In this document: positions 1 to 64,000 of the stretch, piece after piece | Layout: each line of letters opens with the position of its first letter | Position numbering within the stretch: position 1 is the first letter of the stretch | Origin: Trebouxia sp. TZW2008 | Lineage: Eukaryota; Chlorophyta; Trebouxiophyceae; Trebouxiales; Trebouxiaceae | NCBI GenBank assembly: GCA_002118135.1 | Contig: BDIU01000229.1 | Coordinates: 62,001-126,000 of the forward strand | Direction of reading: 5' to 3' | Length of the DNA: 64,000 bases | Translations under genes and position numbers: made by a program | The notes under the pieces: model-generated | Seen by the model: only the letters and a program-made list of their open reading frames with translations | Told to the model about the DNA's origin: nothing | The model's database searches: none

Positions 1-14
1 GCTCCAACTTGCAG

Positions 15-3000
15 GAAAGCTCTCAAGACCTTGCTGATCAACTAGCCAGTACCAGAGCAGAACTGGAGCAGATGAGGGAGCAGCAAAGGCGCCTGGAGAG
101 CAAAAACATCTTGCTGGAGAAGTGTCTGCACCTCAATGTCAGTCACGAAGCTCACCAATCCAGAGGGTCTATCCTAGGCGTGCCAGAAGCTACTGCGCTA
201 GCATCAGTAAGCCCTAAGTCTTGACATCGCCGATTGGTGATCAGCAATTTGCACAGGACTCTGCATGTTCAGTGCATGCAGCTCAGCTACATTCATGCAG
301 CAGATGCATGTTTTTGAACTGGAGCAAGGCGTGATTTTGCTGAGTCTCTGGGTGCAAGGCAATAATAGGCCTGGTGATGTGCAAGCTCTACATGTAGAGT
401 GAGCTTGTCATCTTGAGGCCTCTCAGCTGATTAATGCTCGCATTGCCAGTGCACAATCAGCATCTTGTTCAGCCCTTTTGTAGCACAGGCACAGCTTTTA
501 GCTTCAACTGAACCATTTGCAATTTGCTCAGCGATCTTTTGGCCAGTCGGAAGACAGCTACCAGTTTAGCACCAGTCATTTACTGCACAACATACTAGCA
601 TATGTGTATTCAAAGCACTCAAGCAGGCATTCTGCAAGCACTGCTGATGCCGAAAACATGTCACTCAGCACACCGCTGCATGCCGGCAAGTCTTGAGACG
701 TGAAGTTGCCCTTGTGATCAGTTGCAAGCGCAAAGTAATGCCACTTGTGCAGAGTGCCTCCTCAGCCGCAACACAGCACTATGTTAGGCAGGAGGTTCTG
801 GACTCAGAACGGGGAGTAGGGCTGATCTCATCAGTGCGGGGTCCGCCTACCAGCATCACTGTCAGTGAGATTGGCAACATGGGTGTTGAAGAGTTCTCCA
901 GCCTTTGGGCGGTGAGTCGCGAGGCACCCTTTCTCCTTTTATGCCACATTCCTGCCCTGCCCTGCCCTGCCCTGCCCTGCCCTGCCCTAGCCTGCCCCGC
1001 CCCGCCCTGCCCTGCTCTACCCTGCCCCGCCCTGCCCCGCCCTGCCCTGCCCTGCCCTGCAACTCAGCCCGTTATCCGAAACAAGGCATGCTAGGCAGGG
1101 TCAAGACGCCAGCAAGGCAGTTTTGAGTCAACTGCATATGCTCTTGTGCTTGATTTGGAAACCAGGTGTGCACTCATGAGAACGGAGATGTTTCCGAGCA
1201 GCAGTGCTCTGGCAACGCAACTCCAGTACAAAGCCTGTCAAGCATGTAATTTCATGCGCAATTCTTTTGCCTCTCATCTGCCTGCCTAAAGTGCTTCGTG
1301 TTACATCAGTGTATTGACGTATGCAGGAAAACAAACGGCACTGCCTTCCTGACCACCACTTTGCCTCATGGCAACTTTTTGCATCCAGCAAGTTTTGCAT
1401 GTATCACAATGATTGCTGCATCAATTTGCTGATCACAGTGTATTCTGGTTCAGGATTACGTCCAGAGTATTGGCTCATGCCTTACCTAATCATCATGGCC
1501 TGACTACAATGTTTGCATCAGGGCAGTTGCCACTGACCAACATCAACTTGCTTATGCCATGACATTTGCTAAGACAATGCATGTTGGTGCAGGACTACAT
1601 CCATAGCATCGGCTCATGCCTGCTGCAAATGAGCAATGAGCGTTGCAATGGGCCAGCAACCAACCTGATGCACCAGTTGACAGATGAGAGCAGCCGGCTG
1701 TTGGGCTGCATCAAACTGCTGAACCACAAGGTTCATGATGCCATGCTGCATGGCCAGATAGACACCAAGCTGGCCAATAACATCTCCATGGACCGATTCT
1801 ACCCCACATTCACAGTACGGCACACATCCATCACACATACATATTTGCAGTTGGGTATGGCAACAATGTCACAAGATTGTTCCTGCTTTATACATGCCTG
1901 TTTGCAGTCATCATGCTGCGATCTGAATTCATGCTGCACAGTATGTCTTTGCAGGCTTGTTATATTCCTCTTTGCAGCCATTGTGCTTGATCATCACAGC
2001 ACCTTCACAAGATGCCCTTGAATGCTTGGAGTCGAATTCCAAGGACTGTCAAGTTCCTAGAATACCAGCTTCTGTTGTACATGCAGGCCTTGCTGCAGCT
2101 GTCTGATGGTCAGTGGGAGGACCTGATGTTTCTGAGGCGGCTCTATGTCACACGGCGCTATGTGTTGGCCAAGCAGCGTGAGCGGCTTATCACAGAAGCT
2201 GCTGGTTGCATCAACAGCGGGCTGAAACAAGTCCCCCTGCCAGGGAGCACTCAGGTGTCACATCTAGCAGCCCGCTTGGCCAAAAACGCTGAAGAAGACT
2301 ACAGAGTGTACCACAGATGTGGTGCAGCAGGACGGCGTGGGGTAAGCTGTGCAATGCTAGCACCTGTGTAGCTGCTAGCGTGTTTTGTTGTCCATACAGT
2401 TTGCAAGAGTATTAGTTGCTGGTCATTCTTATCAAGCGTGCATGTTGCGCTACTTGTCGGATGTGCTTCTTCATCAAAGTGGTATCATGCATAAACTGCT
2501 GGCTGATCTGTGTTTTCGTGAAATGCGTGTTCAAGCGCATAATCGCCATGTTGTGTTTTTACATTTGTCCCATTGTGCAGACATGATCCTCTCTATTGTC
2601 TGGTTTCAGCAACTTGTATTGCCACACAGTTTTGCTTGAGAACACAGGGTTCGAGTCCTCAGCAATCTAGCAATCAGGACTGAATTTACCAAGCCCACAA
2701 ACTGAGAGCTGATATGCATGCTTGCAGATTTTGAGCACAAAGCAGTGGGCCTTGATCATCGTCCATGCATACCCCTACCTGCCCACTGTAGAACAGAGCC
2801 TACAAGCTTTTGCAGAATTTGGCAAAAGCTCCATGTCAAAGGCAGACATCCTGAAAGCAGCAGAGACAGATAGCATGGAGACAGCCTGGCAAGCGTTGCA
2901 AGAGTACATTGAACTGATTGGTCAACAGAACTCACATGAGTACTTGCCATTGTCAAGCTGCCCAGCTTTCAAGTCACAGGCACAACCTGGGGCTGCAACA

Positions 3001-3057
3001 AGAGCCAGCATGCCGTTTGGTACTGAAGCTGCCATCAATTTACACTACAACATCTGA
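15..3057 (+). CDS. bZIP transcription factor, 3' part (5' end outside window)
   Basis: Exons <15..206, 753..911, 1593..1814, 2087..2341, 2728..3057, all joined in phase 0 at clean GT-AG sites. The first exon carries a leucine-zipper-like coiled coil (AELEQMREQQRRLESKNILL); the basic region must lie upstream of the window. Exon 2 has the short motif VEEFSSLW, which continues into exon 3 (DYIHSIGSCLLQ). Exon 4 has QWEDLMFLRRLYVTRRY, and exons 4-5 have an Arg- and Tyr-rich segment followed by WALIIVHAYPYLPTVEQ. This order, zipper then a long helical C-terminal extension, is what I know from algal bZIP proteins; I infer a nuclear DNA-binding regulator. Intron 2 holds a CCCTG array and a decayed copy of the exon 3 start. 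A DOG1-like or other helical protein is the alternative if the zipper assignment is wrong. Confidence 0.72.
951..1060. repeat. CCCTG pentanucleotide array inside bZIP intron 2
   Basis: About 22 imperfect copies of CCTGC/CCCTG with CCCCG variants. It starts 39 bases after the exon 2 donor (912). It gives long repetitive Pro/Cys/Leu translations in several frames, which are not coding. Confidence 0.95.
1454..1483 (+). repeat. Decayed copy of bZIP exon 3 start
   Basis: The stretch after a TTCAG at 1449-1453 translates as DYVQSIGSCL, against DYIHSIGSCL in the real exon that begins at 1593 after TGCAG. Offset is 139 bp. The copy soon loses similarity, so it is a pseudo-exon within intron 2. Confidence 0.75.
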
Positions 3058-4113
3058 CAAGAGGTGCTATCAAGCTGCACAACAACATATGAAGCTAGAC
3101 GCCATGCAGTCGTCATGCATGTATACCTAGGCCTAGCACGGCGTGCACATGGTGGTGCACTTGGTTCCCAATCGAATTGTCAGCTGCGCAAGAGATGCAG
3201 CAGCAGTTGTCAGTGTGAGTTGACAGTATCAGCAGTGCTTGTGCATTAAAAAGGATGATTGGACAACATTCAAGTTGATTTGAGCTTGTGGTTCGTCTGT
3301 TGGATGATAGTCAGTCAGACAGCCATCATAGCATTCGTCATATCAGTCAGCATGCATTGTGTGAATTTTGGGCGCATACACGTTTGTGCTTGCAAAACAT
3401 TGATTGTGCAACCTGCTGTTGGTATGCCTAATGTCCAGGCTTGTTACAAGGCTGTTTGGACAGCTGTTATATTGTCCACAACATGTCATAGACAGCATGT
3501 TTTCCATTATCGTTTTTGACGTCAGCGCAACCGGGGACACTTTGAAAACACAGTAATACTCCTCTCAGCTATTTGTGCCATTTTTCTGACACCTTTTCTT
3601 TCAAGCCGCAAATGCTGCAATAAATGCTTTGCATGCAAACTTTCCAAGAAGAAGCAGGGGCAAGCAAGCATCAAGACACAATTCCGATGGCGCGCGAGTG
3701 CAGGTCGCCTAAACGGGTGTTTGTGAAAGCTGACCGCAATGGGCGTTGACGCCTTTTCCGTTTTGTACCTGCATGCAAGTTTGTGTGACAAGCTGCCTTC
3801 AGCGCATTCACCGATCAGGTGTGAGAGACCATCAATTATCAGCACGACTTAGTCTGTGCTGACAACTGTGCTACTCTTGAATAGAGGAAGACCACGAAGA
3901 CAACGCGCGGGCCAGTCTGCGACAAGCAAAAGGACGTACCGAGCAAAACACTGGTGAATAGCACAGTTGATGCTATTGACTAGGCAAGGTGTTAGTCTGT
4001 GCGGCAACAAGCCCTTCGCCACACGTACACACCTGACACGTTGCCACTAGCAAAGCAGCCCCCGTGGACGTGACGAAGCCTTCCTGACGTGCCGGGCAGC
4101 CACCCCTGCCATC
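3058..4113. other. Intergenic, bZIP 3' flank and aminotransferase 5' flank
   Basis: Several short open frames occur on both strands, but none has splice sites, family motifs or a sensible start. I see no gene here. It must hold the 3' UTR of the bZIP gene and the promoter of the aminotransferase gene. Confidence 0.6.
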
Positions 4114-7100
4114 ATGCCGAACTGGGCGCAAGTCCGGCAGGACACTCCCGCAGCGCAAAGGGTGTTGCACTTCAACAACGCAGGTTCGCCAGCATGACCG
4201 TGTCTGATGCATCCCAAGATCCCATGCTCTTTCATCAGGCTGCGCACAGTTGCAAAGATTGCCTTTGCACTTGTGCTGTTGACACGTCCCGGCATGCTGC
4301 CAGCAAGAGATGATTGTGTGGTTTTCAGGCAGCGCATTGCCAATCCAGCAAGTTGTCAAGGCGCAGCAAGATTACATAGAACTGGAAGCAACCATTGGCG
4401 GGTAAGCAGCACCATAAACCATGCTGGTAGACAAGACAGCAATAGACAGCCTGCATTTGTGCATGATGACAATATCTGATCATCTTGGTATTGGCAGGAT
4501 TAATAAACCCACAAGTTATCAGTCTGTTACTCATTCAATCAAGCATGGGTGTATTTGCCTCGGTTTGTAGAGTTGGTCAATGAAACTAGGGGTTGTTAAA
4601 CTGATTGATCAAATCAACAGGGTTGATCGCCCACCCAGATTAAGATCTAACACATCAACACTGGACAATGTGGCCATGCATATTGTTGACTGTGACTTGC
4701 AATGTGAAGGTACGAAGCGCTGTCTCAAGAGTCACAAGCCATGGAGAAGTCCTACACTGCATTGGCACAGCTGCTCAACTGCCACCCAGATGAGATTGCT
4801 GTAGTAACAAGTGCTACTGCTGCATGGTACCAGGTACAATATATTCTCTTGACACAGAATGCGCTGATATTCATGAGACAAGATGATTCTCATACCAAAA
4901 TGTCCTTATTTAGAGATACCATTGCTGTCAGAATACAGTGACATGTTCCGAGTTGCCTTGTTCCTGCATCGGATGTCCTAATACTGTTTGTCCTTGTAAG
5001 GAGAAATTATCTTACAGCAACTTCCAGCAGCAGCACTGTTGATCTCATGCCTGGCGATGCTCAATAGTGACACTGTTGCACGGTCCACGACAGGTTTGCT
5101 GTCAAATGACGCAGTGCTCGCAACATAATTTGGCAAACATGAGTGTCAAATTGCTATGCGAGCTTTGTGTCATGTGACGCTCCTGATTGCCATGCGCATC
5201 AAATGCTGAGCTGCAACATTGTTTGCCATCACAACTAAACTACAAAGTGGCAATGAAGCACAGGCAAGCAAGTTGGATGCTTTGCAGGTCTTTGGTGGGC
5301 TGAAGCTGAGCGCAGGAGATCGCATTTTGACCTCTGTTTCTGAATATGGCTCCAACTTTCTAGCCTACCTTCAGGTACATACATTCATGTTTACTCCCAC
5401 TGCTGTTTTGAGTGCAGTCCTAACTTGAAACAGTATTTAGCTGTAGCCATCTGGTTTGGCATGAGCTACTCATCAACTTGTGTAGAAGCAATACTGAAAG
5501 ATTCTCCTCACGCACATCCAATTCGCTGCTGAATCCATTGTCAGCATTGATGCTTTCAGCAAATATACACACCCCTATGTGCAGTGATTGTACCTCAAAA
5601 TGACTTGCTTATTGCATGTTGCGCATTGGCACAAGCCTGTTATTAAATTGCATGGTTTGTCCTGCATCTCAGTGATTCACACTGTCAAATACCACATATT
5701 GTGTATAGCATATTGCTTATTGCAATACATGTGTGATGACTCATTGGTTGCTGTCTCTGTCAGTCAAGCCTGTATTCATGGTTGCTGGTTGCAACAGTGC
5801 AGGCAGTGAAGCGGGATCAGGTAGAGATAGAGGTCATTCCAGAAGACTCTGAAGGTGACATTGATGTTGAAGCCTTAGAGAAAGCAGTGGTGGATGGCGC
5901 ACGCAAACCAGCTTTGATAGCTATCACCCACATACCCACTAGCTCAGGTAAACTACCTTCCCGTGACTCACAACACCAGTCAGCTTACTGCACTTCCTTG
6001 GAAAGTCTTTCAAGCAAAGCTGTTGAAGCATCAGAGAGAGCAGTGATTTACACTGCACGCAAACCAGCTTTGAATTGTCACTCACAGACCTACTAGCTCA
6101 GGCAAACTCTCTGCCCATGACTTTAAGCATCATTCAGCCTGTGGCAACCCCTTGCAGTTTCTTTCAAGCAGAAATGTTGGAGCATCAGAGACAGCAGTTG
6201 TTGATGGTGCATGCAAACCAGCTTTGATAGCTGTCACCCAAGTACCCACTAGCTCAGGTAAGCTTACCTCCCATGACTCACAACACAACCCAACCTACAG
6301 TAGCTATTGCTTATCGAATGCTACATACATGCTGTAGTAGCTGATGCAATCCCTGGAAACGCCCTGCGAGCAAAGCTGCTTACAGCTTGGCGTGCATGCC
6401 ATGCCTGACCCTGCCTGGTTTCTTGAGGTATGTCTTGAGTTTAAGTTGTGATGTACGCGTGTAGGCTTGTGGGCACAAGCTGGGGGCATATCTCTTTGTG
6501 TAGTAAGCATGCAGATAGACACATTGCAGAATTCAGACCACACAAATCTCAAAAGTCTGCCAGAATCTGTAAAAGCCATCCATATTGTTGTGTAGGTGCA
6601 CACACCAAACAGTTTTTTGACACCCTGACAAGTTTGATTGCTATGCAGGCAGGGTGTACACCAATGCAGCAGCAGTGGGTGCCATTGCACAACGAGAAGG
6701 TATTCCATACCTGCTAGATGCTACCCAGTCAGTTGGACAGATGCCCATAGATGTCCAGGAGCTACGCTGCAACTACCTGGTGTCAACAGGCAGGAAGTTC
6801 CTCAGAGCACCACGAGGCACAGGTCTTCTGTTTGCATCAAGGCGAGCTTCTGATTGTGTCATGTCAGGCACTTCTGGTCGATGCTGCCTTTCAGCATCTA
6901 CAGGCAGAATTTTCTTAGCGCATCACAAGGTTTTCTGTTTGCATCAAGATAAGCTTCTGCTTGTGTCATGTCAGATGTTTCTCACATATGATGTGCTCCA
7001 GCAGCAGCTGGGCAGCAGCAATGATTGCAGAAGCACGCAGGGCCTTCAGATGCATCACTGTGCAATCCAAATGATCGAGAGTCAAACGCATTCAGCACAG

Positions 7101-8982
7101 TTGCAGGGTAACCTTCAAATAAATAGGCTGGTCATGCGTGTGAGGCTGGTGTGCTTCACTCACGACTGGCAACTTCCATCAGGACCATGAGGCTATCACC
7201 AGATGCATGAAGCAGTCATCAGATGCATCATGTAATCATCGGATGCATGATGTTCAGGGCGGCAATGGCAAGGGCAGAACCAGCTGTGGTGGATGTGCAT
7301 GGGGCTGTTTGGAAGGGCCGACATGACTATGAGCTTGTGCCCTCCGCCAAGCGCTATGAATTGTATGAGATGAGCTATGCTGCCAAGGTACGTTCTTCAT
7401 TACTTGTATGGAGTGTACAGTAATTCTCGTTACAATGACTTCATTTGACACCAAGAAGATTGGTCTGATCCTGAATCTTCCTTACTTGCAGATACCACTG
7501 CAGTCAGAATGCCGTGATTGGGAATGAATTGCCTATGCTGCAGTCTTTACAAGGACCAATAAATGTCACATTTCCTTGTATAAGAGCACTCTCAATGTAA
7601 GGACAAGGCAGATGGGACCCCATCACTGCATTCTGACTGAAGTGGTATCTCTTGGCAAGCACAATGCAGTACAAGGACAACACTGTCTGGATAAAGGATG
7701 CATTTGTTATAAAGAGAACAACCTGTGTCTTGTGACCCTCAAGACCTTCTCTGTTGTGATGTGCACCTATAGTCTGTGAAGTGTCAAACTGTAAAGGCAA
7801 GCATGTTTACTTGCCAAAGCCGCTTGTCATATGCAGCAGAGTCTGCTCTGTTGTGATGCACTTAATCTTTGAAGTGTCACAGCGCACAGGCAAGCATGTA
7901 TGTCAGCTGCAGCTGCTGTTTGTATGCAGGCTGGTCTTGGCATTGCAGTCGAGTACGTTTTGGAATTAGGCATTGAGAACATTTGGGACCAAGTGCGACT
8001 TCTGGCCAATCTACTCAGGCAGCAGCTGGATGCATTGAATGGGGCTACAGTACAAGACAGAGGCCGACTGCTCTGTGGCATAGTCAGTTTCACCCTGGTG
8101 AGCTATGCATCTATCTATTTATCCCAGCAAGATGCATGCTACTTATGCTCACAGGCTTTGCGAGGCATGTATCGCCACCAAGTAACTGTCTTTCAAGAGC
8201 CCAGTCTGTACACATGCTGAGCTTTCACAGGCTGAGCTACGCATGCCTTCTGTACAGAAACTTCATGTGATGTAGCGTTATAACATGATATCCAAGGCAC
8301 TCAAGATCAAATTTAGGCAAGCATTGGCAGCAATTTCAAATCTAGTGGAGCATCAAGTTTCTAGGGTAGAGGTTGCTGGTCTGATTGCAGGATGCCAAGT
8401 TGTCACATTCAGGTCTTTGTTGGTGGTGGCCAATGTTGCTTAGCTCAGGTCTTGCTTAGCTCAGGCGTTCTTCCAGGTGACTGGTATGAGCCAGCGAGTA
8501 TTCGGCAGTATGTCTGCTGCAAAAGCCAATGCCTTGAACAAACATGCGAGTACAGTCAGAACAAGCGATTCTGGCCAAACAGAGAGACCAGAGGAAGATG
8601 CAGATTAGGCACACTGCCTCAAAGTAATGTAAAGTAGGGTCTGCACAGTCAGTCTGCAAGCGTCTCATGCAGCTCAAACGGACTTGCTGGCAAAACACCG
8701 TTCGACCTGCTTGGCTAGAACAACTTTGCAAACCCTTCACCTTTTGTTTTACATATTTACAACTCATTTCAAGGTGGCGCCTGGCTGCAGGATGGCAAGG
8801 AGCCCGAGGATGTCAAGGAAAAGCTGGCAGAGCAACAAATGAATGTCTCGATCTCCCCTGCACAGTCCACTCTGCTAGACTTCTCGCAGCGTGGCCTTGA
8901 CAAGGTCTTGAGAGCTTCAGTGCATTACTACAATACGGAAGATGAAGTCCACAGATTCGTAGCTGCACTGAAGTCTGTGTGA
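4114..8982 (+). CDS. Aminotransferase class V, PLP-dependent (cysteine desulfurase / isopenicillin-N epimerase-like)
   Basis: Nine exons: 4114..4183, 4329..4401, 4710..4833, 5288..5374, 5803..5947, 6649..6841, 7258..7387, 7930..8097, 8791..8982; 1182 nt, 393 residues, frame closed at every junction. The start ATG gives MPNWAQVRQDTP followed by HFNNAGSALP, the family N-terminus. SEYGSNFLAYLQ lies near residue 110, the PLP-binding Asp at about D190 (LLDATQSVGQ), and the Schiff-base Lys at about K216 in STGRKFL. The end is ASVHYYNTEDEVHRF, the usual family C-terminus. Family members handle the alpha carbon or sulfur of amino acids; the exact substrate cannot be read from sequence and no plastid transit peptide is obvious. 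Intron 6 uses a GC donor (AG|GCGAGC). Introns 5 and 6 contain copies of the preceding exon ends. Confidence 0.88.
6019..6102 (+). repeat. Decayed second copy of aminotransferase exon 5 end
   Basis: Direct copy of the last part of exon 5 and its donor, offset 154 bp from the functional exon. The donor GT has become GC (CTCAG|GCAAAC), and the frame is disrupted after KPALN. Confidence 0.85.
6158..6257 (+). other. Candidate alternative exon 5 of the aminotransferase gene
   Basis: A third copy of the exon 5 end, 156 bp after the second. It is open, has an acceptor (CCTTGCAG at 6150-6157) and an intact donor (GTAAGC at 6258), and has the same entry phase (0) and exit phase (1) as exon 5. It encodes FLSSRNVGASETAVVDG then ACKPALIAVTQVPTSSG. 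Use in place of exon 5 would shorten the protein by 15 residues. Expression is not shown by the sequence. Confidence 0.5.
6897..6975 (+). repeat. Decayed copy of aminotransferase exon 6 end
   Basis: Lies inside intron 6. It repeats the exon 6 end and the following intron start (TTTGCATCAAG at 6938 against 6831, offset 107 bp). The GRK motif is lost and the splice site has become AAGATAAGC, so it is not a usable exon. Confidence 0.8.
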
Positions 8983-9419
8983 TTGAAATCACTGCACGCA
9001 ATATCATAGCTGTGTATCTAGCATTGATTGTGTACGACAACGCACGGTGCATGCTGACAATGACGACTTCCAAACGAAACGCCTGCCAGAGGTGCAGATT
9101 GCAAGTTTGTAGCAATGAACGCGATGCCTTACTTACTCCTCGAGAAAGCCACAAGAACACGAAACCAAGGCATTTGGCCTCTGCTTTGGAAGCAGAACAT
9201 GGCGCTGTCTTGACGAAAATGTTGCGCTCTGTTAGTGAAAAAGGCATTTTCCTCTGCAACTGCTTGGAAGTGCTCCAGCGGGCAGCGGATCGGTCTCTGT
9301 CTGAAGCATGGCTGACAATTGAGAATGCTGTGCACAAACGCTGCTGGCTGACGATGACTACAAGGGCGACGCTGATTGCTCGGCACTGCCAGCAGAGCAG
9401 ATAGGCTAGCACTCAGCAG
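8983..9419. other. Intergenic, between aminotransferase and Cys4 genes
   Basis: Long open frames exist on both strands here (to 9404 on +, from 9412 on -), but they overlap each other and the aminotransferase exon and show no family features. Probable 3' UTR plus promoter. Confidence 0.5.
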
Positions 9420-12400
9420 ATGTCACTGATCAGGAGCAACCCGGCAGATCAGCTCTCTGCGCCAAAAGCATGTACTGAGTGCCAGATCACAAAGTCTCTG
9501 ACCGACTTTCACCGCAACAGAAGGCTCAGCGATGGGCATGAAAACAAGTGCAAGCTGTGTAGAGCTGAGCAAGATAGCCTGAGAAGAGCCAGCAAGAAAA
9601 CAATACAGCCTTCTGCAAAATCAAAAACATGCAGAGTGTGCAAGGAAAGCAAGCCAGCTAAGGAGTTTCACAGCAACCCGCTTGGTACAGAGGGGCTGTA
9701 TGGCTGTTGCAAAGGCTGCAAGAAGTCTGCTGACGCCAGGAGAAGAGTGAAAGGCCAGCAAAACATGGTGCAACATCAAGTGACTATAGACACATTTGAC
9801 ATGCAACAGGCTGCCCCAGGCAGCATCAGCAGCAGTGACCAGGTAGGAAATGTTATTTGCTGCGCATAGCAAATGAAGTGCAGAGTACGAATACGCTTAT
9901 CCTGAGTTCATGATCATGCACTGCAAACTTGACCTGTCGTCTGAGGTCATCTTGGGTTGAAGCGACCCGCAGCAGCAGCATGCATGCCAAATGGCCGGGT
10001 TGCACTGCCTTGTTACCACTCCTACCAGCTTGAACTGTCTCAGTGGCTTTGCAGCCCACGCAGAATGCCAGGTGTTGCTGTCAGCAGCTAGAATCGGCTG
10101 GAAATTGGTTTTGCCGCACATACAGATTTTTATGAAGACCTGCAGTGGATGCAAGCTCTCTCAACGCTCATCTAGAATTCCCCCAGATCCGCTGAGCCAG
10201 GACAAGCTGCTGTCATACTGCAAGGCATGCTTAGAGAAGATCCGGCTCCACCGTGTGACAGGTGATTGCTGATACCATCCTGCCTGGCAAGCTCTAGCTT
10301 GAACTCAGCATCCCTCTGCAGTGCAACAAGCTCATCCTTTCCTGACATGAGACAAGACCCTTGTTCTTTGGATTGTATGTGACAGATCTGTGCAAAAACA
10401 TAGTGCCTACTCTGCCTCTTGCTGTGGCTCTGGTCAATCAGTCACAATGGCCTGTGAAATGTTTTGCGTGATGAGAATACTGTAGGTCCGACGCAGCATG
10501 CCGCTCTCATATATGCTCTTACTGTGGTTGCTGTTGCATGCAGCCGCTTCCTTCGCTAACAACAATGAACATCACCAAGCACCAGACAGCGCAGCATTGT
10601 CTGAGCAGGTTGCTGAAGATGACCTTGACAGACAGAATGCGACTGCCAACAAGGTGTGCCTGGATTGCACATAACAGTTGCCGTATCACGTGCAAGCACA
10701 TCATCAGCTGATTACTGCAGACAGCCACTGTAGTCACCTTAACAACCGTGCTTACCGTGATGCTCAGAACAAGCCAGCCTGGCAAGATAGGACTTGAGCC
10801 AGACACAACTAGCACATGTGCTGGAAAGTGTGACCCATCATTATTATTATCACTCTCACTTGTTAAGGTCAAGGTGATGGGCAGCACCCATGGCACCCAT
10901 GCCCTACTCACTTCAGCGTAAAAAGTTGCTCAGGCTGCCTCCCGCACAGAGGCTCCTGCTACGACGCCTGACAGCATAGACTTTTATTTTTCTCTTTCCT
11001 TTTCAGCATAAGAAGTTGATCCTTACTGCCATGCTTGCAGAGATGCACAGGCTGCCAGGAGCAAAAAGCTGCCACTGAGTTTCAGTGCGATAAAAGCAAG
11101 GCAGACGGCTTGAGGTCAAGGTGCAAAGCCTGCGAGGCAGTTTCAGGGCAGGCACGCCGCAGGGCTTTTGCCCCAGTTGCCAAACCCACAGTTGCTGAGA
11201 AAGAGTGCAGACGGTGCAAACAAGTCCTGCCTGCTGAGCAAATCTACAGGTGCGTGCTCGTACTGTAAACTGTGCCAGTCCCTGTTGTAGGAGGCTTGTG
11301 GAGCTTGCATAGCACATGTGACATGTGTGTCAGCATTGAGTCTGCACAGAAGTTCTTACAGAATAGCTTGCACCTGTTCGTTGACAAGCTTATGAAAATG
11401 CTCCTGCAGTATAGCTGGCAGGTAATGAGTCATGTAGCCGACCACAGTACAAGGCTGTGTGGCAGTGCGTAATGCATCCAAGCAGCATCAGTTGCATCAT
11501 CATGCTTAAAAGCTTGAGAATTGCAGATCTGACTCTGCAAATGCAGGTGACGCCGTCAAAATTGATGGGGTGCTTTGTGCTGTCAAGCCCAATACCAGCT
11601 CCTCATGAGGTAGCTGGTACTCACAGCCAGTTATGAAAGCCAGTCGTGACAGGGCATTTTTTCGTTGTGAAAGAACTGCTTACACATCTGGCTTTCCCTA
11701 GGCGGCTCAGGGATACTGCGGGTCAATGTCCCTCAGGATTTTAAACTTTTGCGTGGCTGCAGGAAGCGGAAGCGGATAGATGGCCTTGATTGCTACTGCA
11801 AGGCTTGTCATGGCAAGATGGCAGCAGACCGCAAACAGCGCAAACGTCTGTCAGTGCCGTCTCAAGTCACTATCAAGACATGCCAAGTCTGCAGACAAGA
11901 AAAGCCGGTCCAAGAGTTTGACAGTCTCAGGAGCCGTTCTGATGCCATGCTCAGCTGCTGCAGGTGACTAACCATTTGTCACTCTACTGATTTCAGACTG
12001 ATGCCATGCTCAGCTGCTGCAGGTGACTAACTCATTTGTCACTTCACTGATTTGAGATGCTGCTGCACCACTTGAGTTGCTGAGCTCATGGACACCTGAC
12101 AGCTTATGAGCAAGGGCATGACATGTGCTTACTTCTGTATCTTGCGGCGTGCAATTTCCATCAGAAATGGCCATACAAGTGTTTTCAGACCTGTTGTGGT
12201 AGTGTAGCAATACTAGCATAATCCTGCCTTGGTGATTGAGCGTTATTTGTTTCTGTACTGACTTGCCTTGACTCCTGTGGCAGCAGTGTTGCACAAGCCT
12301 CTGTGCTTGTCCTGCCTGCCTATGTATAACAGACTCACGTCCTGGATCCCACAAATAGCATGCTGGTTCTAACAATTGAGCTCACGGTGATGTAGAGAAA

Positions 12401-12914
12401 TGGTAAGATCTTAAATTCAGGTCATCACAATGCTGCTGCTGCCACCGCCCACCTCATGACTTGTGCTTGTTGTGGCTGTGTGAAGTTTTGTTGACAGCAG
12501 TCGTGGGCTCAAATCTGATATGTTCCTCTATACAAGCAGCACACAAAAGTCCTTGGCAACTTTGCCCCTCCCTTGTAGCTGTGTGCAACGCTAATGCGGC
12601 GTGGCTGCTGTCACAATGTGAATATACAGTCTGTTGTTGCTGCTGCTTCTTCCTCTTGTTCTTCTTGCTTGTAACATCTCGGCTTCAAAGCCTCAACTCA
12701 CAATGTCATGAGTACCTGAAACTTGAGGTCTTACAAGTTCTCCTTGTGGCCAAAAGTGTGAAGCTGGGTATTGATGTGCTAATTTCTGGATTTTAGGCAT
12801 GAATTTGCTACATTGCTGCTATTTGTGATTCAGAAAGCTCATGATGGCTTCATGTTCTTCAGGACTTGCAAAGCTGCTGGCCTACTAGGTGCAGTCAGAC
12901 CAGCCGAGACTTAG
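9420..12914 (+). CDS. Protein of six tandem Cys4 zinc-binding units, unknown function
   Basis: Exons 9420..9842, 10126..10261, 10544..10653, 11041..11249, 11763..11963, 12863..12914; 1131 nt, 376 residues, all phases consistent. Six units share the pattern C-x2-C, Lys-rich spacer, F, often DG, then C-x2-C: CTEC/CKLC, CRVC/CKGC, CSGC/CKAC, CTGC/CKAC, CRRC/CKAC, CQVC/CRTC. Units 5 and 6 are each split by an intron, and their second Cys pairs only appear after splicing, which supports the model. The protein is rich in Lys and Arg between units. Similar single CxxC...F...DG...CxxC modules occur in HNH-associated and other nucleic-acid-binding proteins, so a DNA or RNA role is possible, but I do not recognise the family. 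Acidic exon 3 (residues about 187-223) separates units 1-3 from 4-6. An alternative last exon exists at 13006..13057. Confidence 0.75.
11939..12057 (+). repeat. 59-bp tandem duplication at exon 5 donor of the Cys4 gene
   Basis: Two copies, 11939-11997 and 11998-12057. Each contains the exon end GCTCAGCTGCTGCAG and donor GTGACTAAC. The second copy sits in the intron and gives a duplicate splice donor 59 bases downstream. Confidence 0.9.
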
Positions 12915-14536
12915 ATGTATTCCCAGCACCATGTATTATGCGCCATTCTGTGAGAGGGAAGTTGCAGCCATTGGCTAAGTCCAAAAGAGGCTTCATGCTT
13001 TTCAGAAGTTGCAAAGCTGTTGGACCATGGGGCGCATGTCAAGCAACAGGCAGTTAGATGGCCATGAGAGCGCTGTCATGCAGCAACATGCGTCTTTTTT
13101 CAACACAAGATCTTCAAGACTTTGGGAAAGCCCGCGTAAGGTACCAGAGACACATACAATTGAATCCAGTTGCTATAACTGAGCATACACAAGTGCAGCA
13201 CAAATAGCAACAACTTTGTTGAGTCTCTATGGCGCGCCTGCTACGCATTGACATCAGCATTAATATCATCGTTGAGACAATTTCTAGTGAGATTCCATCA
13301 CCAGGGGTGGGCATACAGAAGCAGTGACACGCCTCCAGACAATGCCTTTAAGGCCATTCATGCCAACGCAAATGGGTCCTCAATTCACTCAAAGCTCTTC
13401 ACACAGCAACACTGACTTACATTTGACATTTCACAGGAATTAGTCTTTCTTCAGTTTCAAACCTGGTGTTGCAGGTGCCTCACGAGCCCAAACCTTGACA
13501 GATGCTTTGCAAGAGAATTCAAGCACTTGAAGCCATCTAGACTGTTCAGATTGATTCATAATCACAGCAACAGCTGGATCATTATGAGCGGGGGTCATTG
13601 CAGCAGTGCGGACAGCCAGTTGTGGATCACAAGCATAGCTATCAGCATGATTGTGAGCAGTTGTGACAATGCTCTAGCTTGTGAATTATTGGTGACCAAA
13701 GGCACTATACAGTAACTGTGGCATACCTGACTCAGGTAATTTGAGGACAGCCAGCTGTACAGTCAGTTGCTGAAATCAACTATGCAGATTGTGGAACACT
13801 TTGTCAGACTTCCTTACAAGGGTAACTGTAAAGCCTTGTTCTTGGCCCCTATCTGGGGGCCCCTCTGCAATCAAAACGCTCTGGGAGAGTCAATACCGAA
13901 ACTATTGCTGCCTGTCTTCGATTTCTTGCATGTCCCAGATTAGGTCTAGACATTGCCACATGAAAACGGCGTCGATAGCTGGAAAACTTGTGGACTCTTT
14001 GCACTTTGAGTGCAATTGGTGCGTGACGGGCTTGATTACTGACTTCGGACACACTTTTGCCCGACATGCAAAAGTGGACATCCTGCATTGATGTCTACAG
14101 GCAGAATAGAGTTTACAATCATCAAGCATGTGTTCCTGCAGATTGCGTGGCCATCTTGCTGCTACCACTTACGAGTCTGGCTCGCATTGATCACGACAAT
14201 CCGGCATTGCGTAGCTCCCCTCAGTGATCGAACGCTCCGTGTTTCCCAAACGCGCCAGTTCTTCGATTCGTCGCAGTGTCCGCTGCTCGTCTGTACGGTG
14301 ATCATACGCGGAGACTTGCGGGCTCCTGCACTTCAGCAGCGTGATTGAGCAAGGCTGAGGAGTTTGATGCTCAGCCAAGGCCTGCACACTCACACGACAG
14401 CTCACCAGCTATTTCAGCGCAGTCACACCGGGACTTGCAGACTTCACTCAGTCACTAGGTCAAGACGTCCTGTTATCAACAAGCAGGGTGCGGCAATGTC
14501 CTGACAGCCAGTGCTGGCAATCAACATGCTGCTAAA
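12915..14536. other. Intergenic before the ZDS gene
   Basis: Apart from the alternative terminal exon at 13006-13057 I see only short shadow frames. No RNA gene or mobile element is evident. The last few hundred bases should hold the ZDS promoter. Confidence 0.5.
13006..13057 (+). other. Candidate alternative terminal exon of the Cys4 gene
   Basis: A copy of the last exon, offset 143 bp. Both copies follow a TTCAG acceptor, enter in the same phase, are 52 nt long and end with TAG at the same codon. Products end RTCKAAGLLGAVRPAET and RSCKAVGPWGACQATGS, so both supply the last Cys of unit 6. Divergence is clear but the frame, length and stop are kept. Confidence 0.6.
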
Positions 14537-17500
14537 ATGTGCGCCCAGCAGCACGCACAAGGACATTGCAGAAGCAGTTGTATTCTGTATGCAGTGTGCA
14601 ATGTGGTAGCTGCGCCGCCTGCTGTTGCAAAGCCACAAAAAGGCCAGACTTCCCATGTGGATGATGTGGCTGCCAAAGATGCACCACTGAAGTCGCTTTT
14701 CCCTTCTGAGCCCAAAGTTGCAAAGGTCTGCATCCTGGCAGCTTTGCGTAAAAACGTTTCTGCAGAGTAGCATTGTTTGCCACCGGCAGCTTTGTACGAA
14801 AGGGTACCTGCAGTATAGCATTGCTTACCAGCAGCCATGCTTGCCAGCTGGCACTGTCACCTCACCAAGTTTCCGATGGCAGCTTCACGTGAATTGTCTT
14901 ATATGCAGAATGCACCAAAGCTCAAGGTCGCCATTGTTGGCAGTGGATTGGCTGGAATGTCAACTGCTGTGGAACTGCTAGATCAAGGCTATGAGGTAGA
15001 TATCTATGAGCAGCGCCCATTCATAGGCGGCAAGGTCGCCTCATACAGAGACAGGGATGGCAACCACATTGAGATGGGGTAGGATTTGCTGATCCTGTAC
15101 TGAACATACGCTGTGATGGGGCATGATCTTGGCACCCATGCATGTTGATGTCATGCAAAAGTTGTCCAGAGGTGCCATGAGGAGCTAGATCACTTGCCAT
15201 TTGCTTGTCTTACAGCTTGGTTGCTTGCAAACTGCATGCATTCTTTGGCTGCCGCCACAACTTGTTCAGTCTGGCCTCAGGAGCTAGATCATTTGCCACT
15301 TGCTTTTACTTACAGCTCGATTTGCTTACAGGCTGCATGTATTCTTTGGCTGCTACCACAACTTGTTCAGGCTCATGGCCAAGTGTGGAGTGCTGGAGAA
15401 TTTGCTGCTCAAAGAGCACACACATACCTTTGTCAACACAGGTATGCCTTGCAAGTCATGGGCTGCTGGCACTTGTCATCACATGTTTGGCAGAATTTTT
15501 GCTGTCCCTTGCACATGCCTTGCATGTCATGAGCTGTTAATACTTGTCATCGCATGCTTGACACTGTTTTGGTTATGCCTTGCAAGGGGTGGGCAATGCT
15601 GGTGTTCGTCATTACTTGCTTGACATCATTTTTGCTACTGTGAAATACATAGTGCGCTTAGCAGGCCGAGGTCCTGACGCCATGTCTGCCACTTTGAAAG
15701 TCTCACTGTACAAATCCTCACTGTACCGAGCAATTTTACAGTCTAGAATGCAGTAGTGCAGATTGCCTGCTCTTTTTGCATTTGCCACGAGGGTTGCATC
15801 ATCATGTGTTAACAGGGTTGTAGCCTGAATTGCAGGGTCAATTTTGCTAAAGGGTCTGTCTGAGCTTTGATGCTCAGGCACGGATTGTCTCAGGTCTGCA
15901 ACAGCGGCTGAGTGGTGCTGCACAGCCTTGTAATACATATCAATACCCTTTGTGGTATCGATCAAGCTCACTATCATTTGTGAGTCACGTTCAGCCTGTA
16001 AAAGTCTGCAGCATTGAAACAATCTGTCTCAACCAGTCTCGATGCTGCAGACCGCTACACAGCCCTTCTTCATCGTGATCATCAATACGCTTTGTAGCAC
16101 AGGTACTAGTTGTGCTCAGTTGGAGCGTTGTCTTGTCTCTGTGCAGGTGGGGATATCAAGAAGCTGGATTTCAGATTCTATGCTGGTGACAAGAAGATTG
16201 GTGCACCATTCCATGGTCTCAAAGCCTTCTTCACCACTGGACAGCTGAATGTGCTAGATAAGGTATGTCAATGAAACATCAGACCATGACCAGAGCATGC
16301 ATCAGTCAAAGTCAGTAGCCTAGCCTCAGGTGCATGGTTGAAGCTCCTGTATAGTTTGCACTGCCCTATGGTTGTAAGAGTTCGCATGCTGCAACCCATA
16401 CAGCAGTGCAGTGTATGCCTTGTTGCCCTCACAGGGCAGTGCAGACTATACAGCAGCAGCATATGCCGTTCTGCTGCAGCAAACTGCTGCCATTGGCATC
16501 TTCTGCAGTACTTATCAGGTAGGCAACATGTGCTGCATTGTCATAACACAGACGCATGTAGCTCAAAAGCTTTTTAGTTGTCAGCGTCGGTGATGATCTT
16601 CAGCTCAGAAAGCTGTGCAGCCAACCCGTTGGCATTGGGTACCTCGCCCATTGTCAGAGTACTAGTAGATCCACCCTCTGGGTAGCGTAGCGTATCGTAG
16701 TGTGAGAGCGTTGGGCAACTTCAGCTTCACAGACTGGATTTAGCTTTTACCTGTGTTACTTGCAGGCAGCCAACTCATTGGCACTAGGTACCTCGCCCAT
16801 TGTCAGAGCATTAGTAGACCCAGAGGGTGGTATGCGTAGTGTGAGGGCGCTGGACAATGTCAGCTTTACAGACTGGTTCAAGAGCCATGGGGGTTCTGAG
16901 GGATCCATTCGGCGCATGTGGGACCCCATCGCTTATGCCCTGGGCTTTCTGAATTGTGATCAGGTATGTATGTAAGTCATCACTTGCAAAAGGTTTTGGA
17001 TTGTAATTGAACATATCAGGCGGTCATATGTGCACTTTCAACCTTTTCCTTCCCGCATATCATTGCCAATGTCAATACAAACGTTGATTGTGACATGTCA
17101 CTGTGCCTGAACAATGCAGCTGTGACCGCTTCGCATGATTGCAAATCTTCCACATGATAGCTCCTGAGAAGCATCACGGGTTTTGTGTCAGCACAGCTAC
17201 CATGCTGTGCCTGCTTGCTCGAAGCTTTGTTCTCCTGCCCAAGCTGTACTGTGAGGGTTTGGAGTTTGTCTGTCACCACTCAAGCGCCAATATTGACGCC
17301 TGGGTTATGCATTCACACGGCATAGCGCAGCAGCACATCTGACTAAGCTTGTTTACATGTGGTATGATTGAGTGGGCTCACTCACCCGTATCGTTGTGTC
17401 ATGCAGATATCTGCTCGGTGTATGCTGTCCATCTTCCAATTCTTTGCCACCAAGACAGACGCTTCTGTCTTGAGGATGCTCAATGGCTCTCCAGAGGAAC

Positions 17501-19555
17501 GTCTTTTGAAGCCCATAGCAGACTACATCACAAGCAAAGGAGGCAGGATACACACCCGATTGGGCTGCAAAGAGGTGCTGTATGATGAAGGCTCAGATGG
17601 CAAAACCAGAGTGACTGGTCTCAAGATGGCAAGAGCAGGCAAAGAGCAGATGGTCAGAGCAGATGCATACATAGCAGCACTTGATGTGCCAGGTCAGATA
17701 GATCTAATGCTGTTACTGCATGGAATCCAGTGGCCATTACTTGGCATTTAGTACACAGTACCGGCATGAAGTTACACCATGCTCACCCTGCCACACTGGG
17801 GCTACTAGTCTTGCTTGTTGTTTGTAACCCTGTGCGCTCTTGTTTTGAGAAGCTTTGACAGTCTTCACTCTGGCTTTGCGTGTCTGCAAAGATGTTCACA
17901 CACTGTGCTGCAAGCACTGTTTCTCACATGTCTTGACATGCATCATGGCCAACAGTCCAACTGTCATCTGATGCTGTCACTGTATGGTCCTCTTTTGGCA
18001 AATCTTGACAATCTTCATTCTGTCTTTACTAGCTTTTATAGATGCTTTCATCCAAACTATCAGCATATTGCAGGTATTCTTTGATTGCCAGACTTACAAT
18101 ATCAGCATGTTTCAGGTGCTAAGAGATTGATACCTCAGCAGTGGAGAAAGCATAAGGAGTTTGATGACATCCACAAGCTTGACGGTGTTGCAGTCATCAC
18201 TGTACAGCTCAGATATAATGGCTGGATTACAGAACTGCAGGACACAAGCAAGCAGAATGACATGTCGCAGGTGAGATCTGCATGTTGTTGTCAACTCTCT
18301 ACACATTGCTCTTGTGTCCTTATGTGCTGCTGCTCGTCAGCAACAATGCACCTTCAGCTGCATGCATTCACATGCTACTACTGGATGCACCACTTGCCTT
18401 CCTTCCGCATGCTTGCAGCAGGCTAATTGATGCAAGTGTGTCATACATCAGTTGCATCTCTTGTTTGCAGGTGTCTGAGTTTGCCTTCCTTTGACATGCT
18501 TATAATTGTTGACTTTCACCAGTGTGCCATGCGTTGACTTCTGTTGCTTGCTTGCAGGTGTCTGGGCTAGACAACTTGCTATACAGTGCAGATGCAGACT
18601 TCAGCTGCTTTGCAGACTTGGCAGTCACCTCCCCTGTTGATTACTACCTAGAAGGCCAAGGGTCACTGATGCAATGTGTGCTCACCCCAGCCACTCAGTA
18701 CATGCCTATGTCAAATGAAGACATTGCTGCCAGAGTGCATCAGCAGGTGCAGACAAATCCTGTGTGATGTGCTTTTGGGTTGCTATTCGTCATCATCTCT
18801 TGTCCGTGAGGCATAGTTCATTGTGCTAGCCAGCTGGTTTTTTCACCCACGCTATGGGAATCCTGATGGACACTTGCCTGTCAAGTGGGTTTTGTTGACA
18901 GCGGGAAGGGTGGGTCTTCAATTGCTTCCATGTCTGCTTGATGCAGACTGTCATGACTGCACCTGACCTCAATGCGACCGCAGGTTTTGCAGCAGTCACT
19001 CACTGCTCTGGGCCTCATTACAGCTGCTTTGCTTTGTATCAGGTGTTGAAGCTGTTCCCATCTGCCAAAGGACTTGAGCCCACATGGCACAGCATAGTCA
19101 AAATAGGTCAGAGTTTGTACAGAGAGGCTCCTGGCATGGACCCATACAGGCCTGATCAGGCAACTCCAGTTCCCAATTTCTTCTTGGCTGGTAGCTACAC
19201 CAAACAGGACTACATTGACTCCATGTAAGTTGCGCTGATGACATTTGCTTGCCTCTCAACTCAGTCATAAGCAAAGCTCGAGTATGCATAGGATTTAAAT
19301 CAACTGGCATGGGGGTTGTTGAAGCTGTCGTCCTCTGAGGGCATGTGTTTATGCTAGGGTTTTCCGAATACACAGTTGGCATACTGACCTCCTCAGCGTT
19401 GCATATGTAGCCCATCAAGCATTGTGTCATGCCATGCATTCAGACTGCCATTCAATTATGAATTGTTTTGCAGGGAGGGCGCAACGCTATCAGGGCGGCA
19501 ATGTGCATACAAAGTGTTGGATGTGGCTCCAGCTTTGGTTTCATTAGTCAGCTGA
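14537..19555 (+). CDS. ZDS: Zeta-carotene desaturase, plastid
   Basis: Ten exons: 14537..14725, 14909..15078, 15332..15441, 16147..16262, 16766..16963, 17407..17692, 18116..18270, 18558..18746, 19043..19224, 19474..19555; 1677 nt, 558 residues, the usual length for plant-type ZDS. It desaturates zeta-carotene to lycopene via neurosporene in the plastid carotenoid pathway. The FAD-binding GSGLAG motif is at residues 74-79 after a 60-residue N-terminus that may act as transit peptide. Family blocks follow in order: [134 protein letters not shown]. Exon 1 ends at a weak donor (GTCTGC). Introns 1, 2, 3, 4, 6 and 7 hold tandem copies of exon edges. TGTAA, a common algal poly(A) signal, occurs after the stop near 19627. 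Confidence 0.95.
15179..15380 (+). repeat. About 100-bp tandem duplication covering the ZDS exon 3 start
   Basis: First unit about 15179-15277, second 15278-15380. The second holds the real exon 3 start (15332). The first has the same HxFFGCxHNLFxLA coding but its acceptor has decayed (GCAAACTGCATG in place of ACAGGCTGCATG). Confidence 0.88.
15442..15635 (+). repeat. Three degenerate copies of the ZDS intron 3 donor region
   Basis: Starting at the exon 3 donor, the motif TATGCCTTGCAAGTCATGGG and the following TTGTCATCACATG recur three times at about 60-80 bp spacing, each less like the first. No open exon is kept. Confidence 0.7.
16343..16457. repeat. Imperfect inverted repeat in ZDS intron 4
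   Basis: Left arm 16343-16371 and right arm about 16431-16457 are near reverse complements (TGTATAGTTTGCACTGCCCT against AGGGCAGTGCAGACTATACA). The loop is about 60 bases. It could be a small hairpin element; no target duplication was found. Confidence 0.7.
16618..16740 (+). repeat. Pseudo-exon: decayed copy of ZDS exon 5 start
   Basis: A 149-bp-offset copy of the first about 115 bases of exon 5 ([10 protein letters not shown] segment, then NVSFTDW). It has an indel-rich stretch near 16675-16700 and an in-frame TAG at the end, so it is non-functional. Confidence 0.9.
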
Positions 19556-21117
19556 GTGAGAAGAGAATGTGTCTGTGTTGCTGGGTTTCCTGCTTTGGCG
19601 CTGCATTGTTTGTGGCAGACAGTGTTATGTAAAGAGTTGTGCAAAAGCTGTGGCACTTCAATGAATATTGTGGAGTTTGTATTTGTAATTGCTCATTCTT
19701 CCTTTGCCCAGTTTCAGACAACCCCTGATTGTTCAAGAGCTTGCTATGTGTAATCCGTGGTGAAATTGGTACAAGTCCGAAAAAAACGAATTTGTAAAGT
19801 ATTGATGTGTTTGTTGTTTTGGTCAGGCATGCTGATGAGCTATATATGTTTTGCAGTGCAGTACAGTACAGAGGGCATGTTGCATTAAAACTGCAATGGT
19901 CCTCAACGTCCCTATCATTACAACCAGTGCACTCACTACTTCAGAAATCAGGTCACACTTGCCTGCCTTCTTCTGGTCTATACCAAAGAGATCTCTTCAC
20001 CAACATTACTGTGTATGCCATTGTCACATCAGGAGGCCAAAATGTATGATCCGTACAGCGTCATGTTTCTGGCCATGATGATTGTTACCACCAAGGCATG
20101 TTCAATGCAGTTTCCTTGTGACCAGCTTCTGCATACAAGAGAGGGTTGGCATCTTGAAGCTGCGATTGCTTCAGCAACCCCTGCATTCAGATGTAGCATG
20201 TCATAAAATAAACATGTAGTAACACACGGTATAACAGTGTGTTGTACTGGCTGTGCTTACACCGAGGATTGCGCGTACTTTGCCGTACTAGCTTGACTGT
20301 GAGGTACTTACAAATACAAGTCGTCCTAGGAACGGGCATGTAGTAGCTCCAGCAACCGTGTCTTGCTCAGCAACGGCGCTCTACTTCGTTCTCACGGCTC
20401 TACTTGTATCGGCCCTCAGGAACGCTTCGAGTACTGCTCCGCTACGTTCATTGCCACTCCCCTCGTGGGTGATCTTGAAAGCTCTGCAAGAGACCCAGAC
20501 CAGGCTGCGTGCTGTTGCACTTCAAGGTTGGCGGAAGCAGACGTGATCAGCCTTGCAACTGCTTGCTGCAGCGACTGAGGACTGTGTGCTCACAGGTTGC
20601 TGTGCAGGATAGTTTGTGACCTCACTTCGCAGAGCTGCAATACAGAGTGTCAGCAGCCCTGCTGCACGGTATGCTTCGCTGCTACGGAATAACACAGGTT
20701 GCTGCATTTATGACTGCAGTGACAGTGCAGTGTTTACTGGCCCTCAGGCAGGTGTTTGGAGGGTGCCTTGCCAGGCCAGGACTTACAGCGTGCTGAAGCA
20801 AGGACTGTATGTAGTAGTCAGCCACTGAGCAAAGGTATGAAATCACAGCTGCCCCAGTTGTGGGCATCTCAGTGCAAGCAACTATTGCACAGCATCTTCA
20901 TGTTTCTGCTACTTTGCACAGGATGGAAGCTGCACTGTGTGGCAGTGGTTGTACATTTCAGCTTGTGTCGCATCCTTGCTGTGATCCAGTGTGTGCAGCC
21001 AAGTGTTGACAGTTGACCTGCAATGTGGATGCAATGTGCTGACTGACAGCAACCTCAGAGACATTTCCTTACGCTCCTGGGCACAACTAGTCTGTAGCAA
21101 TAGCAATTTGCACAGGC
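19556..21117. other. Intergenic between ZDS and the Crinkler-like gene
   Basis: ZDS 3' UTR, then about 1 kb with no convincing exon. Short open frames at 20358-20578 and 20756-21016 lack acceptors or domains. The Crinkler-like start at 21118 could have 5' UTR introns here. Confidence 0.5.
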
Positions 21118-24100
21118 ATGGCGAAAGCTTTGGGACCTGTGTCTCTGAAGCTTGAGGATGAGGTTCTCGTCAGGGTTCGAAGTAATACAACAATTGTGGA
21201 TCTGCTGGAGCAGCTAGACAAGGCCTGCAAGGGTGGCAGGATTCAAGATGCTGAAGGCTTTGATGTGACTGCACACTATTCACAAGACTTGCCTGAAGGA
21301 GATTATGTCATCAAGCAGCCAGTGTCAGGTGGGCCGACCGATGCTGCAGTCCTCACAGATGTTGCTGTGAGTGGTGTTGAGCAAGACGGCATGAATTGTA
21401 ACATTGGTCAAGCTCTGCTCAATGATTGAGCACTCACTTGTGGTGCGTCTGTCAACCTGTTGTTCTGACCGTGCTTATGTCCCATGCATCAAGGTTCTGG
21501 TCACACATGCCAGTTCAAAGCTGGGCTCAATATGGTCCAAGGTGGTCATTGCAGCTCACACCATCAAGTCAGGGTACTGTGTAAGTCAATTCGCAAATTG
21601 GAACCAGCAGTTACCCATCTTCACTTGCATGCTGTTGGAAAGTACAAGTCAGCCACTGGCTTATGACAGTTCAACCAGCATGGTTGCTTGCTTGAGCTAG
21701 CATGACAGCAATTTGTCTTACGGCCAGCAACCGGCCATGTATGTCAGTGCAGGTCCTCAATGCTGCCCTATGTCTTGCTTGCACATACATAGCTGTCTGC
21801 ATGAGGCTATCTTGTCGAACTTTGTGTGCACCCAAAGCACACAGTCTAAGCATTTGAGCAAAGCTGTACACTTGCTTTTAGACCCACAAAGTTGCAAATG
21901 TCAGGTCATATGCCATGAGACGTCCCAATTGCAGCTGCTTATCTTCTGCATGGCAGGGAAGGTATTGATAAGGAACTAAGATTTGGCACATGTGCTAGGT
22001 TCTGCACCACAGCGAGGTTCCCTACTTGGGACAGTCGAGGCATTCCTAGCTTGCATGCATGTTTACCAACCAGGGTATGGACCATTACGCTTTCTTCTGC
22101 TAATGTAGGCAAAACCAGTGCTGAGGGAGAAGGTGGTCCCTCAAAGAAGGCACGAACAGGTAGATCAAGCTGTGGTTCTAGCAAGCTGTAGCTAGGAATC
22201 AAATGTGCATCGGCATCCTGTGAACAAGACATCTTCTTGCCTTGCTTAGCCGTGGCAGCCCCTCGGAGTATGCAACGCCGCTACAATGCATGTCAAAAGA
22301 GAAAGGTCGTGGTCAGTCGTCAATACAAATGTCTTGCAATATATGCAAAAATGGGTATGCACTGTTTTGGTACTGTTTGCTTTGTCTGGTTTCCTGCTGC
22401 AGAGCGTATTTTGAGCAAAACACCGAGATTCAGCATTTGAGCAAAACACCGACATTCAGCATGCTGTCTGCACAGCTGCTACGTTCTGCACCACAGCGAA
22501 GGTCTCTACTTGAGGCAGTCCAGGCATGCTCAGCTTGCCTGCATGTTTGCCATCCAGGCTATGGATCATTCCGCTCAGTTCTGCTAATGCAGGCGAAGAC
22601 AGTGCTGAGGGACAAGGTGGCCCCTCAAAGAAGGCACGAACAGGTAGAATAAGCTGTGGTTCTAGCAGGCTGTAGCTAGCAATCGTGTGTGCATTGCAAT
22701 CTCGTGGACCACACCTCTGTTTACCTTCATTAGCTGCGGCAGCCCCTCTGAGTGTGCAGACCCACTATAGTCGTGGTTAATAGTTAATCGAAATGTCTTG
22801 CAACATACATCAAAATAGGTACACCCTGTCTTGGCTTTGCTTGCTGAGTCTGCTTTCTTGCCAAGCTATTCATGCAGTGCAGAGCTTTTCTTGAGGAGCA
22901 ATACTGCCTGAGGCAGCTCGATAGCACAAGATTGGGTCTCCAGGACTTGTAGGCTGCAAACAGCAGAATCAGTGCAATCATGACTGTGCAGATGCTAAAG
23001 TTGCGCTTGTCAGGGAGTGTTTGAAGCCTTTACAACATCTTCCTGCAGCCGGTGACTTTTTGGACTTCCTCTTACGCCAGGATGGCCGTAGAATACCTGT
23101 CTCGTTGGAGGCCTTTGATGAGGTATGTGGTTCCTTGAGGCATGTTCATGCCTGTTCGTCAACCAGCCTGCTATGTCTGCATGTGAAGACCCAAATTGGT
23201 GCAGCAAGGCTGATCACATGTTGCTTTGTGACTGTGGCCCCGTCAGGATCGTTGAATCCCTTGCAGGCAAACTTGCCAGAAATTTTGATAGCAGAGTCGT
23301 CTGGAGGCCTTTCACATATCAGCAGTCTTGTGGAGGCAATGCCTTTCCACGGTGGAGAAGAACACACTACTGCAATGATGAGTGCATTCATTCCTGTTGC
23401 TATGCNNNNNNNNNNNNNNNNNNNNNNNNNNNNNNNNNNNNNNNNNNNNNNNNNNNNNNNNNNNNNNNNNNNNNNNNNNNNNNNNNNNNNNNNNNNNNNN
23501 NNNNNNNNNNNNNNNNNNNNNNNNNNNNNNNACTACCTCAGATTTGACTACTCAGGCAACAAAACTGAGAAGAGAAGCAGCAACCCCTCTAGCGCATTGA
23601 GCCAAAGGCTTGACAGGCCAGACATGCTGCTTACAAGCAGTGGCGCAACTGTGTTGGTAGGAGAGGACAAGGTCAGTGTAGCTGGTTAAGTAACAGCATT
23701 GTCAATATACTTGGATGCCAAAGTTTTACGACCTCGTGTTCAACTGTTGTTTTGCAGGCAGAGGGTCACCTTCATGAAGCTGCTCAGGACATTGTAAACT
23801 ATGTACATGGAGGATTTTCAGCACTGCAGTATGGTGCTATCAATTATCTGCCATGCTATGCTGCTGCTGGTCTTGTTGTCAAGCTTGGCATGTTCAATTC
23901 CCTGGGCAAGGTGGGGCCCACCTTTTTGATGCGTGTGATGAACCAGTCATACACAACATGTGACTGCAGTGTTGCCATAAACATGCAATGGAAGTATCAA
24001 ATATGCACATCTGTGATAGACGGCAGGCTTGTCTGAATTGTTTCACTGCCAAGTTACAGTCATTGCATGCATGATGTGAACAGCATTTGTATCATGAATT

Positions 24101-25804
24101 GTCTGTATGCTGCTTTTCAGGGAGTATGCCATTACAGCAATGCAACACTTTCATGGCTGACAATATGTGGTCGCCAGTGTCCTGTTTCTCACGTGTACTT
24201 TGCTAATTGTGTGCAGGTGCAATGGATGAAGTTTGAATTTGACATGTCCTTTTCCAAGCACAGGGCTCTCTTCTTGTTTGCAGTCAGCAACCTGACCCGC
24301 TGGATTGCACTGGTGGCTCAACAACTTCCAGAGTTGGCATTCACGATGTTGCTGTTGTTGAAGCCTTGGAAAAGGGATGCACATGTGACAATTACTCTCC
24401 AAAGTGCTGGCAGGTGAGGATTCATGCGCCATCACATATCACTTATGCCCATGGGCATTCAAGGCATTCACGTGCATTGCAAAAGGCTGTGCTGGCTAAC
24501 GGATACCTCTTCAGCGTGTTGGACATGTAGTGAGCCATTGCCTACGTCACTTTGCAGGGTGTACAAGCAGATAAAGCGGTTTGGAAGTTGGGTGGAAAGT
24601 CACAGCCCTGGCAGTGACTTTCATTTTGTTGCCAATGTTTACAAGATTGCCAATTGCCATCCAAATCTGGTCCACACTCGCAAGTCTCCCCAACTTGTTT
24701 TGAGGCAAGGGAATTACGAAGTCACTCTTGAGCAGTATGGGCCTCCCGCCAATCCTCAGACGCTCCAGGTGATCCCTCTAAGCCCCAACTTGATACCAGT
24801 CTACAACAACGAATTTGACATGTGCTGTTGGTTGCCACCCTGCTAAAGAAGAGACCCATTGCCATGGCCCAGAAATTGCATTTGTGGAGCAATCAGAAGG
24901 GTTACTATTACCTTTGTACGATGACTGCAAATGTTGTGGACCTGTGCAACCAGATGCCTTCTGCTATGAGTGGCTTGCAATTTATCAGCTTGTTGTTTGC
25001 AGGACATTCACAGTCTGTGTCGTGATTGCTGTGCTGCTGCTGCTGCCCTACACGCAGAGGATGTAGTCATGCGTGATTTCAGACTTCCAAATGTGTTGAC
25101 CCGCCATGGCGCTGAAGGGGACTATGTTGTTGTGGACATGGAATGTGCAGGCCCTGACTGTACTGAGTGGTCCCTCAACCTGTTGGACAAGTGGGATGCA
25201 GACACACTGAATGAGGTATGAGTACCTGCCAGTTGCAGGCCTTGTTGCATTTTCTGTTCCAATCTTGACCGCTAGCCTTTGCTTTTGGTCGGCAATATGC
25301 ACGCGCTACAGTCTTCTGCATCTGTAAAGCTGCTGTGAAGAGATCCATTTCTGCTGGTAGATAGCAGTAGGCTTGCTGTGGGCACTTTGGGCCACTCCCA
25401 GCACGACCTGCTGCTGATTGGTCAATGCATGCTGCCCCTTGTGCCCTGCAAGGGCGCAGGGCATGACCAGTAAGCTCAAGTGCACAGAGTGTCGGGCCTG
25501 AGCTCAATTCCTGCATCAGCCAATCCATTACAAGCAATGTAGGGACCCGCTGATCTGATGCAGTTGGCAATAAAAGTCTTTGCTTGGACTTACAGGCGGT
25601 GTTTGAATCATGCAGATGTGTCAGTATGATAAGATGTCAGACATGCATCAGATTGGCTTGATGATAGACTCCCTCCCTCTTAGCAAGCCTGAAGTCCTGA
25701 AGGAATTTGTGGACTTGCTTGTAACAAAGCAGCTGTCAGCATCAGAGGCATTGCAGCATCAGTGGATAGTACACGGACTGAGTCAAGTGTGTCCATTGCA
25801 TTGA
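21118..25804 (+). CDS. Crinkler (CRN)-like protein: ubiquitin-like header plus kinase-like C-terminus
   Basis: Exons 21118..21328, 22109..22159, 22593..22643, 22992..23122, 23267..>23405 (gap), <23532..23671, 23758..23910, 24217..24413, 24558..24768, 25003..25215, 25616..25804. The first exon resembles a beta-grasp ubiquitin-like header (VSLKLEDEVLVRVRSNTTIV). The middle has LDRPDMLLTSSGATVLVGEDK, like the RPDF...GEEK block of CRN-type proteins. The end is kinase-like: HAEDVVMRDFRLPNVL keeps RDxRxxN of the catalytic loop, VVVDME takes the place of DFG, and SASEALQHQWI resembles the last kinase helix. I know this architecture from oomycete and other eukaryotic CRN proteins, some of which act as intracellular effectors; the role in an alga is unknown. 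The exon 1 donor is uncertain: GTGGGC at 21329, chosen by phase, against the stronger GTGAGT at 21367. The first two small exons are duplicates. Part of the middle is missing in the assembly gap. Confidence 0.7.
22000..22930 (+). repeat. 484-bp tandem duplication inside the Crinkler-like gene
   Basis: Copy 1 about 22000-22483, copy 2 about 22484-22930. Each contains one 51-nt exon with intact AG and GT sites (22109..22159 and 22593..22643), entered and left in phase 1, encoding SAEGEGGPSKKART and SAEGQGGPSKKART. Because the exon is symmetric, either or both can be spliced in without changing frame. Confidence 0.88.
23406..23531. other. Assembly gap (126 N)
   Basis: Run of N within the Crinkler-like gene. 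It hides the end of the exon starting at 23267 and the start of the exon ending at 23671. The length may be nominal. Confidence 1.
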
Positions 25805-26826
25805 CAGGGAAGCTTATGACGGCGTGCTACAAGGATCAATGTAACGTTGAAGTAAACTTGGGAGTAAGTGATAAGCTGTTTTGCCCGCGCCAAACTGAAA
25901 TGGGTTTAGGGTTTAAACCCTGAACCCTCTCCTTTACCCACTAAGTACAAAGCATGTTTATCAAAGCCATGTATTGCCATACAGAAGCTGGTGCACAACC
26001 AAACAAGCGATTCAGCGATTTGTCGACACACTCACATCGTAACGAAAGGTTGCTGCGAGTGTGCGGTTGCATTGCACTGCATTGCATTGCTAAGTGATGC
26101 ACTGCACTGCTTGGCACTGCCCACTGGCGCTAAACAGTCGGACAACATCGGGACATCGCACACACACTACCTCAGCTTCAGGCCCCTTCCAAGCCCTGCT
26201 GCATCTTGGGAGAGGTCCTGGATATCATCATTCAACCAAACAAGCGCTGGCTAGCATGAGCAAACATAATGAGGCATGAGGTTTCTCACGTTGCAGGTCA
26301 TGGGTGCAGTGGGGTTGAGGGAGTCCGGAAGATGCCTGCTTCTGTAGTCTTCAGCTATACGACATATCTGCGTAATACGTGATCACTCGGTCAATAACAC
26401 ACATATTATCAGTGCAGTGGCTGCATTCCGCGCAGTCTCAAGGCGCAAGAAGTCAGGCGCAGGGGTCGCGCCAGAAACTGTGCTCGGAAAGCCGGAAGGG
26501 GCCCTTCCGAAGGGCGATTCTGTTACGACCGTAACACTTTTCGCTAGCGTACACGTAGACCGATCTCTCTTCCTGTTTCTGTTTCCATTAACCTGGACTT
26601 CATTTTGCAGATTGTTGCTTGCATGTTTGACCAAGTCACCGCCGGCATCCCAGGAGTGCGATAGGTCGATCACCACAAACTCGTACTGCGCTTCCACCAC
26701 CCTCTGTAGTCACATATGCTGACGGCAAGTGGCAGCTACTGCACACACTCGGATCTGGTGTTGATCAGACAAGTACAGCCTCGACACAACCGATGAAAGT
26801 GGCCGTTAGCTAGACAAAGCACCGAT
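25805..26826. other. Intergenic upstream of katanin p80
   Basis: No exon recognised. Contains a telomere-like inverted repeat at 25902-25927 and short GCATTGCACTGCA-type simple repeats near 26065-26115. Confidence 0.5.
25902..25927. repeat. Head-to-head TTTAGGG telomere-like palindrome
   Basis: GGGTTTAGGGTTT followed directly by AAACCCTGAACCC: two plant-type telomeric units on each arm with one mismatch. It also contains an AAACCCT telo-box-like core. It sits about 900 bp upstream of the katanin start. Confidence 0.75.
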
Positions 26827-29800
26827 ATGAAGCGAGCGTACAAGCTCCAAGAGTTTGTTGCGCACACGTGCAGTGTCAACTGTCTCCAAGTAGGCCGCAA
26901 GTCTGCTGGTGTCCTTGTGACTGGAGGAGAAGACAAAAAGGTCAATGTCTGGGCGATTGGAAAGCCGACAGCTGTTTTGGTAAGGCCAGTAGACCGCTCC
27001 GAGCTAGATGCAAACACAAAGGCCGTTGATTGCCAAGTGTGTCATTGCTGCAGAGCCTGTCAGGTCACCAGAGTGCTGTGGAGTGTGTCTCCTTTGATGC
27101 TGCTGAGGAGGTGGTTGTGGCAGGCGCATCGGGAGGCACAGTCAAGATCTGGGACCTTGAGCAAGCCAAAGGTGCTGGCAACTCCACTTTACAGATGCGC
27201 AAAGTTTGCATCTCCTAGCTTAGCCTGAGTACGTGCATGCCTGCTAAACATGCCAGATTGATTTGCTTGATTCACTTTGTATGCAAAGTATGCCTGATAA
27301 TTGCTTGACACCACCTGACAACAAGAAAGGAGGCATTGCATTGCATGGGCCTCATTGCATTGCATAGGCCTCATTGCTTAGCACAATCCGGCATGCCTAG
27401 GCAGACCTTCTCAGAATGGCCTTTGCCTCAAGAAAAGCTCTTCTATGCAGTGACCAGGACCTTGACGGGGCACAGATCCAGCTGCCTCAGCGTGGACTTC
27501 CATCCCTTTGGCGACTTCTTTGCATCAGGATCCCTGGACACCACCCTAAAAGTGTGGGACGTCAGGAGGAAGGCCTGCATCAGCACATACAGGTCTCACA
27601 GTCGTGGTGTGACCAACACCCGCTTCAGCCCTGACGGCAGGCTGTTGGCATCAGGAGGTCAAGATGGTGAGGTCAAGGTCAGTATTCAAGCCCTTTTATG
27701 ACTCACTGTAGGACTCAAAAGCAGGCCTCAGTCCTGCTGCATCAGGGCTGAGGGCATACCGGTGTCTCTTGTGACTTGGCAAGAGCATGTCTGCAGACAG
27801 TATCCGATGCCAGTGTCAATGCATATGGACGGGATACAAGCCCTCTCTGCACTGGAATTGCACAATTCGAGTGGCCTCTGTGTGTTGCTGACAAACTTCA
27901 GACAATCAAGGCAGACCATCAAGCACAATCTGTTTCCTGGCCTTTGCCCAGAACTGCTGCGCGCTGCAGAAGGTCTACAGAACTCCCTTACTGCTTCTTT
28001 GCCCAAAGCAAGGCATCCACTAGTTGATCCCTAATGTCCTCAGGGATCTCCTCAATCTTGTTGTACATTGCAGGTGTGGGACCTCACTGCCGGCAAGCTT
28101 CTGCATAGCTTCTGCCATACAGACGCCATCACTGGCTTGGAGTTCCACCCTTCAGAGTTTGTGCTAGCCACTGGATCAGCAGACCGCATTGTCAAGTGGT
28201 GGGATCTGGAAACCTCAGAGCTGATTGATACTGCTGGCCCAGAGACAGCTGGTAAACTTTGTGGCGGAATGCACTTGGATTGTGCATTCAAGAAAGCCTG
28301 CTGCGTTGCTGTGCCTCACAGTCAGTACATGGAGGCACATCAGATCCCAATCTCCAATGCCAGACATGAAAGAAATGGAAAACTGTTCTGTGCCAGCCGC
28401 AAAGACACCTGGGTAAGATGTTCCCGCGCTGGCAAGTGCTCATTGCCATGCCTTGCTCTGCAAGAAGATTCCAACCAGCCATATCCTCAACAATCAATCA
28501 ACTGTCAATCAGTCTATGATTGTTGTCCAGGGACCCAAAGAGAGGCCATACAGACAATGTCAAACTGGAATTTGTGCCATGTTTTGCAAGCTGCGACTGC
28601 CATATGCATTCCTGTTTGCAGGTGTGAGGAGCATCGCCTTTCCTGCAAATGGTGACTGCCTGCTGGCTGCTGTGCAAGATGGGCTTAGGGTGTGGGCCTA
28701 TGAGCCTGTCAGGCGCCTTGATATAGTTGAGGTGCCTTGGTCCAAGGTGACCTTACTATGATGTCATTGTCAGCCGGCCTGCAGTCAAGTGAAGTAGACA
28801 CGACACTCTTGAAATCGTTGCTAGGTCTTGCAGCTGTCTGCCAATGACAAGCATCAGTTCACGTGATTGCCCTCAGCAGCAACGCCTCCATGTTATACAC
28901 AGGGTCGCCAACAGCCGCAGTTTGCCATGTCTAGGGCATCAAAGCATCCAAGGACCTGCAGCTTGGCATCAGCAGCAATGTAAGTCCTTGTGTATGGCAT
29001 GGCTGCAGCTATCACACATGCGCAGGTGCGTGACATGAGCCTTAATGAGCAAGATGGCAAGCTGGTGGCCTGCTCCTGCAACAACAGTTTTGTGGGCGTG
29101 TGGGTTGTCGACCTGGACAAGATCAGACCCTGGAGCGGACCAGCTGTCAGAAAAGCCCCTGCCAGTCAAAGTGAGCAAGCTTCACCTCTTGAGCTCTTTC
29201 CACGCACTGCTTCAATCTTAGCACAGCTGGGCTGCCTTAGTCTGCAGCACACAGGAATTGTGCTGAGCAGTTGTCACAGCACTGTCTGGCAAATTGTCAT
29301 TGAGGAACGTCAACCCATTGACTGAGCTCCAGGAGCCATCCAGGCTCCATTCTATTTGCCCATCCATTCCCTACACAGTACTGCTGCATTATACTACTTT
29401 TATATCAGGGCAAAATAATGGCAAAAGACATCAACCCAATGCCAAATTTGATGCATATGGTTAGAGTTGCAGCAATTTGTGAAAAGGTTTGACAGCATCT
29501 GTGGCTGGCTGCTGCTGTCGGCTGAAGACGCAATATGCTGTAGGTCATGAGGGCAACAGGCACAGCAGCAGGGTGTCAACTGATGCAACTGCGAGCACAG
29601 CATCCCCTGCTGCTTCTCCTGCACAAGCTGTTGGCAGGTCCAACCTGTTCCCTCTAGAGCAACAGCGGTCACCCATCGCAGGCTTGGGTATGTTACACAC
29701 ATTGCCTAACCTGCAGACTTCCCATTGTCTTTTCTGATCAAAAACGCAGCTTGATCATCACCTGTCATGCCAGATGAATAATCCCTGTGTGTTGCGTGTG

Positions 29801-32017
29801 AGTCTATGCATTCACAAACCTGCCATGCCTAGTCTGTGTTGTAAGCCATCTGCTGCTCAACCTGGCTGACATTGTTGACGACATGAGGACGTGCTTGACT
29901 GTTTGACGTTTGATGGGCAGAAGCTGGGTGTGCAGGGCAGTTGCCAGTTGACAGCTTGCAGCAGGACACAAATGCCCTCAGCCCTGCCCTCATCAGAGCT
30001 ACCAGGGCTCCCCAACTGCGCAACAGCATCAGCAGGATGCCAACTGCACCTCAGGCCTCACACAGTGGCGCACCAGCTCAGGCTTATCACATGTCAGCGC
30101 AGCCTGACTCTCAAATGCCAACCCCACCCCAGGCTTCACATTTCAGCACACCATCACAGTCATATCAAATGTCAGCGCAACTTGACTCCCCCATCAGTGC
30201 ACCACACATTGCTCAGCTAGCGTTGTCTGCCTCTCCCCTATCGCATGCAGCGGGCATTGATGAGGCACAGCATGCTCACAAACAAGCATCATCAGCAAGT
30301 GCTTCCACTTCACAGCACTTCACAAGCAGTGATGCATCAGCTTTGCCATCATCGAACACCCAACAGCAACAGATGCCACAAATGTCTTGTTCAGCACCTG
30401 AAGCAGCACCGCATGATATGCCAGATGACAGCGCTGATGCAAGCGCGGCTGAGCATGCGCAGTACGCAAGGGAGACGGTTGGTGCAGCACAGCAGTCACC
30501 AGCCACACCTGGTGGACACATGGGTCAGCTGAACAGTGGTTCTCGGAACAGAGTGCCTCAGCTGAGTCCTGAGCCCACAGGGAGGGTGGCTGAGTCATGC
30601 TTTGATAGGCCTCAGTGGTCAACTCAAGAGAGCTCAGGCAGAGGTGGTTTGAGCCCTGGACCTAGTGGATTGGACATGGATGCGTTCCTGCCACCAGGCC
30701 TCAGCCCTAGACAGGCAAGGCAGCTAGCCTTCATGCCATTCGCTTGCAATGCTTGACTGCCCTGCTGATGCATGAGCATACTCGATGATTTGTCTTAAAT
30801 TTAGCTGCTGCCATGCACTAGTCAGGTGTACAGTCAGGTCTGCCTCAGATTTGCTCTGGTAGTCTTGTGTAGGTAGAGCCTTGACAAAGGCCAGCATGGA
30901 CACCAGACAATGTCCAACAGAGAGCTGCTTGAAATCACAGCACTGCTAGTACAGGCCATCAAATGCAGATTGTTGAGAAGCTCACAGGGATGCAGGCCAA
31001 AGTTGTCTGTCGAGTCTGGTGGCATTCTGCAGTGCTGTCTAAATGCACACCTTTTGAACACTCAACAACGCTTACCGAGCTTGAGCTGTTAATGCTGCAG
31101 CTGCAAAATCACTAAGACTTCTTGACAGCCAATTGCAAGGACAAAACTGAGTGTCCAGTTCAAAGATGTGATGGCCATATGATATGCAGGGACATGATGT
31201 ATCTGAAGATGCGGTCATGGCTGAGCTCATGGCGAAGCATCAAACTGTGATGAGCGTCCTGAGCAGCCGCCAGGCCACTATGCAAATTGTGAAGGGCTTT
31301 TGGTTCAGAGGGGATGTTAAAGGTGCCCTGACAGCCCTGCTACAGTCTTCAGGTACAAGCATGCCACAGAAGCTCCTTTGCATTGCCTGTTGAGTGAAGA
31401 ATTGCTTGGAAGCAGACTCTGAAGACAGGCACAACTGGTTGCATCAGCATGTTTGACGTGCTTTTGCTGCTGATCTGTCACCACTAAGAAATTGGGTTCT
31501 GACGTGATTGATCCATGGCTACTGACGCAAAATGGGTTTGAACGTGAACTAAGTATGCATGGCCTGCACCATGTTGGTTACAGCCAGGTGGGGCTACTCA
31601 TGTGCAAGCTGAGCATGATCAAGTCACATGTCAAGCTGTTATGCAGATGCGTCAGTAGCCATGGATGTGTTCACGGTGATCAGAAACAGTCCACAGCTAC
31701 TACAACTGGAGAACTGCTGCCAAATCGTGTCATGCCTGCAATTGTTGCTGGTCAGCGCTTACCCACAGTATGTGCAGACAGCTGTCGAGACAGCCTTTGT
31801 TGTGCTGCGGACATTTGGAGAAGTCATCACACAAACGTGTCAAGAGCCACTCAGCAGCATTGGTGTGGACTTGAGCTATGAAGATCGCAGGAGCAAGTGT
31901 CAAACTGTCAAAACAAGTCTCAAGCAGCTGAGTTTGTCCTTGCAGCGTCTTCAACATGTGTCAGAACCCTTGCAAAGTAAAGTGCATAACTTGATCAAGA
32001 TGTTGACTGCCTTGTAA
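26827..32017 (+). CDS. KTN80: Katanin p80 WD40-repeat regulatory subunit
   Basis: Ten exons: 26827..26979, 27054..27171, 27451..27677, 28074..28251, 28622..28746, 29026..29170, 29544..29687, 29936..30714, 31190..31352, 31647..32017; 2403 nt, 800 residues. It partners the p60 AAA ATPase in microtubule severing and targets it to centrosomes, basal bodies or microtubule branch points. The N-terminus (about 1-315) is the WD40 propeller, starting [19 protein letters not shown], with [43 protein letters not shown] and [20 protein letters not shown] Ser/Pro/Gln-rich linker follows (about 316-620). The C-terminal con80 domain (about 623-800), which binds p60, has [26 protein letters not shown] and [14 protein letters not shown] split over exons 9-10. 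Intron 8 uses a GC donor (CAG|GCAAGG). The linker holds a 26-residue tandem duplication. The p80 subunit in Chlamydomonas is needed for the ciliary central pair, so flagella are possible but not proven. Confidence 0.95.
30037..30192 (+). repeat. 78-bp in-frame tandem duplication in the katanin p80 linker
   Basis: Two units, 30037-30114 and 30115-30192, encoding [20 protein letters not shown]... and [20 protein letters not shown]..., 26 residues each (about residues 398-449). The frame is kept, as expected for selection on a disordered linker. Confidence 0.9.
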
Positions 32018-32322
32018 AGAAGCAGAAACGTGTGCAGCTGCAGCTGATTGATAACGTTTCATTAGAATCAAGGTGCTGTATAGGATGTGAAGATACAAAT
32101 GTTGAATAAACACTGCAGGCCCTTCTGATCCAAATCTGAGAAAATGCTGCTGTTTGAAGTATACAGACAGCTGGTCAAAATCAGACGCTGGTCTGTTGGG
32201 ACATACAAGATGAGCTGTATATGTTATCATGCAGTATCACAAAGTGGAGCACCTCTTTGCAGGCAATACAACTTTGTTACAGCAGCAACTGCAAGGTGTG
32301 GCTTGCAAACTGTCGCGTGGGG
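32018..32322. other. Convergent intergenic region, katanin p80 and VOC genes
   Basis: 305 bases between two convergent stop codons; shared 3' UTR space. AATAAA occurs near 32104 on the + strand. No exon seen. Confidence 0.6.
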
Positions 32323-33846
32323 CTACTGCTCTGCAAGCAAGACCTTGGGGCATCTGCGGTGCTCCAAACTTCTGATCTCATGCCCAAATCGGTACAGCAA
32401 ATGTCCCTTTTTATATTGTACATCTGCATTGTCAGGTGCATCCTCCACTGCAATAATGTCACAGAATCGGAACTGATTCCATTGTTTGGCCCCCTCTAAT
32501 GTGTCAGCCTTGTCTTTGTATGGGTGGTCAGTCTGATTGATCCCAGCTTGCACAATCTTGTTGTACGTCTCCTCAAAGGCTGCTACATAAAGTGCACAAT
32601 GCCATCCTTCGTAAGCTTGAATTGCTCCTTGTGTTTGTAAGGAAGCAAGGCTTGGGTCTTCTTGGAATGTGAAAGTGGTATCATGGCCCAATTCCACTTG
32701 CACATAGACTTGACCGTCTGCGTTGCTGTGCTCTGTAGTTTCAGCCTGCATGTCAAACAAGCAACTTCTGTTGGCTGCCATCAACCTGCTAGCACAGTTG
32801 TGAAACATGGTCACGCCATGTCATGTGCTTGTCCTATGCATGCTTCTGCACATAGAAGCTACTGTCACAAAGCGCAACAGCGTACATTTATCTTGCTACT
32901 TTCTGTTTGCAAGTCCTGTCTTAAACCAAGTTAAAACCAGAGCATGTGCTGTGAGGTGCGCCAGCAAGATCACCTGAAGCATTGTTTTGTAAAATTGTGC
33001 TATGGCTCTAGCAGTGCCTGTATGACAAGGCAGCAGCAAGCCCTCGAATGAGCCGATTGTGCTACCCTCTCTGACATGGGTGCTTTGCCTTTCCGAAATG
33101 CTGAATGTCTGGCCCCAGGGGTCAACGACAGTAGCCTGGTGGTGATCAGGGCTGAAATCGGCTCTGAACTTTGTGTCTTTCAAGCGTGGCGCCAACTTGT
33201 CCAGCTGATGTTCCAAGGCATTCAGGTCTGGTAAGAAAAGCTTGACTGGCCCTGGTGTTCTTGATATGTCTTCTCCTGTATCTATATGCATCTGCACCAT
33301 GCATTTGCACATTGACAAAGGTGAACACAAGCATTGTATGAGCCATGATAGGCCAGATAGAACAGCATTGCAGTTTGAGTTTTCTGTGGAGTGGGAAGCT
33401 CAAAACTTGCCTGTTGGTCTCCTATATTGAGCCAAGAAACACCTACACCTTTCTTCTGTCCAGATCGCACTGACGGGTCGTACACCAAGCCCAGCCCCTC
33501 TTCGTAAAATGCATGCGCAACATCCATGTCCCCAACCTGTATCGAACACGGGCAAGCCAAGACTTAGCACCTGCTGAACATCGCCGAGTCCACCGGGCGT
33601 TTTGCGGTCAAGCCGAACTACACGTGCAAGTGAACCAGCGGCCTTCTCCTAGCGACAACTTACCCCAAGAAACAAGTGCTCGAAGAAGACGACATTGTTC
33701 CTTCTCGTATCTGCGAATACCATAGTCGGTGCTGCTGCTTTACAAGATAAGCGATGAGCCCTGAAGTGCGCTGATCGGTTCGACGCGATGGCAGACTGCT
33801 TGATACCAAAATGTGAGTGAGTTGCCGTGGACGCCAAGCCAATCAT
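32323..33846 (-). CDS. Two-domain VOC / glyoxalase-like protein, probably plastid-targeted
   Basis: Read on the minus strand: exon 1 33846..33664, exon 2 from 33536 to about 33384-33360, exon 3 about 33251..32974, exon 4 32745..32323. The N-terminus (MIGLASTATHSHFGIKQ, Ser/Arg/His-rich to SCKAAAPT) looks like a plastid transit peptide. The first VOC module is FFEHLFLGVGDMDVAHAFYE with GLGLVYDP and VKLFLPDLNALE. The second starts near FYKTMLQ and ends LLYRFGHEIRSLEHRRCPK. Family members isomerise, cleave or oxygenate small molecules, often at a metal held by paired beta-alpha-beta-beta-beta modules; the substrate is not evident. The exon 2 to exon 3 junction is unresolved: exon 3 needs phase 1 entry and no good GT donor in that phase follows FELPTPQ. 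The gene is divergent from the oxidoreductase, 247 bp apart. Confidence 0.72.
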
Positions 33847-34093
33847 CGAAATGTCAAGTAAGGCTTCGAAGCGACGTGAGCTTTCCGTGACTTGTGGGAA
33901 GGTCACGCTCCGGAACCATTGCTCTTGTGAACACACCTTTGTCCAGCATCTGTCGCGAAGTTTAGCCTGCTATTGAAGGTCGGTGACGTTATTGCTGGAC
34001 GCAGAGGGTGCCAGATCAAGCGACACGACAGCCTCGCCGCTTGCTGGCAGATGCAGACTTGGGTAGCAGTGTGATCTTTCACCTCACTGGGTT
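33847..34093. promoter_or_regulatory. Divergent promoter between VOC and quinone oxidoreductase genes
   Basis: Only 247 bp separate the two start codons, so both promoters and 5' UTRs must lie here. GC is higher than in the flanking introns. No clear TATA box is seen in either direction. Confidence 0.55.
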
Positions 34094-37000
34094 ATGAGGG
34101 CCGTTGTCTTCCGCAAGGCGGGCCCTCCGTCGGTGCTAGAGGTGGTCCCCGACTGGCCAACACCGAAGCTCTCGTATGGGCAGGTCAAAGTCAAAATTGC
34201 TGCGACTTCTGTGAACCCGATAGATTTCAAAGCTCGAGGAGGCATGGCCTTTCCGTATCTGTTGAAGGTTCCACATGTAAGACACTCCACTCACTGATCG
34301 ACTGGCAACAGCTGACCCCTGAACGCGTAACGTCTGCAAAGTCACAAGCCAATTCAAATATTACGACCTGTTGCAGCCCAGCTCAATGCTTGTCTTTAAA
34401 TCCTGCCTGCCCAAACAGCTCGACTTTGTGCAGGTTCCAGGCGCTGACCTGGCTGGCGTTGTTGTGGAATGCGACCCAACGAGGTCCAGGGTGAGATTAT
34501 GTACTTTTGCTCGGCAGCCAATTGTTGTTTAACAAGCCTTGCATTGCAGTTCAGTCCTGGAGACCGTGTCTTTGGGATGACTGACTCTTTTGGACCTTGG
34601 AGGCAAGATGGTACGCTTTCCATGCATGTGGCAGCTTTTCATTTTCACTCTTGATTGCCTACATTTTGGGCAGTTTTCCCAATTTGATCATATTTTGACA
34701 CACCCGATCAGACTTGCTGAATGGCCAAAGCATGTAATCTCTCTTTTTGTGCCCTTTGCGCCTCCACAAGTTGACACAGAGCTTACTTAAATTGTGTTGA
34801 CTGCAGGAACCTATGCTGAGTACGCATGTGTGGATGAAAGTCACTTGGCTCACATGCCAGATGGAGTGTCCTTCACAGATGCTGCTGCCGTGCCATTGTG
34901 CACTCTGACAACATGGCAGGTATGACAGTGTTGATGACATTGTTGAATGTTTCGTTATGGCATCACCAGGAACTAGTCATGGGTTGTTGATAATTAAGAC
35001 AGCCAGGCTTGCAAACAAGCCCCAAACAACCACACCCTCAAGCTTGCTGACATGGCATTGACTGCGTAATACCCAGCAGACTGTCTCCAAGGAAGGATGT
35101 GAGTAGCGTTTTAAGCCAAAGCTGCATGGCGCCTCACCTGTGAGACAGCAGATTACAATATCCAGGAGTGCATGCATGTATATGTCAAGTGTCAATTGCT
35201 GCGCAGGCCAGACCACCACAGACAAACTGCATGTCTAACCTCCGATTGCAAGCAATCATTGCGCTCAATCTCAGGCTGCTTTTATTCACAGAAACTCCAA
35301 TCACGGTACCTAGCAACGCAGACTAGTTTACTCTTCCTCTTATTTCTGCCTTGCACTTGCCATTTAAAAGCTTCAAGTCATGCACACAGGCACTATAACA
35401 GGCGCCTACCAGGGCTTCTTCTTTTCCTTTTGGCACTTGCAAAATGCAGGCATCGGCTTCAGCATTACGCAAGCTTCTGCATTTGCACACAGACCTTGTA
35501 AGGGGCGCCCGTCACAGCTTGCCACAGGGTTTCAATCCATGCAGGTTCAAGGGGGTGGGTGACACGGCCTTTTCTTTTCTTTCTGGCACTTGCCATTTGT
35601 ATATACTTGTGATTGCATATAGGCACTGCAGAGGGCGCTTGTCAGTGCTTTCTCTTCTTGTTGTTGCCCTGAATCTTTTGCAGCCTCCTGTCTTTGCACA
35701 CAAGCACTGCAGTGGGCGCCCATCAGAGCTGGAGACAGGGTGCTGATCAATGCAGGGTCAGGGGAGTTTGGGTGCCACGGCCTTTTGTTTCCTTTCTGAT
35801 GCTTCCCACTTCACACTTGATTGAGTTTTGCACACAGGCATTGCAAGCGGCGCACATCAGAGCTGGAGACAGGGTGCTGATCCATGCGGGGTCAGGGGGG
35901 GTGGGCACCATGGCCATCCAGCTGTCCAAGCTGTGGGGAGCCGATGTAGTCACCACCTGTTCCACAGCCAAAGCAGACTTTGTCAAGGCAAGCTTCTTAC
36001 CCTGTCAATGATCTGCAAATCTAGTCTTGTAGATGCGTTACATGGTTTTGGAGTGACTCAATGACCATCCAGTTGGCTAAGCTGTGCAAGCCTATCTAGT
36101 CATGACCTGTTTCCACAGCCAAAGCAGCTTTCATCAAGGCAAGCTTTTTGTGCAATCAGCAATGGTCAGGTGTCTGGTCCTGCAAATGTGCGGTGCACTG
36201 ATGAAGCTTTGAAGCTAGTTCTAAAGTCATCCAGCTATATAAGCTTTTGAGAAGCTTATATAGTCACCGCATGCTCCACAGCCAAAGCAGCTTTTGTCAT
36301 GTTACTCTGCCAATTGGAGTATCTAGTCTCACTTGGAGAACTGGTGGCATAGACTTTGGGGGGTTTTGGCAGTTGACAGGCTGCCTTTGATATGTGCTGA
36401 CAGGGACGTGTCAACTATGTTGCTGAGCATTTGATGAGAATACATGGCTCAATCACTGATGATGTCACATCTGTACCAGTCTTCCTGCGCAAGTGGCTAT
36501 CAAATATGCTGTTGATAAAGCACACGTTTTTGCCCCTGTAGAAACGCTGCATACATAGCAAGCACTACAGTCACTGTTGCTACTGCAGATGTATAAAAGT
36601 TTTGTTGGCTTGCACTCATGACCTGGTCTTCCCCTTGTCATATTGCTGCACAGATGCTGATCCTGTCTTTTTATGTGACCAGCTATATTATGCGTGAATG
36701 ATGCAGTGTCCATGCAGCTTTTGCTTTTGGGGTCAGTCATTTCACTCTGAATACATGCACAAGCTGCTCGTGGCTTGCAGAGCTTAGGCGCTGATGCTGT
36801 GGTGGACTATACCAAAGAAAGATTTGAGGAGCTGTATGCAAACAACCCATTTGATGTGATTCTGGACCTTGTTGGAGGTGAACAGCCATTACCAATTGAT
36901 CTCTTGTGTTGCACTGTGGCTGTCAACATGGTCTGTTGCCCATGCAAATTACGTTCAGATGGCATCCATACCAGCAGTCCTGTTTTGAGCAAGCAGTTCT

Positions 37001-38383
37001 CATGTTTCTGTTTGGCAATTCTCAGTTGTGCTTTCATTCATGTGCTGTTTGCCCAAGACTTTCAACCCCAATACACGGGTCGCATGACAACAGTGGTCAT
37101 GCAGCATGACAATGCGTGAGACGCTGCACTACAAACAATCACGGAGGCTGCGTAAACAAGACTGACCTGCAGCCATGCAGGGCAGTATGAGTTCCGCAGC
37201 ATGAAGGTTTTGAAGAAGTCAGGCTATTTTGCTCATGTGCTGAATCAGGGCTGGGCGCCCAAAGTTGGAGTGTATGCTGACACACCAACAGAGCTGCTGT
37301 GTGCATTCAGAGGGTAAGTCATCTATCAGCATACTTGTCAGTCCACCACTATTTGGCATCAATGATGCTTCCCAGGAAGTTTTCTATGCGAGTGCAATGA
37401 AAGCCACACAATGTTACAGAAAACAAAAGATGTATCGGCAACATGTGGAGCACAACTAAACACACTCGCAAAGTCTACACTCTTGAAGACTGAAAAGATG
37501 GCCATAATCTCTGCATTTAGTTGAGGTTATAGCCATTATCAATGCTTGTCACCTGGAAGACATAGTATGCATGGCAACAGGCGTTGGCTCTCATCCAGCT
37601 TGCATCATGTTACCCATGAAGTGTCAGCATGGGAAGCAGACACAGCTTGTTTTACACACTCAGCTTAGCTCCGAAGCAACAGTGAAAAGCAAATCACATG
37701 ATCCGCAACTTGCCAACAACATCTGTGATGTCAGCAGTGCCAGGGCGGCTTTGTCCTTCTGTGATAGACTCAGATGGCTTCGATTTTGCAGGAAGGTGTG
37801 GCAACTTCTGGGTCTAGGTCCAAGGTATGGCATCACTTTTGTGCTGCCAAGCAGCAACACAATGGCAGCCATTGGGAAGCTGATGGCAGAAGGCAAGCTG
37901 AAGGCTGTGATTGATCGAGTGCTGCCATTGGAGGAAGCAAGGTACGTTGTTTGCTGCCTTTGTTTTGGTTCGCATGTGTCCTGCGATGTACATTGCAAGC
38001 TGATGTACGCCTCAGCTGGTGAATTGATGGGATTTGAGGCTGTCTGCAGTCTGAAGTTGTGCTGAAGTGTTCTGTGCTGTCTGTTGTGCTCGCTTGAATG
38101 TGTCATCTCTAGCGGCACACAGAGGTTTAAGTGCAGCTTTTGGGGAAGTTGTTGAGCAATCATCCTACAAGCAGGTGTAGCAAACTGCCATGCAAGGGTG
38201 CAAGCAGCATGTTTGTGTTGGTGCACAGTATATGACTTGGTAACAGCACATGGACATCTTATGCAGTGAATGGACAGGAGACGAGGCAGGTCTTGACGTT
38301 ACTGCCTGACATGCAGGGCCGCACATGAATATCTGGAAAAGGGGCATGCCAGAGGCAAGGTGGTTCTGACTATGTCCAGCTGA
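34094..38383 (+). CDS. MDR-family quinone oxidoreductase / zinc-type alcohol dehydrogenase-like
   Basis: Nine exons: 34094..34276, 34434..34490, 34550..34610, 34807..34919, 35838..35987, 36781..36877, 37181..37313, 37792..37941, 38317..38383; 1011 nt, 336 residues, the normal size. NAD(P)H-dependent reduction of quinones or enones is the known family activity. Seen: MRAVVFRKAGPPSVLEVV start, SVNPIDFKARGG, VPGADLAGVV, FSPGDRVFG, GTYAEYACVDE, the dinucleotide-binding AGSGGVGTMAIQL (about 155-167), SLGADAVVDY, FDVILDLVGG, AVIDRVLPLEEA, and a final HARGKVVLTM. The Cys/His/Cys set for catalytic zinc is not apparent, which favours the QOR subgroup. Intron 5 has a GC donor (AAG|GCAAGC). Exon 5 is surrounded by decayed copies of itself. 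Confidence 0.92.
35376..35787 (+). repeat. Four decayed copies of the oxidoreductase exon 5 start
   Basis: Degenerate copies begin near 35376, 35478, 35615 and 35693 and resemble the true exon 5 start (acceptor GCACACAG at 35830-35837). The last copy (about 134 bp before the true exon) still reads HQSWRQGADQ in one frame and keeps GAGCTGGAGACAGGGTGCTG, but its acceptor is GCACACAAG and it has frame-breaking changes. Confidence 0.85.
36058..36312 (+). repeat. Two decayed copies of the oxidoreductase exon 5 end
   Basis: Copies near 36062-36160 and 36228-36312 repeat the exon end (CATCCAGCTGTCCAAGCTGT, TCCACAGCCAAAGCAG) and the GC donor region AAGGCAAGCTT. Both are in intron 5 and have lost the frame. 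Confidence 0.85.
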
Positions 38384-39624
38384 TTGACACCAAGCACAAT
38401 AGCCTGTGCGGTATGCAATCAACTTTACTGACTGTCACATGTTTGATGTTGAGCTCGACATCTTAACAATGCACTTGCTTGACATCTTCTGAGCAACCGC
38501 GCTTCAGTCATGCCTTTGGTGTGGTCAACGAAATTTGCGTCGGAGCTAGAGCTTGCTGCATACTCAATGCGCACGAAGGGGCACACTGTGACAAGTGTGT
38601 TGCACCTGGCATGCTGAAAGTGATGCCCACATCGTTTTGTCAAGATGACCCTTGGCAATTTCTTGATGTGGCAGCAAGACTTACCTATTGCTTACCTGTG
38701 TTTTGTGCTTACCTGTGAGTTAAAAGGGAACTTGGCATGCAGTGAACAGCGGGGTGAATCAGGTTCCGTAGGAAGCCCTTTTGGCCCACACTGAGCCTGC
38801 ATGATCTTGGTCAAAGATCATCGATCCTTTGAAACGGCAGCCCATCTTGTGTGACTATCTCCCAAAAGCAACATGCAAAATTATGGTCTGAGCCTCTGAA
38901 CCTTGGGTTTTTCTGACACCCCTGCCTTGGTCAAGCGGGTGTGCCTGCTTTTTACCTCCTGCTCACCAAATCAGCTGAGGGTTGCTATAATTCTGCGGTA
39001 AGCTTGTTCTCCAAAGCTTGCTCGTCAGTGCAATTCTGGGAGTCTGCGTCCAAATCACCAACTAAGTAACACTGTCTACTGGTACCAGCTGAAAGACTCG
39101 CTCAGCTTCAGACATATGTTGATGGTAAGCATAACCTTGGTGATGGGCAAGAATGCATGTACCTTCACAGACAGATGCATGTTGCAGGTATGAGCACAGA
39201 CAAGGGTCCATGGTGCATGGTAGACTGACTTAATTCATAAACTGACTGCCCAATCAGGCGGCCGCCCTTTGAGACGCCTCATTGCTGTCTACATTTGCAT
39301 TGGACACAGCGATTCATCATTGGCATGATGCCAAAGTTGTTGCAGCATGAGCCAGTCTAGATACATAGACAAACAGAACAATATTTGACTTCCAACGCAA
39401 TCACAAGCTGGCTGCATCATAGACTGCAAGAGTTGCAATGCCTGGAATTCTAAAGGCCAAAATACACGCTGCGCGTAGCTATACGCGGCTGAGTCGTTGG
39501 CGTCTTAGTGTGAGCAGTCGCCATCGCTGCCATACGCTGCGCTCCGCGGTAGTCCTTTCTGGTGCAGAGAAACCAAGCGCTTTAGCAATGCATTTGCTGC
39601 ATTGACTTTACGCTTCGTGCCGGC
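38384..39624. other. Intergenic between oxidoreductase and NOL11-like genes
   Basis: No exon recognised on either strand. Small open frames near 38425-38718 are not supported. The last about 150 bases are the likely promoter of the next gene. Confidence 0.5.
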
Positions 39625-42600
39625 ATGAGCGCTCACCCTTACTGCCTTTGTCCCCATGGACGCAATAGCATAACAGGTGTAGCGCAAGGTTCCAAGGCAG
39701 ACGACGTCCTCATCACTGTCCAGAACGACGGCGTTGTTTTGCAAAGCACCGCGCGACAGGTGAAGCGTCTCTGCCACTCATAGCTTGCGCACACATTTGC
39801 GAGCAAGACAATAGGTGCTTGCTCCCTTGTCAACAATGACGCACAGCTCTTGCAATACGATCAGTCAATGATAATTCTGTATTTTGCTCGATTGGCTGGC
39901 AGTCGTCGCAGGATCGCAGCTACACTGGTTGCGAGAACTTACTGCTGCATATGCTTTAACTGCAGGAGCAAGTCATCAGCTGGGCTCTCGGCTCTCAGCA
40001 TAGCAGTTTTGCCACCGCTGCTGTCTTTGCCCCAAGCACCAACGCCTTTCACGCCGTTGTACAGCAAAGCAGCCGGGGCAGTAGCTCAAACTTTCTGCTA
40101 TCTTGGTCTGCTGCTGCACAGCATGGCAGCTTAGAACAGCTTGCGAAGCGGGAATCACTCTCAGGCAGTGTTCATTCTTTGCATCCATTGCCAGCTGCTA
40201 CCAACACCACAGAGCAGGAAGCCGGCAGCAGCAGCTCAGTTGCTGTTGTCTACTCTAATGGTGAAGTGACTTTGGGAGCCGAAGAAATTGCAGCAGCAGC
40301 TCAGCAGCCTCCTGGATCCCGGGTGCTGCATGCTTCAGTGCATGGCAGCCTGCTAGCTGTTGTATGCCATGCAGCGTCAGCTACACATCAGCATACTGTA
40401 GAGATCTACGATTTGCAGGTAAGCTTATGCGAGCATGCAGCCACTGTACATCATGCATGCATGCCCACTCCGGTTGCTAATGTAGATTTGCTTACCCTAC
40501 ATGATGCACCAATGCCAAACATAGGTATCTGAGCGGATTCGTGCAGATTTGTGTTTATCTGCTGCTTTCTGCTGTCTGACTTTGCCGTCAGAAGACACTC
40601 TGTGACGCTCACTCTTATAGATATTGCTGCATTTGCTTCTGGCACACTGTCTTATGTATTGCAATATTAATAACGATAAATGGTTCCAGCACATGTATTA
40701 GGTGTGTATGGCCAAAGTGATGCTGCCTTTTTGCTATTCATCGGCATAACCACACTTGTTGACTTCCACTCCATTGCAGACTGGCACAAGACGCAGCCAT
40801 CATGCCATACCCTCAGATGCATCAGCCAATTTCAAGCTGGTGTCAGCCGCTTTCCAAAGTCAGCAGCTTGTATGTCTGTGGTCAAATGGCCTGCTTGAGG
40901 CCTTCGGCATCCCTGCTGAGCCATCAGACACTGCCCTAAAGCTCAAGACAAGAAGGCAGCTGCTCAATTTTGCCCTGCCAGCCAATGTACTTCCTCATCA
41001 ACAGCCTGTTCAGCAGCAAGCACCAGCCACAGCAGTCAAAGCGCCCAAGTCAGGGAAGAAGCGCAGACAGCCACCCATTAATACTGACACTGAGCAGCAG
41101 TTGGAGCATTTTGCCTCTTCAGCTTCCTTTGTGCCAGCTCTGGTCCCCTTGGGGGGTCACTCTGTCGCAGCTATCAGGGACCCTACAGACGCACACACCA
41201 ACGGACATCAGCCTGCCTCCTTGGAAGTGACAGTGCTGGACACAATGTACGGGTGTGTGCAGTCAGTGGTACCTGTTCATCTCCCCAAAAACGCTAATAC
41301 TACTCGTGCCAATGCTGGTGCTGGGTTTCAATCAGGCAGACAGCAGCAGATACTTAGGCTGTCGAGCAGCGTTGGGGATCTGGTTCTGCTGTCACATGAT
41401 GCTGTCTGGTCAATGTCCATACCGGTGAGCATACCTGCCCTTTGTTGTCACAGGACAGTCAAGTCAGGCTAGTCTTCTGGGTCAACTCTTGTAACTCAGA
41501 TCCATGTCCCTCAGCTGAGGACCAAAGATGCAATGTCTGCTGAGTCTCTTCTGTCACGCATAGAATTGAACAATGAGTGACTTGTTTTCTGCTGTCGCAA
41601 AAGTCTCCTGTGAGCATAATTGTCAAAATGCATCTTGCTGGAGTCTGCTCTGTCCAATCAGGAGACCTGATTTTGTGCAATACAAATGCCAAATTGCACA
41701 GTTTGACAGCTGATTGTCAAATCATAACAGCTGCTCTATTTTTGCAGGTCCAAAACTCATCACTTGCCTCGCTGGTGGGTGCATTGAACCTGCGCAACCC
41801 TGCAGCCAACCCAGCAGTGAAGGCAGCAGTGCAGGCTTTGGGTGAAGAGGAGTGTGCCAGCAGCAGCACACCCCCCCAGCTGGAGCATGCCCGCCCCTCC
41901 TGGACCCAGTCCCTACCCCACAGCAGCCAAGCCAGTACTAGCGGCCGTGACCATCTAGCTATTCCTGCCTCTGTCAGGTACTGTTGCCGACCTGTTTTTT
42001 GGTGTTACACTCTAATGTTGCTGACCTGTTTGTTGGTGCGACACCCATGAGCATCGTTGCAACTTATTTGCTTGGATGCGGTGGTTGTGACCACCTAGGC
42101 ATGCCTAGCATTCTGGGGTACCGATGCTGACTTACATGCTTGGCTGCCCTGTTCAGAACAGCAGTCTAGGACAGCAGTCAGTCTATTACAGGGTGTTATA
42201 GTTGCTGATGTTCTGCTGAATGTTGATGTGCTCTGCTTCAAGCCACCTGTTTCATGTTGTGGACGCCTTAGGACTGACACTTTGGTTCACAACAAGCGAG
42301 CATAAAAAGTCCCCTCCTGCATGCTGTTCTAGCTGGCGCTGCCTCTGCTGGTCACAGCAAAGGAAGTGATTATGCACCATGAGATTATGCTGAGCTCTAT
42401 GCAATGCTGCCTGTGGTCAATAGTTATCCAAACGGCAGACCAACATTTAAAAGTTTACCTGTTGAAGCAGCAGCTGAAGGTCAGCGGTTCATGCTTCATG
42501 CCTCAGTACTGTATTGTTGTCAGTTGCAGTCAAACTCATTGCTGACTCATTATGCAGGTGGCAGCTTGATGCCTCAAGTCAGCAAGCTCAGCTTCTGGAG

Positions 42601-45600
42601 CAGCAGCTGACTCAGCAGCTGAGTCAGGGCTGGCCAGATGAGCAGACCTGCAGAAGCTACCTGGTAGACATGATGCGCACTTGCCAACAGAGCCATGTGC
42701 AGCTGTCTAACAAATTGGTAGCCAGCATAGCAGCAGTGTTGGCCAACCAGCAGTGGTGGGGCGCTTTGGACGCCCTGTTGCGGGCACAGGCCTTGCCCCT
42801 GCTGTCCCAGTGCCCAGGGCTGGTTCATGCCATTGTGCAGGGGGGGCATTTCGCTCTCCTGCCTGTGATCCTCCCAAAGGTACAGGCTGTACACAAACTT
42901 TTGGATTGTGAAATGCACAGCTCACTGCACTGATGCTGTTCCAGTGCCTTGGGCTGGTCCAGGCAATTGTTGAGGAGGGGCACTTGGCTCTCCTGCCTGT
43001 GATCTTCTCAAAGGTAAAGCTTGTCCTCGTTTTACAGGACTGTGAAATGCACACCACACTGCAATTGATGCTGTCAGTGTCTAGGGCTAGTACAGGCAAT
43101 TGCTAAGCGGGGCTATTTTGTCCTTCTGCTTGTCATCCTCTCGAAGGTAAGCCACCGGGTTTTGTTCCTTTTTTTTTGCGTAGCACCAAGGTCTTGCCTG
43201 GACGCTTGGTTTCAGTATTTGGCATCCCTCTGACGGTGTTTTGCAGGTTCTGGACAGCAGCAAGTCTGACACAAAACCTACGCAGGATTTTGTAAGGCAG
43301 CTTGAAGAACATTCAAAACACCTTCACAAGGCTCTGTGCTCTCCTGACAAATGTCACTTGTCTTTGCATACCCCAGCTGTTTTTGCCTGCCACAGCTGCC
43401 ATGACTGCGCACTGCTGGCACCACCGCAAAAAGCTCCCTGCATGGCGGTGGCATCAGTAGAGGCCGCTTAAAGCACTTGCCTGGCGCGCATCAAGGCAGA
43501 CGGGGAATCATATGTGGCTGTGTGCTCCCATGACTTGACAATGCGCTTGTCTATGTTGCAGGCCAAGGACATACCCAGGAATGAGCTTCTCCACATGTTG
43601 AAGCTGTTGCTATCCCCTGCCACAGCTGCCATGACTGCGCATTGTCGGCACCACCGCACCAAGCTCAAGGGCATGGCAGTGGCGTCAGTAGAGGCTGCTG
43701 AGAGTGCTTGCCTAGCGCACATCAAGGCAGAGGGGGAGTTGTCTGTTGTGGATCAAACACTGCAAGACAAGGTTGCCAGGGCAGCGTTGGAAGCTGCTGC
43801 AGTTGATGGTTTGTCTGCACAGGTAACACCAACAAAGGCTGCAAGTAATTTGTGGCAAACGTACAATATTTGGAATGTCACAAGCGGCAGCATGCTGCAG
43901 ATTCAATAGCGTGTGCCCCAACATGAGCTGTTGGCTCACAATTGACTAAAGAGTTTGCAAAAGACAGCTGTAAGGGCATTTTTGATCAAGGCTTGCAGTT
44001 GACTACCAGTTGGTTGCAGATGGACTGTGCTTCCAGGTCGTGCTAATGGCGCCTGCTGTTACTGGCATTGACTGCTCTGATTCTGCATTTGCTCATGCTC
44101 CACAAACGTTGTTTGCATGATGGCGCTCACAGCTGCATCACATGAATGCAAACTGCCAAAATACCACTGCACTCTGTTGCATGCTCACTCAAGTCCAAGC
44201 TTCGTTATGCCCATTCCAGGGTCAAAAGCGTTTGTGGCAACAGCATAGACAATAGTGAGCCAGCAAAAACCTGATGCTAGATTTGGCACAATACAGCTTG
44301 ATACAGCTTGGCACCCTTTCCTCTGTTGTGCAATATCAGCAGCCATTTTCTGTCCGCTCACTGCAAAGCATCCTTACTTGGATGAATGGTTGATGTAACT
44401 TGGTCTGAGCCTGTGCAGGAGGTGTGCTTGCATCCGGTTGTAGGCATGACACTGGACTCAGAGTTACTGACCTCGGCCCCTTGCCAGCTGCGTATGGCAT
44501 AGGCCAGCAGCAGTATTAACATGGTCAGCTCAGTACCCAAGCTATGCTAACAGCTTGTTCTGGTCTCGTGCAGGAGGTGTGCTTGCATCCGGTTGTGGGC
44601 ATGACACTGGATTCGGAGCTCCTCACCTTAGCCCTTCGCCAGCTGTCTCTGCCTCAGGCGCTCAAGCTGGCAGAGTATCTTCTGAAGCTGTTCAGCAAGT
44701 ACACAGGTGCAGTCATGTTCCATTCGCCCTGATAACGATTGCTTTGGGTCTTTAGGCATTTGATCTGATGCTAAAGTGCGCGTACTGAGAGATGTTGCTG
44801 CAGCCAGGATGCAGTGGTTGCTTTCTCAATGTACTGTCCTTGCAGAGTTGCTGCTGCTTGAGCATACAATCACTCATGCATCACTGCACCTCAGCAGCTC
44901 TCAAGCATGGCGGTGCAACCAATGCTGGCAGATCAGCAGGACATGTGCCCGAGTCACCTAGCGAGAGAAAAGAAAAGTCTATGCCGTTAGGCGTCATAAC
45001 GGGAGCCTCTGTCTAAAGAGGCAGCCCGGGATCCTGCAAGCATGCCCACGCTTGCTGTGTGCCATGGAATGGTGCAATTGGTTCTGGTCACCCAAATGGA
45101 TGTCATCAGACTTTTTATTCAGTTACTGATACTCTGATGATGTGTGCAGAAAATCTGGCTGAGCTGGGTCCCTCATCGTCAAACAAAGTCAAGATGCAGT
45201 TGCGTATTCCCAGGATGCAGCAAGTATTGGAGTGGCTGTGCTTGCTGTTTGATGCTCATATAACCTCCTTTCATCGACAACAAGGCTGTCACAAGGTGAG
45301 GATTAACAGGATGCCGTGTTTGCACCACATGGTACAGTCAAACATCTGCACCTTCAGTGGTTGTTAAGGCTTGTTCGTCGCAAGCGAGACTTTCCAAACA
45401 TGTGGCATCCACGCTGGCATGTGCAGAAGGGTGCTGCGTGCTTGTGAGCTCAGGGGATATCAACAATTGGCATTCTGCCAAGATTTGGCAATAACGTGCT
45501 TACAGAGTATGCTATGTGTTTGGCACCGTGATCACAGGCTATTCTCACAGCCTGCTTCACTGGTTTGCAGGTATTGAAGCAGCTGCAAGATTTGGTCCAG

Positions 45601-45741
45601 GTCCAGATTGGGTCAATGCAACAGATATCTCTTCTGCGTGGCATCACTGAGCATCTTACCAGCAAGGCGACTGTCCCTTTTGCAAATCAGCAAGCTGCTT
45701 CATTGTATACTATTGAGATGCTAGACTTCAGGATAGGATGA
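39625..45741 (+). CDS. NOL11-like nucleolar / U3 processome protein (tentative)
   Basis: Main exons: 39625..39759, 39966..40418, 40780..41424, 41748..41977, 42558..42879, 43247..43291, 43562..43822, 44574..44706, 45150..45295, 45571..45741; 2541 nt, 846 residues. The N-terminal half reads as degenerate WD-type strands (ADDVLITVQNDGVVLQSTARQ, VISWALGSQ, FAPSTNAFHAVVQ, LVCLWSNGLLEAFGIP) with a basic GKKRRQ. The C-terminal half is helical (DIPRNELLHMLKLLLSP, ALKLAEYLLKLF, QVLEWLCLLFDAHI, VLKQLQDLVQVQIG), matching my memory of NOL11-type proteins, which act in early pre-rRNA transcription and processing. Another HEAT/WD nucleolar protein is possible. The exon 6 donor (TTT|GTAAGG) was chosen by phase. 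Two extra cassette exons follow exon 5, and introns 6 and 7 hold pseudo-exons. Confidence 0.6.
42811..43146 (+). repeat. Three tandem 133-134 bp units, each with a 69-nt exon and intact splice sites
   Basis: Unit exons 42811..42879 (end of exon 5), 42945..43013 and 43078..43146. All follow CAG, end AAG|GT, are phase 0 in and out, and encode 23 residues: CPGLVHAIVQGGHFALLPVI + LPK, CLGLVQAIVEEGHLALLPVI + FSK, CLGLVQAIAKRGYFVLLLVI + LSK. The second and third can be spliced in singly or together without frame change. Confidence 0.9.
43360..43505 (+). repeat. Pseudo-exon: copy of NOL11-like exon 7
   Basis: 230-bp-offset copy of the middle of exon 7 (GCCACAGCTGCCATGACTGC, then ATGGCGGTGGCATCAGTAGA). 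An in-frame TAA follows the EAA codons, so it is dead in the exon 7 frame. Confidence 0.88.
44419..44520 (+). repeat. Pseudo-exon: copy of NOL11-like exon 8 start
   Basis: 155-bp-offset copy. It keeps the acceptor GTGCAG and reads EVCLHPVVGMTLDSELLTSA before an in-frame TAG, where the real exon continues LALRQLSLPQ. Confidence 0.9.
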
Positions 45742-47375
45742 TTTTGGCCCCTTTGTTTCAGTCGTTTCAGTCCCATGCAGCATAGCTTATGAGCAGATTT
45801 ACTTTTTCAGTGCATGTCAGTATTGTCAGATAAATTCCTTGTAGCGCAGACTCCATACATCTTTGATGCAAGCAAGAGGTCGAATGTGCCTGATGCTGAA
45901 AGCTCCAGACAAGACAAAATGGTGATGCTCCTTGCTTGTTACAGAGCTGACTTTGCGCTGGAAGTTTGCGCACGCAGTGCAGTCACATGCTTATGCTCTG
46001 CTAATTCACCAAAATCTCGGCTCTGTTCCGCTTTAGCGCCTGCATGTGAGCTCGTCCGCGTGTCACCCCACGTAAATATGTAGCTTGACGCAACGCAGCA
46101 TGATGTGCAAAGTCTACAAGCAGAAGGGCGAATCTACATTAACATCATAGCTGATTGAAGTGAGTAGTCTCCTGCTGAAACTGTCTCGTTTAGCAAGGTC
46201 CAACGGATGGAGGTCCAAGGTGAGCCACGAAATCAGTTTAAGCTGTTTACTCGCGTCCAAATTGCTCTTGCTTGTTGTCAACACCTTGTGCAGCAGGCTC
46301 AGCGCTATGCTACTTGCTTAGCAAGCACACGTTGGCAATCGACCACGCGCGAGGTCCTGTCTGGCTGGCGTCAGGATTGACCCCGTTGTTGCAAGGTAGA
46401 TGGTGCATGGAGGTCAGTATGCGGCGTTGGCAATGACTTGCTGTTGGCTTCAAGGGCTCCGCAGTCAGAAACCCTGTCGGGTTTCGCGGACGGTTCAGCT
46501 TCGACCCATACATTCACCGAAATCTTCAACGCAGGTCCCATTTATAAACCCTCGTTTCGACAGCAAATCCAAATTCCAGCGAAATGGAGCTAAAGAGCAC
46601 AAGACCAGACAAGACCACTGGATTGGCACAATCTTGATCTTCGACCAATCGACGCAGCGCCCAGTGGCTGGATGGAAGGTGTTTTCAACACCGTGACCCC
46701 CCACTGATCGCGCTGCACAGAAGGCTCAGGCAAGCACAACACCAAAGGTACGACTAAGGTAAGTATATTGCTGCGTGAATGCAGGTGTGCCATACACGTG
46801 TATCAGCGAGATTTGATGTGTACTGTTGCCGTTTTGCATTTTCAACGCTATGATGTCGCCCGATACTTGAACACGTCATGTCATCGTTGGTTCCGGTGTT
46901 GAGGCTATGCATTCCAAATTGAAGCTACGATGACCCTGCGTATGCATGCAGGCCATGTACATGCATATAGGTGTGTGTAAGTTAATTGACTTTGAAATCA
47001 ACGACTGAAAGGCCTAGCTGTTGCATGCTAATGTAAACGGTATTGGATAATCACGTGAATTGCCCAATCGCTGTACTAATTGGCCATGTGTAACAGGGGA
47101 GCACATAAGCTAGTGAACTTAGCCTAGTGGCATCAACCGGTTCCGTGTCGTTTTGTAACACCATGGCACCGAGTTGAAAGGAAAGAAAAGAAAATTGAGA
47201 TTGGCTTGGATTGCTGCAATGTCAGGCGTTACAATCCTGCCAGTTTGCAAAATCCTGCGCTTATCTGCCCCTGCAAAAGTGCACTCGTGTAGATTCTACA
47301 CGACCATTGCATAGGACGGATTTTGTTCTCGCTCTACAGGCCTGTTGACGGAGATTGTTGATAGTCATTGCATTC

Positions 47376-47428
47376 AATGTCGAAATATTCTTAACATGCA
47401 ATTTGCATGTCACAAACATTTCGACATT
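47376..47428. repeat. Hairpin-forming inverted repeat
   Basis: Arms 47376-47401 and 47403-47428 are reverse complements with four mismatches, centred on CATGCAATTTGCATG. Short, AT-rich and almost loopless; possibly a small miniature element. Confidence 0.75.
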
Positions 47429-48079
47429 GATGCATGCTAGACCCTTTGAGTCAAAATCCTCCTTTTCGGCGATTGTTTGTGGCATTTTGTGCAGTCACAA
47501 CCCAGAATCAGGCAAAGGCTGCAGATATTGTCATCAAGACCGCAACTGCTCAACTGAAACTGAAACTGAAGCCGCAAATACTTTGATACCAAATCTCCTG
47601 CCAAGCCTGCTTGCAAACTAGCTAATTATGAGACCGTTGCAAGCCTCCTGTGATGGTGCAGAACTCACAGGCAAATTTGCTGCACTTCACAGTGCTGATG
47701 ATGCTCCAATCAAGGCAAAATCAAGGCAAACATGAGTAAACACTGGAGTTTGTATGATGGTCTGTGACAATGGTGGAGTGACAAGATTGCAAAACCTGAT
47801 TGCACAAGCATCAAGGAGCAGATTTTGCATCAACTTCACAACTAATATGCAAGGTATGCAGGTCGATGGGCTCTTACAGAGGACTGTCAGAAGTATCCTT
47901 AGGCAAGCAACATTTGTGCAGAGGCAAAGACCCACATCAAGCAGTGTCCAAGGTGCCAAGCCAACAAGGGCAGCACTACAAATGCTAAAACTCCGACGCA
48001 TCCAAATGAGGTATTGCCTAAACCAGTGTATACTGTGACACCTGATTTCGTGGATTTCTGAAAGTGCAAGCAGGCATGA

Positions 48080-48308
48080 CGCAACTACTTAATGCACTTA
48101 CAAATCGTGTCATACTGGTATCTTGCTGGAAAGGAGCATTGGCATTGACAAGGAGCGCGCGTTCCTGGACAATGGGTGTACAAGAGTGCCAGCAAGGATA
48201 ATGCAATTGCTACACTTGTTGATGCATTCACAACATGTGTCATATCGGTACCTTCTTCAAAAAGGAGCATTGGCATTGACTGGGAGCATATGTTTGTGGA
48301 CAATGGGT
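48080..48308 (+). repeat. 131-bp imperfect tandem duplication
   Basis: Two units share AAGGAGCATTGGCATTGAC (48131 and 48262) and GACAATGGGT. Not tied to a recognised exon. Confidence 0.8.
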
Positions 48309-48610
48309 ATGCATGATTTGGTCTGCAATATCACATTTTTTCTGCTCGAGAATGACACATCACTGGCGTGTTCACCAGTCTGTGGCTGAGCGTGTGGGCT
48401 ATTCACAAAAGTCATCACTACTCATGCACCTTGGTATGATGGTCCAACCAAAAAGAATGACTGCGTGAAGGAAGCTATGCAATGCCACTCTGTGTCTCAA
48501 CAAGCATCACTTCGACATCAATTTTGTGATTTCTGTGGAGTTTTCATCAGTAATGCCTGGCAAGAAATTGTGCCGGCCAATTCTGTGTTGCTGAATACAG
48601 GTAAATGCCC

Positions 48611-48651
48611 GCAGCTAATTGCAGAGCCCATATACGACTAGCGTTGCTACA
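48611..48651 (+). repeat. Partial third copy of the 72-bp repeat, left of the HUH gene
   Basis: Matches the last about 41 bases of the 72-bp repeats at 50615-50686 and 50911-50982 (TTGCAGAGCCCATATACGAC). Same orientation, 2 kb upstream, so the HUH gene lies between direct repeats. Confidence 0.88.
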
Positions 48652-49479
48652 GTGACCAACTGCAAGCGAGTAGTCGGTTCCTTGAGCAGATCCAGATTGG
48701 CAGCAGTCACCCCGCCAACCAAATCAAACATGAATCCATGAGAAGCAGACTGCAGACGGCTGACTCGCTGGCTGAACATTGCTGGTTGAATAGCAAACGC
48801 ATTTGTGGTGTGTTGAAAACGTGTTTGATGGTCAGCATGCAGCTCGACAGCACAACTGGATCTCACAAAACTGCGTGCAAGACCTTTAGGGACAGGTCGC
48901 ACATTGTAAATCCAATACCAGTGACTTGCGCACAGCACACTACTGAAACACGACAAAGTGGCGGCGAGCGTGCAACGAAACGATAGCAACATGCCCCACC
49001 AGGGACCATTCGCATCATTGCCATTTCCATCGTAGTCGCTTTAGTCGCAAAGACGTGAAAGAAATGGCCTTTCTTGTCGATGAATTCTGAACACACGTCT
49101 CGACCAGTGTAAAATGTACGACCCAAACGCGCGTGCAGCCTGAAGTGTCCTCTTTCTTTGAGCAAGGTCACTTCCTGGGCTGCCAGTGTAGGCATACTCA
49201 ACATGGACAGTCCAGGTTGCATGATGACTGGCCTTCTATATTGTAGACGGTGCCGCATATTGAAGGACATTGGCAAGCAAGCCACTGCTCGCCTGAAAAG
49301 TCACAATGAACAGCCTGATGGATGGATTGAAAGGCCACAAAAAGCACATTGGTTAGCATTCCATAATTGACGTAAAGGGCAATAAATGAGCCAAAAACTG
49401 AGACAAAGAAGCCCAAAACTGTTGACTGATTTGACAAGCTTAAGTCTGCTCTCTGCCTGAGACAACACGTTCGCCAAAC

Positions 49480-50701
49480 ATGCGCTCAGTGCTGCTGCAG
49501 CAAATATTGACTGCTTTAATGACGTTGTCTGCAGTGGCTTTCATCTTAGTCATGGCAAGGGGCAAATCACGCGCGCGCAGGAGAAGTTTGTTAGATCTTG
49601 AGGCTGCTTGCACAGAGTCAGACACAGAGGAATACAACAACGACGCCTTTGCCCATGTTGAACTGCAAGACATCGGTGAGTCACTATAAACTGAGCATTT
49701 TCGCCCTGCGCTCGTTTTATTGACAATGAGTAGGTTCTACAGATGTACCTGACGAGCAGGACCTGTCAGACACCGACAAGCCATCAGACCACCCAGGTAA
49801 ATCACCAGCGTACAACACCCCCGCCCAGCCGTCAAAAACAACACCAGCTAGCAACAAAAACGGCGATAAGCCAGGGCGGAAAGAAGTCATGGACATCAGT
49901 GTCACAATTGGAAACGGGTCAGCTGACTTGAATATTGCTGCAATACAAGAAAATCTTCAATGGATGACTGCACACTGTGAAAGCGCTTTCTTTGGTGCGG
50001 AGAAGGGTGGCAATGTTGGAAAGTTGCATTTGCAAGGTGTCATACGCCAACGCGTCGCGGGTGCAGCTCAAAACACGAAAGACCTAAAGTCAGCTTTGTG
50101 GGGGCCAAAATGCGCAGGAAACAATTTTGTGAACAGCAAAGGCCTCAATGGCAAAGGTCTCCAGACTTGGCATGGACTGCTAGGGTACTATCAAAAGGAT
50201 ATGCATGAAAAGCATTACCGCACGTTCAAGTCAAACAACATCGCTGATGAAGATCTAGCTTTTGGTTGTGATTTGTACTGTCAGTTTGGCAATGGTGACC
50301 TTAAGAACAAATCTGTGGTCAGCACACACACCATATTTGAACGTGCTAGCACCTTTTACAAAATGAAGATGCGTTCTCACTATGATCAACCTTCACTAGC
50401 ACAAGTGTTGTTGCGCATGCACAGGACTGGCAAGTACTACCCAGCAGCACAATGGGTTGTACCAACAGCTGGTCATGGCATGAGCATCACCAAAGCGAAT
50501 GCTGCATGGTTGATGGCTGTTAGCCTAGCTGATGTCAAAATGAAACATGTCATGAATGTCTACTTTGGTGTGGACAATCATGATCTGCAGTATTTTGAGG
50601 TTGAAGATGATAAGTGTAACGAAAAGGGTGATGGCCGATGTAACGCAACTAATTGCAGAGCCCATATACGACTAGCGTTGCTACAATTCCCCCCCACTTA
50701 A
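49480..50701 (+). CDS. HUH (Rep-type) single-strand endonuclease of a mobile element, spliced, 3' end interrupted
   Basis: Exons 49480..49675 and 49743..50701 with a 68-bp intron (GTGAGT...CTACAG) joined in phase 1; 384 residues as it stands. Rolling-circle motifs are visible: a motif-I-like strand ISVTIGNG near residue 117, motif II LHLQG near 160 (the metal-binding H-x-Q form), and motif III GYYQKD near 213-218 with the catalytic Tyr and Lys. The second in-frame ATG (49552) gives MARGKSRARRRS, which looks like a nuclear signal; the longer start would add a hydrophobic stretch and is less likely. No helicase domain follows. This combination fits Replitron-like HUH transposons of green algae or an endogenised CRESS-type Rep. 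The last about 29 codons are supplied by an inserted repeat (50615 on), so the native C-terminus has been replaced. Confidence 0.72.
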
Positions 50702-50981
50702 AATCGCGCGTCCCCGAGCGACACACAATCTCACGGACCCGGCAAGGGCCACGCCCCTCATCACAAGACGCATCATTGCAATCCGAACCTCAGAATGGGA
50801 GAGAACCCCCTTGCGTTGCGCAGCGGAAAGCAGCAATCGAACTCGCGACCTCAGCATTTCTGAGGTCCGAAGCGTTACCAGAACGACAAGTTCCAGAATC
50901 CGAAACCAATTGTAACGAAAAGGGTGATGGCCGATGTAACGCAGCCAATTGCAGAGCCCATATAAGACTAGCGTTGCTACA
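50615..50981 (-). mobile_element. tRNA-derived short element with 72-bp direct terminal repeats, inserted in the HUH gene
   Basis: About 367 bp flanked by ATAAG on both sides (50610-50614 and 50982-50986), a likely 5-bp target duplication with one base ambiguous. The ends are direct repeats 50615-50686 and 50911-50982 with four differences. The inner 225 bp, read on the minus strand, contains a pol III B-box-like GGTCGCGAGTTCGATTG (50850-50834) and a tRNA-like GGTAACGC segment upstream of it, and is more GC-rich than its surroundings. This looks like a SINE or a tRNA-bearing TRIM-like element. It interrupts the HUH frame a few codons before its probable end. Confidence 0.7.
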
Positions 50982-50986
50982 ATAAG

Positions 50987-53521
50987 AACCGATGTTGACA
51001 TGCTGCATGTGAATGAAGGCGTTTTGCAACAATCAATTGCTTTAGGTGCAGCTACTTTTGGTCCTGCAAATGACGTCGTATGACATCACATGCTTCATAG
51101 TCACTATTTTTACCTTCATGGCTTTAGTTTTTGTGTTTGTCTTGTTGTAAAAATTTGAAAGCCTCTCTCCATTTAGGGGACAACACGGCAGTATCATCTT
51201 GATAGTTGACATGGTAATGATGGAGACACGTTTGACAGTTGTTGAGCTCTTAGCCTATGTGTCGATACGCTGCAGTCAGCAGATCAAGATATGCAGCTGC
51301 CAATGGTTGGGCATATGCCGAATCTTTGAGCACGTCTTAGCATCCTGTGGCAAGAGCACTGATCAATAATGTCTGCATGCAAGCAGATACTATTTGTATG
51401 TGCAACACTGGTCCTTAACAAGTTGTGACCCATCAACTCAGATGCAAACAAGCAAACTAGAAGGCAGTGCACATGCAATGCAATGATGTGCTTGTCACTT
51501 GCAGTGTAGCGGCTCATGTATGTGCTTGCATGCGCTTATGCTTCGCTCGAGGTTGGTATTTAGCAAACTCAGCAGGTGCTCTCAAATCCCTCAAAGAATG
51601 CGCATTGACAAGTATCTACTGGATTGCAGCAAGGAGGATGCCTCACTTACATAGACGTCAGCTCTACCTGCCAATGGGCTGGCAGACACCAATGAGAGGA
51701 CACTGCAACCATGGCAATGCCCTCATCAATAAAGCGGCATGATGCTGCATGAAGCTAATGCAGAGGCAAACCTGCAGCAAACCTGTATAGATCATGAAAT
51801 AAAAGACACTGATTTCTAGCACATGTGTGGCACTTTAGTCGAGTACAGCTTACAAGAATGACTTGTCAGTTCTGCGCCAAGCTCATGTTGACATGGCTAG
51901 ATGCATGGCATGGTTTGTTATCTGTTTGACTAACAGGGCTTCAGCATGCTAGTGAATGCTTTCTGTTGTTCATGTGCAATTCTCTTCCTCAAAGGCATAA
52001 GTGATTGCTGTAGGTCTGTATATGGCAGTTCAGACAGGAGAATTGCTGCATGACAGCATGTCAGGGATCTGCAGCACGTGCTTGCTTGAACACGAAAAAG
52101 CATCATCCTAATGCACCCCTCCATGCTGATGCCACAGGACAGCAGCATCTCCATACCAGGCCAGAGCCCATCAGCACAGGCGATGGTAACACTGCGCACT
52201 CAGAAGTTATGCTGGCAACAGCACGCACAAAGTTATGAGTGCATATCAGCGGCGGCACGGTTTTGTTGAAGCTTGAAGGTGCGCAAGCTACTCCTCTGAA
52301 TGTCACTCTTGACTGTCCGGAGCATATGTGCTTTGAGGTGGGGTCCTCCTGTTCATCAAATCTGACGATCGGTGCATGCTTCGAACTTGACGATACAAAA
52401 GATGTTGCACACGGAGCGTGATGCAAATGCTGCTTGCTTTGATATGGCAGCAGAGTGTCCACAGCACTTTCTTCTGCATCGAATGTGCGTACATGCTCTG
52501 TCGCCTTGCACTTGCTGAGGTTGCTGTAGCTGAGGTTGAGCATATCCATGACAAATTGAAATCCCGTCAATTTCTGCTGCAAATCCCCATGACAGATGCA
52601 AATTAGCAGTGCAGCAGTCAAGCACAGTAGGCAAATTCAGCCATAACCTGGCCCGAGACCCTAACCCGCTGGGTGTGTCATAGGGCGCTGACGCAGTCAT
52701 CGCACGCGTACCATTAGAACCCTGCAGCGCTCCGGCTCAGCGAATCCCATACGAGAGGCGTCCTGTACTCAACAGGGCTGCTTGCTACACTAGTTGAGAC
52801 ATCGCGTCGACAGCGCCAGGCTCTGCTTCAGCGCACGGTGAGTTAGTTTCGCTTGTTAGGTTGTGCTCGTTTGCTAAGATGCCAGGTAGTGTCGGGACGA
52901 TTGCTGGGTTAGCAGGAGTTGTTTCATTGGCGTGGCGCATGTGTCGCAAAGCATCCAGCGAGCGTATTTGCGTATGATTTTGGGGGAAAGGCTGCATTCA
53001 CTGGCGTTGCATGCGCTGCCACTGCCAAAGTCGAGGCAGGCATTGGGATTATACGTTATTGACAGCTTGTCTTTGCCGCAGGTCTCTGCACGCTCGACTG
53101 CTCGACATACAACCCAACAGCATTTGATTTTCCGTTTCGGGCAGCCCCGTTCGAAGGTGAGCAGTCCGTTGCAAGCAGTGTTCGGTCACGCCGTCAACGT
53201 ACACACAAGCAGATCTAGCCAGTATTTGTGCTGTCGCTTGCGACCTTCGAACGCGTCAGGCAGAGCTCCAACAGACTTGCCAGCGCTTGTCGATGGAGTA
53301 TCGTGCCTCTGTCACTGTCGTGATCTGTTGCGCCTTACTTTCCGATGCATGCAGACGGATAAGTTGCCTGTTTGAGTTTGCTAGCGCCTTTGGTCTTATC
53401 CAAAACAGCGCAGTCTAATGCAAGCCTGCAAAACGAGCGCGCTGTTCAAGGGCTGTGCTCCCCAAAAGCTGCCTACAATCTGTGACTCAGCTGTCTGACT
53501 TGACATTTTTGGTGCAGGAAA
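50987..53521. other. Intergenic, HUH element 3' flank to membrane-protein promoter
   Basis: No gene recognised. A 172-codon minus-strand frame (52621-52103) is the longest, but a frame of this length is expected by chance about once or twice in 64 kb. A GGTGCAG acceptor at 53511-53517, four bases before the next ATG, suggests a 5' UTR intron. Confidence 0.45.
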
Positions 53522-54326
53522 ATGTCAGCAGCAGAGGATGTCAGGAAGTCGGATGTTGAGGGTTCAGTAGGTGGTGGTGGACCCAAGGGAGCAGCTGAGC
53601 TCACTGGTGGATTCCTCAACTACACCTTTGTTGTCCTCAACTTGCTGCTGTCCTGGCTGGGATGGTTCCTGGCATTGTGCGCCATCATCGCACTGCAGCA
53701 CCAGATCAACAAGTCGCAGGATATAAACACAGACGCCAACAATTTTTATGTGGAGCAAGGTCAAACATCACCAGACACCTTCCACTCCTATGCAGTCAAC
53801 TCTGCATACCCAGCCTTGCCACCAGGCAGACTTCTTCGCTTTGAGTGGTAAGCCTCACTCTGTAATGGCACCCATCTCGTCATCAGGTGTCAAACAAGCT
53901 CAGTATCAACTGCATGGCCTGCTGGCATGCTTTAGCTTGACATGAATCGCATGCTGTTGCAATGTCATGACTTCACTTCAATGCATGCTGTCGCAACAAC
54001 AGATAGCCTGTGGCAGTGCATCAGGGTATGAGTCTAATTCATGTGTCATTCCCTGCAGGTTCGTGCTGATCCTGACCGTGGTGACTTTGGCAGTTGTTGG
54101 CCTAGCCCTGATTGGCCGCATCCTGCGTCAGACTCGCTCCATGCTGGTTGGCTATATGGCTGTCAACCTTGTGTTGACCATCATTGTCACTGACCGCGTC
54201 TACAACCTGTCCCACTTTGCTGGTCACGGCAAGTACTACCACTCAGCCAGAGCCCTGTTCACTGGCTGGATCTTCCTGGACATTGGCTTCTTCGGCTTGA
54301 TCTACTTGTTGGGTCTGGAGTTCTGA
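53522..54326 (+). CDS. Four-span integral membrane protein, family not recognised
   Basis: Two exons, 53522..53847 and 54059..54326; 594 nt, 197 residues. The Gly-rich N-terminus (to about 30) precedes TM1 at about 34-58 (FVVLNLLLSWLGWFLALCAI). A polar loop (about 60-105) holds FYVEQGQTSPDTFHSY and PGRLLRFEW, then come TM2 about 107-128, TM3 about 138-154 (GYMAVNLVLTIIVT) and TM4 about 174-194 (WIFLDIGFFGLIYLLGLEF). The loop between TM3 and TM4 has SHFAGHGKYYHSARA. Four spans with a larger first loop resemble MARVEL or tetraspanin-like topology, but I see no family signature and no Cys pattern. Codon use is strongly biased to C-ending codons compared with its neighbours, which suggests high expression. 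The intron is phase 2. Confidence 0.82.
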
Positions 54327-55555
54327 GCGTGAGAGGCTAAGGCAGCAGAATTTTTGGGAGTAGTGAGGAGGCCAGACGAAACTTATCAGCATTTGTGCCT
54401 GACTGCAATGTTGACCATGATCTCAAGTTTTTACGTATGGATCTGACTGGGTGACTTTCATCAGTTGCTTGTTGACATCTTACTGACATTGCTGCAAGAG
54501 AGTTTGCAAGGTGTGTGCAGAGTTTCCTGTCAGGTTGGCAAGTCCTGTTTTTGACATCAGTTTCCACCTCTCTTGCTCTTTTGCCAAGCTTTGAGGAGCT
54601 CAGCCCTCTTCAACGCCCTGAACATGGCAATTGAAGCAAAGTGTCACCATCAAGCAGAACATGTAAATACAGCAGCTAATTACCTTCGGGAGATTGAAAT
54701 CTGCGTTGCATTGACAGATCTCACTGCTCAAATCATAATTGACATTAAGAGACTCTCTTTATGCCTGCTGTGCGTTGACTACTGCCTGTCTGCGAGTAGT
54801 TTGTAACAGCATCACAATGTCATACTGCTGTCTAAACTTAGCTGATCAACAGCTTATGCGACTTCCATACATGTACATGTGGAGTTCAGTCTTGTGTTCC
54901 GAATCAAAGCAAAGCCCTCACTCATTCTGAGCAGCGCCACATTTGCAATGCATTGAGACTTGATGGCCAATGGTGCCATGTAATTAAGAGAAATTCAAAC
55001 GGGCTCAGCATGACAGTCTGTATCACAACCATTCCAGCTCCATCGCTGCTTTGAAAGCCGAATCCAGGATGACATACATTGTGTGCAGATGCACTTATGA
55101 TTCTGGGCATGTGTTGATCAATAGCATGGGCATGTGTTATGTTGTTGCTTTGCGTGATGACCATGTTGCAAACATAGTCACACAATGCATGACTGTGAGG
55201 TTGTCAGGACTGCAGATGTGAACTTCTATTCAAGACACAACAGGACAAAGTGATGCATCATTGTGTTTGCTGCTGGTGGTTGCCTAGTTGTAGCAAATCT
55301 GGACCAGGTGAGCCACATAGTGGGCCAATTGCAAGACCTGGGTGGACTGCATGCAAACAAGGCAAATGTATGTCTGCAATCCATGCAGAGGCAAAACATC
55401 AATCAGTACCAGTATAGGTCTAACCCAACAGGTCTTGCGACATTCATACCATAATGGTGCAATGGCACAACACAAGCGCTGTGCTACACGATGTCACAGG
55501 CTGCTACTATGATGCGCACCATTGCAGGCGTACATGAACTAGTGTGGGTAGGCTC
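54327..55555. other. Convergent intergenic region
   Basis: 3' flanks of the membrane-protein gene (+) and the minus-strand gene ending at 55556. TGTAA motifs at about 54663 and 54803. No exon seen. Confidence 0.5.
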
Positions 55556-56613
55556 TCAGTGCTGCCTCTCCCAGTAAGGCTTCCCAATGTCCACCTGCAC
55601 TGACTGCAGGCCATATCTGTCTTGCACCACAACTCCCTCAAGGTCCAAGTGGAATTGCAAGTAATGTATTGCATACGCTGTCCAATCGTCGTCCTTGGGC
55701 CGCCGCTGTGTCTGAAGCTGCAAAAATCAACAGAAATGAGCAATAAAGCTTTGTCGATGTGATAGCGGCACTTGCTCTTTTCATCAGCAGTTTGGAATGT
55801 ACATCCATGACGGTCAAGCTACGATGTGCTCTTAACAGGCTGTGGGACAAGATTACTGGCAACAAGGTACTCGCAAAATCATTAAGCTTCGCATCTGTGA
55901 ATCTCACAATGGTTTTAACGTCCTGTTTGCAATCAGCGCAACCACAGCTGGCAGGGATGGGATACGTGCAATCACAAATGCAGGCAACGCCAGCTTTTAT
56001 GACTGCATAACAGCCTGTTAATCTGACGACTGCGTGACAGCCTGCTGATCTGACGAAAAGCCAGAGGACTTCAGACGTGTGGTGCAGCACAGTAATATCA
56101 AGCAAGCATGAGCTGACTTTACTTGCAGACACCACATGCTGCATGTAACAGGCTGCAGCACATGGGAGACAGAGATATCTACCAGTAGGCTGCTCCTGCT
56201 AAGCCCAGCCAGCCGTTTCAAATACTCAACGATATCACACAGTCTCTCGTACATCTCCTTGGGTGCAATTGCATCAGAGAGATCATGCTGCATGGACACA
56301 TGGCTTGTTCAGGCTAAGCAAATGATGTGCTGAGCATGTTCAGCACTTCAGAGAAGTGCAGCTTCATATCATTGATTCTCAAACTGAAAGAATCTTGCAC
56401 CCAAGGGCATGGATACTTCACACAGCATTTACTTGCATGCCCTATGACTAACGAATGCTGCTGGGCACATGCATATACACCTGATGTAATGTCAACAGGT
56501 GCACACCAGCCTGTCTGAAACAGCCTATATATGCATATGCTTGACACATACACACTGAGATTTGTTTGTGATTGACCTGGAGTAGCCTTAATCAGGTTGT
56601 TGAGACACCACAT
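55556..56613 (-). CDS. Predicted protein, C-terminal exons of an unrecognised minus-strand gene
   Basis: Minus-strand exons 56613..56577 (or starting further upstream), 56393..56347, 56287..56183 and 55717..55556, joining in consistent phase. Text: MWCLNNLIKATP, DSFSLRINDMKLHFSE, then HDLSDAIAPKEMYERLCDIV with EYLKRLAGLSRSSLL, then RRPKDDDWTAYAIHYLQFHL with DLEGVVVQDRYGLQSVQ and the end KPYWERQH. The composition is clearly that of a real, mostly helical protein. About 116 residues are covered; the true N-terminus may lie upstream, because an acceptor-like TGCAG near 56642 would extend the first exon. It could even be a continuation of the next gene across the minisatellite, but that gene shows a stop at 56798. 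Function unknown. Confidence 0.5.
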
Positions 56614-56796
56614 GATTTGTAGTGCCACCGGTGTACAGTGCTGCATGATTCGCAATGCGACATGTCTTGCGGTGCCACCTGATGTGCAAAGCCACGTGAG
56701 TTACAATGCCATATGATTTGAAGTGCCATATGATCTACAGTGCCAAATATATTGCAGTATCATTGGATTGACAGTGCCACATGATTTGCAATGCAG
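56605..56796. repeat. Minisatellite of about 20 bp, nine degenerate units
   Basis: Repeated core TGCCACATGATTTGCAATGC with variants (CATATGATCTACAGTGCCAA and others). It fills the gap between two minus-strand coding blocks. Confidence 0.85.
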
Positions 56797-56797
56797 C

Positions 56798-59700
56798 TCA
56801 GTGGGCTTTGTTGATTCTCATCAGCAAGTGCCAGCTGTACAACTCGTTGTTGCTCCTGATGACGGCTGCCCTGTGCTTCTCTTGTGATGTGGCAGCAGCT
56901 GCTTCAAGGGCAACAACTTCAGCTTGCGCCTCAACAGCCTCTGCCTGGGTAGCAGCTGCAGGCAGACAAACATGGGCTTGCTTGTCTACATTTTACAGCA
57001 TAGTGACATATATGACAGGTTCACTTTAGTGTATATACAAATGGATTAATCAAACAGCAATATTTGGAAACATGATGTAGTGGTACTCATGAGCACTGAT
57101 GCATGCAGTGGCAGATGTGATCTGCAGCTGCCTGGGACACATATGTATGCATGCAAGCTGGTGCATTGATGCATGCTAAAACTCGCTTGGCTGTGGTTCA
57201 AACACATTGTAACACATGTTGAAATTCTACTTTGAACAGCTTGCATGGCATGTCCACCGCAACCCACAGCCAGAGATGGTTGAGCGCAGTCTGACGGTCA
57301 AACCAAGATCATGCGTGATGTAAGCCGTCTCAAACAAGGTGTCATGAAATCTCCAACAGGGGGATCTGTTGATGCTGTACACCATAATAATATAAGCATT
57401 ATTGCGTTATCAATGACACTTGCAACGCTTGCAACACAGCCCTAGAAAAATGTGCAATGAGCAAGAGAAAGCAGGGTCAACCTGCAATCCTACCTGAAGC
57501 TGCAGCGCCCCTTTTGAGGTCGGCGTCACGCAACTGCACAGCTTTCAAACACTTGAGGCATTTTGCATGCTCCGTCTCCAGGCTTTCATACTTGACCATG
57601 GTTCTGGCCTGAGCCTTCATGGCGCCAAGCAGGTCGGCCTGCAGCTGTCTGTCTACCCTTTGATCAATCTTGCGCTGCAGCACCCTGTAAGGGTCGTCCA
57701 GGTAGCGCCGCGCAGCCTGCCTGTCTTGCAGCTGCTCTGACAGGGTGTAGCCATCTCTGCCACTGTCACTGTCACTGTCGCTTTGTGAGGCAGGTAGTGA
57801 AACTAACAGGCGGCCGTCGTTGTCTGGGTGAGGAATTACCTCCAGACCTTCCCTCAACAGACGCCGCTCAAGCCCAGGCCTCAAGACATCTCCTTTTCCA
57901 GGGACCAGCTGCAAGCATAGGCATGCAGTTACATAAGCCTCTGCATGACTTGCAGTCATGATGTGCTGACCTATGAGACGCAGCCATCAGCATGAGAGGG
58001 ACAAATGCAATTAGCTGCATTACTTGCACTACTGCTGTGATGGGCCAGCAAGAATGTGCTGCCGCAGGCACTGCAAAAACCAACACGCAATCTCAGCAGC
58101 CTGCTTTAGTGATAGATGAATGCCACAGCCAGCAGAGTAGTGAGTGAGTCCTAAGTAGCGACTGCACAAAGGTCAGCTATTACACCATCCAGGCACACGG
58201 CATGCAGAAGGATTGTTAGCAAGACATCAACTGGCCCCTAGACAGCATTTTTGCGTTAAGAATGAGCCTGGCAAGCAGGGATCGTGCTTGTGGTTGATGC
58301 TTGCGGGCGCAAACATAAGCTTTGAGCGGAAAGCAAGGGACTCACGCAAAACATCAACCGGCGATCTGTAGAAAACAGCTCCAGCCAGTGCATGAGGGTG
58401 TCACTTGCCTCCTCAGCTTCAGGCCTGGACAGGTGGTGCGCATCAAACTTCAAGCATCAGCAACGGCAGAGTCGTTTTGCTGTCATCAATGTCAGGAACG
58501 CTGTTGAGAGTCATGCTGATATATAGGGAAAATGGCTATAGCAATCATATGACCAGGTAGCGCGCATCAACCACAGCAGAGTCATCAAGCTGTCATCGTA
58601 TCAATAATGCTGTTGAAACCAATGCCAATGTACAGGAAAAACGGCTATTGCAATCATAGGTCCAAACACTCATCTTGAACAGCATGCCATCCACAGAATT
58701 CAGAAGCATTGCAGACCATGGTGCTGATTGCTCTGCAGTTACCTTGCCAAAGTTGGCGAGCTCAATGTCAGCATGGACATCTGCATTGGCCTGACCCAGT
58801 GTGCTGCGGTGATGCTGTACATCCCGCATTTTCCGGCTCATATGGTAGACATCCTCCCCTGCATGACACATTATACTGCTTGGTCTTCGGTCACCACACA
58901 GCAATGTTCTGCCCAATGTCAGCACTGCAACACAACAAATGCAAGACTGTTGTGTGTCACAGCACAACATTGAAAACAGCAGCCTCTGCCAGCAGCATGC
59001 ATACCTGTTCACAGACAGGACATATGCCAGTGACGCCTGCAGCAAGAGTATGGGTTAGCATTGTTCTGCACAAGCTCAGCACATGCAGCTGGCTTGCCAA
59101 CAGTACAATTGCAGAGTGACGGCAAACATCTGCTGACAACATGCATCGAAAGTTCAGACTTGCCTGTGACGGTGTACATCACCATTGCCCACAGCCTGGC
59201 GACCATTTTGTGGTACTCTGCAGGCCCCAAGCCTGATTCGTCCTCCAGCCGTTGCAGCAGCGCATTGCAGCGGTCCTGCTTTTCTTGGAACCTCGTCCAG
59301 GCGCCTTGAACCCTCTGCTGTGAGGAATCCACTTCACGCGACCAGTAGGCGTCAGTGCCATAGCGGGGCTCCTTAACTGTACTGCCCTGACCCGCCTGTG
59401 TCCGGAAATCGCACTATATATGCTGTCTGTGCTCTTGAGTACAAAATGCCTTGCAGGTCAGGGAGCAAGTGTGCTTTGTTTACAAGATTTGCCAAATCGC
59501 TGCTGCAATTTGTGCTGCAATACATTACCTGCACTGGAGCGTGTCCATTGTCTGATTATTAGTGAATCGCTACCGCCACAGCAGTCTTGAGCTGCAGTTG
59601 GCAGAAAAATGCATACGCCTGAATTATGGCTGGTGTGTACGTCATACAAATATCGGCATAGCAAGGACTTTTGCACACATAAATTTTCAGCAGACATCTT

Positions 59701-62700
59701 GACACCAATGCCAGATGTACTGAGGCTGACAACAAGCAAGAGCCATACTTGCATTTTCAGGTGCTTGGAGGCAACAAGCAGTTTTGTCCGGCATTTGACT
59801 GTACATATCAGTCCATGTCTAGCTTGCACACATCATTCCTTTTTCACTCATGCAAGGCTGACAGTATACATCATGTATGCAAGAAGTGCAGCAACTGATT
59901 ATTTGCCTATTAATTGCAAACATTAGTCTATATCATACCTGAAGTGGGTCCCATACACATTGAGCAAAGCATCCCAGATTGTCTGTGACGGAATCAGAAC
60001 AGCATGACTGCTTTAGACTTGAGAATTGTCATGTCTATGTGTTACACACACTGTGCACGATTGGCTGCATCACCAGTAGGCGTCACCTGGTCAAGGTCTG
60101 TTCATCATGCAACTGATATTGTTGGACACATGTGCTGGAGCATTTGAGTCAAGCTTGGCAAATGTGGTGATGATGGGTTTAATAGGCGGTTTGGCCCAAG
60201 CAACCAGCCCCTTTGTAGCTCAGGCTCAGGATGCAAGCTATGGTTGTGATGATGTTCGTCAAATCCCCAACAAACCTGATAGCCATGTGAGGCATCATGG
60301 GCCAGCATTTGACATGTCAGTGGGCAGATATGGGCCACAGCAGGAATTGAGCAAGATTACCTGACCATACAAAGGTCCACACACTAGAGGCCAGCCAAAA
60401 ATGATTCAGAACCAGATTACCTTGTCTGCATTGAACTAGCTGAGCATACCTGCTTATGGTGACGCCCATGACAAGCTGGCCTGGCAAGAAATCTGGCCAC
60501 TCACTTGTGCTGGCATGAGTACAGATCATAAGTAAGTTTACCTCATCTCAACCCTCCTATTTCAGTCCATACCTTCTTGCTGCAACCAGGGTAACAGGCG
60601 AGCTTGACTGCCTCAAACCCATGTATGCTGACGCATGGTTTCTCTGTCAAGCACTCACAGTGGACATTCTACCAATCAGGGGTTCCTGAGCATACCTGGG
60701 CTGGTGACTGCTGATGCTGGTCGTCGTCAGAGCTGTTGTCTGGCAGCTTGGCAGTCCCTTCTTCATCCTGCCACTGTCCCCCCTCTTCTGCCTTGTCTGA
60801 TCCCTGCAGAATGTCACCTTGTCACATGCTGCAGCATACGATCACAACAGCATCAAACAGACACATGGGCATTGTCCTGTCTGGCGGCATGTGCTATTGA
60901 CACCGTGGACTATTGTTACATATATGCCAGTGACAGCATTCAGCACAGCGGTACGCGTGCAAGCAGCACATGGGTGAAATGCAGAAATCAGCTTGTCAAA
61001 GACTGATGACAGCGACAGGTTTTGCAATGCATACACACATGAGTAGCCGTCCCTGCTGATTCCTCTTCACATGCATAGCGCGTGCATGTCTCTGCAGCTG
61101 GCATCATGTATACTAGTCACTGACGCGACCATGACTCAGTAAGGCAAACAGGGTTTTGACCATGCCTGTGGGAATAGGACGTGTGACTGTGATGAAGTTT
61201 CAGCATTGGGACTTGAAGCAGTAGGCTGATCCTGCTGTTCTTGGCCAGTGTGAATCTCATGTGAGGGAGTATGCACAGCTTGAGGCAATCCATCCACCGC
61301 CTGAAACCATTGCAGAAGAACCTCAGAACCAAGTATGTAGTGGTCAGGCGGACTGCACTGCATGCATGCACATGTGGAATTGGCTTTGATGGCATGCTTG
61401 TGGCAAAGAATCTTCACTGAACAGCAGGTGCTTGCATTTCTCCTGACAGAACCATTCCAACATAGTTAGACACCAACTGGCAAATGTGCATCTCTAAACA
61501 ACAGGCAGCAAAAGTGCAATCAAGCTGTCATGCTTGAACACTGCAGCGCCCAGTGACAAGCATTTTACCACACAAGCAAGTCGTGACCATTCACCTCTAC
61601 ACTTTGAAACCCCTCAGGCTGCAATGCTGTATGGCCTGGTTGATGTTGGTGTTTAATTCCAGAAAAAGAGTTGCTGTGCTGTTCTGGTTTTGGGACAGTG
61701 TCCCTTTCATCTCTCGTGCTGTTTATGTCACTGTCAGGATTGGTGGTCTTGGTTTCGCCCTGCTAGAACCATGAGGTCATGTCAGGAACAGGCGCATTGT
61801 CTGTATGAACAATTTGATGCTGTCATACTCACTATCTGGCAAGCATCTGTGGCAAGTGCTGTACAGGCAGATTGGAAACACATGTGTTGTGCTGTTGTGT
61901 CTATGCTACGGGTGATGGGTGGCAGCTGACAAAACTTGTGTTGATGCAACCTCTAGCAGAACAGTGTATACACAAGGCACTGCATGATATGATCTGATGA
62001 CCACCAAGAGCTTCACTTGGCATTGAAGCTGGCAAGCTCTGTGCATGTGATGTCACTTGCTTCAGCAAAATTAAAAGACTGCAGCAGAGTCAAATGGTCA
62101 AGGGGACTCAATATTGGCTACACCTTGGGCTTCTTTGAAACTTGCACAATTCTTGGTGTGGCATCAGTGGAAAGAGTCCTCTTGGAAAGAGGTGCTGCGC
62201 CTGCCTGCAGTAGCCATGACAATTTGGCATTGCTGCAGTGCATGGTCCCGCACCTAAGAAGAATGGTTTTCTGGTGCAAGCACAAGCTGCTATGCATGCT
62301 GCGCGTGTGAGTTTCGCTTTGAACATACATGCATACATTGAGCGCAACACGCAGACAAGCCTACACTGGACTCTGCACAAATTCCGCAATCTGTTGCATA
62401 GAAGATACCGGCCTGCATGTGCAGCAAGCACATTGCAAGACAGCATGGGCTGATGCAAAAGGTGTTGCTGCAGAATGTGTACCTCCTCATACTGGTAGAC
62501 CCTCTGTGTCACATCATCAGGTGGTGCAACAGGCATTGAGAAAGGTAGTGAAGGCGCCTCAGGTAGAGTGGATGTTGATCCAGACAGTGGCAGCATTGGT
62601 GGTGCAGGTGCGGCAACAGGTGGTGGGGGCTGTGGAAGAGATGACCCATGTGATGCCACTGGTGAACCAGGTGGTGAACAAGCAGGGATTGAGTGGGGTG

Positions 62701-63532
62701 AGAATTCGTCTTCAGGAAAAGGAAGCTCCTGTCAGGCAAAGAACGGCGTCAGGAGCATGCATGAGTCACACATGCAAAGGCATCTGCAACACCTGCCCTG
62801 CATCAGCTACAGTTGCTCTGTGCTGGGCAATTTTGCAGGAACATACTTGTGCGCCAAACATAAAAAGACGCAGCAGCAAGACAGCAGCTGGAGGTGCATG
62901 ATTGTGGCTTACAGCAAAGCATACATCAATGCAGAGACTGTGCAGTGCCACATCTTTGAGCATGGTCTTGAGCAATTCAGAGAGCAACGAACAGCACCTG
63001 AGCAAAGTGCTCCATGATGGCATCCCTGACTTGTTCAGCATGGTCAGGTGGCAAATCTGACACATTGCCTCCTATTGCCTTGTACAACGACAACCTGCTG
63101 GCTGAAGTCAGACTGTTGACAAAGATGAACAGCGCAGACCAATGCTGCCCCCTTGGGTCGTTTCCAGCAACTTGGCAGCTGCTGGTGACGCATTGCACAA
63201 AGGACCCCAATGATGAATTTTCAGCTTCATGGGTTATTGTTTTGGCTGGTGCCCGCAGATTGCGCTTCCCTTGTGCACAAAGCCAATGGCGGAAGCCGGG
63301 TATTGATAAGCCTGCCAACACAGTTCTCTCCTGCAACGAGGCAGTAGGTTGTCGACTGTCACAAGCCACGCAATTCGACAAGGATGCATTTGTATGGCCA
63401 CACAGCAGATGCATTGCCAATCAGCTGGATTGCTTGTAGAGAAAATTGCGCTCAAAGGCCTGCGTGCGATACACCTCGATGTCTCACCAGAGGGAAAAAC
63501 TGAGGCGTGCCGGCATCTGCTGCCGGAGCCAT
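56798..63532 (-). CDS. Large multi-exon predicted protein, function unknown
   Basis: Minus-strand exons in order: 63532..63488, 63330..62998, 62728..62483, 62204..62124, 61759..61595, 61300..61166, 60803..60696, 60668..60573, a gap with unresolved exons, then 59413..59164, 58858..58743, 58447..58346, 57908..57494, 56955..56798. Starts MAPAADAGTPQFFPL, then a folded block (GFRHWLCAQGKRNL ... LSLYKAIGG ... MEHFAQ), then Pro/Ser-rich and acidic linkers, then a Cys-rich segment CECLTEKPCVSIHGF with LACYPGC. After the gap come YGTDAYWSREV, a helical block, a Ser-Asp run, and coiled coil (RKIDQRVDRQLQADLL) to the end RINKAH. All listed exons are phase-compatible. The exon at 59164 has a consensus GC donor (CAG|GCAAGT); exon 61166 would need another GC donor. 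A regulatory or scaffold protein is a guess only. It might be two genes, split in the unresolved middle (60572-59414). Confidence 0.5.
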
Positions 63533-63772
63533 GGGGACTGTTCTTCGCTTGCTAAAGAGATCTACAGCTGGTGGTGAAGACAGCTTTCAGTAAGGCCAGT
63601 GGTTCTCAAAGTGCGTGGACAGTTGGATTGCCTGCACCTTGATGCTGTTGCAGCCCCCTCGCTATCCTGTCTGCGTGCGAAGCGACGTCACCAGCAGCTC
63701 CTGTACGATAGAAGCATCACATAGCGACAGGACATACGTTCGCAAGAGCAGCATTGCAGAGACGCTTCATCC
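63533..63772. promoter_or_regulatory. Divergent promoter region
   Basis: 240 bp between the minus-strand ATG at 63532 and the plus-strand ATG at 63773. Higher GC than flanking introns; no clear TATA box. Confidence 0.45.
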
Positions 63773-63838
63773 ATGTCTATTGACTGGACTGCCTCCTTGT
63801 CAGGGCTTGACATCATCAGGTACAATGACGTGCCACAC
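63773..63838 (+). CDS. First coding exon of a gene continuing beyond the window
   Basis: ATG gives MSIDWTASLSGLDIIRYNDV + PH and ends at a strong donor GTGAGT (63839) in phase 0, 22 codons. The rest to 64000 is intron or unresolved. Too short to assign; the head-to-head position relative to the minus-strand gene supports it as a true start. Confidence 0.5.
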
Positions 63839-64000
63839 GTGAGTCCTTATACAATACATGTGTAGCAAAGTGCACAGCGAATTCATGGGTACAGCACTGC
63901 CAACTGAAATTTGTCAAATCCAACTGTTCCAAGGCAGTTCAGAAGCTACAGAGACAAAGCGCCACGCTCAGATTGTTACAAAGAAGGTGTTTGATGACTG

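What the first reader, a model, noticed from the sequence alone, without database searches (positions are those of the whole stretch)
1454..44706. Window-wide tandem copies of exon edges inside introns
Seen directly: introns of at least seven unrelated genes (bZIP, aminotransferase, Cys4, ZDS, Crinkler-like, oxidoreductase, NOL11-like) hold direct copies of the start or end of a neighbouring exon with its splice site. Stages run from intact (42945, 43078, 22593, 6158, 13006) through stop-containing (44419, 43360, 16618) to barely visible (35376). This looks like an ongoing local tandem-duplication process that lengthens introns and generates alternative exons. I do not know of a green-alga genome described this way.
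Basis: partly seen in the sequence, partly recalled or inferred. Interest (0 to 1): 0.8.

Follow-up and report, generated by a model that had tools for sequence, protein, structure and literature searches.

The report
Decaying tandem copies around algal exons
The introns of this green alga hold worn-down copies of neighbouring exon ends because short stretches of its DNA were duplicated side by side at many places in the genome; the copies look like neutral leftovers, and almost none look recent.

Summary
It is not window-specific: 19 unselected 10-kb stretches hold 73 clusters, 12% of their bases; an approximate dinucleotide shuffle gives none.

The reading changes in three ways. (1) Exon edges are barely special: after dropping one of each duplicated predicted exon, 50 of 95 clusters span an exon-intron border against 42.9 +/- 3.9 for shifted annotation, and exon share equals the null. 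(2) The copies decay neutrally (codon positions; splice dinucleotides kept in 46 of 60); four annotated Trebouxia NOL11-like proteins lack the extra copies. Alternative exons are not supported. (3) It does not look ongoing: of 117 non-redundant pairs none has K<0.06 and 10 have K 0.06-0.12, about 41 expected in each range, though planted young copies are found.

Best explanation: gene-blind small tandem duplication, commoner in the past, with splicing keeping the original exon. The molecular origin is inferred.

The parts
1424..1482 (+). intronic copy of acceptor plus exon start (original 1564-1621, acceptor at 1593)
   Evidence: 78% identity
5864..5976 (+). original end of an aminotransferase exon with donor at 5948
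   Evidence: exon model; Pfam Aminotran_5
6021..6286 (+). two intronic copies of that exon end (period about 155; second copy 6174-6286, 86% identical)
   Evidence: single locus in genome
6897..6974 (+). intronic copy of the next aminotransferase exon end (original 6783-6867); donor lost in the copy (AAG|AT), original donor is GC at 6842
   Evidence: 78% identity; ORFs of relatives P0016-P0018 end exactly at this donor
15180..15373 (+). tandem pair, period 99, around the acceptor of the exon predicted at 15332-15441
   Evidence: 85% identity
16617..16737 (+). intronic copy of the ZDS exon start (exon predicted 16766-16963)
   Evidence: 77% identity; Pfam Amino_oxidase
21986..22861 (+). duplicated 484-bp unit holding a whole 51-nt predicted exon (22109-22159 and 22593-22643)
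   Evidence: 75% over 412 nt
35376..35782 (+). four worn copies (35376, 35482, 35609, 35693) of the acceptor and exon start of the zinc-dehydrogenase exon
   Evidence: in one the acceptor AG is AA; array single-locus in genome
35838..35987 (+). original zinc-dehydrogenase exon (ALQAAHIRAGDRVLIHAGSGGVG...), GC donor at 35988; the HMM wrongly starts it at 35756
36061..36299 (+). two worn copies (36061-36149, 36228-36299) of the end of the same exon
   Evidence: 81% and 79% identity
42800..43150 (+). array of about 2.5 copies, period 134: end of NOL11-like exon 42558-42879 plus two in-frame copies in the following intron (42963-43013, 43096-43146)
   Evidence: copies absent from four annotated Trebouxia proteins; single locus in genome
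43386..43506 (+). intronic copy of the interior of the next NOL11-like exon (43616-43737)
   Evidence: 84% identity
44399..44490 (+). intronic copy of acceptor plus exon start (original 44554-44645, acceptor at 44574)
   Evidence: 84% identity

Best explanation
Short segments (mostly 60-230 bp, median period 128) were duplicated head to tail at many places in this genome, with little regard to gene structure. Where a duplicated segment spanned an exon border, splicing that kept using the inner (original) site left the protein unchanged, so the extra exon edge became intron and decayed neutrally; repeated rounds gave arrays flanking an exon on both sides. Shown here: abundance, direct orientation, period, single-locus nature of the arrays tested, near-random placement with respect to exons, neutral decay in the pooled data, outward location. 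Inferred: the molecular origin, most likely end joining of staggered breaks (two nicks on opposite strands) with fill-in of the overhangs, rather than a transposon. The age spectrum says that duplication was more frequent in the past than lately, or that the assembly has lost the youngest copies.
For: In the 19 stretches 169 direct pairs (167 under 1 kb) against 16 inverted, 13 of the 16 being hairpins under 50 bp; 0 pairs in shuffles. Period and cluster counts. Of 7 non-transposon arrays searched genome-wide 6 match only themselves or their own array, one (L015) has one 76% partial hit elsewhere. Placement: exon share of repeat bases 0.239 against 0.236 shifted, after dropping one of each duplicated exon. 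Neutral decay: divergence between exon and intronic copy 0.150/0.128/0.219 at codon positions 1/2/3, ratio 1.58 (95% 1.40-1.77), as expected for one constrained and one free copy; splice dinucleotide kept in 46 of 60 unused copies. Outward: used donor upstream 21 of 30, used acceptor downstream 23 of 30, among sites whose other copy is in intron. Staggered-break origin of small tandem duplications in other species: PMC8355091, abstract and introduction read.
Against: With the full annotation the border excess is significant (56 of 95 against 45.8 +/- 4.4, p=0.0125; 47 of 73 against 35.9 +/- 3.6, p=0.002, 19 stretches only), and still 50 of 95 against 42.9 +/- 3.9 (p=0.045) after pruning, so a small real preference is possible. 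Repeats are under-represented in predicted intergenic DNA (0.056 against 0.138 +/- 0.032) and over-represented in intron (0.706 against 0.626 +/- 0.031) after pruning. Clusters are unevenly spread (0 to 10 per 10 kb, variance 10.1, mean 3.8). In 25 cases the used donor is upstream but the other copy lies in predicted exon, which may be worn copies called as exons or real ones. Exon models come from my own HMM, which mis-starts at least one exon (35756 instead of 35838). No junction could be read at base level at this divergence, so the staggered-break step has no direct support here.
Confidence: 0.72

Rival explanations
1. One reading: an ongoing process aimed at, or enriched at, exon edges that makes introns longer and creates alternative exons.
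For: Border excess with full annotation; two in-frame copies without stops in the NOL11-like gene; duplicated 51-nt exon pair at 22109 and 22593; introns with repeats have a larger mean length, 413 against 314 nt.
Against: Excess mostly disappears after dropping one of each duplicated exon; no pair with K<0.06 among 117; codon-position ratio fits one free copy, not two constrained ones; annotated orthologues lack the NOL11-like copies.
Confidence: 0.1
2. Intron gain by tandem duplication of AGGT-bearing exon segments (Rogers model): copies create new introns rather than lengthen old ones.
For: Known in single genes, such as ATP2A1, and in a modified form in a potato RdRp gene (PMC4974935, passages).
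Against: A donor in one copy lines up with an acceptor in the other in only 6 of 336 border comparisons.
Confidence: 0.04
3. Transposable introns (introners) or another mobile repeat inserted in introns.
For: A dispersed element exists in the window (50612-50983).
Against: 6 of 7 arrays are single-locus genome-wide; 0 of 95 clusters match another of the 28 loci in hand, though these are only 278 kb and hold no other copy of the known element either; copies are local and direct.
Confidence: 0.03
4. Repair-mediated capture of nearby DNA by synthesis-dependent strand annealing, as described for primates, rather than end joining of staggered breaks.
For: Same size class and proximity (human proximal events median 147 bp), duplicated splice sites, falling rate (PMC2671141, abstract and passages). 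In 60% of my clusters the aligned part does not fill 0.9 of the period, so strict adjacency is not shown.
Against: That study removed copies within 50 bp, its pairs lie 1.2 kb apart on average and one of its two whole-exon copies is inverted; here 163 of 169 direct pairs are under 700 bp apart and inverted pairs beyond hairpins number 3.
Confidence: 0.2

Closest known systems
Small tandem duplications from staggered double-strand breaks (CST-Pol alpha / NHEJ fill-in; PMC8355091, abstract and introduction read)
   Same: Head-to-tail direct duplication of short segments at single loci.
   Different: Described there mainly as fresh mutations, under 100 bp; here old, diverged copies of 60-230 bp at high density. 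The mechanism is not shown here.
Internal gene duplication and tandem genomic duplication across exon-intron borders (Gao & Lynch 2009, known to me only as cited in PMC4974935; potato RdRp case, passages read)
   Same: Duplicated segment crosses an intron-exon border; the paper also mentions an 83-bp tandem duplication inside an intron.
   Different: There a new intron arose in one gene; here the copies mostly become intron, at about four clusters per 10 kb.
Repair-mediated duplications in vertebrates (PMC2671141, abstract and passages read)
   Same: Size, proximity, duplicated splice sites and exons, intensity falling with time.
   Different: Near-adjacent tandem copies were excluded by construction, copies may be inverted, and 824 were found in the human genome by a method limited to interrupted transposons, so densities are not directly comparable.
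Tandem exon duplication and degenerate intronic exons (Exonize, PMC12343006, passages read)
   Same: Full, partial, inter-boundary and intronic matches of exons within a gene are recognised classes.
   Different: That survey starts from annotated exons; here intron-only sequence is duplicated too.

Membership tests
Small local tandem duplication | copies in direct orientation, close together | tested here: met
   169 direct against 16 inverted (13 hairpins) in 19 stretches; 167 of the 169 under 1 kb apart
Small local tandem duplication | copies adjacent head to tail | tested here: inconclusive
   aligned length exceeds 0.9 of the period in 40% of 95 clusters; the rest may be eroded or spaced
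Small local tandem duplication | unit not dispersed in the genome | tested here: met
   7 arrays tested: 6 single-locus, one with a single 76% partial hit elsewhere
Staggered-break end joining | clean junction or micro-homology at the duplication junction | not testable with these tools
   copies too diverged; no polymorphic alleles available
Intron gain by AGGT tandem duplication | donor in one copy is acceptor in the other | tested here: not met
   6 of 336 border comparisons
Introner | same intron sequence at many loci | tested here: not met
   7 arrays searched genome-wide; 95 clusters against 278 kb
Alternative (mutually exclusive) tandem exons | copy under coding constraint | tested here: not met
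   position 3 to positions 1+2 ratio 1.58 in pooled exon-intron copy pairs; single genes could differ
Alternative (mutually exclusive) tandem exons | copy present in mRNA | not testable with these tools
   no RNA-seq; four annotated orthologues of the NOL11-like gene lack both copies

The most novel reading that the evidence does not exclude
A genome-wide burst: some tens of thousands of 60-230 bp tandem duplications (about 26,000 clusters if the 19 stretches are typical) formed in an ancestor of this Trebouxia within a limited span (most copy divergence K 0.12-0.24) and then nearly stopped, for instance because a repair or replication defect appeared and later went, or because a nicking agent was active for a time. 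The survivors are a datable fossil record of small tandem duplication and of how splicing tolerates duplicated exon edges.
Probability: 0.35. Interest if true: 0.72.

Novelty: new variant of a known kind. Interest (0 to 1): 0.48.

Why it matters
Tandem duplication is a main proposed source of new exons and introns, and proven cases are few. A genome with about four datable clusters per 10 kb would let one measure how often a duplicated exon edge is spliced out, kept or turned into a new exon. The lack of young copies, if not an assembly effect, points to a change in mutation process within one algal lineage. It also warns that gene predictors may call worn exon copies as real exons: mine did in the NOL11-like and zinc-dehydrogenase genes.

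Tried and rejected
Chance or low complexity: rejected by shuffles and inverted control. Transposon or introner: rejected for the 7 arrays searched genome-wide; the one 95% pair, 50612-50687 / 50908-50983, belongs to a dispersed element overlapping a Replitron ORF and was dropped from the K spectrum but is still among the 95 clusters and in the substitution counts. Hypermutation of repeats: CpG-context columns are more diverged (0.41 against 0.15) but hold only 421 of 2709 differences. Born-diverged copies: contradicted by the codon-position pattern. Splicing selection against decoy sites: not seen (46 of 60 dinucleotides kept).

Dating through close relatives failed: ORFs of relatives end at the donor of the aminotransferase exon and so say nothing about the copy. 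The K scale against the nearest relative is only rough: 15 of 107 amino-acid differences in one stretch read as intron (about K 0.075) and 0 of 11 in a second. No other eukaryote's DNA was searched, so whether this density is unusual is untested. The assembly type is unknown.

Rows dropped: direct pairs 1 kb or more apart (from all cluster, border, K and substitution counts); alignments under 50 columns (K, identity and substitution counts) or under 40 (border-direction counts); pairs whose two copies were both already more than half used by better pairs (K and substitution counts). The pruned border test was run only at gene-model boost 5; the unpruned one also at 4 and 6 with like results. 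BLAST as run reported no offset under 50 bp, and it did not report one 59-bp repeat that TRF found at 11939. L001-L008 were chosen by a bZIP search, not at random.
Full report
WHAT WAS CHECKED. The window is part of a 68.5-Mb, 527-contig assembly. An ORF of it matches proteins of Trebouxia sp. C0004, C0006, C0009 and C0010, and a predicted gene matches four annotated proteins of Trebouxia sp. C0004, C0005 (two) and C0010, three of them over 94-99% of its length, so the source is a Trebouxia-like green alga. Self-BLAST of the window gave 27 direct pairs, 24 of them under 500 bp apart, and 7 inverted.

IT IS GENOME-WIDE. I took 19 further 10-kb stretches from 16 contigs (13 of 20 requested, 6 of 6). 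They hold 169 direct pairs, 167 of them under 1 kb apart, against 16 inverted, of which 13 are hairpins under 50 bp; 12.0% of their bases lie in local direct repeats, against 7.0% in the window. Across all 278,357 bases (window, 19 stretches, 8 loci from a bZIP search) the pairs form 95 clusters: 17, 73 and 5. One approximate dinucleotide shuffle of every locus gave 0 pairs under 1 kb against 202. The smallest period per cluster has median 128 bp, range 63-484, 87 of 95 at or below 230; short, old duplications cannot be detected, so the lower end is a detection limit. If the stretches are typical the genome holds about 26,000 clusters (extrapolation). Four of the 19 stretches hold none and one holds ten.

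UNITS ARE LOCAL. Of 7 arrays searched against the whole genome, 6 matched only themselves or their own array and one had a single 76% partial hit elsewhere. None of 95 clusters matches another of the 28 loci in hand, a weak test because these are only 278 kb. The exception in the window, the 95% pair 50612/50908, has 25 further matches on 20 contigs and overlaps the 3' end of an ORF with Replitron domains; it is a mobile element and a different matter.

GENE STRUCTURE. I trained a two-strand exon-intron HMM on the same DNA. It learned donor MAG|GTRAG and acceptor TGCAG|G. Check: a NOL11-like prediction aligns to the four Trebouxia proteins (47-60% identity) with one large gap shared by all four, 34 residues, the length of the two extra exon-end copies at 42963-43013 and 43096-43146; for P0013 and P0015 tblastn runs from 42559-42885 straight to 43544-43822, while P0012 and P0014 have weaker matches starting further upstream (43244 and 43490), beyond the copies. 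The first copy resembles the orthologues best (my reading). These are annotations: they do not show that the copies are missing from the orthologues' DNA. Known faults of the HMM: neighbouring genes merge at low settings, and the zinc-dehydrogenase exon is started at 35756 although its real start is 35838, behind four worn copies of the same acceptor and exon start.

IS THE EXON EDGE SPECIAL? With the full annotation 56 of 95 clusters have a border inside a copy against 45.8 +/- 4.4 after circular shifts (p=0.0125; one search gave 56-58 at three settings, p 0.003-0.007). In the 19 stretches alone it is 47 of 73 against 35.9 +/- 3.6 (p=0.002), in the window 8 of 17 against 7.0 +/- 1.7 (p=0.37). 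But the HMM calls worn exon copies as exons. After dropping the shorter of two exons that align to each other, it is 50 of 95 against 42.9 +/- 3.9 (p=0.045), and the exon share of repeat bases is 0.239 against 0.236 +/- 0.022. So a random duplication cluster of this size touches an exon border nearly half the time, and only a small excess is left. A constrained exon copy that decays more slowly than intron could give that excess; I did not test this separately. Against full blindness: predicted intergenic DNA has fewer repeats than expected (0.056 against 0.138 +/- 0.032) and intron more (0.706 against 0.626 +/- 0.031).

FATE OF THE COPIES. Where one copy is exon and the other intron, they differ at 15.0, 12.8 and 21.9% of codon positions 1, 2 and 3, ratio 1.58 (1.40-1.77). 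Two constrained copies should give a higher ratio, and copies born diverged a ratio of 1; one free and one constrained copy of some age fits. Same-frame pairs with both copies in predicted exon give 13.2, 10.4 and 23.5%. Unused splice sites keep their dinucleotide in 46 of 60 cases, about what neutral drift of one copy gives (my estimate, about 0.77). Of 201 border sites with a counterpart, 94 line up with another predicted edge, 47 with predicted exon and 60 with intron. Among the 60 the used site is mostly the inner one: donor upstream in 21 of 30, acceptor downstream in 23 of 30 (sign test for 44 of 60, p=0.0004). Among the 47, 25 are upstream donors whose other copy lies in predicted exon; I cannot tell worn copies called as exons from real ones. 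Introns with at least 40 nt of repeats have median 312 and mean 413 nt (n=110) against 278 and 314 nt (n=364); long introns have more room, so this does not prove lengthening.

AGE. Among 117 non-redundant pairs of at least 50 columns, K below 0.06 has none, 0.06-0.09 two, 0.09-0.12 eight, and the four bins from 0.12 to 0.24 hold 18, 25, 17 and 23. At that rate about 41 would be expected below 0.06 and another 41 at 0.06-0.12 (10 seen). Planted tandem copies of 60-300 bp at 88-100% identity were found in 20 of 20 trials each. Under a constant birth rate any loss process makes older copies rarer, never younger ones, so either the rate fell or the assembly lost the youngest. Collapse is a weak explanation for the gap at K 0.06-0.12, because the assembly does keep tandem copies with exact runs of 86, 65 and 55 nt. 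TRF, which compares neighbouring copies, gives 24 rows with period 50 or more: 5 match at 90-94% and none at 95% or more, so some arrays had rounds somewhat younger than the K table suggests; at periods of 10-49 bp 9 of 50 rows are at 95% or more. The assembly type is unknown, so the question stays open.

LITERATURE. In the listings for Trebouxia with tandem duplication and exon (3 papers), introns and tandem repeats in Trebouxiophyceae (7) and Trebouxia genome papers (18) no title or abstract start describes this; most of these papers I did not open, and the library holds open-licence papers only. The A48 genome paper has no occurrence of 'tandem' or 'exon' in its main text, and the lichenization paper none of 'tandem'. 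The kind of event is known: tandem duplication across an intron-exon border in potato (passages), repair-mediated duplications in primates (abstract and passages), small tandem duplications from staggered breaks (abstract and introduction), and intronic degenerate exons as a class in exon-duplication surveys (passages).

VERDICT. Real and genome-wide in the sample; exon edges are mostly bystanders; copies behave as neutral relics; the rate seems to have fallen. How the duplications formed is inferred, not shown.

Noticed in passing
window 49730-50698 and 50612-50983: An open 323-aa frame with Replitron HUH-endonuclease and C-terminal domains; the 370-nt stretch at its 3' end, with 76-nt direct repeats at both ends, has 25 further matches on 20 contigs, while the part upstream of about 50607 matched only itself.
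   Followed up: partly
all loci in hand: Strong CpG depletion (observed/expected 0.40) with TpG excess (1.66), and CpG-context columns differ 2.7 times more often between copies: suggests heavy CpG methylation.
   Followed up: no
predicted introns, e.g. donors at 6842 and 35988: About 12% of HMM-predicted donors are GC rather than GT; at 6842 the ORFs of three relatives end where a GT donor followed by a stop would put them.
   Followed up: partly
L009-L027: Repeat clusters are unevenly spread, 0 to 10 per 10 kb (mean 3.8, variance 10.1), and correlate with intron share (Spearman 0.53, p=0.019).
   Followed up: partly
117 repeat pairs in all loci: No pair with K below 0.06 although planted young copies are detected; cause unresolved.
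   Followed up: partly
L009:6258-8615 (-): Open 786-aa frame with a C-terminal chromodomain and no other Pfam match; possibly from a retroelement.
   Followed up: no
window 23406-23531: The only run of N in the window (126 bases).
   Followed up: no
window 951-1060: (CCTGC)n repeat, 22 copies.
   Followed up: no
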